From Nakazawaea peltata (taxonomy: Eukaryota > Ascomycota > Pichiomycetes > Alaninales > Pachysolenaceae), in NCBI GenBank assembly GCA_001599355.1, contig BCGQ01000005.1, positions 562,222 to 626,221 on the forward strand: 64,000 bases of DNA, read 5' to 3'. Made by a program: the position numbers and the translations under genes. The notes below the pieces were generated by a model. The model was not told where the DNA came from and made no database searches. It worked only from the letters and a program-made list of their open reading frames with translations. Below, piece by piece: positions 1 through 64,000 of the stretch (the first letter of the stretch is position 1; each line of letters begins with the position of its first letter).

Positions 1-555
1 ACCAAAGATTGTGTATTGGAATACCTTGGAGATGGAGAGATGTTGAACTCGTTCGTGGTCATTCATAACCAAGAAGAGATCGATGAGTATTACCTGGAGA
101 AACTGCTGCAAGAGAAGAGAAGAGAAGACTTTGAGAAGGCCAAGGTGGAAGAACTGGAGAAAGCAAAGCAAAAGAAACCTCCTCCAAGACGTAGAAGAGG
201 GTTAAGGTTGGGATCTAACAAGAAGTCGACTCCTCGTCAGTTACAAGAACCGGAACCGGAACCGGAACTCGTTAAACCTCAACCAATTTACTCGACGATA
301 ACCGTCAAGTTCTCTGAGATCCCCGACCATTGTGTCCAACTTATATTGAACTCGGCCAATCCTCTTGAAGAAGTTCAACAGAAGATGAGTCAAATCTTCG
401 CTGAGGGAATCAGGAAAGATCTTGACTATGTTTGGTATCAACTTGATGGTGTTATTGATGAAGTGTTAGCTGAGAAGTTAAGACACAATTTACAAACCCT
501 TGAGTCACAGAATGTCAAGAGAGTTGGTGGTAGTGGCCGTAAGAAGGATGATTGA
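1..555 (+). CDS. C-terminal part of an unrecognised protein (5' end outside window)
   Basis: The frame is open from the first base (T-K-D-C-V-L-E-Y...) to a TGA at 553-555, so this is the last ~184 residues of a longer gene. No early methionine looks like a real start. The visible part has a charged, helical Glu/Lys-rich stretch, then a basic patch (PPPRRRRGLRLGS), a Glu-Pro run (EPEPEPE) and a folded-looking tail ending GGSGRKKDD. I do not recognise the family. It converges on MDM10, whose stop lies about 75 bases away. The coding call rests on frame length and composition only. Confidence 0.7.
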   Translation, partial: TKDCVLEYLGDGEMLNSFVVIHNQEEIDEYYLEKLLQEKRREDFEKAKVEELEKAKQKKPPPRRRRGLRLGSNKKSTPRQLQEPEPEPELVKPQPIYSTITVKFSEIPDHCVQLILNSANPLEEVQQKMSQIFAEGIRKDLDYVWYQLDGVIDEVLAEKLRHNLQTLESQNVKRVGGSGRKKDD

Positions 556-629
556 ACTACAATGACTACTTAAAACTACATTCGATGATTTGTCATGGCC
601 TCATTGATACTATATACCTTTGTACTATA

Positions 630-1970
630 TTATGATGAATATTGTAACAGAAGTCCCATTGTAGGAACATTTAAACGATTATTTTTGAAGTCCAATTGGC
701 AACCTCCACTGAGTAAAAACCCTTGGAATTTACCTTCCCAAAGACATTTGAGGTCTTTATCTTTTAATGATGTTGATAATTTGACCACACTGGAGAAATC
801 CGTTTCATTTACAAGTTTGGAGAACGTTTTTATCACGTCATATTGGTCGGATGATTCTGTTGGTAAATGAAGTTTGGAGTCTAAAGTTTGCGGGTGAAGT
901 GTGGACTCATTTTCAATGATGTTAGTAGAGAATTTGGACGGTCTCTTTCTGGTGATTTTAATTGAATCTACATCCAGAGTCTGGTCCAAGAATCTTCGTG
1001 TATCTCTTTCGGTTCTCAACTTATGCTCTCTTGAAAGTCTCCATAATTCACATCCAATACTTAAATTACTTTCATAAGAATAGATATTAAAGTCGTATTT
1101 GGATGAAAAATTCGATCCCACACTCGTTCTCACACTATATGTGGAGCATAAATTACCCAATATAGGATTACATGACAATGTAAAAGTAAGAGGTTTGCCT
1201 GTGGATGTGGAATGTGTTGTATATCTCAAACTACTTGAAAATCCAGGTGACATATTGAAAGTCCCGTACCAGACTTCGGTTCCTAATGTCAACATCGAGC
1301 TATTAATATGCAAATTACGGGCAAAAGCATCGAGATTCTTGTCGAAAAGCTTCTTATAACGGTTATTATCATGATATCCAAAGTTATAAAGGAACCTAAA
1401 CCCTAAAAGAGCCTCATTAGTCGAGAAAATAAACTCTCTAGAGTACTTTCCTTTGTCATTTTGTAAATAAAAAGTCATTATTCCCGTGTTGAGGTTGAGT
1501 TTCCTGGTCTGTTTGGGGAGATTGATACATTTAACTATGAGCTGAGAGGTTGGAGAGAACCTGTTGATGTACATAGCTTCTAAAGCTCTGGTTGGAAGGT
1601 ACATTTTACCATACAACACACTTTCACTGCCCTTAAACGGCTCCGAATAACTATGAGGAGTCTTCTCGATGACCCTGTACCCATCGACAGCGTTCTGGAG
1701 AGGTATCAAAGTGGACCCGGTGACGGATTTCAAAGGTTTAGAGCAATACAAGTACGCCAACGACGCGTTAAGTTTCCCCGTATTGGAGAACCCGAAACTC
1801 GAATAGTTGAAGTCAGTCGACTTGGAGCTCACATCGAAGAAGAATCCTTTAGGGATCTTGAAGTTGATGATATTCTCGGAGGAGGCGAGGATGTTTTCAT
1901 ACAAGTTCTCGGTATTCCAGTTGGTTTCGGAATAGAAGCATTTTTGTATGTAATCCATGTAGGTGATCAT
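630..1970 (-). CDS. MDM10: Mdm10, mitochondrial outer-membrane beta-barrel (ERMES/SAM)
   Basis: A 446-residue protein beginning MITYMDYIQKCFYSETNWN, which matches the characteristic Mdm10 start. Further conserved stretches are YGKMYLPTRALEAM, LSPGFSSSLRYTTHSTSTGKP-like text in the middle (residues ~235-265), SIGCELWR, and LWEGKFQGFLLSGG near the end. Mdm10 is a 19-strand porin-like barrel. In the family it anchors the ERMES ER-mitochondria tether with Mmm1, Mdm12 and Mdm34, and it also joins the SAM complex during assembly of outer-membrane proteins. Length is close to the S. cerevisiae protein (493). The ATG at 1970 is used; a second Met four codons later is possible. No leader is expected for a beta-barrel, and none is seen. 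Confidence 0.95.
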   Translation of the reverse strand: MITYMDYIQKCFYSETNWNTENLYENILASSENIINFKIPKGFFFDVSSKSTDFNYSSFGFSNTGKLNASLAYLYCSKPLKSVTGSTLIPLQNAVDGYRVIEKTPHSYSEPFKGSESVLYGKMYLPTRALEAMYINRFSPTSQLIVKCINLPKQTRKLNLNTGIMTFYLQNDKGKYSREFIFSTNEALLGFRFLYNFGYHDNNRYKKLFDKNLDAFARNLHINSSMLTLGTEVWYGTFNMSPGFSSSLRYTTHSTSTGKPLTFTLSCNPILGNLCSTYSVRTSVGSNFSSKYDFNIYSYESNLSIGCELWRLSREHKLRTERDTRRFLDQTLDVDSIKITRKRPSKFSTNIIENESTLHPQTLDSKLHLPTESSDQYDVIKTFSKLVNETDFSSVVKLSTSLKDKDLKCLWEGKFQGFLLSGGCQLDFKNNRLNVPTMGLLLQYSS

Positions 1971-2372
1971 GGGTGATGGGGGTAGTTGATGGGGGATGTT
2001 TGTAAAGGGGTGGTTTGTAAAGGGGTTTCAATGGCGCTTAAGGGAAGGAAAGAAAAGAAGGGAAGGGAAATTGATGGAGTGTATTACCTATTGCGGTAAT
2101 TACTTGATTGGTAATTATAGATTGGATTATTACTGGATTAGGCAATTATTGATTGGGGGTGGAGGGGTAATGAGTGGGGGTAATGGCGGTAATGGGGGAG
2201 TGGGAAAGAAGTGGGTGATTAGTGGATGATGTGAAAGAGTCAGATGATGACACAGGTGAATGGGTCGTCATCAACGGTGTGCTTCATACACTTCATACGT
2301 TTATTAATTACCTCGCTACTCACAGATTATTAGGGTATATTCAATTGGGGATACAAATAAGATATATAATTT
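1971..2372. repeat. Intergenic region with G-run island upstream of MDM10
   Basis: About 400 bases between MDM10 (start 1970) and the 3' end of the wall-protein gene. It starts with GGGG-containing sequence (1971-2030). Degenerate GGTAATTA/TGGATTA repeats follow (~2095-2150), then a run-rich stretch at 2155-2204 with five to six G tracts (GGGGGT, GGAGGGG, GTGGGGG, GGGGGAG, GTGGG). Four or more G runs with short loops on one strand could form a G-quadruplex. No gene is seen. It probably contains the MDM10 promoter. Confidence 0.6.
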
Positions 2373-4040
2373 TTAAATTAACATCATAGCAAAAAGAGCA
2401 GCAATTGAAGTCAAACCTGAAACTACGAATTTGGAACCAGAACCTTCATAAGTAGCGATGGTTACAGTTGTTGAGGAGCTAGTAGCCTCTTGGGTTGTAG
2501 CTACAGCAGCTACTTCGGTGGTAGCTGCCTCAGTGGCTGCCTCAGCAGTAACTCCAGTGGTGGTACAAGGAACAGTCGTTGTATAAGTGACGGTACCTGA
2601 AACATAGGTGCTAGTTGTGTAACTTACACCAGATTCAGAGGTAGTGGTACTACAAGGAACTGTTACTGTGGAAGTTACTGTACCGGAAACGACAACGGTA
2701 GTAGTGTAAGCGACATCGGTGTCAAGAGAAGAGGTAGCACAGACATGGCTGGAGCAAGGAACTGTGACTGTAGTAGCAGTGTTATCGTATTCAGTAACGA
2801 CAGTGGTATAAGAGACACCAGAGTCAGCTTCAGTAGAAGAACTGACTACAGCAGAAGAGCTTGAAGCTGCAATAGTGACAGTAGCTGATAATTCAAAGCT
2901 CTCAACAGCTCTCTTGATCTTAGCAGCTTCACCGGTGGTGACATCAACTGTGACAGTTTCGGTGAAACTGCTGGCCCCAGAAGAGATAATAGAAGCGTAG
3001 ATTGCCAATTCAAGAGTAGAAGCACTGTCAATTGAACCAGTGAAAGAGATATCATAGGCATCAGCAGCACAGGAAATGGTGTAGGAAGTAGAGTCAGCCA
3101 GTTCACCGTCAATGCTGACTACAAATTCGGAGCAGTCGTATTCGAATTCAGCTGGAGCGGAAGCAGCAAAAGAAACAGAGTTCCAGTCAGCAACGCCACC
3201 TGGAACGAAGACATTCCAAGCAGGCAGACCAGCGTTCTCGTATCCAACAATGTATGGGGTGGCAGTAGCGGAACTTACAGAGCTAGCGACTGAAGAGGAG
3301 CTAGCAGCAGAAGAAGACTCAGCAGTGGTCGAAGTTTCGGATTGAGCTGGAGTGGAAGCAGACGAAGATGACTCTTCAGAGGTGGTTTCGGTAGAAGAGG
3401 TAGCTGACTCGGTGGTTGAGGTGGATTCAGTAGTGGACTCAGTGGTGGAGGTGGACTCAGTAGCGTCAGTAGCTTCACTGGTAGAGGAAGTCGATGACGT
3501 AGATGAAGTTGAGGAAATTGAGGAGGTAGAAGAGCTGGAACTAGAGCTAGAAGTAGAAGTAGTGGTGGTCTCAGTACTAGAAGTAGAACTTGAACTAGAT
3601 GAAGTCGTAGTGACAGTGGTACTAGTACTTGAAGTAGAACTAGTAGTAGTCGTTGGCAGACAAGCAGTACCAGTTGGCTCAGTAGGCAAACCACAAGCTT
3701 CCAACAGACTTGTCAAATACTTTCCATAGTCAGTCCAAAGACACCAACCACAGTCCAAACAAGAATCAATTCCACTCATGAATTGAGAATCAGAATCACA
3801 CAAACATGACTCAGTGTAAGGCCCAGCATCTTCATCCTCAGTGTTCTCAGTACATTGTCTAGCATAAATAATACTGTAACCACAGTCAGCATGACAAGAA
3901 TAGGAAGCTTCTTCAGGGTTGGCAATGGCTAAAGCAAAGGCTTCTGGTAAACCTTCAGCAAGAGCCAAAGCATTTGGGATAGCTCTGGCAGAGACGTATC
4001 CAATAGAGGCCAAGACTGTTAAAGTTGACTTCAGGATCAT
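2373..4040 (-). CDS. GPI-anchored, Ser/Thr-rich cell-wall protein with Cys-rich head
   Basis: The preferred ATG is at 4040, giving ~555 residues. A TATA sequence at 4101-4110 sits about 60 bases upstream, and the upstream in-frame ATG at 4118 lies before that TATA, so it is unlikely to be used. The N terminus MILKSTLTVLASIGYVSARA is a signal peptide. A head with ~10 cysteines follows (C-x3-C near YSCHADC, then ESCLC, CLDCGWC and LLEACG). Its spacing recalls CFEM domains but is not a clean match. Next come a long Ser/Thr stalk and three related units with TV-x-VPC (residues ~440-510). The end is a GPI-type tail (GSGSKFVVSG then a hydrophobic stretch). It is likely a surface or wall protein; ligand unknown. 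Confidence 0.85.
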   Translation of the reverse strand: MILKSTLTVLASIGYVSARAIPNALALAEGLPEAFALAIANPEEASYSCHADCGYSIIYARQCTENTEDEDAGPYTESCLCDSDSQFMSGIDSCLDCGWCLWTDYGKYLTSLLEACGLPTEPTGTACLPTTTTSSTSSTSTTVTTTSSSSSSTSSTETTTTSTSSSSSSSSTSSISSTSSTSSTSSTSEATDATESTSTTESTTESTSTTESATSSTETTSEESSSSASTPAQSETSTTAESSSAASSSSVASSVSSATATPYIVGYENAGLPAWNVFVPGGVADWNSVSFAASAPAEFEYDCSEFVVSIDGELADSTSYTISCAADAYDISFTGSIDSASTLELAIYASIISSGASSFTETVTVDVTTGEAAKIKRAVESFELSATVTIAASSSSAVVSSSTEADSGVSYTTVVTEYDNTATTVTVPCSSHVCATSSLDTDVAYTTTVVVSGTVTSTVTVPCSTTTSESGVSYTTSTYVSGTVTYTTTVPCTTTGVTAEAATEAATTEVAAVATTQEATSSSTTVTIATYEGSGSKFVVSGLTSIAALFAMMLI

Positions 4041-4100
4041 TATTAAAATTGTTAATTGAGGTAATTTGAAGATATGATTACTCTGGGAATATTCCTTCTG

Positions 4101-4110
4101 ATATATATAA
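4101..4110 (-). promoter_or_regulatory. TATA box of the wall-protein gene
   Basis: TTATATATAT on the minus strand, ~60 bases upstream of the ATG at 4040. This is normal yeast TATA-to-start geometry, and it decides against the ATG at 4118. Confidence 0.55.
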
Positions 4111-5237
4111 AATGCCAAACCGAAGATACCAATTCAAAGTGAAAAAAAAGAGGGATACCGGAAGGGTGTCGGAGTGCACTACAACAAAGACGCTTAAATG
4201 ACCCGCAGCATGCAGTCTGCAACATGCAGCGCAAACCGAAAGTGTTTAGACAAGACCCAGTCTTAGCATTCTGAACAATAGCACTTGCTCGAATCAGTAG
4301 GATCCCCTTCCTAACCAGGTAGCTAAATAATAGACAGTGTCCATAGTAATCCCAAAGAGGAAAGTAATTTTTCAGTGTGCCTATAAACGTTGATGGAGAT
4401 GGAGGTGGGTTGAGCACAGTGGGGGAGTGTACTGAGAGGATGAGGTGCTTATAAAGAGAATAATAGAGGCTTTCGATGCGAGAATTGCATGATTTGACAT
4501 CTCCAAGGTGTATGGATAATATTTAGCCTCAAGATGATTTGGGGATTACAGGATGGGGGTTTATGGCTGGTTAAAGCCTTTATCATATTAATCTTATCTT
4601 TTTAATCTACGTCAATTTGCCCAGAGTTCCAACTTGGCCGATATATACCTTGATGCAGCATGTTATTTGTTGTCATAGACAAATTGAAAAGGCCGTGTAC
4701 TAATCACATGGAAGTAATGCAACAATTTAAGGTTAAGAAAAGTTTCGAGGGAAATAACTCCGATTAAGGTCGGGGGATGTTGCTCGAGATGGACAAATTG
4801 AAAACATGTGATAGTGTAGAGCTCAATGAGTAAATGTCACAATAGAAATTGACGTCTACTAGCTCAGGAAGGGAATAGTCACAAAGGTGTACTGTGGGAG
4901 TACATTTTCCCATAGCTAAGAGCCTCAAAAGAGTACAATTATTGAAATTCATGGGGTGAAATAAAAATGGGAAACTCCTCTATATTACCGAACCCAATTC
5001 GAATCTTCAGAATAGCCAAGACCTGAGAGTCTACCTACCCCGGTCTACCTATACCACTCCCCCCATATCCATCATCATATAGCTCTGTATTTATGACTTC
5101 CTAATTCGTCTTCTCCATAGCTATACCCAATTAAGAAATCCATCTGAAAAAAAAATTTCAACTGAAAAATTTTTAAACTTTAAGGGAAGTCATCGGAGTC
5201 TCATCGGAGGATCATATTCAGGATAAGGACAGGTAGG
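4111..5237. other. Long intergenic region between the wall-protein gene and NSA1
   Basis: About 1.1 kb upstream of both divergent genes. I see no convincing gene: short open frames here lack codon bias and recognisable motifs. The long upstream region fits a regulated surface-protein promoter. The right end carries RRPE/PAC-like elements listed separately. Confidence 0.6.
5144..5207 (+). promoter_or_regulatory. RRPE- and PAC-like elements of the NSA1 promoter
   Basis: TGAAAAATTTTTA at 5163-5175 is a near-perfect RRPE. A looser copy, TGAAAAAAAAATTTCA, lies at 5144-5159. CTCATCGG at 5200-5207 resembles the reverse PAC core (CTCATCG). All lie within 100 bases of the NSA1 ATG. RRPE (Stb3) and PAC (Dot6/Tod6) mark ribosome-biogenesis genes in yeasts, which agrees with NSA1's job. 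Confidence 0.65.
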
Positions 5238-6404
5238 ATGAAAGTTTTAGTAGCAGCAGACGACTCTGGATGTCTTAAAGAGATCGTATGTTCAAGAGGT
5301 ACCGACACTTCTGTGCAAACCCTGACACAGCCGACGTCAATCACCAACATCTGCCAGGAATCTCGCCAGACTCGAATTTTACGCTTCATGGTATCGAATG
5401 ATTATATCATTTGTGCCCGTCTGAAGGGGTCTATTTGCATATATGATAATACTGAAGAGCATGAGCTTATAAAGAAGTATGAAAATTGTTACAAATCCGC
5501 TCAAGACTCTTTTGTTTCTTTGGTAGAATCGTTTGGATTGATCTACGCCTGTACTGAACAGGGGTTGGTGACGATCGTTAACCCAGCTAACTTGAAAGAA
5601 GAGGCTATTTCTTTGGAATTGAAGGCCCCAGTATCGGCTTTCATTGCTCATCCATTACAAAAGGGAATATTTGCATACGGTGGTAAAGAAAATGACGTCA
5701 AGATCGTGTCTCTTTTCGACTCCTCATTGAAGACCATTTTTGCTAAGGACTTGAACTGCACTAAACTCTTCGAGGGAAAGAACGTCAAGAATGATAAACT
5801 CGATCTTAGAGTTCCAATCTGGATCTCCAGAATTCAATTTATCGACCTCCAAGTCAAGACAGGTTCATGGAAATTCATCACAGTCACCAGACATGGCCAA
5901 ATTAGAAAGTACGATACATCGCATGGAAGGAAACCTATCAGTGATATTAAGGTCTCGGACAAACCATTGCTTACGTTGGCCGAGACCATTGAGCCTAACG
6001 AGATCATTTGTTCAGACACTCACGTAACTACTCTGAAGTATGACATTGAGACCGGTAGATTGTTGGGTAAATTCAGAGGTGCTGTCGGTTCTATTCAACT
6101 GTCTCATGTTTTCTTGGAAGGAAATCTTCTTGGTACAGGAGGGTTGGATCGTTACTTCAGAGCATTTGACATTGACTCGAGAGAGCAAGTTCTGAAAGTC
6201 TTTGTAGGTACTCAGATCAGTGATGTAGTCATTTTGGAAGACGATGAAGATCAAGGACAAGACAATGAACAAGACTACGAAGAATATACAACTGAAGGGG
6301 ATAAGAAGAGAAAGCTGGATGCTGAATCTTCTGATGAAAGTGATGAAGAAGATATGTGGGAGAAATTGCTGCTGAATGTAAAATCTAAGAAGAGTAAAGT
6401 ATAA
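5238..6404 (+). CDS. NSA1: Nsa1, WD-repeat 60S pre-ribosome assembly factor
   Basis: A 388-residue protein starting MKVLVAADDSGCLKEIVC. The body has WD/beta-propeller-like strands (IICARLKGSICIYD, FGLIYACTEQGLVTIVNP, HPLQKGIFAYGGKENDVKIV, LLGTGGLDRYFRAFDI). The C-terminal tail is acidic then basic (ESSDESDEEDMWEKLL ... KSKKSKV), as in Nsa1/WDR74. In the family it is a nucleolar factor of early pre-60S particles, in the module with Rrp1, Rpf1 and Mak16, and is released by Rix7. Length is close to the S. cerevisiae protein (463, longer tail). It is convergent with CUE3, with 45 bases between the stops. Confidence 0.92.
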   Translation: MKVLVAADDSGCLKEIVCSRGTDTSVQTLTQPTSITNICQESRQTRILRFMVSNDYIICARLKGSICIYDNTEEHELIKKYENCYKSAQDSFVSLVESFGLIYACTEQGLVTIVNPANLKEEAISLELKAPVSAFIAHPLQKGIFAYGGKENDVKIVSLFDSSLKTIFAKDLNCTKLFEGKNVKNDKLDLRVPIWISRIQFIDLQVKTGSWKFITVTRHGQIRKYDTSHGRKPISDIKVSDKPLLTLAETIEPNEIICSDTHVTTLKYDIETGRLLGKFRGAVGSIQLSHVFLEGNLLGTGGLDRYFRAFDIDSREQVLKVFVGTQISDVVILEDDEDQGQDNEQDYEEYTTEGDKKRKLDAESSDESDEEDMWEKLLLNVKSKKSKV

Positions 6405-6449
6405 GAGCATTAATAAAAACCGTTTCATTACCTATGTATGTAGAATTAT

Positions 6450-8357
6450 CTATTGGAAACCTTTGGACATCTTTTTATCGTGGCCCTGTCTTCTATTGTG
6501 GTTGGCTCTACTCAGCTTGTGTTTGCTGTCGTAGGCTTTGTCTCTCTTTGACTTTTCAGAAGGTTGGTCAGAAGGCTGAGGAGTCTTTTTAACTCTTGCT
6601 TTATTATTACGACGTTCGGCTACCAGTTTCAGCAGTTCATCTTCTCCACCATCTGGAGTGGATTCCTTCCTGTACTTTGTAGATGCTTTAAGAGTCCTAT
6701 TAATTTCTGAGAAGTTACCAAAAGTGTAATTTTCGTCCAACATTTTGAATTTCTTAGGTTGTTTTACAATCATTCTAGCCCAACCTTCGATTTGCTCGTC
6801 TGACCATTTAGTCAGCGTTTTCAATTCTTTACGAGAAGCGGATTTACGAGACTCACGATCGAAGTACTCAGGATGCTTCTTATAGACCAGGAAGAGATGG
6901 TTTTCGATCATTTGTAAGCTTGAAGGTGCAGGTGAGGAGGATCTCGAAGGTCCAAATTGTGGGCCTGGAGTCTCGGCTCTATCAGGAACACCGGCAGTCA
7001 TCTCCAGATCTTCATATGTATCATCAGGTTCATCTTCATCGGACTCATATAATAATCTTAATGCAGCATTTAATGTCTTCTCTTTCAACTTATCCGAATT
7101 CTCAAGCTTTGAGACTCTGTTGTTGGTTTTCTTTCCAAAATGAACCTCCACAGTTGGTGGAGGAGGAGCCGATACTCGAGGTTCACGATAATGGCCCAAA
7201 GTAGAATATTGGCCAGGATCTATCTCTACCAATTTACCGGTGACAGACTCAACGTCTTGACCATGTTCAACTAACAATTTCTTGATCTGAGAAATCTTCA
7301 ATTGAGGGAATAAATCAAGCAATGAATTTACATCATTGTCATCAAACTCTACATAATCAGGCATCTTCTTACGACCTTCTTTGGACAAAAATGGCAATCT
7401 CTCCTCAAGTCCCGGGTTCATTTCGGAATAACTACTGCTTAAAACAATAGAACCAAGAAGAGGATACAATCTAAGCATTGTTTTGAAGTTATCAATAGAC
7501 AAATCAACCGAGATAAGCTGACTCAACTTGATGACTGGTAATGACAATACGGAAATGACTCCGACTTCGAACAGCACATTAGCATGCTTGGTCTCTCCAT
7601 TGTTGTATAACACTTCTAAGGTCTCTATCCATTCCAGATTGACGAATTTAGCAGCAAACGTAGATGAGACATTCTTTGAGTTCAGTTTGCCATTCTTTCT
7701 TCCGGTGTTCACGGTCACCTTCTTATTGCCCTTATCTGTTGTGAGGGATTGTAGACTTTGACCCAATAATAACGAAAGTGCATCGAGATCATGTTTCTTC
7801 AACTTCTCGGACTCGATCAGTTTCTTCAAATACGTATGTAAAGTGGGAATCAAAGACAAGTCATCGGATCTCGAGTTCAATTTGGACTTGACCTCTCCTT
7901 GAAGCAATTCTCGTACCTTCTGAATAGATACCGGGAAGTTTTGAGTCGATTCGTTCAGTTGCAGGAACTTGCAATAAGTCTTAGCAAAGTCCCATATCGA
8001 TTCGGGTGTGAGGTTAAGGTTGACTAAGTTAGTATGTCTAATGAACTCAAATACATATAATTTGAGTATCTTTGTGTTCTTGACGATGTCTGGGTTGATG
8101 GCTCCCAATGAAAAGATCTTAGTAGTCTCTTCGGCCGATTCATGAAGATAGATCTTAAGGAATATGCTGAGTTGTTGTTGAGACTTCAATGAGAGTTTCT
8201 CTCCTGTATCTTTAGAGTAGATCTTGATCAATCGTTGGAAGAGCACGACGTAATACTCTAGAAGGTGAACCCAAATGACTGGGTCTTTGTCTATTAAGGA
8301 GGAACGTAATTGGAATGGGGGGAAGGCGACGATGGGGATATCTAGTGAGTGTGACAT
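6450..8357 (-). CDS. CUE3: Cue3/Rqt3, CUE-domain ubiquitin-binding subunit of the RQT complex
   Basis: A 635-residue protein. The N-terminal ~320 residues are helical and match the ASCC2-type region (MSHSLDIPIVAFPPFQLRSS). A CUE domain sits at residues ~345-385 (DVNSLLDLFPQLKISQIKKL, with the conserved FP and a later LL-x-x-x-G). The C-terminal third is basic and disordered (RRNNKARVKKTPQPSDQ ... KMSKGFQ). In the family Cue3 works with Slh1 (Rqt2) and Rqt4 to split collided, ubiquitinated ribosomes. The ATG at 8357 is the first Met and fits the family start. The promoter has PAC/RRPE-like motifs, listed separately. Confidence 0.9.
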   Translation of the reverse strand: MSHSLDIPIVAFPPFQLRSSLIDKDPVIWVHLLEYYVVLFQRLIKIYSKDTGEKLSLKSQQQLSIFLKIYLHESAEETTKIFSLGAINPDIVKNTKILKLYVFEFIRHTNLVNLNLTPESIWDFAKTYCKFLQLNESTQNFPVSIQKVRELLQGEVKSKLNSRSDDLSLIPTLHTYLKKLIESEKLKKHDLDALSLLLGQSLQSLTTDKGNKKVTVNTGRKNGKLNSKNVSSTFAAKFVNLEWIETLEVLYNNGETKHANVLFEVGVISVLSLPVIKLSQLISVDLSIDNFKTMLRLYPLLGSIVLSSSYSEMNPGLEERLPFLSKEGRKKMPDYVEFDDNDVNSLLDLFPQLKISQIKKLLVEHGQDVESVTGKLVEIDPGQYSTLGHYREPRVSAPPPPTVEVHFGKKTNNRVSKLENSDKLKEKTLNAALRLLYESDEDEPDDTYEDLEMTAGVPDRAETPGPQFGPSRSSSPAPSSLQMIENHLFLVYKKHPEYFDRESRKSASRKELKTLTKWSDEQIEGWARMIVKQPKKFKMLDENYTFGNFSEINRTLKASTKYRKESTPDGGEDELLKLVAERRNNKARVKKTPQPSDQPSEKSKRDKAYDSKHKLSRANHNRRQGHDKKMSKGFQ

Positions 8358-8750
8358 GGATAGTGGAGAGTATGAGTCGAGTCGAGTGGTCGTGATGAGC
8401 TGAGTGGAGTCCAGTGCGCGCAGTCAATCCTCTTCTTGTTAATTGTCTCTACTTGTCTGTACTTGCCTCGACTTTGCCCCTTTACGAAGAAAAATTTCGA
8501 TCGATGAGCGAGAAAAACACTGGTGCGGCGCAAAGCTCTAAAGGGGTAACTCTAAAGGGGTAAAGGGGTTATTTCGTTGTAATTGAAAATTAATGAATAT
8601 GATTACACAAGTCTATAAAAATTAAGGAAAAAAGGGGGTGGTAGAGGGGTGGCAAAGGGGTGGGGCAGAGGTGGGGCAGAGGTGGTGAAGGGGCGGGGCA
8701 GATATAGTGAAGCGGGAGGAAGTAGTGATGTAGACAATCATAGTCCAACC
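8358..8750. repeat. Intergenic region with AAAGGGG/GGGGCAGAGGT repeats
   Basis: This stretch holds the CUE3 promoter on the left. From ~8535 to 8705 there is a G-rich low-complexity run with repeated AAAGGGGTAA (8538-8572), GGTGG and GGGGCAGAGGT units (8636-8700). The plus strand has at least ten GGG or GGGG tracts. AGGGG is also the core of the Msn2/4 stress element (STRE). The region ends at the stop of the Zn2Cys6 gene. Confidence 0.6.
8489..8510 (-). promoter_or_regulatory. RRPE-like and PAC elements upstream of CUE3
   Basis: GAAAAATTTC at 8489-8498 (RRPE-like) is followed by CGATGAGCG at 8502-8510, a strong PAC core. They lie about 130-150 bases upstream of the CUE3 ATG. RRPE/PAC normally drive ribosome-biogenesis genes, so the ribosome-rescue factor may be co-regulated with them (inference). 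Confidence 0.5.
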
Positions 8751-11555
8751 TCATCTCTGACTCAGATTCTCAGTGGAATTACTATTAGATATCTCATCAT
8801 TCTGAAATGCCCCCGCTCCTACACTCCCAAAATAATCATTAGGTATACCCCCCTCTGGATTCGCGATGAAAAATGGATCATTTAAATCGAATCCCAAAAT
8901 CGGGTCGACCCCAAATTTGTCGATCACGTTTTTATCCCATTGAAAAACATTATGATCCAAGTTGAATCCGATCTCATTGTTGTTATTATTTTGCTCACCT
9001 CCCAGTGGATGGAGAAGATCTCCTTGATTGTGGTAGATAGTTGAAGATTGTTGAGGCAGGTTAGGCTGGGAATGACGCGCAGCGAGTGGGTTAGTTGTGG
9101 CTGGCAAAGCTGCCGATGGCACACCTGCGGAAGGCACAACAGCCGAAGGTTTGGCAGTGAATTCCAGTGGTTCAGGACTTGGAGAGAGAATGTTGTTCGA
9201 TTGAGAAGGAATTTGAATCGACATGTCTTGTTGATGTAACGAATCGTATTGTAATGGTTGATCCATTGAAAGCAGAGACAAGTTCGTATTACTGAGAGAA
9301 GGATAAAGCAGTGTGGTTTGAGCCGAACGAGTATTCTTAGTGAACATCGAGTACAGTTCCTTGAATTTCGAGACTAACTCGAAGATCTGCTCGATAATCC
9401 GAAGAGCATTCTTCTTCCAATAACCCTTGAGTAAATCATGTAACGTCTGTAAATACATGTGGTTCTCCAAGATCTCTTGTCTGTAGAAGAACAAGATGTT
9501 GGAGAAGTCCAAATGTAAGAAGGTGTAGAACACGATGAACGATTGGTAGAGGAAACAGTAGAAGAATGGATAGATACTTTGGAAGTTCGGGTTGTTAGTC
9601 CGTCTGATTAATGTCTCCACTAATTCGATAGTTCTTTGGAAAGTCTTAGACACTGAGTTTAATAAGATCTTAGTGGAAGTTTGGTAGGTCGACATGAATG
9701 GCTGGTGGAACTTGGCTCTATTGGAGTAGAACAAGATCAAATCACATAACGTCTCACATGGTAAGTCTAATAAAGAGAAATGATCCGTTTCTGTAGAGAA
9801 AGAAGAAGAGGCCGAGCTTATTGGATGATCCTCATGATGGGAAGAAGCAACTCTTTGCATATCAGTTCCAGCACCTTCTGTCTCCACTTTAATCGCCTTA
9901 GATGAAGGTCCTTGTTCATATGATTCGCCTGGTTGAGCTACCGACCGTTGTCTCTTCTTACGTTTCCATTTCTCGATTTCACGTCTTTCCAGATCTAACA
10001 CTTCTTCTCTGATATCTTTGTACAACCTTTCATATACTTCGATTTCTCTTTCGAAATCCTCATCTATCAGTGTGATGTCAGAGTATCTGATGGATACTCT
10101 ATAACTATCGATCAAGACCTTGGTGGAACTCTTGGTGATCTCACTCAAGGCAATCTTATAGTTCAAGTTAATATCCTGGCTCTTGATCAATGGCTGGAAT
10201 GTGAAGGTCACAGGGTTAGGTCTACCAACCACAGAGCATAATACCGAGCTAATGAAGTTGATGGTGAGCCACAAAGAAGTTCTAGGGTCATTTTGAATAA
10301 CTTTCAAGGTATTCTTCTTCGAATTCTTCAAACTAATCTCAATCTCTTTGTCATAAACGTGCAATCCCAAACTATAAGCATTACAGACGGTGTGATATAA
10401 CAAATTCCAAGAAGTCTCGGCTTGTGATTGATAATAGTAATGTTCACAGGCCAATACATAACTCTTAAGAGACTTAGTAGTTTCGGAAGTTATTCCAGCC
10501 TTCAATTGCTCGAACTGATGCATCAACCTTCTGTTAACAGAGTTATAATTGATCTTATAGTCCATTAACAACGAGTCATCTCTACGAATACTTCTAATGG
10601 TGGTCACTAAGATCATGATTAAAAGTAACAAATCGTCGTCATTATCCCATTTCTTGATATTAGTGTAATTGTGTAAGAATGAGAAGACCTCATCTTCGGA
10701 AATGAAATTGTTACAATAGTTTCTTAACTTGAAAAAGATGGTGACAAGCTTGCAAATCAACGAGAAGTTGGTCATCTTGTTATTCTTGTCAGTCTTCTCC
10801 ATATTGTATATGAGGTTGGGCAATTCACGTCTGCGACTTTGACTCTTCTTCTCCTTCATGAACTCATTGAACTCCACCACCTTCGCATCTTGAGTGGATT
10901 TGATCATAAAAAGTGAGCTGTTGGGTCCGTAGTATTTCTCTTGGGATAACTCAGTATCATCATCATCTTCGATGTTATAGTTAACGATAGGACGAGACTT
11001 TGCTCCGTCATCCAGCATTTTCTTCAATCTCTTCTCTAATTCGTTGATCTTCTTTTTCAAGGTCTCGTTTTCCCGAGCCAAATTGACCGAGATGGTCGAC
11101 GACAAAATATTGGACCCTGAGGTGTCCAATGGGGATACCACGTTCGAGTTTGTGAGGTAATCTTCTTTGGAGATCATATCGTTGATCTCGATGGAACGGA
11201 ATTTCTCGGGGAATTCACATTTGATATTTCTTTTTACACATTGATTGCATGGGTATCTTTTACAGCATCTGATTTTTCTACGGCGACACTCGACACAAGA
11301 TATGGGGAGTAAGGGGGGCAGGGGTTGGCCGGATGGGTCAGCAACTGGTGGCAGTGATTGTTGGTGCAGGTGAGCACCCAGATGCTGAGACACCAGCAGT
11401 GGAGCCAGCACCTGCAGCAGCGCTGATATCGACCCCAGAACCGGTACCGACCCCAGCCGCTGTTGAGATTGAGGTTGTTCCAGTTGTTGGAGCAGACCCA
11501 GGTCCAAGCCGGGGTAAGCGACCTTATGTTCCTCGTCGGGTTCAAACTTCACCAT
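8751..11555 (-). CDS. Zn2Cys6 binuclear-cluster transcription factor
   Basis: A 934-residue protein. The zinc cluster has the exact spacing C87-x2-C90-x6-C97-x5-C103-x2-C106-x6-C113 (CVECRRRKIRCCKRYPCNQC). It is followed by a coiled coil at ~155-185 (ARENETLKKKINELEKRLKK), the usual dimerisation helix. A fungal transcription-factor middle homology region runs from ~330 to 560 (HYYYQSQAETSWNLLYHTVC, SVVGRPNPVTFTF). The C-terminal ~200 residues are Asn/Gln/Ser-rich and probably activating. The first 85 residues are rich in CTG codons; read as Ala they give an Ala/Gln/Pro tract. No specific orthologue recognised. ATG at 11555. Confidence 0.9.
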   Translation of the reverse strand: MVKFEPDEEHKVAYPGLDLGLLQQLEQPQSQQRLGSVPVLGSISALLQVLAPLLVSQHLGAHLHQQSLPPVADPSGQPLPPLLPISCVECRRRKIRCCKRYPCNQCVKRNIKCEFPEKFRSIEINDMISKEDYLTNSNVVSPLDTSGSNILSSTISVNLARENETLKKKINELEKRLKKMLDDGAKSRPIVNYNIEDDDDTELSQEKYYGPNSSLFMIKSTQDAKVVEFNEFMKEKKSQSRRRELPNLIYNMEKTDKNNKMTNFSLICKLVTIFFKLRNYCNNFISEDEVFSFLHNYTNIKKWDNDDDLLLLIMILVTTIRSIRRDDSLLMDYKINYNSVNRRLMHQFEQLKAGITSETTKSLKSYVLACEHYYYQSQAETSWNLLYHTVCNAYSLGLHVYDKEIEISLKNSKKNTLKVIQNDPRTSLWLTINFISSVLCSVVGRPNPVTFTFQPLIKSQDINLNYKIALSEITKSSTKVLIDSYRVSIRYSDITLIDEDFEREIEVYERLYKDIREEVLDLERREIEKWKRKKRQRSVAQPGESYEQGPSSKAIKVETEGAGTDMQRVASSHHEDHPISSASSSFSTETDHFSLLDLPCETLCDLILFYSNRAKFHQPFMSTYQTSTKILLNSVSKTFQRTIELVETLIRRTNNPNFQSIYPFFYCFLYQSFIVFYTFLHLDFSNILFFYRQEILENHMYLQTLHDLLKGYWKKNALRIIEQIFELVSKFKELYSMFTKNTRSAQTTLLYPSLSNTNLSLLSMDQPLQYDSLHQQDMSIQIPSQSNNILSPSPEPLEFTAKPSAVVPSAGVPSAALPATTNPLAARHSQPNLPQQSSTIYHNQGDLLHPLGGEQNNNNNEIGFNLDHNVFQWDKNVIDKFGVDPILGFDLNDPFFIANPEGGIPNDYFGSVGAGAFQNDEISNSNSTENLSQR

Positions 11556-12620
11556 TATTTGTCAAATCAACACTTCGGTCGTTGGTAACGTCAACCTCTC
11601 CTTGGTTACTCCGACCTTGTTGGTTTTTGAAAATTGGTTTCTTTGTGGAATGAGATTTTTGTGCGTATTTTTAAAGGGAAAATTCTGTGGGGCCGAGTGG
11701 ACGTTGAGTGTTCAGATTGGGAAGATATGCGAGAGAGACGAGGGATGAGCAGAGGGGGGATCAGGATGAAACGAGACGTAAGAAACGAGGGAGAAGGGAA
11801 CGAGGGATTAGGGGTGTTAGGGGGTGTTAATGGGAAGTGTTGGGGGTACTATGGGGTACTATGTTAGGGGTAAGCTTTTAGGGGTAATGTTTAAGAGGAG
11901 AGGTACTAGGGGAGATGCTAGGGAATTATTAGGGGATGTATTAGGGACATATTAGGGATGTATTAGGGACGTATTAGGGATGTATTAGGGGTGGTATGAG
12001 GGGGCAAAAGGTAGGGAGGAAGCGGAGAGCGAAGTAGCAAGGTCGAGCAAAAACATCACACACATAGCAACGATCCCCCCAACCATTTCACTGGCTCAAT
12101 TTCCCCATCTTTTATTTACTACCAAGATTAAAGTTCATACCGAGGAAGGCTCGTGATTGTCAATTTTCTGCGCTATTTTGTTTGAGATGTAATTTTTTTT
12201 TTTTTTTTGGTCACGTCTTGAAGGTCGAGCCTCATAAAGAGAGGATGCAGGAGCTATTTTTGGCAGGTTGATTGCGGAAGCGCGCATTGAGAAAGGTATT
12301 TTAGGGAGATGTTCCAGGGACCCGTTCCAGGGAGACATTTTAGTATTTGGGACTGGTTGCGTTCCAGAACTTTACGTACCCACACCGTCCAACAATCAGC
12401 TCAAGATATTTTTCCTCTCTTATTATGTCCCTCTCACTAACAAAGATCTTGGATCTCCCCAGATCTAAAGCCCTCTTGGGAAACTAAATTTCGATGCGCT
12501 ACCCCACAAAATATGAATTCCAAATTAGGAAAATAAACTCAGAGAATTCCATAATAGGATAATTAGTACTTACACACACTACTTTTATCTTGAAGCTGAA
12601 ATCAAAGTTTATTGAGTTAT
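11556..12620. repeat. Long intergenic region with TTAGGG-like array
   Basis: About 1.06 kb between the Zn2Cys6 gene start and the BTN1 stop. From ~11805 to 11998 it carries a degenerate array of TTAGGGGT / TATTAGGGAC / TATTAGGGATG. The cleanest part (~11925-11998) has six or seven units of about 12 bases. A purine-rich stretch precedes it (11700-11800), and a poly-T of about 17 lies at 12191-12208. No gene recognised. Confidence 0.65.
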
Positions 12621-13898
12621 TTATTCCATTCTACACCAGGGTCTACCTCCATCCACTTGGAAATGACATAATTGAGGTTCTAAGAACATCGAGATCGTAG
12701 CCAGTAATACTACTCCAGCACTGTCACTCATTCCAACCAGTCCCATTGCGAATTCTCTATTTTCCAAAGCTGTTGTTTCACTCACTAACATGAAGGTATT
12801 CACATATGACAGACCTCCAAGTAATCCCTCATAAAACATCACTATCATCAAAATATAGATGTTAGGAATCACCATGAACAACGACTGGGCAATACATAAT
12901 GCTAAATTTAAGACTTGTAAAATACTAGGGATGTAAATTCTCTTGATTCTGATGAATGACGACGATGATCTCGAGACGAATACTCCCAATTGATATAATG
13001 TCCCGTATGTAACGTATAAATCCCTATACTTGTGGAAAGGTGTTTCTTCGATAGGAAATAAGAGCGTAGGTGATACACCTTGGTTGATGATGTATTCCGC
13101 CACATAAACAGAAAATAAGGGGATCATATATGGAACAACCAAGTGTCGAAGCTTGTTCAAGGTTATCTGACAATGATCCACTACCAGTTGTACTGACTGT
13201 ATTGTTAAAAGATCCAGTAATTTTGTTCCTGAATTAGAACGACTTGGAGCACCTGAAATTCTCAAATTCGACAGACTACTGCTATTACTGCTACCAAGAG
13301 AAGTCTCTTCATCACCAGGTAACGAAATATATCTACCCTTACTGAAAGATTTGACTGGATCTGGTAACAAAATGAAATATGTGTAGAAGAACAGGAAGGG
13401 AACAACGCAAAATAATAACAAACTAGTCTTAACACTGAGTCCTATCCATGTTGTCAACAAAAGATAACAGAAACTACCGGCTAAACCAGCACCTCCAGTA
13501 CCCGAACTGAATCCCTTCAATGAGAGATCACTGAAATAGTGAGTCAATTGCAAGAAAGTCAACTCTCCACATCCACTACTTAAAGATACCATCATAATAC
13601 TGAACAATCTCAACGCAATACTATGAGAGAACAGTATAATCAACATACCAACGACGTCCAATCCCACCATGATATAGATCCTGGTCTTATATGGGATCAA
13701 ATGAATGAAGAAAGGAGCCACCAATTTGAAGAGAAACAGGGGTAAAATATCTGCCAACAATACCGTTGCTTTAGGCACAAGAGACCCCACCAAATCCACC
13801 AGAGCCGACAAAATCACCACGTATAAAACATTATTGAGTAATCCGAAGATCCAGAAGGACACAAAGGTCCTGCGATCGATCGCACTGACTGTCGTCAT
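12621..13898 (-). CDS. BTN1: Btn1 (battenin/CLN3 family) vacuolar membrane protein
   Basis: A 425-residue polytopic protein with ~10-11 hydrophobic segments. Recognisable CLN3 blocks are FWIFGLLNNVLYVVILSAL at the start (residues ~11-30), SSGCGELTFLQLTHYF (~105-120), GFSSGTGGAGLAGS (~128-141), the YVAEYIINQGVSPTL region (~265-280) and FYEGLLGGLSYVNTF (~360-375). Battenins are lysosomal or vacuolar membrane proteins. Yeast Btn1/Yhc3 influences vacuolar pH and arginine uptake, and human CLN3 loss causes Batten disease. Length is close to S. cerevisiae (408). The loop at ~190-225 is Ser-rich and hydrophilic. ATG at 13898, 375 bases from the HCH1 stop. Confidence 0.95.
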   Translation of the reverse strand: MTTVSAIDRRTFVSFWIFGLLNNVLYVVILSALVDLVGSLVPKATVLLADILPLFLFKLVAPFFIHLIPYKTRIYIMVGLDVVGMLIILFSHSIALRLFSIMMVSLSSGCGELTFLQLTHYFSDLSLKGFSSGTGGAGLAGSFCYLLLTTWIGLSVKTSLLLFCVVPFLFFYTYFILLPDPVKSFSKGRYISLPGDEETSLGSSNSSSLSNLRISGAPSRSNSGTKLLDLLTIQSVQLVVDHCQITLNKLRHLVVPYMIPLFSVYVAEYIINQGVSPTLLFPIEETPFHKYRDLYVTYGTLYQLGVFVSRSSSSFIRIKRIYIPSILQVLNLALCIAQSLFMVIPNIYILMIVMFYEGLLGGLSYVNTFMLVSETTALENREFAMGLVGMSDSAGVVLLATISMFLEPQLCHFQVDGGRPWCRME

Positions 13899-14273
13899 CT
13901 CCGCCTTCTACCTCACTGATTTCCAATATTTCTTATCTTTTTAGTCAGCTTGAGATTAAGGGAAAAAATGTGACTTCAGCCGTCTTGTGGGCTGAGATAA
14001 AGCCGAAAGCGAAAGGAGAGACGTGCGCGCGAGGAGCGAGAGGAGCGTGGTGTGCGCAGTGACCGAGTGACACGAGGGGAAGCATAGAAGTTTAGGGGCT
14101 GTGAGAGAAGGGGAGGAAAGGGAACTTAAGGGAACTTAAGGGAGAAGTGAAGATGTGGGGGGAAATAAAGGGAGAAATAAAGGGGGAAATAAAGGGAGAA
14201 ATAAGGGAGAAATGAAGGAATAAATTCAGGGATACAGCGCAAGGATAATGGAAAAATCTATATTCATTGTTAT
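13899..14273. repeat. Intergenic region with GGGAGAAATAAA tandem repeats
   Basis: BTN1 promoter side on the left, HCH1 3' side on the right. At 14113-14215 there are short tandem units: GGGAACTTAA twice, then GGGAGAAATAAA and GGGGGAAATAAA about five times. No gene seen. Confidence 0.55.
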
Positions 14274-14789
14274 TTAATTTGTATTGTGCTTGATTTGAGG
14301 ATCAAATTCATTAATCAAATCAGTTTGGAATTGCATCAATTTTTGGGTCAAAAGAGGCACCAAGTTTTGTCTGACATGTTTCTTTAAATCTAATTCGGAA
14401 CCTTTAATTTCGAAGGCATATTCGGATTCCTCTTGGTCATGAACAAATTCTGGTAATACAACATCGAAATCGGAGGTCTTATCGTCGTCTTTGTCAGTGA
14501 TGCTCACACCAAATTCTAATACCATATCGAAGATACATCTAGTCTTACCCTTTCTTTGAGTGACATCACAATCTCCCTTGACAGAATTGATCTTTTTCAC
14601 CAAAATTTCATATTTTTCATTCTCGTATTTCGTGTTGAGGATCTTGGAGTCCATATACTCCTTTGACCATGGTAAGCAGTTCTTGTCTACCCAGTGCCTA
14701 TAAAGGTGTTAGTAATCAAAGTTGCCTCCCATAGATTCATATCAAATCAATCACACTCACCAGTTGTTAGGATTATGAACAATACCCAT
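14274..14789 (-). CDS. HCH1: Hch1, Hsp90 co-chaperone (Aha1 N-domain family), one intron
   Basis: Two exons. Exon 1 (14761-14789) encodes MGIVHNPNNW. Exon 2 (14274-14697) continues with HWVDKNCLPWSKEYMDSKIL, the hallmark start of Aha1/Hch1. Joined, they give 150 residues, close to S. cerevisiae Hch1 (153). That is far short of Aha1 (~350), so this is the single-domain paralogue. The NxNNWHW motif needed to stimulate the Hsp90 ATPase is intact. The intron interrupts the Trp codon of NNW. The protein binds the Hsp90 middle domain. A start at the internal ATG 14654 would remove the motif, so the spliced model is preferred. Confidence 0.93.
14698..14760 (-). other. HCH1 intron (63 bases)
   Basis: Read on the minus strand: 5' splice site GTGAGT, branch point TTACTAACA about 16 bases from the end, 3' splice site TTATAG. 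The phase fits exactly (TG|G = Trp). GTGAGT differs from the common yeast GTATGT. Confidence 0.93.
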
Positions 14790-15975
14790 GATGATCTAGT
14801 ATGAATGATGTTAATATATGTACAGTGATGAGCTATCGACTCTATAATCTCTTCAAAACTGAAAAAAATTTTCCCTATTATTAAGTATACGAGACTAATC
14901 AAGTTTGTAATTGATATTTCGTTATTTGCTGAGCTCTATTGATTTCTGGAAGATTCTGAATTGATCCGCACCCCTCAAAAACGAAGCTACGCTAAGCTTC
15001 TTTGATTTTTTGCTTCTTTGCGCGAACAAAGTTACGGTCATTCTAACGTTTTTGTGTAAAATTCTATTGTGTCGCTAAGAGTCGTTTAAACGAGGATGTA
15101 TTTGGATGGATTGTATCTCCTCAGATATAGATTTTCAGAATCGAAGCCCCATACAAATATTCATCCGCTTCTCAATGCGAATCCAACAAATCCAATAATG
15201 TAGTCAATTTAAATACTTTTTATGTTTACCTAAAATTCATGGTGACTTCGGTCACAAAAACGGGACTTCTCCGCTTAACAATTCTGAACTTTACTTAGAG
15301 GCGAACAAGTCCATTCGTTCGCTGCTTACGGTTATCATCTCAGCCGAGCCGCAAACGAGAGCGACAAATAATAATGTACCGACACTATGACCTTATTTTC
15401 AAGGTAGGTTGAACCTTATATCTGCGTAAATCAGGAGGCCAAATACTGGGCATTTATGTCACTAGTTTTTGGCTAGCTTGTGCACGACTAATAATTTGAA
15501 TGGGGGTCCGAATATGAACAGAGATGTTGATTCAGATTTACGTTAAGGCTTAGATTTCGATTCTAACCCAAAATAAGTTCACGAGCACTTTGGTGCCTCG
15601 GCCCCCCACATTTGCACCTTATCACTCACCCACCTTTAAGTCTGTCCCCACTGGGACCAAACTCTGAAGCCCTGCGATAGCACCTCTTACGACTTTCTGG
15701 CACGCGCGCACACAAAATTTAGTACGATTACGGTGCTTTTTCCTCGTTTTTTTTGTGTGTCTGAAAATATTGAAAAAGATAAACAAGGAACTAGACGAGA
15801 GTTAGAAGGATCAGAGAAAGAGGTTAAGAGAATCAGACAAGAGGTCAGAAAACCGGACTGAAAGAGACAGAGATATCACACAAATTGGTTTGGAGTTGAT
15901 TGAAAGATTAAGATTAGATCTTCCCGAGTATATTTTATCACTGCTGATCGCTAAATCTTGACAGCAAGAGCAGAT
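14790..15975. other. Long divergent intergenic region HCH1 / Mpv17-like
   Basis: About 1.2 kb shared by two divergent promoters. There is no open frame of note. A poly-T/TGTGTGT stretch and a purine-rich leader (~15775-15860) precede the Mpv17-like ATG. GGTTGAACC near 15409 looks like a tRNA B box but no tRNA folds around it. No repeats or RNA gene could be supported. Confidence 0.5.
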
Positions 15976-16644
15976 ATGAGTTTCGGAGGAATAGAGTTAT
16001 CATCGTTCCTTTCGAAGAAGCCAGGGTACGGCCAATTGCCTGTATCACAGAAGTCGACCAGTTCACTTCCGACGTTGGCATCGTCACCAAATACGCATCA
16101 TTCACCTACCCAAGTGAGTTTAGGAATCACTGCTCTTTTACTGGCTGAAGTAGTATCGACATTATTTTTAGCGGTTCATTATGACACAATGAACTCGTAT
16201 CATAGTTTCTTGGGTGAGACTTTGTTAGGAGGATCGACCCTGTTGTTAGCACAAACAATCACCGAACAATATAGAGGTCAGTTCTCCACTAATAAGCATT
16301 TCAAGTTCCTTGTATGGGGTTTTATCAATGGGATATTTAGTAAACTTTGGATCGATTTCATCATCATCAATTACCTGCAAAACACATTCCTGAAAATCAT
16401 GATGGACCTGTTAATCGGAAACCCAATTTTCCAATTTGTCTTCGTTATGTACCACTGCATTTGGGAGAACCATGACTTCAAATTAGGACTCGAAACCACA
16501 TATCTCAAAACTTTGAAATACTCCTTCCTGATATTCCCTCTGTTCTCCATAGTGGCATTCACAATATTGCCCGAGAAGTATATCTTCTTAGCCACCTGCA
16601 TCGTCAACTTAAGTTGGAACATCGTCTTGGCTCTTTTGTCGTAA
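15976..16644 (+). CDS. Mpv17/PMP22-family-like integral membrane protein
   Basis: The first ATG is at 15976 (MSFGGIELSSFLSKK), giving 222 residues; codons upstream in frame contain no ATG. The first ~50 residues are Ser-rich and soluble. Four hydrophobic segments follow (about 50-70, 95-125, 130-155 and 175-222). The ending, LPEKYIFLATCIVNLSWNIVLALLS, resembles the last helix of the Mpv17/Sym1/PXMP2 family (P-x-x-x-R/Y-x-x-F-x-N-x-x-x-x-x-W-N). S. cerevisiae members are Sym1 and YOR292C, both in organellar membranes with poorly known function. The classical W-x-W-K-P motif is not obvious, so assignment to the family is moderate. Confidence 0.6.
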   Translation: MSFGGIELSSFLSKKPGYGQLPVSQKSTSSLPTLASSPNTHHSPTQVSLGITALLLAEVVSTLFLAVHYDTMNSYHSFLGETLLGGSTLLLAQTITEQYRGQFSTNKHFKFLVWGFINGIFSKLWIDFIIINYLQNTFLKIMMDLLIGNPIFQFVFVMYHCIWENHDFKLGLETTYLKTLKYSFLIFPLFSIVAFTILPEKYIFLATCIVNLSWNIVLALLS

Positions 16645-16986
16645 ATTGCTCAACCCATCGCTACCATCCGCGCTGTATAGACAAAAAAAAACATCCGCAT
16701 TCCGCTCTATTTTTTTGTTTCCGTAAAAAATTGCCGTCTTAGGCACTAAAATCCATAAGTAAATCATCTCTTGCCGAGTCATCTCTGCCGAGCCCGCTAG
16801 TGCGCAGCGAAAAATTTCTCCCCAAATCGAAGCGATGTTGTGTTTTGATTGACGTTTTGAGTAGGTCAGGAGGTTGAAACGGTAGCGTATCGATAGTAAA
16901 CCGAGCTATAACCGGAAGTTTTTTCAACCATAAACTGCGGAGAACACCTCATATTCAACAGGAGGTGAAATAGCTGGTGTCTCGAG
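16645..16986. other. Intergenic region upstream of the FNT gene
   Basis: 342 bases with a poly-A run (16683-16691) and T-rich stretch, probably 3' processing of the upstream gene and then the promoter of the transporter. Nothing else recognised. Confidence 0.5.
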
Positions 16987-18753
16987 ATGGCGGACGATAC
17001 TTATTACATCACTACTCATGAAGCGGCTTTGGCGGTAGTTGCTACGCTGATGAAGAAGTCAAGACTTCGGCTTGACACTTTGATATTGACGTCTATTCTC
17101 GGTGGGATGTTCTTCTCGGCTGGAGGAATGATCTATTTCTTGATCCAGGCCGGATTTCATGAAGCTTATGAAACTAACCCGGGTATAATCCATCTTCTAC
17201 AAGGAGCTCTGTATCCCTTTGGATTATTCTTTGTAGTGATAATGGGAACCGATTTATACAACTCGAATATTTTGTTTTTCACCGTTGGTGTATTGAGAGG
17301 AGCTGTTAGTGTGTTGGACTTGTTGATCAGTTGGTTTGTGAGCTTGATTTTCAATATGCTGGGCAGTTTATTTGTAGTTTATGTTTTGTGTCATCTTTCC
17401 AAATCCACAACGAGTGAAGAATGGGTGATTCTGTCCAAACAATTATTGGATACCAAGTTATCTTTTAGTTTTGTTGAGAATATGATCAAGGGAATCCCAT
17501 GTAATTTCTTAGTTCTGTTACTGATCTACCTTCAGTTGATGTCTAAACCTCTTCACGTCAAGTTTCTTATGATGTTTTTACCTGTTTTCACATTTGTTTC
17601 TATGGGATTTAATCATGTAGTTGCTGATATGTTCATTATTCCGTTGGCTTTACTTAATAATTCTGATTGGACTGTGGGTCAATATTTGTGGAGATCATTT
17701 ATTCCTTCGGTTATTGGTAATGCAATTGGAGGAGCCGCATTTGGGTTGATGGTTCCATGGTATTTGCATTTATATGTTGTTGAAATGGATATGAAGAACT
17801 TGAATTTGCCAGAGTATGAAGAGAGAGATGAACAGCCAGAGCAAGGTATGGATTCCAGAGTTGTTAGAGTTAGTTCTCAATCTCATTACGATGATGAGAA
17901 GCTGGGTAATTCTAGCAATGAAGATGAAGAGACAACTCCAACTAATTTCAGACCTATTGCTTATAGACCATCTTCGAGATCTAGAGAGTCTTTGATGTTG
18001 GCCCCAACTCAAACTCGTGGATCGGTGAGATCTGCTTCAGGTCTTAGTAGATTCAGATCCAATACCTCTAATCACTCGATGAGATTAAGACTCGTGAGAT
18101 CAAGAAATTCCCTGGAATATGTTAGATCTCCTAAAGGTGTGTTCCCTGTTCTGGGGATGGGAGCTCCATATGCTAACGAGAAGAAAGTTGCTGGAGAATA
18201 TGATGATGGAGATGAGAAGAGTGAGAATGAAGTGGCTGATATCGATGGAGATGAGACTCCAATGGATGAATATATTCCAAATGTATATGATCCAGAAGCC
18301 AGTAAAATGTCAGGGAACTTGAGAAAGATTATATCCAGACGCAAACTGAGTAATGATAATGATATAGAGATGCAAAGGAAACAAAGTGGAAGTAGTGGTA
18401 ATGGGGGTTTCTTCCGGAATTCGTTCAGTTTGGGTTCGGGAGCTAACCTGAACGACTACTATAATATTTCTAGAGCTGCTACACAGGCTGGACTTACACA
18501 GAATTCGATAAATATGAGTGACGATGTGGCAGGAATTCATCCAAGAAGTATTAATTTGGAACATCATAAAAACGAGGATATTCAGAAATATTATCCTCGG
18601 ATGAGACCTCTGCCTGTTGCTAAGAAACCATCTTCGGGACGTACCGAACAGGAACCTTCATCCACAGAGAGCACTAAAAGCGAACTGAATGATGTTCCTG
18701 GCGAGATGGATAGTCTTCTGAGTATTGATTCGAGTCTGAGTGATCCTCGATAG
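16987..18753 (+). CDS. Formate/nitrite transporter (FNT) family protein, YHL008C-like
   Basis: A 588-residue protein. The first ~270 residues hold six membrane spans with FNT hallmarks: an N-terminal amphipathic segment (THEAALAVVATLMKKSRLRL), LTSILGGMFFSAGGMIY, GTDLYNSNILFF, the IPCNFLV-x-L half-helix (~residue 174) and GFNHVVADMFIIPLAL (~209-224), then IGNAIGGAAFG. FNT proteins are pentameric channels for small monocarboxylates, nitrite or hydrosulfide. S. cerevisiae YHL008C is the counterpart, with a similarly long cytosolic tail. The last ~310 residues are hydrophilic, Ser/Arg/Asp-rich and probably regulatory. The ATG at 16987 starts the family-typical N terminus. The substrate cannot be read from the sequence. 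Confidence 0.9.
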   Translation: MADDTYYITTHEAALAVVATLMKKSRLRLDTLILTSILGGMFFSAGGMIYFLIQAGFHEAYETNPGIIHLLQGALYPFGLFFVVIMGTDLYNSNILFFTVGVLRGAVSVLDLLISWFVSLIFNMLGSLFVVYVLCHLSKSTTSEEWVILSKQLLDTKLSFSFVENMIKGIPCNFLVLLLIYLQLMSKPLHVKFLMMFLPVFTFVSMGFNHVVADMFIIPLALLNNSDWTVGQYLWRSFIPSVIGNAIGGAAFGLMVPWYLHLYVVEMDMKNLNLPEYEERDEQPEQGMDSRVVRVSSQSHYDDEKLGNSSNEDEETTPTNFRPIAYRPSSRSRESLMLAPTQTRGSVRSASGLSRFRSNTSNHSMRLRLVRSRNSLEYVRSPKGVFPVLGMGAPYANEKKVAGEYDDGDEKSENEVADIDGDETPMDEYIPNVYDPEASKMSGNLRKIISRRKLSNDNDIEMQRKQSGSSGNGGFFRNSFSLGSGANLNDYYNISRAATQAGLTQNSINMSDDVAGIHPRSINLEHHKNEDIQKYYPRMRPLPVAKKPSSGRTEQEPSSTESTKSELNDVPGEMDSLLSIDSSLSDPR

Positions 18754-19250
18754 TGAGTTTATTTAATGATTGCATAGTGTATAGACAATAATGTATTAAT
18801 AGATGATATTGAAGTAGAAGATGGTATGGGAGAGGAGGTTGTCTCGCAAATAGTTCTTTTAGATGGTTTTGGGCTCGTGGAGATCACTTTGTTTATCCGC
18901 CTTGATTTCCGATTTTGTTACCCCGCCTTACAGTGGAACTACCCCGCTTATTATCCGACAACCGGTGCCAAGACTTCTCCCATCCGTCAAATTTTCAATC
19001 CCCGGAACTCTCATTTACCCCCTTTTTCAAAATTATCCCTTTTCGCTCGGGTTCGGGTACTACTTTTTCGTTCACCCAATAATCCCCGCACATCTTTTCC
19101 CTTGATCTCGGATAGCAAAGTACAGTTCGCCACATCAAGATGTTGCAGATCATTTGCAGAAAGGAATGGAGCCGTACGGCGGAAAGGTCATCTCGAAGAG
19201 TATTTAAGGAACACAACAGCCGTGTATTTCAGTTTCGTTTCACCAGGAAA
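18754..19250. other. Intergenic region upstream of DPP3
   Basis: About 500 bases. TTACCCCGCCTTA (~18919) and CTACCCCGCTTA (~18940) form a short C-rich repeat that could be a regulatory site. An in-frame ATG at 19140 would add 37 residues to DPP3 (see that entry). Confidence 0.45.
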
Positions 19251-21305
19251 ATGTCATCAATTGATCGTACCATATACTATGCGGATGCTGGAGCACCTCT
19301 TGTGAACTTAACAGCTAAAGTTCACTTTGAAAAATTGTCTAAGAAGGAACAGTTATACACTCATTACTTCAGTAAGGCATGTAACGCCGGGGCTAAAGTT
19401 GTGTTGAGATCTGTTTCTCCTGAGAGTGAGGGTATTTATGACTTAATTATGGGAATTCATGGGAAATTGGGTGGTGAATATGAGAAGTTGAATGACAAGG
19501 TCTCAGAACAAGTTGTCACTGGATATTTACAGTATGCCTCTCAATTCTTGAGTAACTTGGGTAACTACAAATCGTTTGGAGATGTCAAGTTCATTCCTAG
19601 AATTGAAGAATCAGACTTTTCTCAATTGGTCGCTGCTACTGATGATGCTCAACTCATCAAATTGTACGACGAAATTAAAGAGCCATTGTTCTCTGTAGAT
19701 GAGAACAACAGTCTCTTGGGATGGAATAACAAGGGCCATGTTTCGTCGTATTATTTGAATGTTGTTTCTCAAGAGGAACTGACACTGGTTAATGAGGCAT
19801 TGGCTGGGCTGGGTATTTTACCACAAAACACTAGAGTCTCTAAAGTTGATGATGCCAATTTTATTGTTCATGTTGGTTCTGCTGATACTGAGAATAACAC
19901 TGGGTATTATCCTGAGTCTATCAAGTTTGAGATTGAGGGCAAGACTGCTTCGCTTACTTTCAAATTTGGTGATCACTCCAGAGAATTTGCCATGATGAGT
20001 GGTTTCCTTGAAGAGCTGAAGAAATATGCCAGAGATGAGAGACAGGCCAAGATGGTTGAACTTTATGTTGAGCATTTCAAGACTGGATCCATGAAGGCAC
20101 ATTGGGATTCTCAAATTGAATGGGTCTTGGATGTAAAACCTCCTGTAGAGACTAATATTGGATACATTGAGACTTATCGTGATCCTTCTGGAGTCAGAGC
20201 TGAGTTTGAAGGGTTCGTAGCAATGGTAAACAAAGACCGTACTCTGAAGTTCCTGACTTTAGTCGAAAATGCCCCTAAATTCATTGAACTCTTACCATGG
20301 GATGCCTCCTTTGAGAAGGATACTTTCCAAGCTCCGGATTTCACCTCTTTAGAAGTATTCACTTTCGCTAGTAGTGGTATCCCTCTGGGTATCAATATCC
20401 CTAACTACACTTTAGATGTCGGATTCAAAAACGTCTCTTTGGGTAATGTTTTGAGTTCCAGAGGTTCCAAAGAACCTACTCCATTCATTGAAGAGGAGTC
20501 CCAGGAAGTCTATGCTAAGTATAGAGTTGATGCCTTTGAAGTCCAAGTTGGTGCTCATGAATTACTTGGTCACGGAAGTGGAAAGCTTTTAAGTGAGACT
20601 GATGATGGTAAATTTAATTTCGACGTAGATTCTCCTCCTATTGGACTTGACGGTAAGCCTGTAACTACCTACTACAAGAAAGGTCAAACTTGGTACAATG
20701 TCTTTGGAGGTATGTCTGGAACCATGGAGGAATGTAGAGCAGAGCTTGTAGGTTTGTATTTACACCTTTCTAGAGAATTCCTTGAGATCTTTGGCTACAA
20801 GACCAAGGAGGATCAAGATAATGTCACTTATGTATCTTGGTTGAATATGGCCCATGGAGGTTTGGCCGGATTAGAACAATGGGATCCGGCTACCGGTAAA
20901 TGGGGTCAACCACACATGCGTGCTCGTTTCACTATCTTGAAGACCATGGTTGAATCAGGATTGGTCGAGTTGAGTTCATCTTTAGAAGATCACTCTGATT
21001 TGTTGATTAAACTTGACCGTTCCAAGATTGAAACAGTTGGTAAGAAGGCCGTAGGTGACTACTTGTTGAAATTACACATCTTTAAGAGCAGTGCTGATGT
21101 TGAGAACGGAATTGCTTTCTATAATGAGAAGTCTACAGTTGGTCCTGAGTTCGCAAAGTATAGGGATATTGTAATGAAGAAGAGATTGGCTAGAAGACAA
21201 TTTATTCAAGCCAACTCTGTCATTGAAGATGGCAAGCTCATTGTGAAGGAGTATGAAGGTACTGAGAAAGGTATGATTCAAAGTCACTTTGAGAGAGAAA
21301 CATAA
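19251..21305 (+). CDS. DPP3: Dipeptidyl-peptidase III (zinc metallopeptidase, M49)
   Basis: The preferred start MSSIDRTIYYADAGAP at 19251 gives 684 residues. The zinc-binding HELLGH motif is at residues 436-441, and EECRAE at 493-498 supplies the third ligand. Both are diagnostic of family M49. Other conserved blocks are NTRV (~195), SYRDP-like ETYRDPSGVRAEFEGFVA (~306-323) and the DFTSLEVFTFASSGIPLGIN stretch (~363-382). The enzyme removes dipeptides from the N termini of short peptides in the cytosol. An in-frame ATG at 19140 would add an Arg-rich, acid-poor leader that could target mitochondria. S. cerevisiae YOL057W has 711 residues, between the two models. One CTG codon (20016-20018) lies where the family has Ala. 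Confidence 0.95.
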   Translation: MSSIDRTIYYADAGAPLVNLTAKVHFEKLSKKEQLYTHYFSKACNAGAKVVLRSVSPESEGIYDLIMGIHGKLGGEYEKLNDKVSEQVVTGYLQYASQFLSNLGNYKSFGDVKFIPRIEESDFSQLVAATDDAQLIKLYDEIKEPLFSVDENNSLLGWNNKGHVSSYYLNVVSQEELTLVNEALAGLGILPQNTRVSKVDDANFIVHVGSADTENNTGYYPESIKFEIEGKTASLTFKFGDHSREFAMMSGFLEELKKYARDERQAKMVELYVEHFKTGSMKAHWDSQIEWVLDVKPPVETNIGYIETYRDPSGVRAEFEGFVAMVNKDRTLKFLTLVENAPKFIELLPWDASFEKDTFQAPDFTSLEVFTFASSGIPLGINIPNYTLDVGFKNVSLGNVLSSRGSKEPTPFIEEESQEVYAKYRVDAFEVQVGAHELLGHGSGKLLSETDDGKFNFDVDSPPIGLDGKPVTTYYKKGQTWYNVFGGMSGTMEECRAELVGLYLHLSREFLEIFGYKTKEDQDNVTYVSWLNMAHGGLAGLEQWDPATGKWGQPHMRARFTILKTMVESGLVELSSSLEDHSDLLIKLDRSKIETVGKKAVGDYLLKLHIFKSSADVENGIAFYNEKSTVGPEFAKYRDIVMKKRLARRQFIQANSVIEDGKLIVKEYEGTEKGMIQSHFERET

Positions 21306-21506
21306 GCTGGATGGGAGGTCTCTTCAGGCTAATCTCTGACTCTCTTTCGTCACTCTTCACCAGATAATTGACCTACAAATAAGAATATTGTATAACTTAA
21401 TAAGAATTGAAATTTATTCTACATTAATCGGAGTAGTCAGAGCATATTCGAGCTATAGGATTCATAGCCTATGACATACTTTATCGCTACTTAAGCTATA
21501 GCACAC

Positions 21507-22898
21507 CTATATATAAATACTAGCATACAAACACAATACCATCACTATACATCCCCATACCGTCAACAGTAAACTCAGATACTTCAAACGAACATCATTG
21601 AATACACTATAAACAGATTGGTAATCATCCAAATCAGCTTGTTGATTATTTTCAACAAGGATCTTCTCCAAATCTTGAGATCTCTCTGATGCGATCAAAC
21701 TGTAACCGAACAAACCTGGGAGGATGAACGAGATCAGAGTTGATCCGGTAGCACCTACAATAGCCAAGATAAGCTCAAAAGAAGAGATGGAAAGAGCTAA
21801 AGTATAAGAACAGATTAAAAGACAGGTGGTCAAGATATTGAATCTGTGGCCATCTAAGGAAGGAACTCTCAAAGATGGAGCTGAAGTGGTTTGAGTAGCC
21901 AACAATGGAGAAGCGGCATTGATTTCAATGTCTTCGGTCTGAGGGTTTTTATACTGTCTGTACTTTTCTTCGAACCAGAAGATAATGTTATTACAACTGA
22001 TTCTAGCAGGATAGAACATAAGAGGGTATGAGAGAGCTACCATTAACAGGATAGAGAAACGACCGATCTTAGTAAATATACTGTCGTGATACAGCATGAT
22101 GACATTACCTCCTACATTGGATCCTAAGGTGAAGTAGCCACTGAATCCGATTGTGACGAACAAAACAGCGGTTATTGGCATGGCAATATAACATATTTTG
22201 TTAATTCTGGTGAGACTGTTATCTTTTAATTCATTAATGACCGAGTACATGATTTGGTGGCCGGTAAAAGCAAAGACTATGATAGAGAAGGTGGATAAAA
22301 TGGAGGTGAAAGATTCTGGGGCAAACCACCTGACCTCACCTTTAAGTTCGGATGGAGTTCCAGAGTGTCCTACTTCATAAACAATCTCTAAAAAGAATTG
22401 AGCATAGACCAAACACATCATATAAACGATGGCCAGTAAAGCGATTACGGAGGTGTATTTCAAGGAGTTCAAGTTTCGTAAGAAACATAACGGGACAATA
22501 ATAATGATAGAAACGATGACCCAGAACAGTTGTTCATTAGAAGTGATGGCAGAAACCGAGATAACCGTGGGCATCAAGTCACAAATCAATATGATATAAC
22601 TCAAACCTACACCAAAGCATTGAATGGCAATGGCGATGTCGAAAATCAAAGACAATGAAGGGAAGGTGATCGAACAGATATTGAAGAAGTTTGATTCACC
22701 ATTTTGGATGAACTTGGATGAGACTCCTTGTAAGAACAAGCCAAATCCAGACGTTATACCGGCAATCAAAATGATGATAATACCGAGGAAGACTCCGTCG
22801 GTTTTGAAGCAGAGGGGGATCAGTAACATACCGGCACCAATGATGGTATTCAAGAGATTAATGACCGAGGAGGTCATTGTTGCGTTCAGTGATGTCAT
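21507..22898 (-). CDS. Vacuolar amino-acid transporter, AVT5/AVT6 type (AAAP family)
   Basis: 463 residues with 11 predicted membrane spans. The start is typical of AVT5-7: TSSVINLLNTIIGAGMLLIP (residues 9-28), where N-x-x-I-G-A-G-x-L is the AAAP family signature. Further family blocks are FGVGLSYIILICDLMP, FAFTGHQIMYSVINELKD (~210-227) and LSYPLMFYPARISC. A loop at ~320-350 is acidic and soluble. S. cerevisiae Avt5 (459) and Avt6 (448) export acidic amino acids from the vacuole and are the closest by length. It diverges from BNA3 with 323 bases between the starts. Which of the two it corresponds to is not decided. Confidence 0.88.
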   Translation of the reverse strand: MTSLNATMTSSVINLLNTIIGAGMLLIPLCFKTDGVFLGIIIILIAGITSGFGLFLQGVSSKFIQNGESNFFNICSITFPSLSLIFDIAIAIQCFGVGLSYIILICDLMPTVISVSAITSNEQLFWVIVSIIIIVPLCFLRNLNSLKYTSVIALLAIVYMMCLVYAQFFLEIVYEVGHSGTPSELKGEVRWFAPESFTSILSTFSIIVFAFTGHQIMYSVINELKDNSLTRINKICYIAMPITAVLFVTIGFSGYFTLGSNVGGNVIMLYHDSIFTKIGRFSILLMVALSYPLMFYPARISCNNIIFWFEEKYRQYKNPQTEDIEINAASPLLATQTTSAPSLRVPSLDGHRFNILTTCLLICSYTLALSISSFELILAIVGATGSTLISFILPGLFGYSLIASERSQDLEKILVENNQQADLDDYQSVYSVFNDVRLKYLSLLLTVWGCIVMVLCLYASIYI

Positions 22899-23221
22899 AG
22901 TTGAGTCAATTGGAAGGGTATAAGACTCAAAGATCTGACGTGAATATTGCTCACTATAGATAATTTAAGCGAGATCTAAATAAGATTTGAGCAGAATACT
23001 AAAGATGGAGATAAGAATATTTTCATATGTTGTAGTGAGCACTCTACGAATTATGGTGAGATCTGTGGTGGTTATCCGATGACTCAACGCCTCAGCAATT
23101 TACGAAATAAACTGTGGCGCTTATCGCAATTCCCGCCCGACCAGTCGGCAACGGCGTGCGCTATCGGAAAGTTGAAGCGCCAAATGCGAGAAAAGGCTGG
23201 AAACACAACGGTGCAAGCTAG
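22899..23221. other. Divergent promoter region AVT-type / BNA3
   Basis: 323 bases between two start codons. A GC-rich patch (23105-23170) has several GGCGC / GCGCC words. No known site can be named with confidence. Confidence 0.4.
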
Positions 23222-24577
23222 ATGAGTATACTTAAAAGGTGTTTAAATCATAGTTTCAGAAGTTTAAGCAGTATAAGAAAGATGTCAGGAGTACCAGATA
23301 GAGGTTTACCGAAGAGTAATCCATTTTTCCAATTGGGTGGTAAAGATGTTTGGTCTTTGATCAACGAGACGGCTGCTGCTGCTGAGCTGGAGAGCGGTGA
23401 GAAGGTGGTCAATTTGGGTCAAGGGTTCTTCAGTTACTCACCACCTGATTTCGCCATTGAGGCTGCCAAGGAGCTGTTGGATCAGCCAATGATTAACCAG
23501 TACTCTCCAACCAGAGGTAGACCAAGATTATTGAAGGCTCTTGCCGATACTTATTCGCCTTATTATGGGAGAGAATTGAATACCAATGAGATTTTGGTCA
23601 CTACTGGAGCTAATGAGGGTATGTTGGCTTGTTTCACTGCGTTTTTGACCCCAGGTCAAGGTGACGAGGTCATTGTATTCGAACCTTTCTTCGATCAATA
23701 CATTTCCAACATTCAAATGCCAGGTGGGAAAGTCGTGTATGTTCAATTGCATCCACCAGCTGATTTCGATAAGAGAACAGTCCAAGGATCCGAATGGTAC
23801 ATTGATTTTGAGGAATTAGAGGCTGCTATCACTCCAAGAACCAAGATGATCGTCATCAACACTCCTCATAATCCAATCGGAAAGGTATTCAACAAGGAAG
23901 AGTTACTTAAGATTGGAGAATTGGCTGTTAAACATAACTTCATCATTCTCTCCGACGAGGTCTATGAGAATTTGTATTACACTGACCATGTCAGAATCGC
24001 TACATTGTCGCCAGAGATCGGAGCCAGAACTCTTTCTGTTGGTTCTGCCGGTAAATCTTTTGCTGCTACTGGGTGGAGAATCGGATGGATAATTGGAGAT
24101 CTGGAACTTGTTCAGTATGCCAGTGCTGCTCACACCAGAATTTGCTTCTCTACACCTTCGGTATTCCAAGAGCTGTCTGCTGTAGCTTTAGAGAAGGCTT
24201 TGACCAACTCTTATTACGAGGACACCAAGCAAGCTTACATTAAGAAGTATGAAATCTTCAATAAGGTTTGGGATGAGTTGGGATTGCCATATACTGTAGC
24301 TGAGGGTGGATACTTTTTGTTGGTCAACTTTGCTAAGGTGAAGATTCCTTCTGGTTACAGTTTCCCACCTGAGATTCTGTCGAGGGCTAAGGATTTCAAG
24401 CTTGCTTATTGGCTTATCAAGGAATTTGGAGTTGTTTCTATTCCACCGACCGAGTTTTACATCGACGAACATAAGTCTGTAGCTGAGGATTGTTTGAGAT
24501 TTGCTGTTTGTAAGGATGACTCGATGTTGGAGGCTGCTGTTGTTAAGTTGAGAGGACTTAAGAAGTATATTGAGTAG
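23222..24577 (+). CDS. BNA3: Bna3, kynurenine aminotransferase (PLP class I)
   Basis: 451 residues. Conserved blocks are VVNLGQGFFSYSPPDFAIEA (residues ~62-81), NQYSPTRGRP, TTGANEGMLACF, INTPHNPIGKVF and SAGKSFAATGWRIGW, with the PLP-binding lysine at residue 278, then IPPTEFY and RFAVCKDD. It transaminates kynurenine to kynurenic acid (also a cysteine conjugate beta-lyase family). The first 20 residues (MSILKRCLNHSFRSLSSIRK) are Arg/Ser-rich with no acids, like a mitochondrial leader. A second ATG at 23282 (MSGVPDRG) would give the cytosolic form. The CTG codons at 23474 and 24173 fall on Ala positions of the S. cerevisiae protein. Confidence 0.95.
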   Translation: MSILKRCLNHSFRSLSSIRKMSGVPDRGLPKSNPFFQLGGKDVWSLINETAAAAELESGEKVVNLGQGFFSYSPPDFAIEAAKELLDQPMINQYSPTRGRPRLLKALADTYSPYYGRELNTNEILVTTGANEGMLACFTAFLTPGQGDEVIVFEPFFDQYISNIQMPGGKVVYVQLHPPADFDKRTVQGSEWYIDFEELEAAITPRTKMIVINTPHNPIGKVFNKEELLKIGELAVKHNFIILSDEVYENLYYTDHVRIATLSPEIGARTLSVGSAGKSFAATGWRIGWIIGDLELVQYASAAHTRICFSTPSVFQELSAVALEKALTNSYYEDTKQAYIKKYEIFNKVWDELGLPYTVAEGGYFLLVNFAKVKIPSGYSFPPEILSRAKDFKLAYWLIKEFGVVSIPPTEFYIDEHKSVAEDCLRFAVCKDDSMLEAAVVKLRGLKKYIE

Positions 24578-24870
24578 GCTACTTTAGGTCGAGTGATATT
24601 TGATTGACTTTAATAATGACTTGGTGATGCTGAGTGATAGAGGAGGTCCACTTTAGTGTTTATATATTCTATAGACTAACTTGAATTGATAATAAGATTT
24701 AGATTGTAAGGAGAAGAGTATTGGGTAGGTTAAGTTGGAGGTGAATCTGGAGAAGAATCGAATCACCATCCGTATCACCAGGCTCGATATCAATGGAGTA
24801 TAATATTACTTCGTACAAAGGTATAGTTAAATAATCGTCTAATGGTATCCAATATTAAGTCACATACTAT

Positions 24871-25980
24871 CTAGGCATAAATACCAACCCGTCTTGTGTG
24901 AATCTGGACCGAGTCTCCAACCTTGAGGTAAAAATCAACATCTTCTTGCACACCATTCACCCCGAAAAACAGTGCGTACTGCTTTCCTGGGTCTACTCTT
25001 CTATACTTCATGAGCTCTTTACCGACAAAGTTCTTTTCGTCACGATCTCCGGTGACATGGTTCACATTTGGGATAGCACATCTTGGACATTTAGAAACAC
25101 ACAACCATTTATGACCTCCGATGGTGATTCTACGCCAAGTATCGGATGAGTATGGCTTGGAGATACCTTTGACGGCGATATTTGGTCTGAAGTTGATGAA
25201 GGAAACACGCTCTCCAACTTCCAGCTTCAGATCCAGATCTTTATCTGATTTTGCAAGTCTGGATTTCAAATCCAGCACATCTTCTTCGGCCATAATCAAA
25301 GCAGGGTGGCCATCTGAGAATTTAGTGGTTCTGATCTTGCTAAGAGCAGCAGGGGTACTACTAATGACATGTTTACCTTCCAGTGAATACAACAACTTTA
25401 CGTTCAGGGGAAATTCCAGATATTTGATCAATCCTTGTGGGATTTCAAGGTTCAAAACAGCAGTCTTAAACTTATTCTCCCAAACATGAACAGGCTTATC
25501 TTGATCGGTATGTTTCAGAAGATACTCATCAGATACGTCCATTGGCAACTCAAAAATCTCATCCTTTGACAGACCAGGCCAGCTGACTACAAATTTTGAG
25601 CCCACGGCTTTTGGCGCGATCAATGTCATCTTCGAACATTCTCTTTGACTAAGCATTTGATACCTGTTCTTCTCCAGATCCCAATATCCAAACATGTACA
25701 TTCTGTCGTACTTGAGACCATTTGCAGTAACGAAAATGGAGTCGGTACTGTATCCCCTACATGACTTGATTGGATACAAGAACAAATTGCTCACCTCGAT
25801 CTTGTCGCCCATAGTCTCGTTCAAAACAAGCGCTCTGAGATAGTAAAAAGCGTTGATGAGCTTGATGAGGAGGAAGGTACGCTTTGATGGTTTGGCCAAA
25901 TTGACATCTCTGAACACGTACCAGAGTGCTCCTAACACTATGGAGATAACAGTTAAGAGGACAGCTTCTGACTTCAGCAT
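24871..25980 (-). CDS. MOSC-domain protein, mARC-like, tandem copy 1
   Basis: 369 residues. An N-terminal membrane anchor (residues ~5-24) is followed by a MOSC beta-barrel N domain starting near VSNLFLYPIKSCRGYSTDSI (~62-81). The MOSC domain has the cysteine motif CPRCAIPNVN and TGDRD (~298-312), then KYRRVDPG. In eukaryotic mARC enzymes the Mo-ligand cysteine lies in the equivalent C-x-R-C element and the protein reduces N-hydroxylated compounds with cytochrome b5. The anchor, domain order and Cys are kept, so it could be active if the cell makes molybdenum cofactor (inference). It is the first of three minus-strand paralogues. ATG at 25980. Confidence 0.88.
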   Translation of the reverse strand: MLKSEAVLLTVISIVLGALWYVFRDVNLAKPSKRTFLLIKLINAFYYLRALVLNETMGDKIEVSNLFLYPIKSCRGYSTDSIFVTANGLKYDRMYMFGYWDLEKNRYQMLSQRECSKMTLIAPKAVGSKFVVSWPGLSKDEIFELPMDVSDEYLLKHTDQDKPVHVWENKFKTAVLNLEIPQGLIKYLEFPLNVKLLYSLEGKHVISSTPAALSKIRTTKFSDGHPALIMAEEDVLDLKSRLAKSDKDLDLKLEVGERVSFINFRPNIAVKGISKPYSSDTWRRITIGGHKWLCVSKCPRCAIPNVNHVTGDRDEKNFVGKELMKYRRVDPGKQYALFFGVNGVQEDVDFYLKVGDSVQIHTRRVGIYA

Positions 25981-26799
25981 TGTGGTGGGTAGTTCAGGTG
26001 ACTAATCGATGGGTAATTAATCGATTGATAATTAAGATTTGAAGGGTCCAAATTTATTTTTTGTGTGGTTGTGCCGCGGATAAAACGAGGTATGCGAGAT
26101 GACGAAGAGGAGAAAATTAGTAAGGGATGGAATAATACGAGGATAGTACGAGGGATAGTGCGAGGGAGAGAAGTGCGAGGATGGCGCGAGGTCAGTGCGA
26201 GGTGACAGAAGTGCGAGGATGGCGCGAGGTCAGTGCGAGGTGACAGAAGTGCGAGGGACAGGGAAGTATCAGGGGGAGAGGGAAGTATTAGGGAGAAATA
26301 GTAGGGGGACGAAAAATATAAGGGGTAGATGGAAAATAGTAGGGGGAGATGGGGAAGTAGTGAGAAATTTAGTGAGCGAGAATGTACTGTGGGAGAATTT
26401 AGTGAGGCAGAATGAGCGAGGAAGAATTTACTGAGGCAGAATTTAGTGAGGGGGGTTTACTGAGGCGGGAACTTACTGAGAGAGCATTTTAGTGAGAGAG
26501 GATTTTGGGGGTGATCAGATTAGGCGCAGATATCTAAGGGGAATTCTTTGGGGGATTAGGGGTGATCAGCGGAGATGGGAATTAGCGAGGTGGATGATTT
26601 GGGGGTGCTTCGGGATGATTTGGACACAGTACTTTCGCATAATAGAACTATTTTACAAGGGTATCATCACTATCCTACATTTAGTCGACTGAGCTAACCC
26701 AGTACAGGCAGAAGTTAAATCAGTAACAGTGTTTCTTAGTTCTTTACCACTCATACATTCACCTTATAAATCGTAATCAATATCATTATCCATCAGCTC
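25981..26799. repeat. Spacer between MOSC copies 1 and 2, with GTGCGAGG and TTAGTGAGG repeats
   Basis: 819 bases. The proximal part has the conserved box TTAATCGATTGATAATTA at 26017-26034. A 38-base unit (GAAGTGCGAGGATGGCGCGA...) is present twice at ~26169-26246, with partial copies around it. From ~26345 to 26500 there are about ten variants of (A)TTTAGTGAGG / TTTACTGAGGC. The right end (~26685-26799) matches the 3' flank of copy 2's neighbour, marking the duplication junction (CGACTGAG at ~26685). No gene is seen. Confidence 0.65.
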
Positions 26800-27927
26800 C
26801 TATACAAAATATCTAACCTTTCCGTAAATACTAATCAGTCTTCTCTGGACCTGGACCGAGTCTCCAACTTTGATATAAAAATCCACATCTTCTTGTACCG
26901 CATTCACTCCCAAGAAATGGGAATACTGGTTTCCAGGGTCGACTCTTCTATATTTCAGGAGCTCTTTACTCACATAATTCTTTGCATCACGATCTCCAGT
27001 CACATAGTTCACATTTGGGATCGAACATCTTGGACATTTACAAACACATAACCATTTATGACCACCAATGGTGATTTTGCACCAATTATCGGATGAGTAA
27101 GGTTTTGATGCACCTTTGAGACCGATATTAGGTCTAAAATTGACGAACGAAACACGCTCTCCGACCTCCGACTTCAGATCCAGATCTGTCTCTGGCTTAG
27201 TAAGTCTAGATCTCAAATCCAGCACATCCTCTTCGGTCATAATCAAAGCAGGGTGAAGGTCTTGGAATTTGGTGGTTCTGGTCTTACTGAGAGAAGAAGG
27301 AGTGTTCTTGGTAACATACTTACCTTCTGGTGAATACAATAATTTTACGTTCAGAGGGAACTCCAGGAATTTGATTAATCCTTCCGGGATTTCAAGATTC
27401 AAAACAGCCGTGTTAAAGCTGTTCTCCCAAACATGAACAGGCTTATCTTGGTCAGTATGTTTCAGAAGATACTCATCTGAGACATCCATTGGTATCTCAA
27501 AAATCTGATCCTTTGACAGTCCTGGCCAGCTAACTACAAACTTTGAATCTACAACTTTTGGCTCGATCAACGCCATTTTAGAACTGTCTCTTTGACTAAG
27601 CATTTGGTACCTGTTTTTCTCCAGATCCCAAAAGGCAAACATGTACATCCTGTCGTATTTCACACCGGTAGCATTGACGAAAATTGAGTCCGTACTGTAT
27701 CCCTTACATGACTTGATTGGATACAAGAACAATTGACTCACCTCGATCTTATCTCCCATATTCTCATTCAAAACAAGTCCACGCAGATAGTAAAAAGCGT
27801 TAATGAGCTTGATGAGGAAGAAAGTACGTTTTGATGGTTTGGATAAATTGACATCTCTGAACAGGAACCAAAGTGCTCCTAAGACAATTGAAACAGCAGC
27901 CAAAAAAACAGCTTCCGATTTTGGCAT
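26800..27927 (-). CDS. MOSC-domain protein, mARC-like, tandem copy 2
   Basis: 375 residues, strongly similar to copies 1 and 3 throughout: anchor (~5-24), VSQLFLYPIKSCKGYSTDSI, CKCPRCSIPNVN with the conserved CPRC, TGDRD, KYRRVDPGNQYSHFLGV. The last seven residues (GKVRYFV) extend past the ends of copies 1 and 3, through a different stop. The frame is intact and substitutions are mostly conservative, so it appears to be under selection rather than decaying. Family role as for copy 1. The start ATG is at 27927, with the shared promoter box TTAATCGATTGATAATTA 23 bases upstream. Confidence 0.88.
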   Translation of the reverse strand: MPKSEAVFLAAVSIVLGALWFLFRDVNLSKPSKRTFFLIKLINAFYYLRGLVLNENMGDKIEVSQLFLYPIKSCKGYSTDSIFVNATGVKYDRMYMFAFWDLEKNRYQMLSQRDSSKMALIEPKVVDSKFVVSWPGLSKDQIFEIPMDVSDEYLLKHTDQDKPVHVWENSFNTAVLNLEIPEGLIKFLEFPLNVKLLYSPEGKYVTKNTPSSLSKTRTTKFQDLHPALIMTEEDVLDLRSRLTKPETDLDLKSEVGERVSFVNFRPNIGLKGASKPYSSDNWCKITIGGHKWLCVCKCPRCSIPNVNYVTGDRDAKNYVSKELLKYRRVDPGNQYSHFLGVNAVQEDVDFYIKVGDSVQVQRRLISIYGKVRYFV

Positions 27928-29048
27928 TTTGATCGTGTTCTTCCGGCAGTTAATCGATTGATAATTAGAATTTTAGGGGCTAAAATTTATCTTTTTGTAT
28001 GGTAATTTTTTGCGCGGGAAATGCAAGATGAGATGAGGAGATAGGGAAATTAGTAAGGGGATCGGAGGGAAATTAGTAAGGGATCAGCGGGGAGGGAATT
28101 AGTGAGGAAAAATTACTAAGAGAGGGGATAATTGGAGGGATTTGGGGGTGATCACAGAAGGTCGAAATTAGTAAGAGAGGGGATACTTTGGGATTGGGGT
28201 GGAATAGATTTAGGGTAAATAATCAGTGACAGATAGTACATGGACCCAGTTAGATGACTTAAAAATAATGGAATCTTCTTGTCATGGCATGAATATGGAA
28301 ACACCATGACTAGGACACTTGTCTGTAAATATTTCTCTATATATACCTCTGGAAATACTGCTCTTGAAAGACTTCTCTTGAAAGACGTCTCTTGAAATAC
28401 TTCTCTACAAACACCCTCTGTAGGATCCCTTACTTGACTATTATAAGCAGAAGCTTATTACGTATAATTTATATCCATTCAGGTTTAACTGTTATGAATT
28501 GAGATGGATGAAGAATTTGCTTGGATTTCACCTAGTAGTTATCTACTAGTCAATTTACAGTTTCATCATTTAGATCCACTGACCTCAACTCGAATATTCC
28601 TTAGTGAATTCCTATACAAAGGGTTATGAGCACCCGCCTTTAGATGCTTTAAATAGTGCGGTAAAGAATGTGCCAAAGGTTATGAGCACCCACCTTAAAA
28701 GATCCTCTACATAGTGTGCGAAAGGTTATGAGCACACGCTTTGAGATCATTTTAGGGGTTTTTTAAGATGAGCATCCAGTGAACCGAGATTGATCAATTC
28801 ATTATTAAAGAAGTATCACATGTCAATACTGGAACTGCAATTGATCTCTTTGTGTTCTCAGTTAGAACTCATCTCTACACTATATACGTAAATTATATAG
28901 AAATAACACACATACATTAGGCCGACTGAGGTCAGGTAGTTCAGGCAAAAAGTTGAATTAGCTTTATTGGATGCTACTTCACCACTTATACATTCACCAC
29001 ATAAAGATAATCAATACCATTATTCCATTGTTTCCTATACAAAAATCT
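27928..29048. repeat. Spacer between MOSC copies 2 and 3
   Basis: 1.12 kb. It contains the conserved box at 27950-27967, then G-rich AATTAGTAAGGG / AGAGGGGATA variants (28035-28190), CTCTTGAAA(G/T)AC repeats (~28351-28410), and the GGTTATGAGCAC array (28618-28740, separate entry). The right end (28890-29048, with TACATTAGGCCGACTGAGGTC) is homologous to 30945-31000 and marks the next duplication junction. No gene is seen. Confidence 0.65.
28618..28740 (+). repeat. GGTTATGAGCACCCGC repeat array, 3 units
   Basis: Three copies of (A)AAGGTTATGAGCAC[CA]C[GA]C, starting GGTTATGAG at 28622, 28678 and 28724 (spacing 56 and 46). Between cores a second conserved word recurs (AAATAGTGCGGTAAAG, ACATAGTGTGCGAAAG). 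The array lies ~700 bases upstream of MOSC copy 2 and corresponds to the array at 30646-30796. Confidence 0.8.
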
Positions 29049-30161
29049 CTACTCATAAATACTAATCAGTCTTCGGTGGATCTGAACCGAATCTCCAACC
29101 TTGAGGTAAAAATCAACATCTTCTTGTACCGCATTCACTCCCAAGAAATGGAAATACTGGTTTCCAGGGTCGACTCTTCTATACTTCAGAAGCTCTTTAC
29201 TCACAAAGTTCTTAGTGTCTCGATCTCCTGTGAAGGAGTCCACATTGGGGATGGTACATCTAGGGCATTTACACACACATAACCATTTATTACCACCGAT
29301 GGTGATTCTCCACCAGTTATCGGAAGAATAAGGCTTCGAGACACCTTTGAGGCAGATATTTGGTCTGAAGTTGACGAAAGAAACACGTTCCCCGACCACA
29401 GACTTCAGTTCCAGGTCTTTGTCCTCCGACCTGGAGAGCCGTGATTTCAAATCCAGAAGATCTTCTTCCGTCATAATCAAAGCAGGATGACCATCTTGGA
29501 ATTTGGTGGTCCTCGTCTTACTAAGAGGGGAAGGAGTGTTCTGAATCACATACTTACCTCCTGGCGAGTATAATAATCTCACATCCAGAGGGAAATTCAG
29601 GAACTTGATCAAACTCTCGGGAACCTTGAGATCCAAGACAGAAGTTCTAAATGGATTCTCCATAAGATGAACAGGCTTATCATGATCGGCATGCTTCAGA
29701 AGATACTCATCTGAAACGTCCATTGGCAATTCAAAAATGTCGTCCGCGGGCAGTCCTGGCCAACTCACAACAAAATTTGAGCCAACGATCTTCGGTTCGA
29801 TCATTGCCATTTTAGAGCATCGTTTCTGACTAAGCATTTGGTACCTGCTTTTCTCCAGGTCCCAATACCCAAACATGTACATTCTGTCGTACTTCATACC
29901 GGAGGCGGTAACAAATATGGAGTCTGTACTATGTCCTTTGCATGATTTGAGTGGATACAAGAACAATTGACTCACCTCGATCTTGTCTCCCATAGTCTCA
30001 TCCAAAATAACCCCCCTAAGATAGTAAAAAACATTTATCACCTTGATGAGGAAGAAGCTGCGCTTTGATGGTTTGGCCAAATTGACATCTTTGAATAGGA
30101 GCCAGAGACTTCCTAACACAAGAGAAACAGCAGCTAAAATAAAGACCCCCACTTTCAGCAT
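29049..30161 (-). CDS. MOSC-domain protein, mARC-like, tandem copy 3
   Basis: 370 residues with the same layout as copies 1 and 2: N-terminal anchor (FILAAVSLVLGSLWLLF), VSQLFLYPLKSCKGHSTDSI, CKCPRCTIPNVD, TGDRDTKNFVSKELLKYRRV. It differs from the others at many scattered positions, with one extra residue in the SRSEDKDLEL region. The CPRC motif is kept. Intact reading frame; start ATG at 30161. It is the copy nearest VPS72, and its upstream region has a four-unit GGTTATGAGCAC array. The family role is inferred from mARC enzymes; the substrate in this yeast is unknown. Confidence 0.88.
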   Translation of the reverse strand: MLKVGVFILAAVSLVLGSLWLLFKDVNLAKPSKRSFFLIKVINVFYYLRGVILDETMGDKIEVSQLFLYPLKSCKGHSTDSIFVTASGMKYDRMYMFGYWDLEKSRYQMLSQKRCSKMAMIEPKIVGSNFVVSWPGLPADDIFELPMDVSDEYLLKHADHDKPVHLMENPFRTSVLDLKVPESLIKFLNFPLDVRLLYSPGGKYVIQNTPSPLSKTRTTKFQDGHPALIMTEEDLLDLKSRLSRSEDKDLELKSVVGERVSFVNFRPNICLKGVSKPYSSDNWWRITIGGNKWLCVCKCPRCTIPNVDSFTGDRDTKNFVSKELLKYRRVDPGNQYFHFLGVNAVQEDVDFYLKVGDSVQIHRRLISIYE

Positions 30162-31095
30162 ATTAATCCTCTATTCCACTAGTTAACCAATCGATGATTG
30201 AATTTTTCAGGGTCCATTTTGTCTTTTCTGCAGGTATCTTTTGCCGAGGAAATACGGGGAAGGATCGGGGAACGTTGGGAAATTTTGGGGGTTATGCGGG
30301 TATTTTGAGGGATAGACAATACGACGGATAATACTTTGATACGCGAAGTTGACACAGCCGCATGGAATAGGACTAATTGAATGATGTTGCCATGATATCA
30401 CAGGAATATCTGCTCAGGAACACTTCTACTACGATGTCCTACAATTTACTATGAAAACCTGTGGAGCTCATTAGAGAAAACTACATAGATAAAGGTATAT
30501 TGGCTATTAAATTATTGATACGAATATAGTTGGGTATAATTGCAAATCATTGAGTAATCTCTACTGGTAATCTACTAGTCGATCTAATCACTTTATAAGC
30601 CACACATTGCCCTTAACTTGGATATGTCTTGGTGAATTCTTCTCCCAAAGGTTATGAGCCCACGAAAGTTGGCCTAAATAGTGCGCAAACGGTTATGAGC
30701 ACTCACTTTTAGGCGCTTTTAAGTATGCGCTAAAGGTTATGAGCACCCGCTTCGAGAATGGCTTAATGTATGAGCGAAAGGTTATGAGCACCCGCCTGGA
30801 GATGAGGTTTGGGGGTAAATTGGAGGTAGGCACCAGATGTCGAGGAATTGATCTGCTGGACTGCATAGTAGTGTTATTAGATGGTTCTCGAAGTGTATTT
30901 TAGGTCTGTTTTATTTAGTTCGTACCCATTGCTACAATAAATATTTCATAAATTATATTGAAGTAACTAATATACATTAAGTAGACTGAGATCAGCTACT
31001 TGAAGCAGGGAATTGGCTCGGATTCGAGAAATTGCAGTCCAGCATCAGTAAATCGGTATTTGCATATCCAGATCTGTGTCTGTGCTGCGGTTTGA
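30162..31095. other. Spacer between MOSC copy 3 and VPS72
   Basis: 934 bases. A diverged form of the promoter box (AACCAATCGATGATTGAA) lies at ~30185-30202, and the repeat array at 30646-30796. The last ~60-70 bases before ~31010 (TACATTAAGTAGACTGAGATCAGCTAC) match the flank at 28910-28940, so the duplicated segment ends close to the VPS72 3' end. No gene is seen. Confidence 0.6.
30646..30796 (+). repeat. GGTTATGAGCACCCGC repeat array, 4 units
   Basis: Four copies of the core with GGTTATGAG starting at 30650, 30691, 30735 and 30780 (spacing 41, 44, 45). Linkers resemble each other (AATAGTGCGCAAAC, AAGTATGCGCTAAAG, AATGTATGAGCGAAAG). It lies ~490 bases upstream of MOSC copy 3. The sequence before the first unit (TTGGTGAATTCTT) matches that before the first unit at 28600 (TTAGTGAATTCCT). 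Confidence 0.8.
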
Positions 31096-33543
31096 TTAAA
31101 ATCCCTCCGGAACCCCCTTAGCTGGTCTCTGATCGACATTCTCCCAGTAAACTCCACCCGACTCACTAAATTGACACCAATTAAACTTCCCCTCTTGTAC
31201 CTGCTGTAATACTCTATACAGTTCGACACTTCCGTAGGGAAGACCATTCTTGGGGTCGAAATATTGAGCCTCAGCCCCAGAAATAAGACATTTCTTCTTA
31301 AGTCCATTAGGTAAGTATATACCTATTGGAGCCTCGGTACGAATTTTCACTTCAGCAGTGACTTCACGAGTCTCTTCAACTACTTCGGTATTCAATCTCG
31401 ACAAATCATCGCCAAATCTTGGTAATTTCGTGAATTCTTGGAATTGCCATCTCTTTAAATCTTGGTAGGATTTGAAAAGGTTTTTCTCCAAGTCACCATC
31501 GTTGGATTTGGCTTTGATACGAAGAACTGGTTCTACCTCATTGGAACGACGTTGCAGAGGAAGAAGAGACTGTGGACCGAGTAAGATTTCTTTGATGGAG
31601 GCTTCGGAGGGTTGTTTTGACATTTCTTCGAATATGAGATAATTACGGGAGATAAGTTGAGGAGGACCTTCATAAATTGGACCTTCATCGATATCTGGGT
31701 CTATTTCGTTACCATCAGAATCGAGTTCTGGTTCGGTTTGTGTTGAGGGTGGTTTGGAATCTTCGGTGTCCTCGGTATCTTCGGTGGGTTCAGTGGTTTC
31801 GGTGGGTTCTACCTCTCCTTCGGTTTTAATTTTAACATCTGAATCGGCTTCAGTGGGCTGTTCTTTTACTGAATCCGATTCTTCCATCACTACGTCTCCG
31901 TCAGTATCTACAGGGTGAGTGAGAGATTCTGGTTTCAGATCCTCAGCGAAGGTGACTGATTTTTTAGGTTGAGGTTTGAGATCTTGATCGGCATCTTCCT
32001 CTACCTTCTCCTCTGCCTTCTCCTCTGCCTTCTCCTCTGTCTCTTCCTCGCCCTCTTTCTTGACCTCTGCCAGATCTTCAACTTCAACGGATTTGATCAC
32101 AATATCCTCTTCAGTTGAAGGAGCCTCCACCTCCACCTCAACAGGCTCGGTTTTAATTTCCTCCTCTTGGTCTTCACTCTCCTTCTCTTCTTTGATTTGA
32201 GGAGAATTTGAGAGGTCAGTGCCCTCAGGATGTGGAGTTGAATCAGATTCTCCGGCCTGAGTTTCTTCTACCTCACCTTCATTCAGTTCAACCTTCGTGG
32301 CCTCACCTACTTCTACATCTACATCTACAGGTTCTTCTACATTTATATGATCTTGAGTAGTCTCGGCAGGTTGGGTATCTTGAGAAGCTTCTGGTGCAAC
32401 AGACTCAGAAGGAGTAGCTTCAGAAGGAGTAGCGTCAGCAGGTTCAGCAGATTCAGTTCCTTCAGCAGACTCACCAGCCCCAGCAGTCTCAGTACCTTCA
32501 GTAGATTGGTCAGCTCCAGCTGTCTTACTCGCTGTTTGAACCTCTGTCTGGCCCTCTGTCTGTCCCTCTATCTGTCCCTCTATCTGAACATCCCTCACAC
32601 TCTTCTTCTTCATCTTCCGTCTACCCCTCCTCTCCCTCCTCGACTCCAACCATTCCTCATACTTCCTCTGATCTTCAATCTCATCCCAAGGTCCCATCTC
32701 TTCCTCAAAACTCCAAAACCGGATATAACTCGTCAACTTTCTTCTCTTGGCCAATTGCAGAGCTCGTTGCTTCTCCTTCTTGTAGATCTCCTGCTCCTTG
32801 AACTTGTTCAACGACAGAATGTTCAGCTTCTCGGTCTCTACGGCCTCCAACAACCTCTCTTCTTGAGTCATTTCGTACACTTCGATCCTCTCTTTTGGTT
32901 GGATCAACTTCCTTCTTTCCTCCAGTTGTCGTAACTTTTCTACTGTGGCCATCTTATTTTCAACCACGGCCTTTCTCGAGGATGCTCTACGGTTGCTGTC
33001 AAGAAGAGACGAGGCATCGACGGTCATGGCACGGGATTTAGCCTTGGGTTTAGTCGTCGATTGAGGTTTGATTTTGGGGATGATCGACAGTTTCAGTTTC
33101 TTCTTGCTTTCTTTCCGTTTTTGACGTTCGAGTTTCTGCAACTCTTTCTCGCCTTCTTCTTCATCAGACTCAGACGATGACTCGTCCGAATCAGAGAACA
33201 CATCGTCGTTGTCATCAACTTCACCAGCTTCAGAATCTGATCCATTGGCTGAGTCTTCATGTTTTCTCTTCCTTGACAGGGAAGGCTCTCCGGATTCTTC
33301 CTCTCCGTCTTCTTCCTCCTCTTCCTCTTCATTCTCGTCTCCACTCTCGGACTCTTCTGAATAATCGTCATCCTCTCCATCCTCCAGGAACAACAAGTTG
33401 ACTTCATCTTGATCGTCGTTGGCGAGTGCCGCAACTTCCTCTTGCTGTTGCTCTTCTAATTCCAACAACCGCTTCAATCTGTTACCGGCATTCGAACGCC
33501 GCTGTCTTGTATTTATCAAGAGCTCATCTTCGGAATCGGACAT
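31096..33543 (-). CDS. VPS72: Vps72 (YL1 family), SWR1-complex H2A.Z-binding subunit
   Basis: 815 residues. The YL1 N-terminal region begins with TRQRRSNAGNRLKRLLE (residues ~12-28) and runs through a long acidic stretch (~50-135) that binds Htz1-H2B. It continues with the basic RRASSRKAVVENK block and the LTSYIRFWSFEEEMGPWDEI segment. A long acidic, low-complexity middle follows. The YL1_C domain lies at ~750-780 (KCLISGAEAQYFDPKNGLPY, then YRVL). In the family it delivers H2A.Z to the SWR1 remodeller in the nucleus. Length matches S. cerevisiae (795). The start ATG is at 33543, and the divergent COQ3 begins 227 bases away. Confidence 0.95.
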   Translation of the reverse strand: MSDSEDELLINTRQRRSNAGNRLKRLLELEEQQQEEVAALANDDQDEVNLLFLEDGEDDDYSEESESGDENEEEEEEEDGEEESGEPSLSRKRKHEDSANGSDSEAGEVDDNDDVFSDSDESSSESDEEEGEKELQKLERQKRKESKKKLKLSIIPKIKPQSTTKPKAKSRAMTVDASSLLDSNRRASSRKAVVENKMATVEKLRQLEERRKLIQPKERIEVYEMTQEERLLEAVETEKLNILSLNKFKEQEIYKKEKQRALQLAKRRKLTSYIRFWSFEEEMGPWDEIEDQRKYEEWLESRRERRGRRKMKKKSVRDVQIEGQIEGQTEGQTEVQTASKTAGADQSTEGTETAGAGESAEGTESAEPADATPSEATPSESVAPEASQDTQPAETTQDHINVEEPVDVDVEVGEATKVELNEGEVEETQAGESDSTPHPEGTDLSNSPQIKEEKESEDQEEEIKTEPVEVEVEAPSTEEDIVIKSVEVEDLAEVKKEGEEETEEKAEEKAEEKVEEDADQDLKPQPKKSVTFAEDLKPESLTHPVDTDGDVVMEESDSVKEQPTEADSDVKIKTEGEVEPTETTEPTEDTEDTEDSKPPSTQTEPELDSDGNEIDPDIDEGPIYEGPPQLISRNYLIFEEMSKQPSEASIKEILLGPQSLLPLQRRSNEVEPVLRIKAKSNDGDLEKNLFKSYQDLKRWQFQEFTKLPRFGDDLSRLNTEVVEETREVTAEVKIRTEAPIGIYLPNGLKKKCLISGAEAQYFDPKNGLPYGSVELYRVLQQVQEGKFNWCQFSESGGVYWENVDQRPAKGVPEGF

Positions 33544-33769
33544 GATGTGATGGGGTTGCTACAGAGGGTTGAACTGTGGATCAAAGTTGAGAAAGAAGGT
33601 TAAATATGGTGACGCAGTGACAGTGGAAAATTGTAAAAAGTGAGCGAGTCAGTGACTGGGTGTCGTGAAAATTTGACTGCGTTTCTGAAAAACTGACTGG
33701 GCTTCCTGAAAAACTGACTCGAGGCATTTCAACTTCAGTGCTCTAGACTTGCTCTGCAATTGGTTCATC

Positions 33770-34726
33770 ATGTTCAAAGTTTCTGGCAGATTTCAACTTC
33801 CCAGAGTGACATTACGTGCTGCCTGTCTCCCTGTTGCTTGTCCTCGCGCTTGCTCCCGCTCCTTCTCCACCAAAACCGCTATAAACCCAGATGAACTGTC
33901 TCATTTCAATGAGTTAGCTAAATCTTGGTGGGATGTCAATGGACCCCAACGAATTCTACACAAAATGAACTTACTTCGAATGGATTTTATTCAAGAAACT
34001 ATCAGAGAGAACCTCAAGATCAACCAAGATGTCACAGACCCTGAAAAAATGGTGTATATCCCTCCATATGATCCTAAAATCTTGCCTGGAGACATTGCGC
34101 AACTGATCACTGCTGAACAAGAGTCTCTGATGAAAAGAAAGTACGACCAATTGCAATTATCAGCATTGGATATCGGCTGTGGAGGTGGGATCTTGACCGA
34201 GTCATTAGCAAGATTGAAAATTGTCCAATCTCTGAAAGGAATTGACCTCTCTACCGACGTTATCACCGTCGCAAATGCTCATAAAAAATTGGACCCAGTC
34301 ACTAAGAATAAAATCAAATATGAACTTCAACTGCTCGAAGATATCCCGGCTGAAGAAACTTATGACATCGTCACGATGATGGAGATGTTGGAGCATGTCG
34401 ATTACCCGGCCGAGGTCTTGAAAGAAGCCTTGAAACATGTCAAACCAGGTGGTTGGATCTTCCTCAGTACCATCAATAGAGATTTTGTGTCTTGGTTCAC
34501 GACCATTTTCATGGGGGAGCATCTCTTGAGGATAGTTCCTGTTGGGACTCACCATTTGTCGAAGTATATCAAGAAGGATGAGATATGTGAATGGTTTGAG
34601 CAGTACAAGGATGATTTTGTGATCAAGAAGGCTAAGGGTTGTATGTATGTGCCAGCTTATGGATGGACGTATTCATCTAGTCTGAATATTGGGAATTATC
34701 TTATGGCAGTACAGAGAATTAAGTAG
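33770..34726 (+). CDS. COQ3: Coq3, ubiquinone-biosynthesis O-methyltransferase
   Basis: The first ATG (33770) gives 318 residues. The ~40-residue N terminus is rich in Arg, Ser and Ala without acids (ACPRACSRSFSTK), typical of mitochondrial import. The SAM-binding motif ALDIGCGGGILTE is at ~132-144, with LAKSWWDVNGPQRILHKMN before it (~47-65), EMLEHV (~205) and FLSTINR (~240). Coq3 performs both O-methylations of the coenzyme Q ring in the matrix as part of the CoQ synthome. Length matches S. cerevisiae (312). It shares a short divergent region with VPS72 in which CTGAAAAACTGACT occurs twice and GAGTCA/TGACTC (Gcn4-type) words are present. Confidence 0.95.
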   Translation: MFKVSGRFQLPRVTLRAACLPVACPRACSRSFSTKTAINPDELSHFNELAKSWWDVNGPQRILHKMNLLRMDFIQETIRENLKINQDVTDPEKMVYIPPYDPKILPGDIAQLITAEQESLMKRKYDQLQLSALDIGCGGGILTESLARLKIVQSLKGIDLSTDVITVANAHKKLDPVTKNKIKYELQLLEDIPAEETYDIVTMMEMLEHVDYPAEVLKEALKHVKPGGWIFLSTINRDFVSWFTTIFMGEHLLRIVPVGTHHLSKYIKKDEICEWFEQYKDDFVIKKAKGCMYVPAYGWTYSSSLNIGNYLMAVQRIK

Positions 34727-34845
34727 TTTACATGTATATATGAATGATGTATTAGATATACCTTTGTAGGGGTAGGCCGTGGGCCGTGGGCCAGTTCGTG
34801 GGAAAGTTGCTTGAGCCAGCTACTAATCCAGTGTGCTCACTGAAG

Positions 34846-35487
34846 TTACTGCAGCGCAACTTCCTTCTCCTCAGTCTTCTCAACCGTCTCATCATCAATA
34901 AACGTAGGCACCTCACTACCCGCCTTCAAATAACTAGGCACCTCATCAAAATTATATTCATCCTCAAACTCATCTCCTAACGCTTCAAGCTCAGCATCAA
35001 GTTCAGATTCACTGATATCATCAGGCACATCATAGTTCGCCAGCAAAGACGATTGCAACTCGTTCGATCTCTCCACAAGATCAAGCATCTCATCCTGCAA
35101 ATCTTCAATCTTATCAATGTCAATCTTCCCATAAGTCTTCTTTAACTCCTTGTTTGCCTCCTTCATCGCATGTACTGTGATCATCGTGTTCTTTAAATTG
35201 TCAGTAGTCATTTGCAGCTGACTCATATTCCATACCTGGCTATCTAATTGATCTTTCTGAGCCTCGATCTGCTTTTTTTGCTTCAAAACCTTGACTGCTC
35301 TTTGTTTTAATGCTTGTTTACCCGGTCCATCTCTCATCTTGGAGAGCTTTTGTTGGTACGTCAGTAACTCGGCATTTAATTTGGTGATCTTCACGTCCAA
35401 CGTGGCTATTCTCTCTTCGGTATTCTTAACCGCGTCATTTAATGACGGTTTAGGTCCTTGATTACGTGATCCAAACAATCTATTCAT
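34846..35487 (-). CDS. VPS60: Vps60/Mos10, ESCRT-III-related protein (CHMP5)
   Basis: The first ATG (35487, MNRLFGSRNQGPKPSLNDAV) gives 213 residues, near S. cerevisiae Vps60 (229). A basic helical N-terminal half (TEERIATLDVKITKLNAELL) leads to an acidic C-terminal half with ISESELDAELEALGDEFEDE, the Snf7-family signature. The tail helix region (~165-180) is the part that contacts Vta1 in the family. It acts at the endosome, helping Vta1/Vps4 recycle ESCRT-III during multivesicular body sorting. It is convergent with COQ3, with about 120 bases between stops. Confidence 0.93.
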   Translation of the reverse strand: MNRLFGSRNQGPKPSLNDAVKNTEERIATLDVKITKLNAELLTYQQKLSKMRDGPGKQALKQRAVKVLKQKKQIEAQKDQLDSQVWNMSQLQMTTDNLKNTMITVHAMKEANKELKKTYGKIDIDKIEDLQDEMLDLVERSNELQSSLLANYDVPDDISESELDAELEALGDEFEDEYNFDEVPSYLKAGSEVPTFIDDETVEKTEEKEVALQ

Positions 35488-35875
35488 ATCCAATTTCTCC
35501 ACCTCTTTGCCTCCCTTTCAAACTTGACGTCTTTTATCAATTTGGTGCGTCAAATAGTTGGAGATAATTCGTAGAATGCTCTGTGGTTCCACACTCCCAA
35601 TTGGGAAATTTATTTCCTGACAATTCATATTTTGCTCAGTCTTTCTCTGAAGATTTTTAAAGATTACTCATCGATTCAATTACGTAATTAGCTGAGCGAA
35701 ATTACAAATATTTCAGGGTGCCATCTCGAAATCTGCTGACGATTTTCCGAGATTCTCGTCCCTTTCAGACTTTTTGCGCTTATTTTTCAATGATCGAGGA
35801 ACATATTTAAACGAAAGATATCCGCCAGAACCACGCCCGACCACCAGAGTCACTGAACCACACCCACACTATATT
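35488..35875. other. Divergent intergenic region VPS60 / RIB3
   Basis: 388 bases between the two starts. No repeat and no additional gene are recognised; open frames that run into the RIB3 intron are not coding. Confidence 0.45.
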
Positions 35876-36561
35876 ATGTCATCAGTATTCACACCAATAG
35901 AAGAGGCTTTACAAGCTTTCAGTATGTACAACTTCCCGAAACTTGCCCCATCCCTTCTCCCCATACTAACTCACCTCACTAAGAGAACGGAGAATTCCTC
36001 ATTGTCATGGACGATGAGAGCCGTGAAAATGAAGGAGACTTGATCATTGCCGCCGAGAAAATCACCACCGAAAAGATGGCTTTCTTGGTCCGCCACTCCT
36101 CTGGCTTCATTTGTGTACCCATCTTACCCGACAGAGCCGAAGAATTGGGCTTACATCCAATGGTTCCTAAGAACAGTGACAGACACGGCACCGCATACAC
36201 TGTCACCTGTGATTTCAGAGAAGGTACCACCACAGGTATCTCAGCACAAGATAGAGCATTGACAACTTTGAAATTATCCGACAAGACCCTGAAGGCCGAC
36301 GATTTCATGAAACCAGGCCATATTTGTCCATTGATCGCTAAACCAAAATTACTCCGTGAAAGAAGAGGACATACCGAGGCCGCTGTGCAGTTGTGTCAGT
36401 TGACTGGACTTCTGCCTGCTGGTGCCATCTGTGAATTAGTAAGAGATGAAGATGGTTTGATGATGAGATTGGACGACTGTGTTAAATTCGGTAAACTGCA
36501 TGGTATCAAGGTAATTAATCTCGACCAAATGATCGACTACATGGATGCCAATAACATCTAA
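35876..36561 (+). CDS. RIB3: Rib3, 3,4-dihydroxy-2-butanone-4-phosphate synthase, one intron
   Basis: Exon 1 (35876-35921) encodes MSSVFTPIEEALQAF plus the first base of a Lys codon. Exon 2 (35984-36561) continues K-N-G-E-F-L-I-V-M-D-D-E. The joined protein has 207 residues (S. cerevisiae 208). Signature blocks are DDESRENEGDLIIAAE (acidic metal/substrate loop), DRHGTAYTV, the GTTTGISAQDRA stretch, the RPGH-like KPGHICPL and RRGHTEAAV with its catalytic His. It converts ribulose-5-phosphate to the four-carbon precursor of riboflavin. Only six bases separate its stop from that of the convergent Rua1-like gene. An ATG-initiated model within exon 2 would lose the catalytic N terminus. Confidence 0.95.
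35922..35983 (+). other. RIB3 intron (62 bases)
   Basis: 5' site GTATGT (35922), branch point TACTAAC (35964-35970), 3' site CTAAG (ends 35983). The phase restores a conserved protein junction (AF-K-NGEFLIVMDDE). Confidence 0.94.
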
Positions 36562-36567
36562 GGATAT

Positions 36568-37830
36568 TTATTCTGTAATAGACGTAATAATAAACTCATG
36601 CTTTTGCTTCTTATCTGCCCACTCTTCAAGGTCCCAATGATCTTTAGAACTAGACTTCTTTCCGCGTCCGTGGAATTTCTTACAATGTCTCCATAGTACT
36701 TTAAATCTGTCTCTGTTGATCTCGTCTGAACCACAACAGATCTCACGACTTTTCACTTTTATAAACTTGTGATCGCACTGTCTGTATGGGCAAATAACAC
36801 CTTCTTGGTATACGGGAACTTGTCTTTTGGCAGTCCTTGTAACTCGATGAGCTGCTATTGTCATTGGCATTAATGAGCCATCTGAATAAACTCCATGAGA
36901 TAAATTGATATGATGTAAATAAGATGAGTCGTTCAATCTGAGAAATCTGTGCTCAGAGCAGAATGGACATAAAGCTTCGAGCTCCTTCTTGTTTCCATTG
37001 ATTTTAGATCTGATAATATAAGGTTCGTAGAAGTTAAGACCGGCTCTTCTTGATATTTCATAGGAGAACCCTGGCTCTTGAGCTATTTGATCTAGGGAGG
37101 TAGTCATATTAGGTATTCTGCATTCTAAAAGACGGGAGACATCTACATGATCATCGTATGTCCATTCATGATCTTTAGTTTCCAGGTTATCTGGTTGAGA
37201 TTGTGGAGAATTTGAAGTTTCATGGGAACTGTTTGGAGAGAGGAGCATCTCTGGAGGGATACCAGTGGTGCTCTTGGAAGTTCGTTCATAAATTTCTTCC
37301 ACATGAGAAGGTATTATTTCATAAGACGTGCATTGGGATTGAAAGTCAGAAAACAGACTATCATCAAAGTCATGAATAGTCTCTTCTTCTTTCTCAAATC
37401 CTGATTCAGCCAGATTCAGATTAAGCATTTCATAATCTCTCCAAACATCTTCAATAATTTGTTCAACAACTCCCGGCTCAACATTTATCTTAGTACCTGA
37501 TTCCACATCATCTTCTTCTCCATTACCAGCAATAACTTCTCTGAATTCACCACCTCTCTCTCCTTCTCCTCCATTTGTATCCCCAAAATACCCCTTCTCA
37601 TACTCAAATGGACTCAAAACTGAATCCAAAGTATCCCTCGAACTCCTTCTTGATCCATATCCACTCCCAGGTGACAAACAAACCGAATCTGCGAAATTAA
37701 CCCCCCTAAAAATATCAGGAACCTCAACCACGTCCTTTCCCCTCTGAAGATCACTCTCCATAAGAACAGTCAAATCACCAAACAACTCATCTGATGCTTT
37801 TTGAAAATTCCAATCGTAATTCCTTGACAT
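36568..37830 (-). CDS. Rua1-like (DUF4451) zinc-binding putative transcription regulator
   Basis: 420 residues. The first ~220 are acidic and disordered. The C-terminal ~200 hold conserved Cys/His: ALCPFCSEHRFLRLNDSSYL with HHINLSHG (residues ~288-320), then GVICPYRQCDHKFIKVKSRE with a CC and WRHCKKFHGRG (~347-400). This resembles the C-terminal domain of Ustilago Rua1 and fission yeast Mug26 (DUF4451), annotated as nuclear regulators with atypical zinc fingers. Target genes are unknown. Its closeness to RIB3 (6 bases between stops) says only that the 3' UTRs overlap. Start ATG 37830. Confidence 0.6.
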   Translation of the reverse strand: MSRNYDWNFQKASDELFGDLTVLMESDLQRGKDVVEVPDIFRGVNFADSVCLSPGSGYGSRRSSRDTLDSVLSPFEYEKGYFGDTNGGEGERGGEFREVIAGNGEEDDVESGTKINVEPGVVEQIIEDVWRDYEMLNLNLAESGFEKEEETIHDFDDSLFSDFQSQCTSYEIIPSHVEEIYERTSKSTTGIPPEMLLSPNSSHETSNSPQSQPDNLETKDHEWTYDDHVDVSRLLECRIPNMTTSLDQIAQEPGFSYEISRRAGLNFYEPYIIRSKINGNKKELEALCPFCSEHRFLRLNDSSYLHHINLSHGVYSDGSLMPMTIAAHRVTRTAKRQVPVYQEGVICPYRQCDHKFIKVKSREICCGSDEINRDRFKVLWRHCKKFHGRGKKSSSKDHWDLEEWADKKQKHEFIITSITE

Positions 37831-38098
37831 CTCAAAACTTCTCTATCAACCACCATCCAACCATAACCCCGTAGCCCTCCAAATCCCTCCCTTCCCCTTA
37901 TATACCGCCCGTCCCCGACCTGAATTAATGGTCTGCACTAAGTAAATTGGGGGTGATAGAACTTATTTCCTAATAGGGAAATCTGCCCTAACTAAATTGG
38001 GGGTGATGAGATACTTTTTCCTAATTCGGAAATCTACTACAAGAGATTTAGAAAAGCTTCATTAAGATTAAATATTCATTAGGATGAGTGGTGAGAGA

Positions 38099-39202
38099 TC
38101 ATTTCTTCAAGATAGTAACGACATCTTCGTCCTCTAAGACATGAGACAACCCTACGTATTGAGGTTGATGCTTGACGCTTGTACCATAAACGATGGCATT
38201 CTTGAAATCGGCCACTAAAGACTTATGGATTTGGTTACAGAAGTCTTCAACGGTACAATGCGAGGATCTAAGAACAATTGGTTCGTTGAAATCGGGTAAT
38301 TTTCCCTTAGGTTTGGTGTATACTCTGACCAAGTTTAATTTGTCCCACATCATTTCCAATAATTCATCCAAATTCCATTCGTTACCGGAGGAAATAGGAA
38401 TGGCATTTGGAATTCTGTACAATAAGTCCAATTCTTCGACGGAGAAACTGTCAATTTTGTTCAAGACATAGATAGCTGGGACATATTTTCTGTTTTGGGC
38501 TTCTAAAGTGTCGATTAAATCTTCAACAGTAGCATCACATCTGAAAGAAATATCGGCAGAATTCATTCTATATTCACTCATGACGGCTCTGATCTCATCG
38601 TTGTCCAAATGAGTTAAAGGTACAGTGTTGGTGATGTTGATACCACCTCTTTCCTTCTTCTTGACAAGAATATTTGGTGGTTCCTTATTAATTCTAATAC
38701 CAAATCCTTCCAATTCATGCTCGATGATCTGCTTATGATGCAATGGTTTGTTGACGTCCAAAACGATGAAAATCAAGTTACATGTTCTTGCAACAGCAAT
38801 GACTTGCTTACCTCTACCTTTACCATCCTTAGCACCTTCAATAATACCTGGTAAATCCAACATTTGAATCTTAGCTCCCTTATATTTAATAACACCAGGG
38901 ACGGTAGTCAAGGTGGTGAACTCGTAGGCGGCAGCTTCCGAATGAGTACCGGTAATTTTAGACAACAAAGTCGATTTACCAACAGATGGGAACCCTACAA
39001 ACCCAACAGTGGCGACACCAGTTCTAGCAACATCGAATCCAACACCACCACCTCCTCCTCCTCCAGTAGGAGCCAATAATTCTCTTCTCAACTTGGCTAA
39101 CTTAGCCTTCAACTGACCCAAATGGAACGAGGTGGCCTTGTTCTTTTGGGTCTTGGCCATCTCATCCTCGATCAGCTTGATTTTCTCTACAGTAGTCGAC
39201 AT
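38099..39202 (-). CDS. RBG1: Rbg1 (DRG1), translation-associated GTPase
   Basis: The start MSTTVEKIK at 39202 matches the family exactly and gives 367 residues (S. cerevisiae 369). The leading helix [20 protein letters not shown] is nearly invariant. The G1 loop GFPSVGKST is at ~70, DLPGIIEGA at ~117, NKID at ~246 and SSG at ~265, with a C-terminal TGS domain (~290-367) ending VEDEDVV-type text. There is a run of seven Gly at ~47-53. Rbg1 with Tma46 binds ribosomes and helps slow or stalled translation, redundantly with Rbg2 and Slh1. It is divergent from FUN12, another ribosomal GTPase. Confidence 0.96.
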
Positions 39203-39280
39203 CTTGCCTGATTCAGTCTGGTTCAACCTTCTACTCCTGGCCTCTTCAGCTTTAGTTAAGCGCCGTCAATCGAAGACGAT

Positions 39281-39426
39281 GGAAAATTTTTCTACGATGA
39301 GTTGTAAATTGCTCACCTTAATGGGATAATTTGCACGACCTTTAGTCGACGCGTGAGCCGGGTACTTTTCGTAATTTGCTTTTGTAAATTCTGCACTACC
39401 AGAAAATTTTGATGAGAAAATTTTTC
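39281..39426. promoter_or_regulatory. Bidirectional RBG1/FUN12 promoter with two RRPE-PAC pairs
   Basis: The 306-base gap between the two ATGs has GGAAAATTTTTC (39281-39292) next to ACGATGAG (39294-39301), and GATGAG (39411-39416) next to GAAAATTTTTC (39416-39426). These are two RRPE-like/PAC-core pairs, one near each gene. One ACGCGT lies at 39349-39354. The arrangement fits joint growth-dependent control of both translation GTPases (inference from motifs). Confidence 0.6.
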
Positions 39427-39508
39427 TTAGTGAAAAATGGCAGAGATCAGACGAAGGCGATTTTGAAAGGTGACGAAGAAGCCGGATTTTGGTCGAAACT
39501 ACAGAAGA

Positions 39509-42500
39509 ATGGCGAAGAAAACTAAGAAGAGTAGCAAGTGGGCTGACGATGACTGGGAGAATGACATTCCAGGGAGCGAAGAAGCAGCTCCAGCCACCGC
39601 TGATGACGGCGCTAGTGCCGCTGTCAGTGAAGCCGAGTCGACTCCAGGTCCTCAAGAAGCTGTAGAGGCCACTGAAGACGACTTCATGAGTGCTATCAAG
39701 AAGTCTAAGACCAAGAAGAAGCTGAAGGAAGACGAAGAAAAGGCCAAGCCAAAGACCGGTCCAGTTATCAAATCCAAGAAGGAGAAGGAAAGAGAAAAGA
39801 AGGAGCTGGAGAAGCAGAGAAAGAAGGAGATTGCCGAGAAGAAGAAGGCAGCCGCCGATGCCAGAAAGCTGCTGGAAGATGCTGCTAAGGCCAAGAAGAA
39901 TGGTGGTGTACTTCCAGTTGAAGAATCCAAGCCAGAACCTGTCAAGGAAGAACTGCCTGTAGAGGAACCAAAGGAAGAGAAGAAATCTGCTCCAAAGAAG
40001 AAGAAGGGTGTTCCTAATGCTGCCATTGCTGCCTTGAAGAAGCAAATGGAGTTAAGAAAGCAATTGGAAGAACAGCAACGTCTTGAAGAGGAGGAGGAGA
40101 AGAGAAGAGAGGAGGAGGAAGAGCTGCTGAGACTGGCTGAGGAACTGCTGAAAGAAGAGGCCAGAAAATTGAAGAAAGAGAAAGAAAAGGCCAAGAAAGA
40201 GCAGTTGAAAGCCGAGGGTAAATTCTTGACTAAGAAGCAAAAGGAGGAGAAGAAGTTGCAAGAGAAGAGAAGACTGCTGTTATTGGCCAGTGGTGTTGTA
40301 GTTCCAGCCTTGAATGGAGATGCTGCTGCCACTCCAGCTCCAGCTTCTAAACCTAAGAGAATTTTGTATGGAGCCAAGAAGAAGAAGACCACCGATGCCG
40401 AGGCTGAGGCTAAGGCTAAGGCTGAAGCTGAGGCTAAGAAACTGAAGGAGCTGCTGGACGGTGAGGAAGAAGTCTTGGAGGACTGGGAAGCTATGGCTGA
40501 TGGAGATGAACCTCTTGTTGAGGATTGGGAACTGGCACTTTCTGATGATGCCGAGGGTGAGACCGAGGGTCAGTCCGAGGGCAACTCCGAGGGTCAATCC
40601 GAGGGTACCACCGAGGGTACCACCGAGGGTGAAACCGATGCTGAAGCTGAAGCCAAGGCTGCCGCTGAAGCCAAGGCTAAAGCCGAAGCCGAAGCTAAAG
40701 CTGCCGCTGAGGCTGCTGCTCAAGCTAAAGCCGCCGAGGAAAAGAAGAAACAAGTCTCCAAGAAATCCAAAACTCCAGCTCAAGATGAATCTAACATGCG
40801 TTCTCCTATTTGTTGTATTCTTGGTCACGTCGATACCGGTAAGACCAAATTATTGGATAAGATTCGTCAAACTAACGTCCAAGGTGGAGAAGCCGGTGGT
40901 ATTACGCAACAAATCGGTGCTACTTACTTCCCAGTAGATGCCATCAAGCAAAAGACTGCTGTCATGGCTGCTTATGAGAAACAAACCTTCGATGTCCCAG
41001 GTTTGTTGATCATTGATACCCCAGGTCACGAGTCTTTCACCAATTTAAGATCCAGAGGTTCCTCGTTATGTAACATTGCCGTCTTGGTCATTGATATCAT
41101 GCATGGTTTGGAACAACAAACTATCGAGTCCTTGAGATTGTTGCGTGAAAGAAAGGCTCCATTCATTGTTGCCTTGAACAAGATTGATCGTCTTTACGAC
41201 TGGAAAGAGACTCCAAACAACTCTTTCAGAGACTCTTTCGCTAAGCAAGGAAGAGCTGTCCAAAGTGAGTTCCAAGACAGATTGGAGAAGGTCAAATTGG
41301 CTTTGGCCGAGCAAGGTCTTAACTCTGAGTTGTATTTCCAAAACAGAAACATGTCCAAGTACGTTTCCATCGTTCCTACTTCTGCCGTCACCGGTGAAGG
41401 TGTTCCAGATTTGATCTGGTTGTTGTTGGAATTGACTCAGAAGAGAATGAGTAAACAATTGATGTACCTTTCCAAGATTGAGGCCACTGTCTTGGAAGTC
41501 AAGGTTGTCGAAGGTTTAGGTACTACTATCGATGTCGTCTTGTCCAATGGTATCTTGAGAGAGGGAGACAGAATTGTCATTTGTGGTTTGAATGGACCTA
41601 TTGCGACGAACGTGAGGGCCTTGTTGACCCCACAACCATTGAGAGAATTGCGTATTAAATCCGAATATGTTCATCACAAGGAGGTAAAAGCCGCTCTCGG
41701 TGTTAAAATCGCCGCTAATGACTTGGAAAAGGCCGTTGCCGGTTCCAGATTGTTAGTTGTTGGTGAAGATGACGACGAAGACGAATTGATGGACGAAGTT
41801 ATGGACGATTTGACCGGTTTATTAGACTCTGTAGACACCACTGGACGTGGTGTTACCGTCCAAGCTTCCACCTTGGGTTCTTTGGAAGCCTTGTTGGATT
41901 TCTTAAAAGACATGAAGATCCCAGTTATGTCCATTGGTTTAGGTCCTGTCTACAAGAGAGATGTCATGAAGGCAACTACCATGTTAGAGAAGGCCAAAGA
42001 GTACGCTGTCATGTTATGTTTCGATGTCAAGATTGACAAAGAAGCCGAACAATACGCCGAAGAACAAGGTATCAAGATCTTCAGTGCCGATATTATCTAT
42101 CATTTGTTCGATGCTTTCACTGCTTATCAACTGAAATTGTTGGAGCAACGTCGTAAGGACTTCTTGCATGAGGCCGTATTCCCATGTGCTTTGAGAACTA
42201 TTCAAATCATTAACAAGAGAGAGCCAATGATCATCGGTGTTGATGTTTTGGAAGGTACCGTTCGTATTGGAACTCCAATCTGTGCCGTCAGAACTGACCC
42301 TGTAACTAAGGCCAAGAATGTCTTACTTTTAGGTAGAGTTGCTTCTTTGGAAGTGAACCACAAGAGTGAAACTCAAGTCAAGAAGGGTCAAACCGCTCAA
42401 GGTGTTGCTGTCAGATTAGATAACCCAAGTGGACAACAACCAGTTTGGGGAAGACATGTCGACGAGAGTGATACTTTGTATTCTCATATCACCAGAAGAT

Positions 42501-42598
42501 CCATTGATACTTTGAAGGATCCAGCCTTCAGAGATTCTGTCCCAAGAGAAGATTGGTTACTTATCAAGACCTTGAAGGGGGTGTTTGATATTAAATAG
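39509..42598 (+). CDS. FUN12: Fun12, translation initiation factor eIF5B
   Basis: The first ATG (39509, [20 protein letters not shown]) gives 1029 residues (S. cerevisiae 1002). The first ~430 residues are a charged, Lys/Glu/Ala-rich region including [14 protein letters not shown]-type repeats. The GTPase domain begins with [16 protein letters not shown] (~436-451), then [21 protein letters not shown] and NKIDRLYDW. Domains II-IV follow, with [13 protein letters not shown] and the ending [15 protein letters not shown]. eIF5B joins the 60S subunit to the initiation complex on the start codon. CTG codons are frequent in the N-terminal region, where Ala is plausible, and nearly absent from the conserved G domain. 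Its GC-rich codon use there differs from the neighbours. Confidence 0.97.
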
Positions 42599-43159
42599 GT
42601 AGTGATAATCTTGTAGTTTAATTGAATGTTTAAGATAATTGGTGTAAGCGTTGGTCGGGGGTTATCAGTCGGAGCATTTAGCTTCATATGGTCAATTTGA
42701 TTTGGCCAGGGATTGCTCTGGTCAAATTGGAGCTCTCTCAATGAGAAGGTGAGAAGGGGGTTAATTTTATTTCCTTATTGGGACATATTAGGTATGCACG
42801 ACCTTATTACCCCCAAAATTATTAGAAGTATTCATTAATCATTCTAAGAGATAGAGGGAGGTGATAGTGAAGGTAGTCGACCATAGGAGTATACGAGAAT
42901 GGAAATGGGACATTGATAATTCCCTTGAAGGAAATCACGAGTTGTAATTTTAAATATACAAAGAATAATATGAAACAATTACCATCTACAAAACATCTTG
43001 TTGAATATGAGGATCAATTAGATTAAAAATATATATAAATTTATTGATCTGGTTAAATGAAGCAGTGATTCTATCTTGACTTTGGCTAGATAAAGTCACA
43101 TTATCATATTGTTCATCTCACCACAAATTCTTCTTCTGATTTTCCTCATAATCTATTCC
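42599..43159. other. Convergent intergenic region FUN12 / SDR
   Basis: 561 bases, AT-rich towards the right. It holds no convincing gene or repeat, only the likely 3' ends of both genes. Confidence 0.45.
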
Positions 43160-43897
43160 TTACCAATCAAGTTCAGTACCATCATTGGAAAGAAACTTAC
43201 CAGTCTCCTTGAGGTTATCGATAACCTTCAATTCTCTCTTGGCAGCATCCTCAGTACTGATTGGAGTGAATCCAAATTTTTCTTGAGTAATACCCAATCC
43301 CTTCAACAAATCTGGAATCATGTCACTACCGACGACACCTGGATGATAAGCTGCAATGATTTTGTCTGGTTCTTCAACGGCGATTTGCTTCATGAAATAA
43401 TTCAAGTACAGCTTGGAAGCACCGTACAGAGAAGTTCTGAATTTGAATTTATCAAAATCAGCAACTGAAGCAACCATGGAAGAAGTGAAAGCAATCTTCT
43501 TAATGCCCTTCCATAACAGTTCATGTTTCTTCAATTCTTGGTACAAGATAATTGGACCCAAACTGTTGATAGTGAAATGTTCGGTGAAAACAGAAGGTGG
43601 AACAGTAGCAAGAGCCTTGTAAACTTCGGGATGAGCAATACCAGCATTAGCAAGGACAACATCAACAGTCAGTCCGGAAGCAGCTAATTTGGAAACAAAC
43701 TCAGCAGTACTCCCAGCACTCGAAACCTCATACTTGTAAATGGTAACCTTACCAGTTTTAGTCAACTCATTCAAAGCTTCAGAGTCAGATCTGGTAGTAG
43801 CAATAACCAAAGTGTTTGGTCTAGCAACAAGTTGCTTAACAAGGTCAAGACCAATTCCTCTGTTGGCACCGGTGACTAAGTAAGTAGTTGAAGGCAT
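43160..43897 (-). CDS. Short-chain dehydrogenase/reductase (YIR035C-like)
   Basis: 245 residues of the classical SDR fold. TGANRGIG at residues 9-16 binds the nucleotide, LANAGIA (~83) is the NAG element, and TSSMVAS plus YGASK (~158-162) supply the Ser-Tyr-Lys triad. A Pro-Gly motif follows (AAYHPGVVGSDM). Sequence style and length match S. cerevisiae YIR035C/YIR036C and the bacterial C-factor group, NADP-dependent carbonyl reductases with broad substrates. The basic residues ATTRSD after strand 2 suggest NADP(H). The true substrate cannot be deduced. Confidence 0.88.
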   Translation of the reverse strand: MPSTTYLVTGANRGIGLDLVKQLVARPNTLVIATTRSDSEALNELTKTGKVTIYKYEVSSAGSTAEFVSKLAASGLTVDVVLANAGIAHPEVYKALATVPPSVFTEHFTINSLGPIILYQELKKHELLWKGIKKIAFTSSMVASVADFDKFKFRTSLYGASKLYLNYFMKQIAVEEPDKIIAAYHPGVVGSDMIPDLLKGLGITQEKFGFTPISTEDAAKRELKVIDNLKETGKFLSNDGTELDW

Positions 43898-45056
43898 AAT
43901 TGAATATTCAATAATTTGTTTTAATGGTTGTTTTAATCTCTTGATGATGGATGATTCATTTTCGAAGAGAGGAGTGGATTCGATGTGTATTTATATGATT
44001 TAATTAATAATTAAGTTGATGGTTGTTTATTTGAACTGACTTTCGTTCAACTTTACTTTACCGTTGCACCCCCATTTTAATCGTGTATTTTTCTTAGCCA
44101 CATATTTTACCCCTTTGTTAGCCCCCAAAAAAATAACCCCCCATCTCTTAGTAATTTGGAATGTGAAAAGAGCGCGGGGGAGCAAAATATTTTTGACCAA
44201 TCACAAGTCCGTAACACAAAAAAGGGGGTAAATTAGTAATCGGTAAAGGGGTAAAGATGGGGGAGAAAATGGAGGGCTAGAGGGATGTGGAATGGAATAG
44301 AACAAAATAGGAAAAGATGACTCAGCAGGGTCTAATCTGGCCCGGAATTTATAACGAATCGGGAAATGATGATTAAATTCCGGGAGTCATTTGAATCATG
44401 GAGAACTATTTGGGAAGGATGACTCAGCAAGGTTGAGCGAGATGATGCTAATAAGTTTATGAATATATGGTACCCTTAATATACAGCCCTCGTTATACCA
44501 TACTTAATATACCTCCCTTAACGTACCACCCTTAACGTACCACCCTTAACGTACCACCCTTAACCACCCTTAACCACCCTTAATATACCACCCTTCACGT
44601 ACCGCCCTTAGCCACCCTTAATATACCACCCTTACCACTCAGTATCTCAATTACAAGCAACATTTCAAGGCCGCGCAGTCAATTCTCAATTAGAATCACG
44701 GTAGATCAAATTTCAACCTGGTTAGCGAATAGCGCACTCTCAAGCAAAGCTCAGTGTAAAGGAAAAGATCAATTAGAATTTATTTTAGGGGTAACGGAAA
44801 GGGGAGGTCTGCGCAGGTTGAGGAGACGAAGTACCTGACGGGACTGCGCAGGCTCTACGGCTGGTGCTATACGGTTCCATCACAGCTCATCTACGGCTCC
44901 ATCACAGCTCATCTACAGTTCGATCTACTCATATCGCCCTGCTTACGCTTGCAAGGCACCTACAGTAGCCATGCACTACGCTTACCTGGGGTCTACGCTT
45001 ACCTGGGGTCTACACTATCCGGCACGCCGGGCACTTACGATTATCTCAATTATTAC
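43898..45056. repeat. Long intergenic region SDR / RPA190 with several tandem repeats
   Basis: 1.16 kb. A CCAATCA word lies at ~44199. From 44470 to 44636 there is an array of CCCTTAACGTACCA and CCCTTAATATACCA variants (about nine units). At 44871-44914 a 22-base unit (ACGG[TC]TCCATCACAGCTC...) occurs twice. At 44976-45009 CTACGCTTACCTGGGGT occurs twice in direct tandem. These last repeats are immediately downstream of the RPA190 stop. No gene is seen. Confidence 0.65.
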
Positions 45057-48000
45057 CTAAATACACGGCATCTTTGCCAATAACTCAAAACTACCCGTAC
45101 CAACATTACTCAACTTACCTGTAACAATCCTAGCAGAAGGAGAATCCAAATCCTCCTTCTCATTATCCAAAACTGCCTTAGTCAAGAACTGACATGTAGT
45201 CTCATAAGACATCTTCATGAAAGCAGAAGTAGAAGAATCGATACCTTGACGATTGAAAGCCAAGTAAGTACCTTCTCTAGTCATCATATCACCGATCAAG
45301 TCCAAATGTCTAGAAGAAACCGAGATGGCGTATCTTCCAAACACGTTATTGATCTCATTAACGATAGTGTTTCTGGCCAGTTCGACACCGTAAGTTCTCA
45401 ATACGGCGGCAACATCGTTAGATGTAATACCATTGACATCGATAAAGTCTTCTTGATCCCACATAGCTTGGAAGTTGACACCCTCCGTAACCAAGACACG
45501 TTTACCATTCTCGGGCTCAGGTTGAACACATCTTCCAATATGAGGAATCTCTCTAACGACAACCTTCTTACATAAATCCTCAACTATGTTCACCATCAAA
45601 AGCTTTTGGGTCTCGGAAGGTAACTCCAATTTGAATTCACACCATGACCCATTGGAATCGTCAAAGTTAAACTTGGAGATCAAGTTATGCTGAGTGATCA
45701 CCTCTTGCTCTCTCTCTTTAGCCGATTTGGTCATCGACGACTGGACTCCACTCATCACCAGATCACCTTCCTCATCTTCAGACGACTCCTCACTAGTAAC
45801 AGAATCACTATCATCATCATCATCTTCCTCATCGGAAGTCTCTTCGGCAGCCTTCATAGTCTCAAGCTCTTCATCGTCAGGGCCATCATAAGAAACAGCT
45901 TGCTTAGTGTTACTACGTTCCTTATCATCGTCGGCATCTTCATCCTCTTCGGCACGACTAACTCTAACGGCCATCTCACTTTGTTGTCTTGGAACGGCTG
46001 CTCCAACTGTAGGCAACGACTCACTGTTTGGTTTCTTCTGTTTCTTGATCTCCTTGCCAATAACAGACTCCAATTGTTGTAAGAACTTACTAGTAACGAC
46101 ATGCTCTAACTCGGCCTGAGATACATCATACTCAACCTCATACTCAGTCTTGTCGTAGAATCCCAAGTTGATCACATACGATCTACCGGCATCACCCGAT
46201 CCAGTCGTAGCCCCGATGGTCTCGGTAACAGTGACCTTGTCGATGAACTCGGCAAGACTGACCTTGGCAACAGCTTTACAGAAAGTCTGAGCTTGTTCAT
46301 CATTGACATCATCCAAGATCGGTAAAGTCATTTGAGGAGTCTTAATCGCAGCCGAGGCCGTCATGATGATTTCTCTCATACGAGGAATACCCAAGGTGAC
46401 ATTAGCAGCACCGTGACCGGCGAAATGGAAGGTGTTCAAAGTCATCTGAGTAGATGGTTCACCAATCGACTGAGATGCAATGATACCAACGGCTTCTCCA
46501 GGGTTGATCAACGATCTCATGTACTTCAATTGCATCAAAGCACGGAACTTCTTCTCGGTCAAAGCTCCATTGGCCTTGGCTTCCTTCGATTTGGCGAACA
46601 ATTGAGGATTCTTCTCGATGAAACTGTCCAATTTCAGAGCAAATGCCTCAGAAACAGACCCAAGATACTTCGATGGGTTATATACAGACAATACCGGGTC
46701 GTATTTGGTGTCCTGTTCATAATGAGGAACGTTCTCCACCTTCTTCATATGCTTCTTGGACTTCTTCGAGTAGTGTAAAGCAGCCTCGGTATCCAATTGG
46801 TCGACCAAATCTCCAGGGTTGTATTTACGGATCAACGACTCGTAGTTCTCAGCACAGAACTTGAACTCGTACATATGAGATTCCTTGGTGACGTCGACAG
46901 CATCTCCTCCATACAAGAATTGGATCAAAGTACCATCTCCATCTCTGACAGAGTTGTCGTAAGAGACATGGACACCCTCGAATTGCTTGGTCAAACATCT
47001 TTGCAAGTAACCGGATCTCGACGTCTTGACAGCAGTATCGATCAACCCTTCTCTACCGGCCATACAATGGAAATAGTATTCTTGAGGTCTAATACCAGAA
47101 TAGAATCTACCCTTGATATAACCACCTGCTCTGGCATCGGTTTCGTATGCTTTAAATGAAGGTAAAGTCTTACCGGAAACCATGACAGGAACTCTACGAC
47201 CTTCTAAAGCTTGTTGACCCAAAAGACACATGATCTGAGAGACGTTAACGTTGGATCCCTTGGCTCCAGAAAGAGCCATGGCTTGCATCGAATTGTACGG
47301 GAATCTCTTCATAGTTCCGTCCGGAACACAACGAGAAACAACCTCAGAAGTAATGGCATTCACCTTGGATTGAGTCACAGCATCCAAGATACCCGACTTG
47401 TTGTCGTCTCTCAAGATCTCCTCCAATCTACGTAACAACTCAGGATCATCTACAGGCAGATCTACCGGTAAATTGGTGACCTCGGCAGCAGCAGCTCTTC
47501 CACTGTCGACGGACTTCTTCAAGATCTCGGTTCTCCATTGGTTACCTTCCAGAGTCAATCTCAAGTCGTCCATACCACAGGTGAACCCGGTCTGGGTGAT
47601 ATAGTTGGTGAATAATCTACCCAACACACTCAAAGCCTTACCAGCAACGGTAGGACCATAAACCTCGTGCAAAGAATGGACAATACCGAATTTGGAGGCT
47701 CCATATTGAGATTTATCCAAGATACCACACACCAATTCACCGTTCTTGAAGATGACATCGTTCTCACTTGAACCTTTACCCCAATAGTCGGATTTGATCT
47801 TGTTCTTAGAGACCAAATTGACACCAGGCATGTCTTCAGGCTTGATATTCAACAACACCGTAGTGATGATCTGTTTACCGGTCCATAAAGGTTCTGGTTT
47901 GAAGATGGCTGGAGCAACGGTCTTGATACGGACTCCAGAAGTATGTCCATCCTCCGGACGAACACATCCATACACCAACTGATGGTATTGTTCTCTGGTG

Positions 48001-49973
48001 AAGAAACTGTCCTTGGAAGTCAACCAAACACCAGCCGAGATATGGTCCTGGATCAACCCTCTCAATGGAGAACCAGAAGTTGGAGTCAAGTATTGAGAAT
48101 CGGTGTTGGCCAAGTTGAGAGCCTCGGCTTTGGCATTCTCGTTCTGTGGGAAATGCATATTCATCTCATCACCATCGAAATCGGCATTGTAAGCACCGGT
48201 GTTGGCATAGTGTAATCTTAAGGTCTTCTCTCCAGGCAAGACTCTGACTTTGTGACCCATCATCGACAGTTTATGTAATGTTGGCTGTCTGTTCATGATC
48301 ACCACGTCGTTGTTCTTGATGTGACGGTACACTTTCTTGTTAATGACGACACTGTTGGTCGACGATGGAGTAAGCAATTGGTTGGCAATGGCTTTTCTTT
48401 GGTCTAAAGTCATTCCGATCAAAGAGATCAAACTTCCGTCCTCGTTTTGGACTTGGATAGCTCCCGGCCACTTGTCAGGACCGTTGATGATCAGCTTACG
48501 GAGCTCGGCAACATTATGAGGAGTCACCGGCTCAGGATATGTCAACTTCTTAGCAAAGACTGGAGGAACTCCAATCTCGTTAGTCTCGATCATCGGATCT
48601 GGAGAGATGACCGATCTGGCTGCGTAGTTGACTCTTTTACCCATCATATGCTTTCTGAACAAACCTTCTTTCTTCTCCAAGGCCTGCTTGACACCTGGAG
48701 TTGGTAATCTGGAAGAGGCTTGTTGTTGAGCCTTGGTGGAATCGATGAAAGCATTCACATCGTTCTGGATAGTTACAAAGGCATTCATGAGTCTGTTGAA
48801 GACGATTCTACGGTCCAGAGCTGGAGTTTGATCTTTTCTGAACGAGTACATTTGCTCATTCAAGTCTCTGATCAATAATGAGGTGGTCAAGACTTTGGAA
48901 AGCAACGAGTTTTGAGAGTTCTCATGGATTTCATCTCCTAATTTAGATGGTAATCTGAATCTGGTTGGAGGAACTACAAGAGCTTGAATGAAGAAGATAT
49001 CTGGAGAGACGGTGGCCTTGGAACCAGGTCTCGAGTTGAATACGTATCTGAGTACCGACTGTTCTTTTCTGAACACAGCTCTCATCAAGTTTCTCACTTG
49101 AGAAGACAAGACGTATCTTGAACCTTGCTTGGATTTCACAGATGGGACAGAAGTGGTCTCGGAGGTTGTGTTGTCTCCATTCTCCCTGATCATATCCTTC
49201 CTCTGTAATCCCTTCACTCTATTATTGGTCATCTGCTTGTCTTTCAACTCATTCTCGAATATCTTCACGAACCCATCCTTCCTATAAGTTGGACTGTACA
49301 TTCCACAGTTATCACATTTAGGTCTACTCAATAATCTCTTATAGAAGGTGTGGATCAAATGCTTTCTCTCCTCACCGACAGTGGCAGTGTGGACACCGGC
49401 CTCGGTGACTCTACCTTCACTCAATGCCTTAGCAATGCTGGTTTCGACGAACAACTGACGTTGTTCACGGAGCTCTTGTTCAGCTTTGACGTCGACGTAT
49501 CTTGGTCCTCCATCGTCTTCTTCGGCTTCGTCATCGTTACCGAAATCTCCAAGATGCAAGTTGTCCAACTCAGCAGCCTCCAATAACAATCCGTACTGCA
49601 ATAATCTCAACTTACACTCGATATTATGCACTTCCAACTTGTTCAATCTGAAATGATGACAGTAAACACAACAAGAACGCAAGTAAATGTAGAGTTGACT
49701 GAAGAATAATGGGTTATAAACAGGTGTAGGCAAGTCAATGTGCCCTTGGTGACCTGGACAAGCCTTCTCATCCAATCCACAAGTAGCACACAAGTTCCTC
49801 AAGAATGCTCCCAATGCCAAATCATACAATCCTCCATTGACTGGATGGCCCAAGTTGTCGAAGACCGTTGGGTTGGTGATTTGCTTGGCTGAAAGAGTCC
49901 TGATTTCTTCTGCGGACAAGATCCCGAAGTCAACCGACTCGATCTCTGATCCCACAGGTTTCGAAATATCCAT
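45057..49973 (-). CDS. RPA190: Rpa190, largest subunit of RNA polymerase I
   Basis: 1638 residues (S. cerevisiae 1664). The N-terminal zinc site is [17 protein letters not shown] (~residues 58-74). The catalytic loop [15 protein letters not shown] is near residue 600 with its three Asp intact. [20 protein letters not shown] (funnel/bridge region) and the trigger-loop segment [18 protein letters not shown] follow. An acidic insertion lies at ~1380-1430 ([20 protein letters not shown]), as in other Pol I A190 subunits. It transcribes the rDNA in the nucleolus. CTG codons at 45378-45380 and 47550-47552 occupy positions that are Ala in the S. cerevisiae protein (EAAR and LTAEG). Start ATG 49973; RRPE upstream. 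Confidence 0.98.
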   Translation of the reverse strand: [1638 protein letters not shown]

Positions 49974-50054
49974 CTTTTGGTGATTAGTCTTAGTGCCGTG
50001 GGAACTTTTAGAGGTTTAAGATGAGGTTAAAATTTTATGTAGGAAAAATTTTAA

Positions 50055-50067
50055 GAAAAATTTTTCA
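50055..50067 (-). promoter_or_regulatory. RRPE element upstream of RPA190
   Basis: TGAAAAATTTTTC on the minus strand, ~85 bases before the ATG, with a second AAAAATTTT-like word at 50043-50052. This is the classic ribosome-biogenesis element. Confidence 0.65.
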
Positions 50068-50213
50068 CCTTCCTGATTGGGGAGGTAATTAGCTGTAAGG
50101 GGAAGGTACTTTATTGGGAAGTTAAATAAACTACAGATAAGCGACGGCCGTTGTGGTGGGGGCGGGGTCGAGCGGGGTAGGTCTGAGTAGAGGGACATCG
50201 ATTAGCACTACTA

Positions 50214-51113
50214 CTATTTTCTGTCCCGTAATATCTCTCCCATTCCATTATCTTTTACCCACAATTCAAATTTCTCATTTCGAAATCCAACTCTAATCAG
50301 ACGCAGTAAACTGAGCTGAGTATTAAAATCGAGTCCGCATCCGATGAGCTCATGATCTAAATAAAATTCAGTATAAAAAAGATCTCCTCTTACAATGGTA
50401 TGATCGAATGAAAGGTGAACAGAGTAAGGCTCTTTGGTGAGTTGATTGAATTTGTTAAGAAGAATTGGCAATTCGGAATCCACACCCCCTTCATTTATAT
50501 CCACAGTATCAAATATTTCATCCTTCTCTTCACCACTGGCTTGGAAATAATACCCTAATGACTTGTTCGGTCTATAACTGGAAAGTGATGGTAAAAACGC
50601 TCTCTTCTTAAATCTATCATTCTCCGAATCATAAAAATTCAACATATTAAGTAACAGACTCTTTTCACTTCTCAATAAATCTCGTATCACGTGACAATTC
50701 TTAACTATGTACGATTTTTCAAATCCCTTAGGAACTGGAGGGGGTCTGGTTACTTTATTGAACACCTCTGGAAGTTGATATATAGTTGAGTAGTATGTCG
50801 AGACCACATTATCAATCACAAGGCCTTTATTCTTCGGGTCATTCATTCCTAGTATCACTTTGAATCCTTCCTTATCTTTCTCACTATAATACAAATCCCT
50901 GATTCCCAGTACGAGGTTTTTGCGGGCATGTAAATGAGGTTCCTCGAGGGATTTCGGAAGATTGATGAGACATTGTTTGATTAATCTTGGGAAATTGAGT
51001 GTGCACAGTTTCATAGCAACGTAATTAATCTCGGTCCTTGATTTGTCATTTGGTTTCACGAGTAAATCTCGTAAGGGAAGATGTTTGAGAGCAGATTTCA
51101 GGTGAGAGGACAT
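50214..51113 (-). CDS. Unrecognised conserved-looking protein
   Basis: 299 residues with normal amino-acid composition and no gaps in frame, so probably a real gene. No signal peptide or membrane span is seen. The N terminus is basic (SSHLKSALKHLPLRDLLVK). The C-terminal part (FYTEFYLDHELIGCGLDFNT, residues ~255-274) has the look of a dsRNA-binding-type strand-strand-helix, but this is weak. A mitochondrial ribosomal or RNA-binding role is one possibility. It lies 240 bases upstream of RPA190 on the same strand and diverges from COG4. I do not assign a function. Confidence 0.7.
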   Translation of the reverse strand: MSSHLKSALKHLPLRDLLVKPNDKSRTEINYVAMKLCTLNFPRLIKQCLINLPKSLEEPHLHARKNLVLGIRDLYYSEKDKEGFKVILGMNDPKNKGLVIDNVVSTYYSTIYQLPEVFNKVTRPPPVPKGFEKSYIVKNCHVIRDLLRSEKSLLLNMLNFYDSENDRFKKRAFLPSLSSYRPNKSLGYYFQASGEEKDEIFDTVDINEGGVDSELPILLNKFNQLTKEPYSVHLSFDHTIVRGDLFYTEFYLDHELIGCGLDFNTQLSLLRLIRVGFRNEKFELWVKDNGMGEILRDRK

Positions 51114-51507
51114 GGTGGGATTTGGGGGTTTAGACGAATGTTCTGATGTTTTCCTCGGGAATAATGGTATATCAGGTCCTTCTGAATGGTATTATCGGAA
51201 AATAATCTAACTTTTCACCTATCTCCTCAATAACACCTGAACTAACCACCATCAAAACTCATCGCTTTCGACATTTTCAATGAACCCGTTTTCGTACTTT
51301 GCTACCCCTCCAAACTCCACCGGCTCAACTAATAAAAATACATTTTCATGTTCTCAGGGCCACATATTTTCCTTTACTTAATTCGTAATTCGCTCATTAC
51401 CACATATTTCCCTTAATTCAATTCGTAATCCGCTCAAGCCTCTCCTGCTCACCCAAAATAACACGAAGTCAAAACACCCCATTCAACAACTACCAACAAC
51501 CCCCACA
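51114..51507. other. Divergent intergenic region upstream of COG4
   Basis: 394 bases. CCACATATTT[TC]CCTT occurs twice, with TTAATTCGTAATTCGCTCA / TCAATTCGTAATCCGCTCA around it (51360-51437). This is a ~60-base imperfect direct repeat in the COG4 promoter. No gene is seen. Confidence 0.5.
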
Positions 51508-53952
51508 ATGGACGAAAAATTGAGCACCTTTTTCCAACAGCTTCAATCTGTAAGCAATATCTCACAGATTGAACGTCTCATCACCTCAATTGACCAAGAA
51601 TTGGCCTCAACCGAGTCCCAAGTCTCCCAATACATCGCCCAATCTCAAGATCGCATGGATGAAGATTTGAACACCATTGAATTGAAACGTTTGGACCTCG
51701 CAACAACTTTAAACACCAACTCAAATCCGCTCGTGGCCAAGATCTCAAATGCCAACGATTTGAGCTACAAAATCACCAAGAAAATCAGGCTCTTAGACCA
51801 TGAAAGAGACCAAATCAACTCCGCTTTCAAATACGTTCAAAACGTCATCTTCTTAAAGAATGAGATCTTGAATTGTCACCTGTTTTTGGAGAATAAGAAC
51901 TGGAGACAGCTGGCCCAATGCATAAATAACATCTTAGTCCAACTTCCGCCGGCTCTTTTGGACGATGACGAGTTCGTCTCGTTCGTCGTGCCCACCAGTG
52001 ATTTACCCGAGCTTCCAAAGGTGACGATTCAGACGTGGATTGACGAGCTCACGCTGTTTCTCAAGCAAGAATTCGAGAAACTGGCCCAACTGAAAGATGT
52101 AGCCAAGCTTACAGAGTATTTCCTCTTATTCCCATTACTTTTAAAGTCCGATATCGGACTAAACTGTTACTCGAAATTCGTAGTCAATTTGGTCAATGAA
52201 CAATCGAGTAATCTCTTGACGAACATCTCGAAAAACTCGAAATCCAAGCCGGGATTCTACTCGTTAACACTCTTGAAGATCTTCGAAATCATTTCCACTA
52301 TCATCAACCAGCATTCCAAGCTCATTGTCGAAAGTTACGACTCGAAATCGATGCTTCAAATCATCACCAAGATCCAAAGAGAGTGTGATATTCAAAGTGG
52401 ATTGATCTTTGATACTTTTTGGGACGCCAAAAACATCCCCTCCATGCTTCTGAAGGTCCATAAATACGATTTCCCCAATTTGGTCCGCATGATGCTCGAC
52501 TCTCACCATGAAGAAGAAGACCAACCCCAAAGAGAAGACATTTCCATCTTGGAAATCAACGATCTTTGCTTCGAGTTGGCCTCCATCTTGAAGAACTGGA
52601 AAATGTACTGCAATTTCTTGAAGATCAAGTGGGATGACTACAGTAAATCTGGCCATAACAATGAGATTCCTCAGCCTGTAATTGAATCTTCTTTCATTGC
52701 CAAATCGAAAGAAAGAATCGCTCCAACTTTTGACGAGCTTAGTACTTTCCAATTGAGAAAATCTATAGAGAAATCGTTCGATTTAGAAGAATTACCCGAC
52801 TTGTCATCTTATTTGGTGTCGAAAGAGATGCCTAACCCGGCCATAACCTCGGTCATCGATGACATTATTCTCGTCACCAACAACGTCTTATGTCGTACCT
52901 TAGAAACTGGTGATGAAGCCATAATCAAAAACATGATCACCAACACCAAACGTATCTTGGAAATCGACTTGATCCAGCTCTTGATGAAGAGATTGTCGAT
53001 GAACTACCCTAGAGCCAATATCATGTTAAGTATATCCGGAACAAGCTCGAATGTCAGAGATTCCAATGAATTTAGTAGAGAACAGTCACTGTCACCTCGT
53101 GCCTCGACCCCATTGAACAATAATTATGGAAGTATGTTCATGAAGGGAGCCACCTCGGCCATCTCCAATGCTATCAACTTCAATAAAGACGATGATTTGA
53201 GAAGATTAGAGCATTTCATAATCTACTTGAACTCGGTCGATACCTTAAAAACGTATATGATCAAACTTGTCGAGAATCTCAACCGCAAATTGGTATCAGA
53301 TAAGTTATTTATGTACTATGATGAAGATTCAGACTCTTCCAATGTCTACGATAACTCGGTGACCAAGAAACTTGCCGGAATCTTGACACTTTTCGGTCAA
53401 AATATCGACCTGAAATGTTCATCGATAGTAGACGACAATATAAGTTTGCTTTACCAGCAAGTATTTGCATCCAAAGTCCAGAAATTGGTCAACGATTTCT
53501 TCCACAGTCCAGAAGAATACATCTCTCCAAACCATTCGTCCAATGAAGACTTATTAAAGTTCATCAACCATTTCAGATCTTTATGGCAGCCATATCAACG
53601 GACTTTACTCCGTCCTCTTTATTTGAAATTGATGTCCTTAGTCACGTCCAAATTGTCGGGACTTATCGAACGTAAGATCATGACCTTGAAGTTCACCGAT
53701 ATCGGAGTCCTCTCCCTTGAAAAGAACTTGAGTTTCATCATTGGGGATATTTCAAAGATCGATTACAAATTGAGGGAGAAATTCTTGAGAGTTACTCAGA
53801 TCGTGATGGTTCTTAGTTTGGATGATGATGAAGAGGATGAGTTGTTCAATGACGACAATGCGGAGGAGAGGTTAGGTATCAAATGGGTACTTACACCGAG
53901 TGAAAGAAAGAGGGTTAGAGTTTTACGTATAGATCTTGGTAAGCTTAACTGA
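51508..53952 (+). CDS. COG4: Cog4, conserved oligomeric Golgi complex subunit
   Basis: 814 residues (S. cerevisiae 861). An N-terminal coiled coil (~1-110; QLQSVSNISQIERLITSIDQ) is followed by a helical rod. Family-like stretches are KYDFPNLVRMMLDSHHEEED (~325-345), the SIEKSFDLEELPDL region (~415) and the C-terminal lobe with FRSLWQPYQRTLLRPLY (~690) ending near KWVLTPSERKRVRVLR. Cog4 belongs to lobe A of the COG tether, which binds SNAREs and Sly1 for retrograde transport within the Golgi. The ATG at 51508 fits the family start. It is convergent with YTH1. Confidence 0.9.
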   Translation: MDEKLSTFFQQLQSVSNISQIERLITSIDQELASTESQVSQYIAQSQDRMDEDLNTIELKRLDLATTLNTNSNPLVAKISNANDLSYKITKKIRLLDHERDQINSAFKYVQNVIFLKNEILNCHLFLENKNWRQLAQCINNILVQLPPALLDDDEFVSFVVPTSDLPELPKVTIQTWIDELTLFLKQEFEKLAQLKDVAKLTEYFLLFPLLLKSDIGLNCYSKFVVNLVNEQSSNLLTNISKNSKSKPGFYSLTLLKIFEIISTIINQHSKLIVESYDSKSMLQIITKIQRECDIQSGLIFDTFWDAKNIPSMLLKVHKYDFPNLVRMMLDSHHEEEDQPQREDISILEINDLCFELASILKNWKMYCNFLKIKWDDYSKSGHNNEIPQPVIESSFIAKSKERIAPTFDELSTFQLRKSIEKSFDLEELPDLSSYLVSKEMPNPAITSVIDDIILVTNNVLCRTLETGDEAIIKNMITNTKRILEIDLIQLLMKRLSMNYPRANIMLSISGTSSNVRDSNEFSREQSLSPRASTPLNNNYGSMFMKGATSAISNAINFNKDDDLRRLEHFIIYLNSVDTLKTYMIKLVENLNRKLVSDKLFMYYDEDSDSSNVYDNSVTKKLAGILTLFGQNIDLKCSSIVDDNISLLYQQVFASKVQKLVNDFFHSPEEYISPNHSSNEDLLKFINHFRSLWQPYQRTLLRPLYLKLMSLVTSKLSGLIERKIMTLKFTDIGVLSLEKNLSFIIGDISKIDYKLREKFLRVTQIVMVLSLDDDEEDELFNDDNAEERLGIKWVLTPSERKRVRVLRIDLGKLN

Positions 53953-54110
53953 ATATGTATAAGTACGATTTGGACTAATATGTATAAAAATATGTGGGAT
54001 TAATATGTGGCTAAATATGTATACAAATATGTAGACTATGACTTTTATGCTATTAACTATGGCTATTAACTATGGCTATTAACTATGGCTATTAACTATG
54101 GCTATGACTA
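53953..54110 (+). terminator. COG4 3' region with TATGTA words and a 13-base tandem repeat
   Basis: Immediately after the stop, AATATGTATA / AATATGTGG words recur six times (53953-54034), resembling yeast polyadenylation efficiency elements (TATATA/TATGTA). Then GCTATTAACTATG repeats four times without a gap (54049-54100). Confidence 0.6.
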
Positions 54111-54179
54111 CCTGAGTATCCTGTTCGTTATGGGGGTGGAACTGGGCAGTGGGAGTTTTTCTTCATTCTATCAGTGATT

Positions 54180-54812
54180 CTATTCAGCGGGTGTCTCCGT
54201 ACCTGTCTCCGTACCTGTTTCTATGCTTTTCTCGTCCTTCTCTTCCTTCTCTTCTGTCTCTTCATCTCCCCCAAATAAATCATCATCCGATACAAATCTC
54301 ATAGCCTCAGGAATAGTACCAATCTTAGGATGATGAAGTTCACAACGTGGCCCATCAGGACAAAATCCATATATATAATTAGGACAAATAGTTCTCCTTA
54401 CATGACGTCTCAAACACTTCGGTCCCTCTTTACAGAACCCTCTATTATAATCTTCACACTCCGGAACCTTCGATTTCGGATCTATATGCAAATAAAGACA
54501 GTCAGGCGACTGTACACAGTATCCATTCTTGGAGAAAAAGAGACATTCAGGCATCTTACGCAAGTTATACTCGTGTAAAAACTCACAGTTGAAGTTCTTC
54601 TTACATAATCCACGAAGCCAATGCTTGCATACAATCTTATTGGAGAAATTAGGGTGAATATTCACCTTTGGACGGTCTGGATTAAGTCCAAATTGGTACT
54701 CATTCTCAAGGAAATCTTCAAATTGAAACCTGGTATGTTGTTGAGTTGGTTGGAAGGGCAGAGGCATGAAAAATGGGTTCTGCGCCTGGAACATCATGTT
54801 TCTAGGCATCAT
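54180..54812 (-). CDS. YTH1: Yth1 (CPSF30), CCCH zinc-finger mRNA 3'-end factor with four fingers
   Basis: The first ATG in frame is at 54812 ([17 protein letters not shown]), giving 210 residues. Family text is unmistakable: [20 protein letters not shown], then [55 protein letters not shown]. Four C-x7/8-C-x5-C-x3-H fingers are present. S. cerevisiae Yth1 has five; the first should lie between LNPDRP and NKIVC, but here only seven residues (KVNIHPNFS-like) separate them. In the family the protein belongs to the cleavage and polyadenylation factor and reads the poly(A) signal. The tail is Glu/Thr-rich. No intron signals were found upstream. Confidence 0.92.
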
Positions 54813-55155
54813 ATTGGGCAATGGTAATGAAATGACTGTCTTATTCAATGAGTTTGATGGTATCACTGTCCTCTTGATGCTGATTAATTAGTTGAATATT
54901 TGGTTTAAATTTGGAGAGGCGCTGATGATTTTTGTAGATGAGGATTGGGATAATGTGCACGACTTTAATTGGGCTTTGGGATATTGTGCACGACCCTAAC
55001 CCCCAATTCATAGATAATAGATATCAGTTATAGTGACTGATACAGCTAGAGCTACGGATATGGTTACAACTACAGCAATGTATGTATAATCTTTATACGC
55101 TAGTCTTGAGAATACTACTAGAAATTCTTACAATATTCAAATCACACTTATTATA

Positions 55156-55485
55156 TTAATCCCATATAATCTCACTAGAAGGAATTTCAGCCTCTGTTGA
55201 AGTCTCCGTCTCGGTAAAAGTATCAGTATTAGTAACTGTTGGAGTAATTGTGACAGTCTCATCTGTACATTCTTCATTACTTGTGCAAGTATTGATATAA
55301 ATAATGGTACTAGTTGTTCCATCGCTGGAAATAACTGAGGTCACTGTAGGCTCCGGGCAACTAATATAAGTATGAGTAGTATAGACAGTACTTAAGTACT
55401 CTGAAACCGTAGTATAAGTTGACCATTTGGCAAATATTGCCATTATATGGTAACTGAATAAGATGATATAAACGAAAGAAGTCAT
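55156..55485 (-). CDS. Small secreted or membrane-anchored Thr/Ser-rich protein
   Basis: 109 residues: a hydrophobic N-terminal segment (SFVYIILFSYHIMAIFA) that could be a signal peptide, then a Thr/Ser/Tyr-rich body (STYTTVSEYLSTVYTTHTYI) with four cysteines (SCPEP, TCTSNEECTDE). It ends with acidic IPSSEIIWD and no hydrophobic GPI tail. Composition resembles yeast adhesin or flocculin fragments. It may be a short secreted wall protein or the remnant of a longer adhesin. It is divergent from the 541-residue adhesin-like gene. Confidence 0.5.
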   Translation of the reverse strand: MTSFVYIILFSYHIMAIFAKWSTYTTVSEYLSTVYTTHTYISCPEPTVTSVISSDGTTSTIIYINTCTSNEECTDETVTITPTVTNTDTFTETETSTEAEIPSSEIIWD

Positions 55486-55939
55486 TATGTCTTTAATACT
55501 ACTTCAATTTCCATAAATATTATCTAGTCTAATTATCATTTATATATAAGATATTTCATTGAGGTATGATAAATTTAAGTTCAAGAATTTGAAACGAAAT
55601 TTATTTTTAACAACTTCTATCACTCTGAAACATCCTTCCCAACACTCACACATTCAGGACCATCCATTAACCTCTCATTCACCCTACATCCAAGCCCAAC
55701 TCAACTCTCACGTTTTAAAGTCTTCGGATTGTTCTTTCCCAATTAGGAAATTTTCATCTGGATCCCCAAAATCACAAACACCCCCAATTTATAAAAATTG
55801 AGTTCGTGTTATAATTGGGGCTGAAACAGTCAGATGATCCATTGTTTGATGAAACACGGGTATGGTTTCAAAATTGGACTCATCCGGATGTGTTTAGATC
55901 CAAATATCTGTATAAAGGTGTAACTAACCCCCCTAGGAA
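55486..55939. other. Divergent intergenic region of the two secreted-protein genes
   Basis: 454 bases, AT-rich at both ends. No repeat or site can be named with confidence. Confidence 0.4.
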
Positions 55940-57565
55940 ATGAGTTCGGTGGTGACTTCAAAGACAATTAACTGCTTGACCAATATGATTGGGCTTTTTA
56001 TATTGCCACTTTTATTTTTGGCAGTTAAATGCGATGATATTGAGGAATGTGAGTGTATGGAAGATGTTTCCACAGTAGAGATTTGTCAGGAATGCTGGAC
56101 TACAACTTCTGTGGTTTCTTCGGTTTCTACATTTTGGGTCACTTCTACAGGAAGTAGTTCGATTCAAGAGACTGATATCACCACCACTGTGAATGTTTGC
56201 GACGAATGTGTGACTTCAAGTGAGATTGAAAGTGAAGTTTATAGTAGTTGGGTTGAAATTACTAGTAGTGAGGAAGTTGAGTCAAGTGTTGAGGCAACAA
56301 GTGAGATTGGTAAGTCTACAGAGACTAGTATGAGTGATACTTCTGCTACTGAAATCAGTTCTACTATTACATCCAGCAAAACTTCAAATGTTAGTTCAAG
56401 TACCATTACCCCTACTGCATCTGATTCTAGTTCTAGTACTACTTCCAGCTCTACTTCCACTTCAAGTTCCAGCACTACTTCCAGCACTACTTCCAGCACT
56501 TATTCCAGCACTACTTCCAGCACTACTTCCAGCACTACTTCCAGCACTACTTCCCGTACATTTGTCCCTATATCATCTAGTTCAGCTGTTACCACCTCAA
56601 TACCAAAGACTGCCACCAAAACTTCTTTCACCGAACCTTCATGTTTTGAGTCCAGCTCAACTAACTCTGCTTCCACTACTGGTATTATCACTTCTACTTT
56701 GACCACTACCACTAGCAGTAGTGAAGTCTCTACTTCTAGTTCTGTGACTTCTACTTCTATTAGCGAAAGTTCTACTTATAACTGTGAGAATGATAATTCA
56801 ACCACTGAGTCAAGCTCAAGCTCTGACTCAACTCAAAGTTCAACTTCAATCCGTCCTACTCAAAGAACTACTACAGATACAGATTTTACTTGCGGTGAGA
56901 CATCTAGTTCTAGTTCGAGTTCCAGTTCTAGTTCCAGTTCTGGTTCTTCGTCCACTCCTATTTCCACCTCAAAAACTAGTCCTTCTACATCAGCACAAAC
57001 CAAAGGCACAAGTACTTCCACGGAGATAACAAGTGAACTGACTACTATTACAAAATCTGTTCACTGCCCTGATTGTGAAGGTCAGACCACTGGCTCTTCA
57101 AGTATCACCACTGAGGCCACCCTCATCTTGGCCACCACCACTACTTCCTCTTCTGTAAACCCTGATTCCAAAACTTTCAATAGACAAATAACCGAAACTA
57201 ATGACTCCACCACCAGTGAATTCACCAAGATACAGACAAGAACCATACCAGCAACTCAAACCATATCCACCACATCCATAACCTCTATCCAATCAGCGAC
57301 CTCATCATCTCCAGCTACGAAATCATCAATAGACCTGACACAAATAACCTCACAAGAAACAGAAGAATCCACCTTCTGCTCTGATTGTCAAACAGAAGAA
57401 TTCACCATATGTTCTGATTGTCAAGAATCAACTTCTACAACTATCTCGACTCTCACAACTACATCCAGCTCATCCGAACCAATCTCCATCACTCTCTTCC
57501 AAGGATCATCCTCCAAAATCACCCCCTCTATTTACTTTCTTACACTCATTCTTTTCTTTATTTAA
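55940..57565 (+). CDS. Adhesin-like Ser/Thr-rich GPI-type surface protein with CxxC motifs
   Basis: 541 residues. The signal region has a hydrophobic core NMIGLFILPLLFLAVKC (~15-31). The body is over half Ser/Thr. It includes a 12-base repeat (CTTCCAGCACTA, ~56449-56550) encoding TSSTTSST-type text. Short C-x2-C elements are spread along it (CQEC, CDEC, CPDC, CSDC, CSDC), each in a similar context. The last ~20 residues (SKITPSIYFLTLILFFI) are a GPI-type hydrophobic tail. It is likely a heavily O-glycosylated wall adhesin. The SPO7 stop is 23 bases beyond this gene's stop. Ligand unknown. Confidence 0.82.
   Translation: MSSVVTSKTINCLTNMIGLFILPLLFLAVKCDDIEECECMEDVSTVEICQECWTTTSVVSSVSTFWVTSTGSSSIQETDITTTVNVCDECVTSSEIESEVYSSWVEITSSEEVESSVEATSEIGKSTETSMSDTSATEISSTITSSKTSNVSSSTITPTASDSSSSTTSSSTSTSSSSTTSSTTSSTYSSTTSSTTSSTTSSTTSRTFVPISSSSAVTTSIPKTATKTSFTEPSCFESSSTNSASTTGIITSTLTTTTSSSEVSTSSSVTSTSISESSTYNCENDNSTTESSSSSDSTQSSTSIRPTQRTTTDTDFTCGETSSSSSSSSSSSSSGSSSTPISTSKTSPSTSAQTKGTSTSTEITSELTTITKSVHCPDCEGQTTGSSSITTEATLILATTTTSSSVNPDSKTFNRQITETNDSTTSEFTKIQTRTIPATQTISTTSITSIQSATSSSPATKSSIDLTQITSQETEESTFCSDCQTEEFTICSDCQESTSTTISTLTTTSSSSEPISITLFQGSSSKITPSIYFLTLILFFI
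56449..56554 (+). repeat. In-gene 12-base tandem repeat (TTCCAGCACTAC)
   Basis: About eight consecutive near-identical copies inside the adhesin-like gene, in frame. Such arrays change length by slippage in yeast adhesins. Confidence 0.75.
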
Positions 57566-57588
57566 TTCATTACTATATACTTCTATGC

Positions 57589-58686
57589 TTAATATGCCAC
57601 TTTAGACTTGCGTCTCTCCTTCCTTTCCCTCCTGTCTTTATCAATAAGCTGTCTTCTATCACTATCAGACACATTGACATTCTCTCCACGACGTCTAGCT
57701 CCTTCTCTAGCCCAAAACTCATTCCTATACATCTCCCAATTCTCTCTGATATTGGTGCTAAAAATACGGGGATTGAGCACCAACTTGACCTCAGTAGCAC
57801 CCACTCTTGCCTGAGATCTGTTCTCAACGGCCGATATCACCTGCCCGCATTTGATACCGATCTTGAGACTCATAAAAGGTCCTGTAGAATTAAATACAAT
57901 CCTCAGAATCCATGATAATACACGAAGTATATACCGGAAACTATCGGTCACCTTATCACTCCATGGAGTCTTCACCTTAACAAGACGTACATTGAACTGT
58001 CGAAGACCCTTGTTGGTGAAAGAGAGATATTTACGAGGTAAAACAATCGTCCGCTGGTACTCCCCAGAAATGTAATATAAACCTAAAGTTACCATGACAA
58101 TAAGCGAGACAAATTGATATACAAGCTTGGTAAACCCTTGTGGAGCTTGCAGACTAAACCACATCCGATAATAACAGAATCCCAATATGGAAGTCAAGCT
58201 GGTCAAAAAGAGCATATATTTATTTCTTAACGAAGTCTGCCCAGCCACTTGTTGTCTCAAAGACTCCTCTAAAATCAACAAATTCTTGAATATATTCGCA
58301 GCAGGCAGTAAATCCTCCTTCGTCTTAGATGGTCTGCGTCTACCACGACTTCTACTCCTCGACTGCAGTGGCGACTGTCTCTTATTCTGAGGACTTCGAG
58401 GCGTCGAGTTGGGATCTCTTTGTGAAGATCTCGACGACGGTGTGTATTCACCACCACTATCTATTCTATGACGCGGAACCGGTGATCTCAAAAGAAATTC
58501 TCCACTGCTCAACGAAGCAATATCCGAATCCGACGATATAGCATAGTCATCGTCTTTAGAACTTAACGGCGTCAATTGGGGGAGTTTCGAGTTACTTAAA
58601 CTTGCCAGGGATTGAAGGTAGGGGGACCCAAGTGGACTAGGAGATGGTGAACCTAGCTGTGAGTCCAAATCTGAGTTATAATCCAT
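57589..58686 (-). CDS. SPO7: Spo7, regulatory subunit of the Nem1-Spo7 phosphatase
   Basis: The first ATG (58686, MDYNSDLDSQLGSP) gives 365 residues. The N-terminal ~125 are Ser/Pro/Arg-rich and disordered, longer than in S. cerevisiae (259 total). The Spo7 core begins ANIFKNLLILEESLRQQV, followed by two membrane spans (~165-185 and ~195-220). It ends with NPRIFSTNIRENWEMYRNEF and WAREGARRR, the family's C-terminal signature. With Nem1 at the nuclear/ER membrane it dephosphorylates Pah1 and so controls the switch between phospholipid and triacylglycerol synthesis. It diverges from the UBR7-like gene across MluI-box sites. Confidence 0.93.
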   Translation of the reverse strand: MDYNSDLDSQLGSPSPSPLGSPYLQSLASLSNSKLPQLTPLSSKDDDYAISSDSDIASLSSGEFLLRSPVPRHRIDSGGEYTPSSRSSQRDPNSTPRSPQNKRQSPLQSRSRSRGRRRPSKTKEDLLPAANIFKNLLILEESLRQQVAGQTSLRNKYMLFLTSLTSILGFCYYRMWFSLQAPQGFTKLVYQFVSLIVMVTLGLYYISGEYQRTIVLPRKYLSFTNKGLRQFNVRLVKVKTPWSDKVTDSFRYILRVLSWILRIVFNSTGPFMSLKIGIKCGQVISAVENRSQARVGATEVKLVLNPRIFSTNIRENWEMYRNEFWAREGARRRGENVNVSDSDRRQLIDKDRRERKERRKSKVAY

Positions 58687-58879
58687 TCTGAATACCGAAT
58701 TTTCACGTCCCAGCAATCCTCTCTAATCACTTTCAAATCATCAACTTTCCACTTTAACTTGAATTTACCGCCGAAACATTTGAATGAAATTGTAAATTGC
58801 TATGGTCGTGCATTGTGTGCAACAATCCTTGGAATTTGGAAAGCTGTAAATTGCTCAATCAAACATCATTACACCAACC

Positions 58880-58942
58880 ACGCGTCAGCACTTTACAAAA
58901 TCATCCCAATCACGCGTCAGCATTTTACAAATCCTAACGCGT
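58880..58942. promoter_or_regulatory. Three MluI cell-cycle boxes between SPO7 and the UBR7-like gene
   Basis: ACGCGT at 58880-58885, 58912-58917 and 58937-58942. The first two sit inside a direct repeat (CACGCGTCAGCA[CT]TTTACAAA, 32 bases apart). ACGCGT is the MBF (Mbp1-Swi6) site that drives G1/S transcription. The cluster is closer to the UBR7-like start (59001) than to SPO7 (58686). Confidence 0.6.
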
Positions 58943-59000
58943 CTAATTAATTTCCAATTATTAAACGATTAATCGATGAGTTGACCAGGGGGTGTTCACC

Positions 59001-60287
59001 ATGGATCCAATCAATGAAAACGAGGCTGTAACTGCCCAAGATTACATTAAGACTCAAATTGAGTTGGAAAGACAAGCTCGTGAGGTAATGCCTTATGACC
59101 CTAACGCCTGTACTTTTTTACAAGGCCCATTAAGACAGAACGTGTATCTGTGCTTGACTTGTAGAGGTAAAGATGGTGGATCTGCTGGGATTTGTTACTC
59201 TTGTTCGATTCAATGTCATTCTGATCATGAATTGGTCGAATTATTCAGCAAAAGAGACTTCACTTGCGACTGTGGAACCTCCAGAATGATCCATAATAAA
59301 GCTTGCCGTTTAAGGTCTAAACATTCAACGGTATCAAGCCGTCGAAGTTCGTTTTCTTCAGCTTCGGCTTCTCATACTCGTGATTTGAGTCCAGCCGATG
59401 ATATCCCTTCATTATCTAACAAATACAATAAGAATTTTGAGGGTGTGTTTTGCTCGTGTGACTTGAAATATAATCCTTTACAAGAGACTGGAAATATGAT
59501 TCAGTGTCATTTTGGTGATGTTTGTGGTGAGGATTGGTATCATGATGAGTGTATAATGGGATATAAGCATGGGTTTATGGGCGATAGGAGGAAGAAAGTG
59601 GAGGTAAAGAGTGGTGTGAATTTATTAGATGATTTACTGGAGCCTTCACTTGGAGTTTCTGCTTCAACAGCCACCACCTCAGACGATGATGATGACGATG
59701 ATGTAGAACCGGTACCTGGATTCCCAAGTTTAGACGATTTCGACTGTTTTATTTGTTGGAAATGTGTTTCCAAATATAAATATGCTTTCGATGAGCTTCC
59801 ACAGGACATCATACTGCTGGAATTGGAACATATTGAAGCTAATTCTGTAGAAGAGAGAGAGCTGAAGTTAAATCCTGTGAAAACCGAAGATGAACAAGCT
59901 TCAAAAAAGAGAAAACTCCAAGATTTCCCGACTTCGCTCTTCTTGAAGTACGATTTTAGGGATAAATTGGCCAATATTGTTAAAGAAAATGACGCCAAAC
60001 AAACAAATTTGGTCAAAATTTTGAAACTCTTCCCCTTCTTATATGAAGAAGATCCAATCTACGAACCAGATGAAGACGAAGATGACGATAATAGCTCGAT
60101 TTATGATCTGGGATCGAAAATCCTCAACCAATTACCAAGAGAACAAGCTATTCAAAGTGTCAGAGCATACCAGGACATAAAATCAAAGCTTACAGACTTC
60201 CTAAGACCATTTGCAGATAATGGAAAGGTAGTTACAGAATCAGAAATCCGGGATTTCTTCAAAACAGTTAAAGAAAACAATAGTTAA
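59001..60287 (+). CDS. UBR7/Mlo2-like protein with UBR box and PHD-like domain
   Basis: The first ATG (59001, MDPINENEAVTAQDYIKTQI) gives 428 residues. A UBR-type zinc box at ~37-105 includes CTFLQGPLRQNVYLCLTC, GICYSCSIQCHSDHELVEL and FTCDCGTS. A PHD-like region at ~148-190 includes FCSCDLKYNP and CGEDWYHDECIMG, and more Cys follow (FDCFICWKC, ~250). This is the UBR7/fission yeast Mlo2 architecture, a putative ubiquitin ligase; human UBR7 is linked to histones. S. cerevisiae has no obvious counterpart that I recall. The middle and tail are acidic. Its stop codon directly abuts that of UGA2. Confidence 0.85.
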   Translation: MDPINENEAVTAQDYIKTQIELERQAREVMPYDPNACTFLQGPLRQNVYLCLTCRGKDGGSAGICYSCSIQCHSDHELVELFSKRDFTCDCGTSRMIHNKACRLRSKHSTVSSRRSSFSSASASHTRDLSPADDIPSLSNKYNKNFEGVFCSCDLKYNPLQETGNMIQCHFGDVCGEDWYHDECIMGYKHGFMGDRRKKVEVKSGVNLLDDLLEPSLGVSASTATTSDDDDDDDVEPVPGFPSLDDFDCFICWKCVSKYKYAFDELPQDIILLELEHIEANSVEERELKLNPVKTEDEQASKKRKLQDFPTSLFLKYDFRDKLANIVKENDAKQTNLVKILKLFPFLYEEDPIYEPDEDEDDDNSSIYDLGSKILNQLPREQAIQSVRAYQDIKSKLTDFLRPFADNGKVVTESEIRDFFKTVKENNS

Positions 60288-61814
60288 TTATATAGTTTCA
60301 TCAATCATTAACGATTTAATGTTTAAATAAGACTCGACACCGTACTTAGAACCTTCTCTACCGAACCCTGACTCCCCTACACCTCCAAATGGAAGAACAG
60401 GATCCGAAACGATCCCACTATTGACACCGATCATTCCAACATGGAGTTTCTCAGCAACTCTCATGATCTTGGAATGATTTTGTGAGAAGAAATAGCCGGC
60501 AAGCCCGTAAGGAGTATCGTTGGCGAGCTCCAAAACCTCAGACTCAGTCTTGAACTTGAACAAGGGAGCAATTGGTCCGAACGCCTCCTCCTTAGCTATT
60601 TTCATCTTCAGATTACAATCTCCCAAAATAGTCAAATCATGGAATAAAGGTCCAAGCGAAGGTTTCAGATGTCCACCTACAAGGACGGAAGCTCCATGTT
60701 TCTTGGCATCTTTAACCAAATCCTGGATCTTAGTCATCAGTTTATCATGAATTAACGGTCCATGGGTAGTGGATTCGTGGAAACCATCCCCCAATTTGGT
60801 CTCTTGTTCTACCTTTTTAGTGAACTTTTCAGCAAACTCGTCATAAATTGATTCATGGAGATAGATACGATTAGCACATACACAAGTCTGACCAGATTGA
60901 CGGAATTTAGAAGCCATCAGTTGGTTGACAGCATGGTCCACATTGGCATCTTCAAACACAATGAACGGAGCATTTCCTCCTAACTCCATTGAGATTTTCT
61001 TCAACGTATCTGAAGATTGCAGCATGAGGATCTTTCCTACGTTGGTAGAACCGGTGAACGAGATTTTACTGATAGCCGGAGACTGACAGAACAACTTCCC
61101 GAAGTCAGATGTACGAGAATGAGATGTAGGAAGAACATTCATAACACCTTTAGGAAGACCAGCTTCAGCCGCTATGTAAGATAAAGCTAACAGGGAGAGG
61201 GGGGTTTCTGCGGCTGGTTTAATTACGGCAGTGCATCCGGTAGCAATAGAAGCACCTAATTTACGAGTTATCATAGAAGAAGGGAAATTCCAAGGGGTTA
61301 AAATACCAACTACACCTACAGGCTGTTTTAAAGTGAGTACTCTTTTGCCTGGGAGTGAGGCAGAAACGATATCGCCATAAAGTCGAGGGGCCTCTTCACC
61401 GAACCATTCGAAGAAGTTTGCGGCATAGCTCACCTCACCCATCGAATCAGCAAAAGGCTTACCATTTTCCAGTGTGATAATGGTGGCCAAATCGTGTTGG
61501 TTCTCCATCATGATTTCGTACATATTTCTTAAGATACGGGCTCGTTGACGAGGGGTATGAGTTGCCGAGAATGATTCGAAGGCCAATTTCAGTTTTTCAA
61601 TGGCCATTTTGGCATCAGAAAGATCCAATTCAGTCACCGAAGCAATCGTTTCTCCGGTAGAAGGATTATTAACGTCGAATTTGTCACTTCTTGAGACCCA
61701 TTCACCGTTAATATAGGCATCAGTAATAAGAAGATTGGGGTTTTTGAGGTCCAATTGGCGGAAATTGGAGGAAGAAAAGAATCTTCTGCAAAGTGAAGCT
61801 TGAAATTTAGGCAT
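60288..61814 (-). CDS. UGA2: Succinate-semialdehyde dehydrogenase
   Basis: 508 residues of the aldehyde dehydrogenase superfamily. TPWNFPSSMITRK (~173) binds NAD(P), ELGGNAP carries the general base E277, and SGQTCVC the catalytic C311. FGREGSKYGVESYLN near the end is typical of the GabD/Uga2 group. It oxidises succinate semialdehyde to succinate in the GABA shunt. The start MPKFQASLCRRFFSSSNFRQ is Arg/Ser/Phe-rich without acids, like a mitochondrial leader, and adds ~10 residues to the S. cerevisiae length (497). The CTG codons for residues 75, 208 and 299 sit on family Ala positions (AIE-x-A, TPLSALAL, QAMASKF), which is key evidence for CUG = Ala. Confidence 0.96.
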   Translation of the reverse strand: MPKFQASLCRRFFSSSNFRQLDLKNPNLLITDAYINGEWVSRSDKFDVNNPSTGETIASVTELDLSDAKMAIEKLKLAFESFSATHTPRQRARILRNMYEIMMENQHDLATIITLENGKPFADSMGEVSYAANFFEWFGEEAPRLYGDIVSASLPGKRVLTLKQPVGVVGILTPWNFPSSMITRKLGASIATGCTAVIKPAAETPLSLLALSYIAAEAGLPKGVMNVLPTSHSRTSDFGKLFCQSPAISKISFTGSTNVGKILMLQSSDTLKKISMELGGNAPFIVFEDANVDHAVNQLMASKFRQSGQTCVCANRIYLHESIYDEFAEKFTKKVEQETKLGDGFHESTTHGPLIHDKLMTKIQDLVKDAKKHGASVLVGGHLKPSLGPLFHDLTILGDCNLKMKIAKEEAFGPIAPLFKFKTESEVLELANDTPYGLAGYFFSQNHSKIMRVAEKLHVGMIGVNSGIVSDPVLPFGGVGESGFGREGSKYGVESYLNIKSLMIDETI

Positions 61815-62128
61815 TGTGATTTAATTGTAACTCAATATCGTACCACCACCTCTTGATATCTTCAATTATTCATCTAGCAATATAAGTGAGATCCATATTT
61901 TCGTACATATTTTTTTCCTTTTGTGGAGAAAATATGTATTTTGCCTTGAGTGATCCCCCATCTCGTCGTCCGTTTTGGTCTAAACTTTGTGCCAAAAAAA
62001 GTCTACGAATGAGGAATTTAACATTGATAATATGGAGGAAAAATAAAGTGAAGAAAATAAAGGCAAGACTTGAAAGGAAGACTTCAAAGGAACAGTGGCA
62101 GATCAAGAGAAGTCGAGAGAAACTCAAA
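61815..62128. other. Divergent intergenic region UGA2 / HAP3
   Basis: 314 bases between the two chosen starts. The frame of HAP3 stays open upstream to an ATG at 61886, but the encoded text is not Hap3-like and the extension would leave only ~70 bases to UGA2. It is treated as leader and promoter. Confidence 0.55.
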
Positions 62129-62731
62129 ATGTCAAGCGATAATAGTAGTATGTTGAATATCAACGAAGTAGAGTTGAGAGAACAAGACAGGTGGCTTCCC
62201 ATTGCCAACGTACTGCGGTTGATGAAGAACACGCTCCCATCGACATCAAAAGTATCTAAAGACGCCAAAGAATGTATGCAAGAATGTGTAAGTGAATTCA
62301 TATCGTTTGTGACATCTGAGCTGTCGGATAAATGTTTGAACGAGAAGAGAAAGACGATCAACGGAGAAGATATCTTATATTCGATGCATTCGTTGGGGTT
62401 CGAGAACTACGCAGAGGTGTTGAAAATCTATTTGACCAAATACAGAGAACAGCAACTGTTGAGGCAAGAACGTAGTGAAAATGTTGGTAAGAAAAAGAAG
62501 CTGAGTAAAAATGAGTCCAAATCCGAAGGGCAAGAATCCAACAGTGGGGAAATGGGCGATTCGGAAGGTCTTGGCCATATCAAAGATACCGAGGAACACG
62601 ACGAAACAGATCAAGACAAAAATGAGAAATTAGATCAAGAGACTGATCTGGTGAAGTCTGGTGAAACTTTTGGTGGGATTGAATATCCTCTGGACCTGAC
62701 AGGAGATGAGAATATATTATATGGGTTTTAG
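62129..62731 (+). CDS. HAP3: Hap3 (NF-YB), CCAAT-binding complex subunit
   Basis: The ATG at 62129 gives 200 residues. The histone-fold CBF-B domain spans ~18-107, with [31 protein letters not shown], the [20 protein letters not shown] stretch and [15 protein letters not shown], all nearly identical to the family. The C-terminal half is charged and rich in Asp/Glu/Ser. The protein pairs with Hap5 and joins Hap2 (and Hap4/HapX) to bind CCAAT and control respiration and iron genes. CTG codons at 62213-62215 and 62321-62323 correspond to Ala in S. cerevisiae (NVARLMK and SEASD). Met 62129 is chosen because Hap3 proteins have short N termini. Confidence 0.95.
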
Positions 62732-63489
62732 GGATGAACCGAGGTCAAACCGAGCACGATACGAGGAGGGGGCTAAGGAGGATCTACTATACGACGGTTC
62801 ATATTGCCCTTTCCGGATTTGTGCTAAGTTAATGGTGGTTGAACGAGGTGTGTTAGATTGAACGAGATTACCAAAACGAACAAGTTAATAATCTTAACGA
62901 GTTAACGAGCTGACCAATTTTAGCCAACTGAACGAGTTAACGAATTTAACGAACTTGACCCGATCTGCTCAGCACTTTATTAAATTCGGTGCAAATTATT
63001 TATTGTGTACTATTAGTTATTGTTAAAGTAGGGGCATAAGTGCTCTCAATAAACAAGTTTGATTTATTGGTGTAGAGGGTAGAGGTGGAGGGGTAGACAA
63101 CGATTGACGATATGTAGACTACTACAGACAGTGGAATTGTCTTCTTCCTACTACTATCTGCTGCTAGCTACTAGCTACGAGCTACCGCCTCCCACTATCT
63201 ACTACCATCTTCTACCACTTCCTATTAGCTACTACCATACTGTTAACATATCTGCCCTTTCTATACTGTAGCTGCCCTTCCCCTCCTATCCTGCCCTTTC
63301 TGCCCGTACTCCGAACTTTCCCCTATTTTCCCTCTCTTTCCCCCTATTTTCTCCACCGTTTCCAAAATTCGCCCCTTTCACACGACCCAGCGCGAAATCC
63401 ACCAACAATCGCCACTTTCCTCCTTCAACTCTCCTTTCAAATTACTAATCCATTCCAACCTCCAATTGATTAAACCCCCCAAATAAATC
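62732..63489. repeat. Intergenic region with AACGAG and CTACTA low-complexity repeats
   Basis: 758 bases. 62840-62960 contains about eight AACGAG / TTAACGA words (GTTAACGAGCTGACC, GAACGAGTTAACGAATTTAACGAAC). 63140-63250 is CTACTA/GCTACTAGCTAC-rich, and 63250-63480 is a pyrimidine-rich promoter-like tract. No gene is recognised. Confidence 0.6.
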
Positions 63490-64000
63490 ATGTATTATTC
63501 GAGGGGATTACGTGTGAGCGGTCGTTTGACCACTCGGAGATACCAGCGCCAAGTCGCCAGATTGGCCTCCTCCCTCTCGGACTTCCAAACCGAACTCATC
63601 TTAAGAAAGACATTAGAAGATGATACACGGACACTCTTAAGACAGTTAAAAGCGGGCAATTCGGGTGTCAGGAGTCTTGATAATGGAATATTCGTGGCTC
63701 CGATACCTAGCGCCGAGCAAATTCACAGTCGTCTGCGGATGTTTGACCCCAATGGGCGCGAAGGAGCTCCATCGGGAGCTCTTCCGGTCGTGAATTCTCC
63801 GGTTTTAGAACTGAAGGCCGGATCAAAGAAGATCGCAAGGTCCAAGAAATCAAGTGATGACTCTAAGACCGACGAGGCAGTCAAAGAAGATAAGGATTCC
63901 GAGGAGACTCCGCTGGAGAAGCCAGAAGTCCCGGAAACTACCGAGGATAAACCTGATAAACCTGACTCTGCTGTTGCCGAGACGGCTGAAGGTAGTGGTG
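63490..64000 (+). CDS. 5' part of a gene running out of the window, probably mitochondrial
   Basis: The ATG at 63490 opens a frame with no stop to the window end (170 codons). The N terminus MYYSRGLRVSGRLTTRRYQR is Arg-rich with no acids until about residue 30, as in mitochondrial leaders. A short helical, folded-looking stretch follows (DFQTELILRKTLEDDTRTLL), then an acidic, Lys/Glu/Pro-rich low-complexity region from ~110 on (EAVKEDKDSEETPLEKPE). The functional domain would lie beyond the window. No family recognised; the upstream C-rich tract is promoter-like. Confidence 0.7.
   Translation, partial: MYYSRGLRVSGRLTTRRYQRQVARLASSLSDFQTELILRKTLEDDTRTLLRQLKAGNSGVRSLDNGIFVAPIPSAEQIHSRLRMFDPNGREGAPSGALPVVNSPVLELKAGSKKIARSKKSSDDSKTDEAVKEDKDSEETPLEKPEVPETTEDKPDKPDSAVAETAEGSG

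Follow-up and report, generated by a model that had tools for sequence, protein, structure and literature searches.

Evidence that CUG codons specify alanine in a yeast nuclear genome

A change in the meaning of CUG to alanine is a rare alteration of the genetic code, already published for Pachysolen, Nakazawaea and Peterozyma (Alaninales). In the portions of Krassowski et al. (2018, PMC5951914) cited here, the tRNA of the CUG-Ala clade is described as derived from tRNA-Ala, and CUG in the code-changed clades is described as relatively rare and situated at poorly conserved sites. The alanyl-tRNA synthetase (AlaRS) is known to rely on the G3-U70 base pair (PMC6451123, in the part cited), the anticodon being dispensable for it (PMC5951914, in the part cited).

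In the yeast studied here, CUG is almost certainly read as alanine by the nuclear code (NCBI table 26), as indicated by the observed correspondence between codons and residues, a tRNA gene, and the identity elements of that tRNA. From the shared code we infer membership in the Pachysolen/Nakazawaea/Peterozyma clade (Alaninales), in agreement with the placement in a CUG-Ala clade that the initial annotation had proposed. The window is the full 64,000-nt stretch of DNA analysed, and other loci were taken from the rest of the genome.

The initial annotation had stated that in-frame CTG codons of conserved proteins fall at positions where the protein family has alanine, and an in-frame CTG is present at every coordinate it named. 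The relevant features of the window are listed below. Gene names such as UGA2 follow common usage or that annotation, and "rows" are the PDB chains displayed in the alignments, which we take to be yeast, fission yeast, human, mosquito, rice, bacterial and fungal proteins.

12621..13898, minus strand: CLN3-like membrane protein, 10 CTG, Pfam CLN3
19140..21305, plus strand: DPP3 (dipeptidyl peptidase III), longest ORF, 7 CTG
23222..24577, plus strand: BNA3 (kynurenine aminotransferase), 5 CTG
36007..36561, plus strand: RIB3 (DHBP synthase), probably exon 2, CTG at residues 95, 136 and 164
39509..42598, plus strand: FUN12 (eIF5B), 16 N-terminal CTG and a single one within the 600-residue core
45057..49973, minus strand: RPA190 (RNA polymerase I largest subunit), PDB 4c2m_A match over 1-1636, 8 CTG
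45378..45380, minus strand: CTG, RPA190 residue 1532, Ala in 3/3 orthologues
47550..47552, minus strand: CTG, RPA190 residue 808, Ala in 4c2m_A, Glu in 7aoc_A
48492..48494, minus strand: CTG, RPA190 residue 494, Ala in 2/2 orthologues
51508..53952, plus strand: COG4, 8 CTG, Pfam COG4_N, COG4_m and COG4_C
60288..61814, minus strand: UGA2-like succinate-semialdehyde dehydrogenase, 8 CTG, Pfam Aldedh
60918..60920, minus strand: CTG, UGA2 residue 299, Ala in 5/5 rows
61191..61193, minus strand: CTG, UGA2 residue 208, Ala in 5/5 rows
61934..62731, plus strand: HAP3 (NF-YB histone-fold subunit), longest ORF, in-fold CTG at 62213 and 62321
62213..62215, plus strand: CTG, HAP3 residue 94, Ala in 3/4 rows, Ser in 1/4
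62321..62323, plus strand: CTG, HAP3 residue 130, Ala in 4/4 rows

Several of the named sites face alanine without exception, namely RPA190 45378 (yeast, fission yeast and human), UGA2 208 and 299 (two human and three bacterial rows), DPP3 20016 (residue 293; yeast, one fungal and three human chains), BNA3 24173 (residue 318; 5/5 rows), and HAP3 62321 (all four rows). At other sites the claim held for some orthologues only. RPA190 47550 faces alanine in yeast but glutamate in fission yeast; UGA2 75 faces alanine in two bacterial rows but serine in a third, the human rows being gapped; HAP3 62213 faces alanine in three rows but serine in the rice protein; and BNA3 23474 (residue 85) faces alanine in yeast and human but asparagine in the mosquito enzyme. 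Over the whole of RPA190, residues 494, 569, 808 and 1532 face alanine in 4c2m_A, and the other four CTG codons face Glu, Thr, Asp and Lys. Alanine occupies all five rows at UGA2 residues 208, 299 and 359 and at DPP3 residues 293, 369 and 416. The three RIB3 codons (95, 136 and 164) are opposite Ser, Gln and Lys in 1tks. The near absence of CTG from conserved leucine positions, for which the FUN12 G domain had been given as the example, was confirmed: the 600 aligned columns of the core (429-1028, including the G domain) contain a single CTG, at residue 875 opposite Glu, while the other leucine codons of the core have leucine opposite in 62 of 67 cases.

A table of the residues opposite CTG, a check proposed in the initial annotation, was made from a set of nine: seven conserved proteins of the window and two from other parts of the genome, each aligned to one reference orthologue after its CTG codons had been masked. 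It points to alanine, which faces CTG in 55 of 83 columns where the background share is 7.5% (binomial P 1.6e-41). CTG thus does not lie mainly at leucine or serine columns, the result which that annotation had said would count against it; serine was found in 5 columns, leucine in 4 and other residues in 19. Where the neighbourhood was at least 80% identical, CTG faced alanine in 23 of 27 columns, and leucine and serine in none. Among codons with at least 15 columns, the share facing alanine was 66% for CTG, compared with 82% for GCA, 73% for GCC and 56% for GCT; the next codon reached 14%.

It could be supposed that the standard code applies and that CTG came to stand at alanine columns by chance or fast evolution, and leucine is indeed opposite CTG in four columns (UGA2 115 in 3jz4, DPP3 216 and 224 in 3csk, and BNA3 386 in 3b46). 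However, CTG is used in only 4 of 486 reference-leucine columns although it makes up 1.5% of the window's codons; the other leucine codons face leucine in the reference in 368 of 470 cases. When each codon was left out in turn and its meaning inferred, 58 of 61 codons received their standard residue (ATG and TGG were not callable) and CTG received alanine. The log-likelihoods for CTG were -127.9 for Ala, -220.2 for Ser and -383.3 for Leu, which places leucine 255 units below alanine with the 58 other callable codons standard, and makes the standard code vanishingly improbable.

A serine code of the Ser1 or Ser2 type (table 12) is the other full alternative. Serine came second in the column test, but 92 log-likelihood units below alanine. 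Pfam scoring of 30 proteins, divided into three sets of ten, preferred table 26 over both table 1 and table 12, alanine exceeding leucine by 44.1, 60.5 and 119.8 bits in the respective sets, and serine by 15.2, 20.2 and 60.6 bits. Scores for Leu, Ala and Ser were, respectively, 510.2, 524.9 and 519.3 bits for UGA2 Aldedh, 82.4, 91.2 and 88.4 for HAP3, 483.6, 503.9 and 497.7 for CLN3, and 62.3, 70.5 and 66.9 for COG4_N. Serine scored above alanine in 8 of 43 summed domains (GTP_EFTU_D2, DHBP_synthase, MOSC_N, Aa_trans, Snf7, L092, and COG4_m and COG4_C, the last two by 0.2 bits), and leucine did so in 6 of 43 (Rpb1_2, IF-2, GTP_EFTU_D2, L085, L091 and L092). The IF-2 and GTP_EFTU_D2 domains of FUN12 contain no CTG, and their losses under alanine are therefore not evidence about CTG sites; our guess is that the composition of the N-terminal part is responsible. 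The NSA1 matches, for which serine was best in the top two families, were weak and were excluded from the sum. With serine at 5 of 83 columns against 55 for alanine and at none of the 27 best conserved, and with the tRNA evidence described below, we consider a serine code very improbable. As full alternatives, both the standard and the serine codes are rejected by the Pfam sums, the column test and the codon inference.

The search for a tRNA(CAG) gene, also proposed in the initial annotation, gave one copy.

G000:C4:81426-81498, single copy found: tRNA(CAG), type I, with a short variable loop, G3:U70 and A73

This locus gave no Rfam match with fast filters, but scored 50.9 bits with permissive filters (gathering score 29) and 67 bits with our own tRNA model. 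G3:U70 occurs only in Ala(AGC), Ala(TGC) and tRNA(CAG) among 27 type-I tRNA rows, a table in which some genes stand twice (in two registers) and from which intron-bearing, Leu and Ser tRNAs were left out. Such a single-copy tRNA, with its CAG anticodon, short variable loop, G3:U70 and A73, would decode CUG. AlaRS, for which G3:U70 is the recognition element and the anticodon is dispensable, presumably charges the CAG tRNA with alanine. The pattern searches gave no competing tRNA(CAG): a leucine-type NAG pattern with at most two mismatches gave CAG in none of 8 matches, although a diverged gene could escape it, and a serine-type pattern with at most three mismatches gave CAG in none of 6. ARAGORN found no tRNA at pattern matches L067, L094-L096, L098 and L099. 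The genome-wide Rfam tRNA scan scored 63 of 608 candidates, an incomplete inventory whose list does not include the tRNA(CAG) gene.

The initial annotation had also named a tRNA(CAG) of leucine or serine identity as contrary evidence. The shape of the tRNA is of neither kind, and the long variable arm expected of a serine tRNA is missing, but its loop, TTCAGGT, provides A35 and G37, and the discriminator base is likewise an adenine, A73. These three form the yeast leucine identity set (PMC8629427, in the part cited). CUG could then be mostly alanine and measurably leucine, either through this set or through wobble by tRNA-Leu(UAG), of which a gene is present. Leucine is the residue opposite CTG in 4 of 83 columns and opposite GCN in 4 of 321, an excess with P 0.06 on which we make no claim of residual leucine, and none of the 27 best-conserved CTG columns has leucine. 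The tRNA-Leu(UAG) gene was found once, with a 120-nt intron that folds strongly. Published mass spectrometry of the clade gives alanine as the main product, the authors leaving room for low levels of others (PMC5951914, in the part cited). We regard measurable leucine as improbable.

No sense codon is rarer in the window than CTA. A throttled tRNA-Leu(UAG) might keep CUG clean as alanine, the A35, G37 and A73 retained by the tRNA-Ala(CAG) would at the same time lead one to expect a small leucine fraction, and the tRNA(CAG) may be a tRNA-Val-like body that gained G3:U70 and not a tRNA-Ala with a changed anticodon; we offer this combined proposal as an unlikely one. The D arm is tRNA-Val-like, and outside the anticodon the tRNA is identical to Ala at 49 of 70 positions and to Val(TAC) at 51 of 70.

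Under the alanine reading CUG is a common codon: over 32 ORFs of the window it occurs 15.5 times per 1000 codons and accounts for 23% of Ala codons, and CCT5 has 30 CTG and 20 GCN in its aligned part. Standard-code annotation would misplace leucine at each, 30 times in this one chaperonin subunit. Three MOSC paralogues gave 43 pairwise CTG columns, with CTG opposite CTG in 27, Pro in 4, Leu in 3, Ser, Met, His and Arg in 2 each, and Val in 1. A standard alanine codon was opposite CTG in none of the 43, likely because CTG and GCN are two bases apart. Two features make this genome a useful example: alanine is commonly encoded by CUG even where the site is conserved, and the leucine tRNA set, with its long-intron UAG gene and CTA almost unused, bears on the possible protection of a reassigned codon from its former meaning.

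As in the clade of Pachysolen tannophilus, Nakazawaea and Peterozyma, CUG is alanine here and the tRNA(CAG) is of the alanine type; like the Alaninales system, this genome yielded no leucine-type tRNA(CAG) to the pattern used. The frequency of CUG differs from the relative rarity described in the cited part of PMC5951914. The tRNA-Ala origin given there also compares with ancestry trees here in which neither the Ala nor the Val(TAC) grouping is rejected (p-AU 0.213 and 0.485). In CUG-Ser1 (Candida clade, table 12) the same codon was reassigned through a new tRNA(CAG), and G37 is shared with C. albicans (PMC5951914, in the part cited), but the residue here is alanine and not serine, and the tRNA is without the long variable arm. 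Some Leu1-clade yeasts have tRNA-Leu(CAG) genes with long introns of 134-318 nt (same source, in the part cited). A CUN-box leucine tRNA here likewise has a long, strongly folding intron, but its anticodon is UAG, the intron is 120 nt, and the genome is a CUG-Ala one.

The assembly comprises 11.63 Mb in 11 contigs, with the window lying on contig C5 (562222-626221), and the protein-coding genes of the window include RPA190, FUN12/eIF5B, DPP3, BNA3, HAP3, COG4, a CLN3-like gene and RIB3. The initial annotation held that CTG is read as alanine here. We masked CTG as X, aligned each of nine proteins with one solved orthologue, and tallied the residue opposite every CTG codon; seven proteins were from the window and two were chaperonin subunits from other contigs, CCT1 (locus L087) and CCT5 (locus L089). 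Initial searches with RPA190 and UGA2 were unmasked, and the tally used the masked realignment. Alanine occupied 55 of the 83 aligned columns, followed by Ser (5), Leu, Glu and Lys (4 each), Thr, Asn, Gln and Cys (2 each), and Asp, Met and Val (1 each). The window proteins alone had Ala in 18 of 34 columns and Leu in 4, and the chaperonin subunits had Ala in 37 of 49 and Leu in none. Where local identity was at least 0.8, 23 of 27 CTG codons faced Ala, the others facing Glu (2), Cys (1) and Thr (1).

In the same alignments, other Leu codons faced Leu in 368 of 470 columns, GCN faced Ala in 209 of 321, and Ser codons faced Ser in 215 of 361. By its share of Ala-facing columns (66%), CTG falls within the alanine codons GCA (82%), GCC (73%) and GCT (56%); the next codon among those with at least 15 columns reached 14%. 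A leave-one-codon-out likelihood returned the standard meaning for 58 codons and alanine for CTG, 92 log-units above serine and 255 above leucine. No call was possible for ATG and TGG because they have no sister codon, and eight codons had fewer than 8 columns.

Thirty proteins (20 window genes and 10 from other loci) were also translated by tables 1, 26 and 12 and compared with Pfam; the codon meanings of tables 26 and 12 were verified. Summed over 43 domains in three sets of ten proteins, alanine exceeded leucine by 44.1, 60.5 and 119.8 bits and serine by 15.2, 20.2 and 60.6 bits. Per domain, alanine was better than leucine in 31 and worse in 6, and better than serine in 28 and worse in 8, the others being tied. 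NSA1 was excluded from the sums because its every match fell below the curated cut-off. One of three MOSC-like paralogues was included in the run.

Three further window genes deserve mention. RIB3 probably has a 5' intron, judging from GTATGT at 35922 and TACTAAC at 35964 (within 35870-36010) and from the ORF at 36007, whose start aligns with residue 24 of 1tks, the matched chain. Judged by eye, two Ser/Thr-rich proteins (2373-4040 and 55940-57565) that have N-terminal hydrophobic stretches are probably cell-wall or secreted proteins.

ARAGORN found no tRNA genes in the 64-kb window. Two genes elsewhere in the genome are relevant:

C4:81426-81498 (L068:1469-1541), tRNA(CAG), located by a fixed-pattern search of the genome
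G000:C4:804518-804725 (L082 / L100), minus strand, tRNA-Leu(UAG), found once

The fixed pattern matched one tRNA(CAG) genome-wide, and a DNA search confirmed a single copy. Its ARAGORN structure is that of a type I tRNA: the variable loop has five bases, a G3:U70 pair is present, position 73 is A (A73) and the anticodon loop reads TTCAGGT; the program labels it Leu from the anticodon. The gene scores 50.9 bits against the Rfam tRNA family and is followed by a T run. Of 27 tabulated type I tRNA rows, the only ones with G3:U70 are Ala(AGC), Ala(TGC) and tRNA(CAG). The tRNA(CAG) is likely to be charged by AlaRS through this pair. A Leu-type pattern for NAG anticodons gave eight genomic matches (by letters AAG 1, CAA 5, TAA 2) and none with CAG; a Ser-type CAG pattern gave six, likewise none with CAG. 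The tRNA(CAG) combines G3:U70 with A35, G37 and A73, which are named as leucine identity elements in yeast (PMC8629427); in C. albicans the tRNA is leucylated at a level of 3%, for which G37 is considered responsible (PMC5951914).

The tRNA(CAG) has a Val-like D arm (17/19 identical to Val(TAC), 13/19 to Ala) and an Ala-like 3' acceptor strand (6-7/8 to Ala, 4/8 to Val). Trees rejected neither an Ala nor a Val grouping; the clade's tRNA(CAG) is described as descending from tRNA-Ala in PMC5951914.

The CTG observation and its alanine interpretation both stand. This code is already published for the order Alaninales (taxid 2926620), family Pachysolenaceae (PMC5951914), and the finding is therefore not new as a kind.

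The tRNA-Leu(UAG) is single copy by DNA search. Manual placement of the splice site between positions 37 and 38 gives it a 120-nt intron, and ARAGORN accepts the resulting spliced form. The folding energy is -74.4 kcal/mol for the gene (z -6.25, 200 shuffles) and -37.9 for its intron by itself (z -5.6), in each case lower than in any shuffle. No sense codon is used less often than CTA in the window ORFs (13/15727). Separately, L075:1490-1595 is called tRNA-Val(cac) by ARAGORN, yet its D arm and long variable arm match those of the tRNA-Leu(CAA) genes, and it is probably a tRNA-Leu(CAA) with a short intron. Some Leu1 yeasts are reported to have long structured introns in tRNA-Leu(CAG), whereas here the intron is in tRNA-Leu(UAG); the available part of PMC5951914 reports none for the UAG anticodon or the CUG-Ala clade.

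The CTG share of Ala codons is very uneven among genes (FUN12 1/42, CCT5 30/50 of aligned columns), with 30 CTG vs 20 GCN in the aligned part of CCT5. The N-terminal part of FUN12 (39509-42598) holds 16 of its 17 CTG codons. The MOSC-like paralogues, in tandem on the minus strand (24871-30161) and 74-80% identical, pair CTG with CTG in 27 of 43 pairwise CTG columns and with a standard Ala codon in none. In reassigned clades, CUG is relatively rare and found at poorly conserved sites, according to Krassowski et al. (2018, PMC5951914); here, in contrast, 32 window ORFs (mechanical ORFs, some of them not verified as genes) use CUG 15.5 times per 1000 codons, and CUG supplies 23% of their Ala codons.
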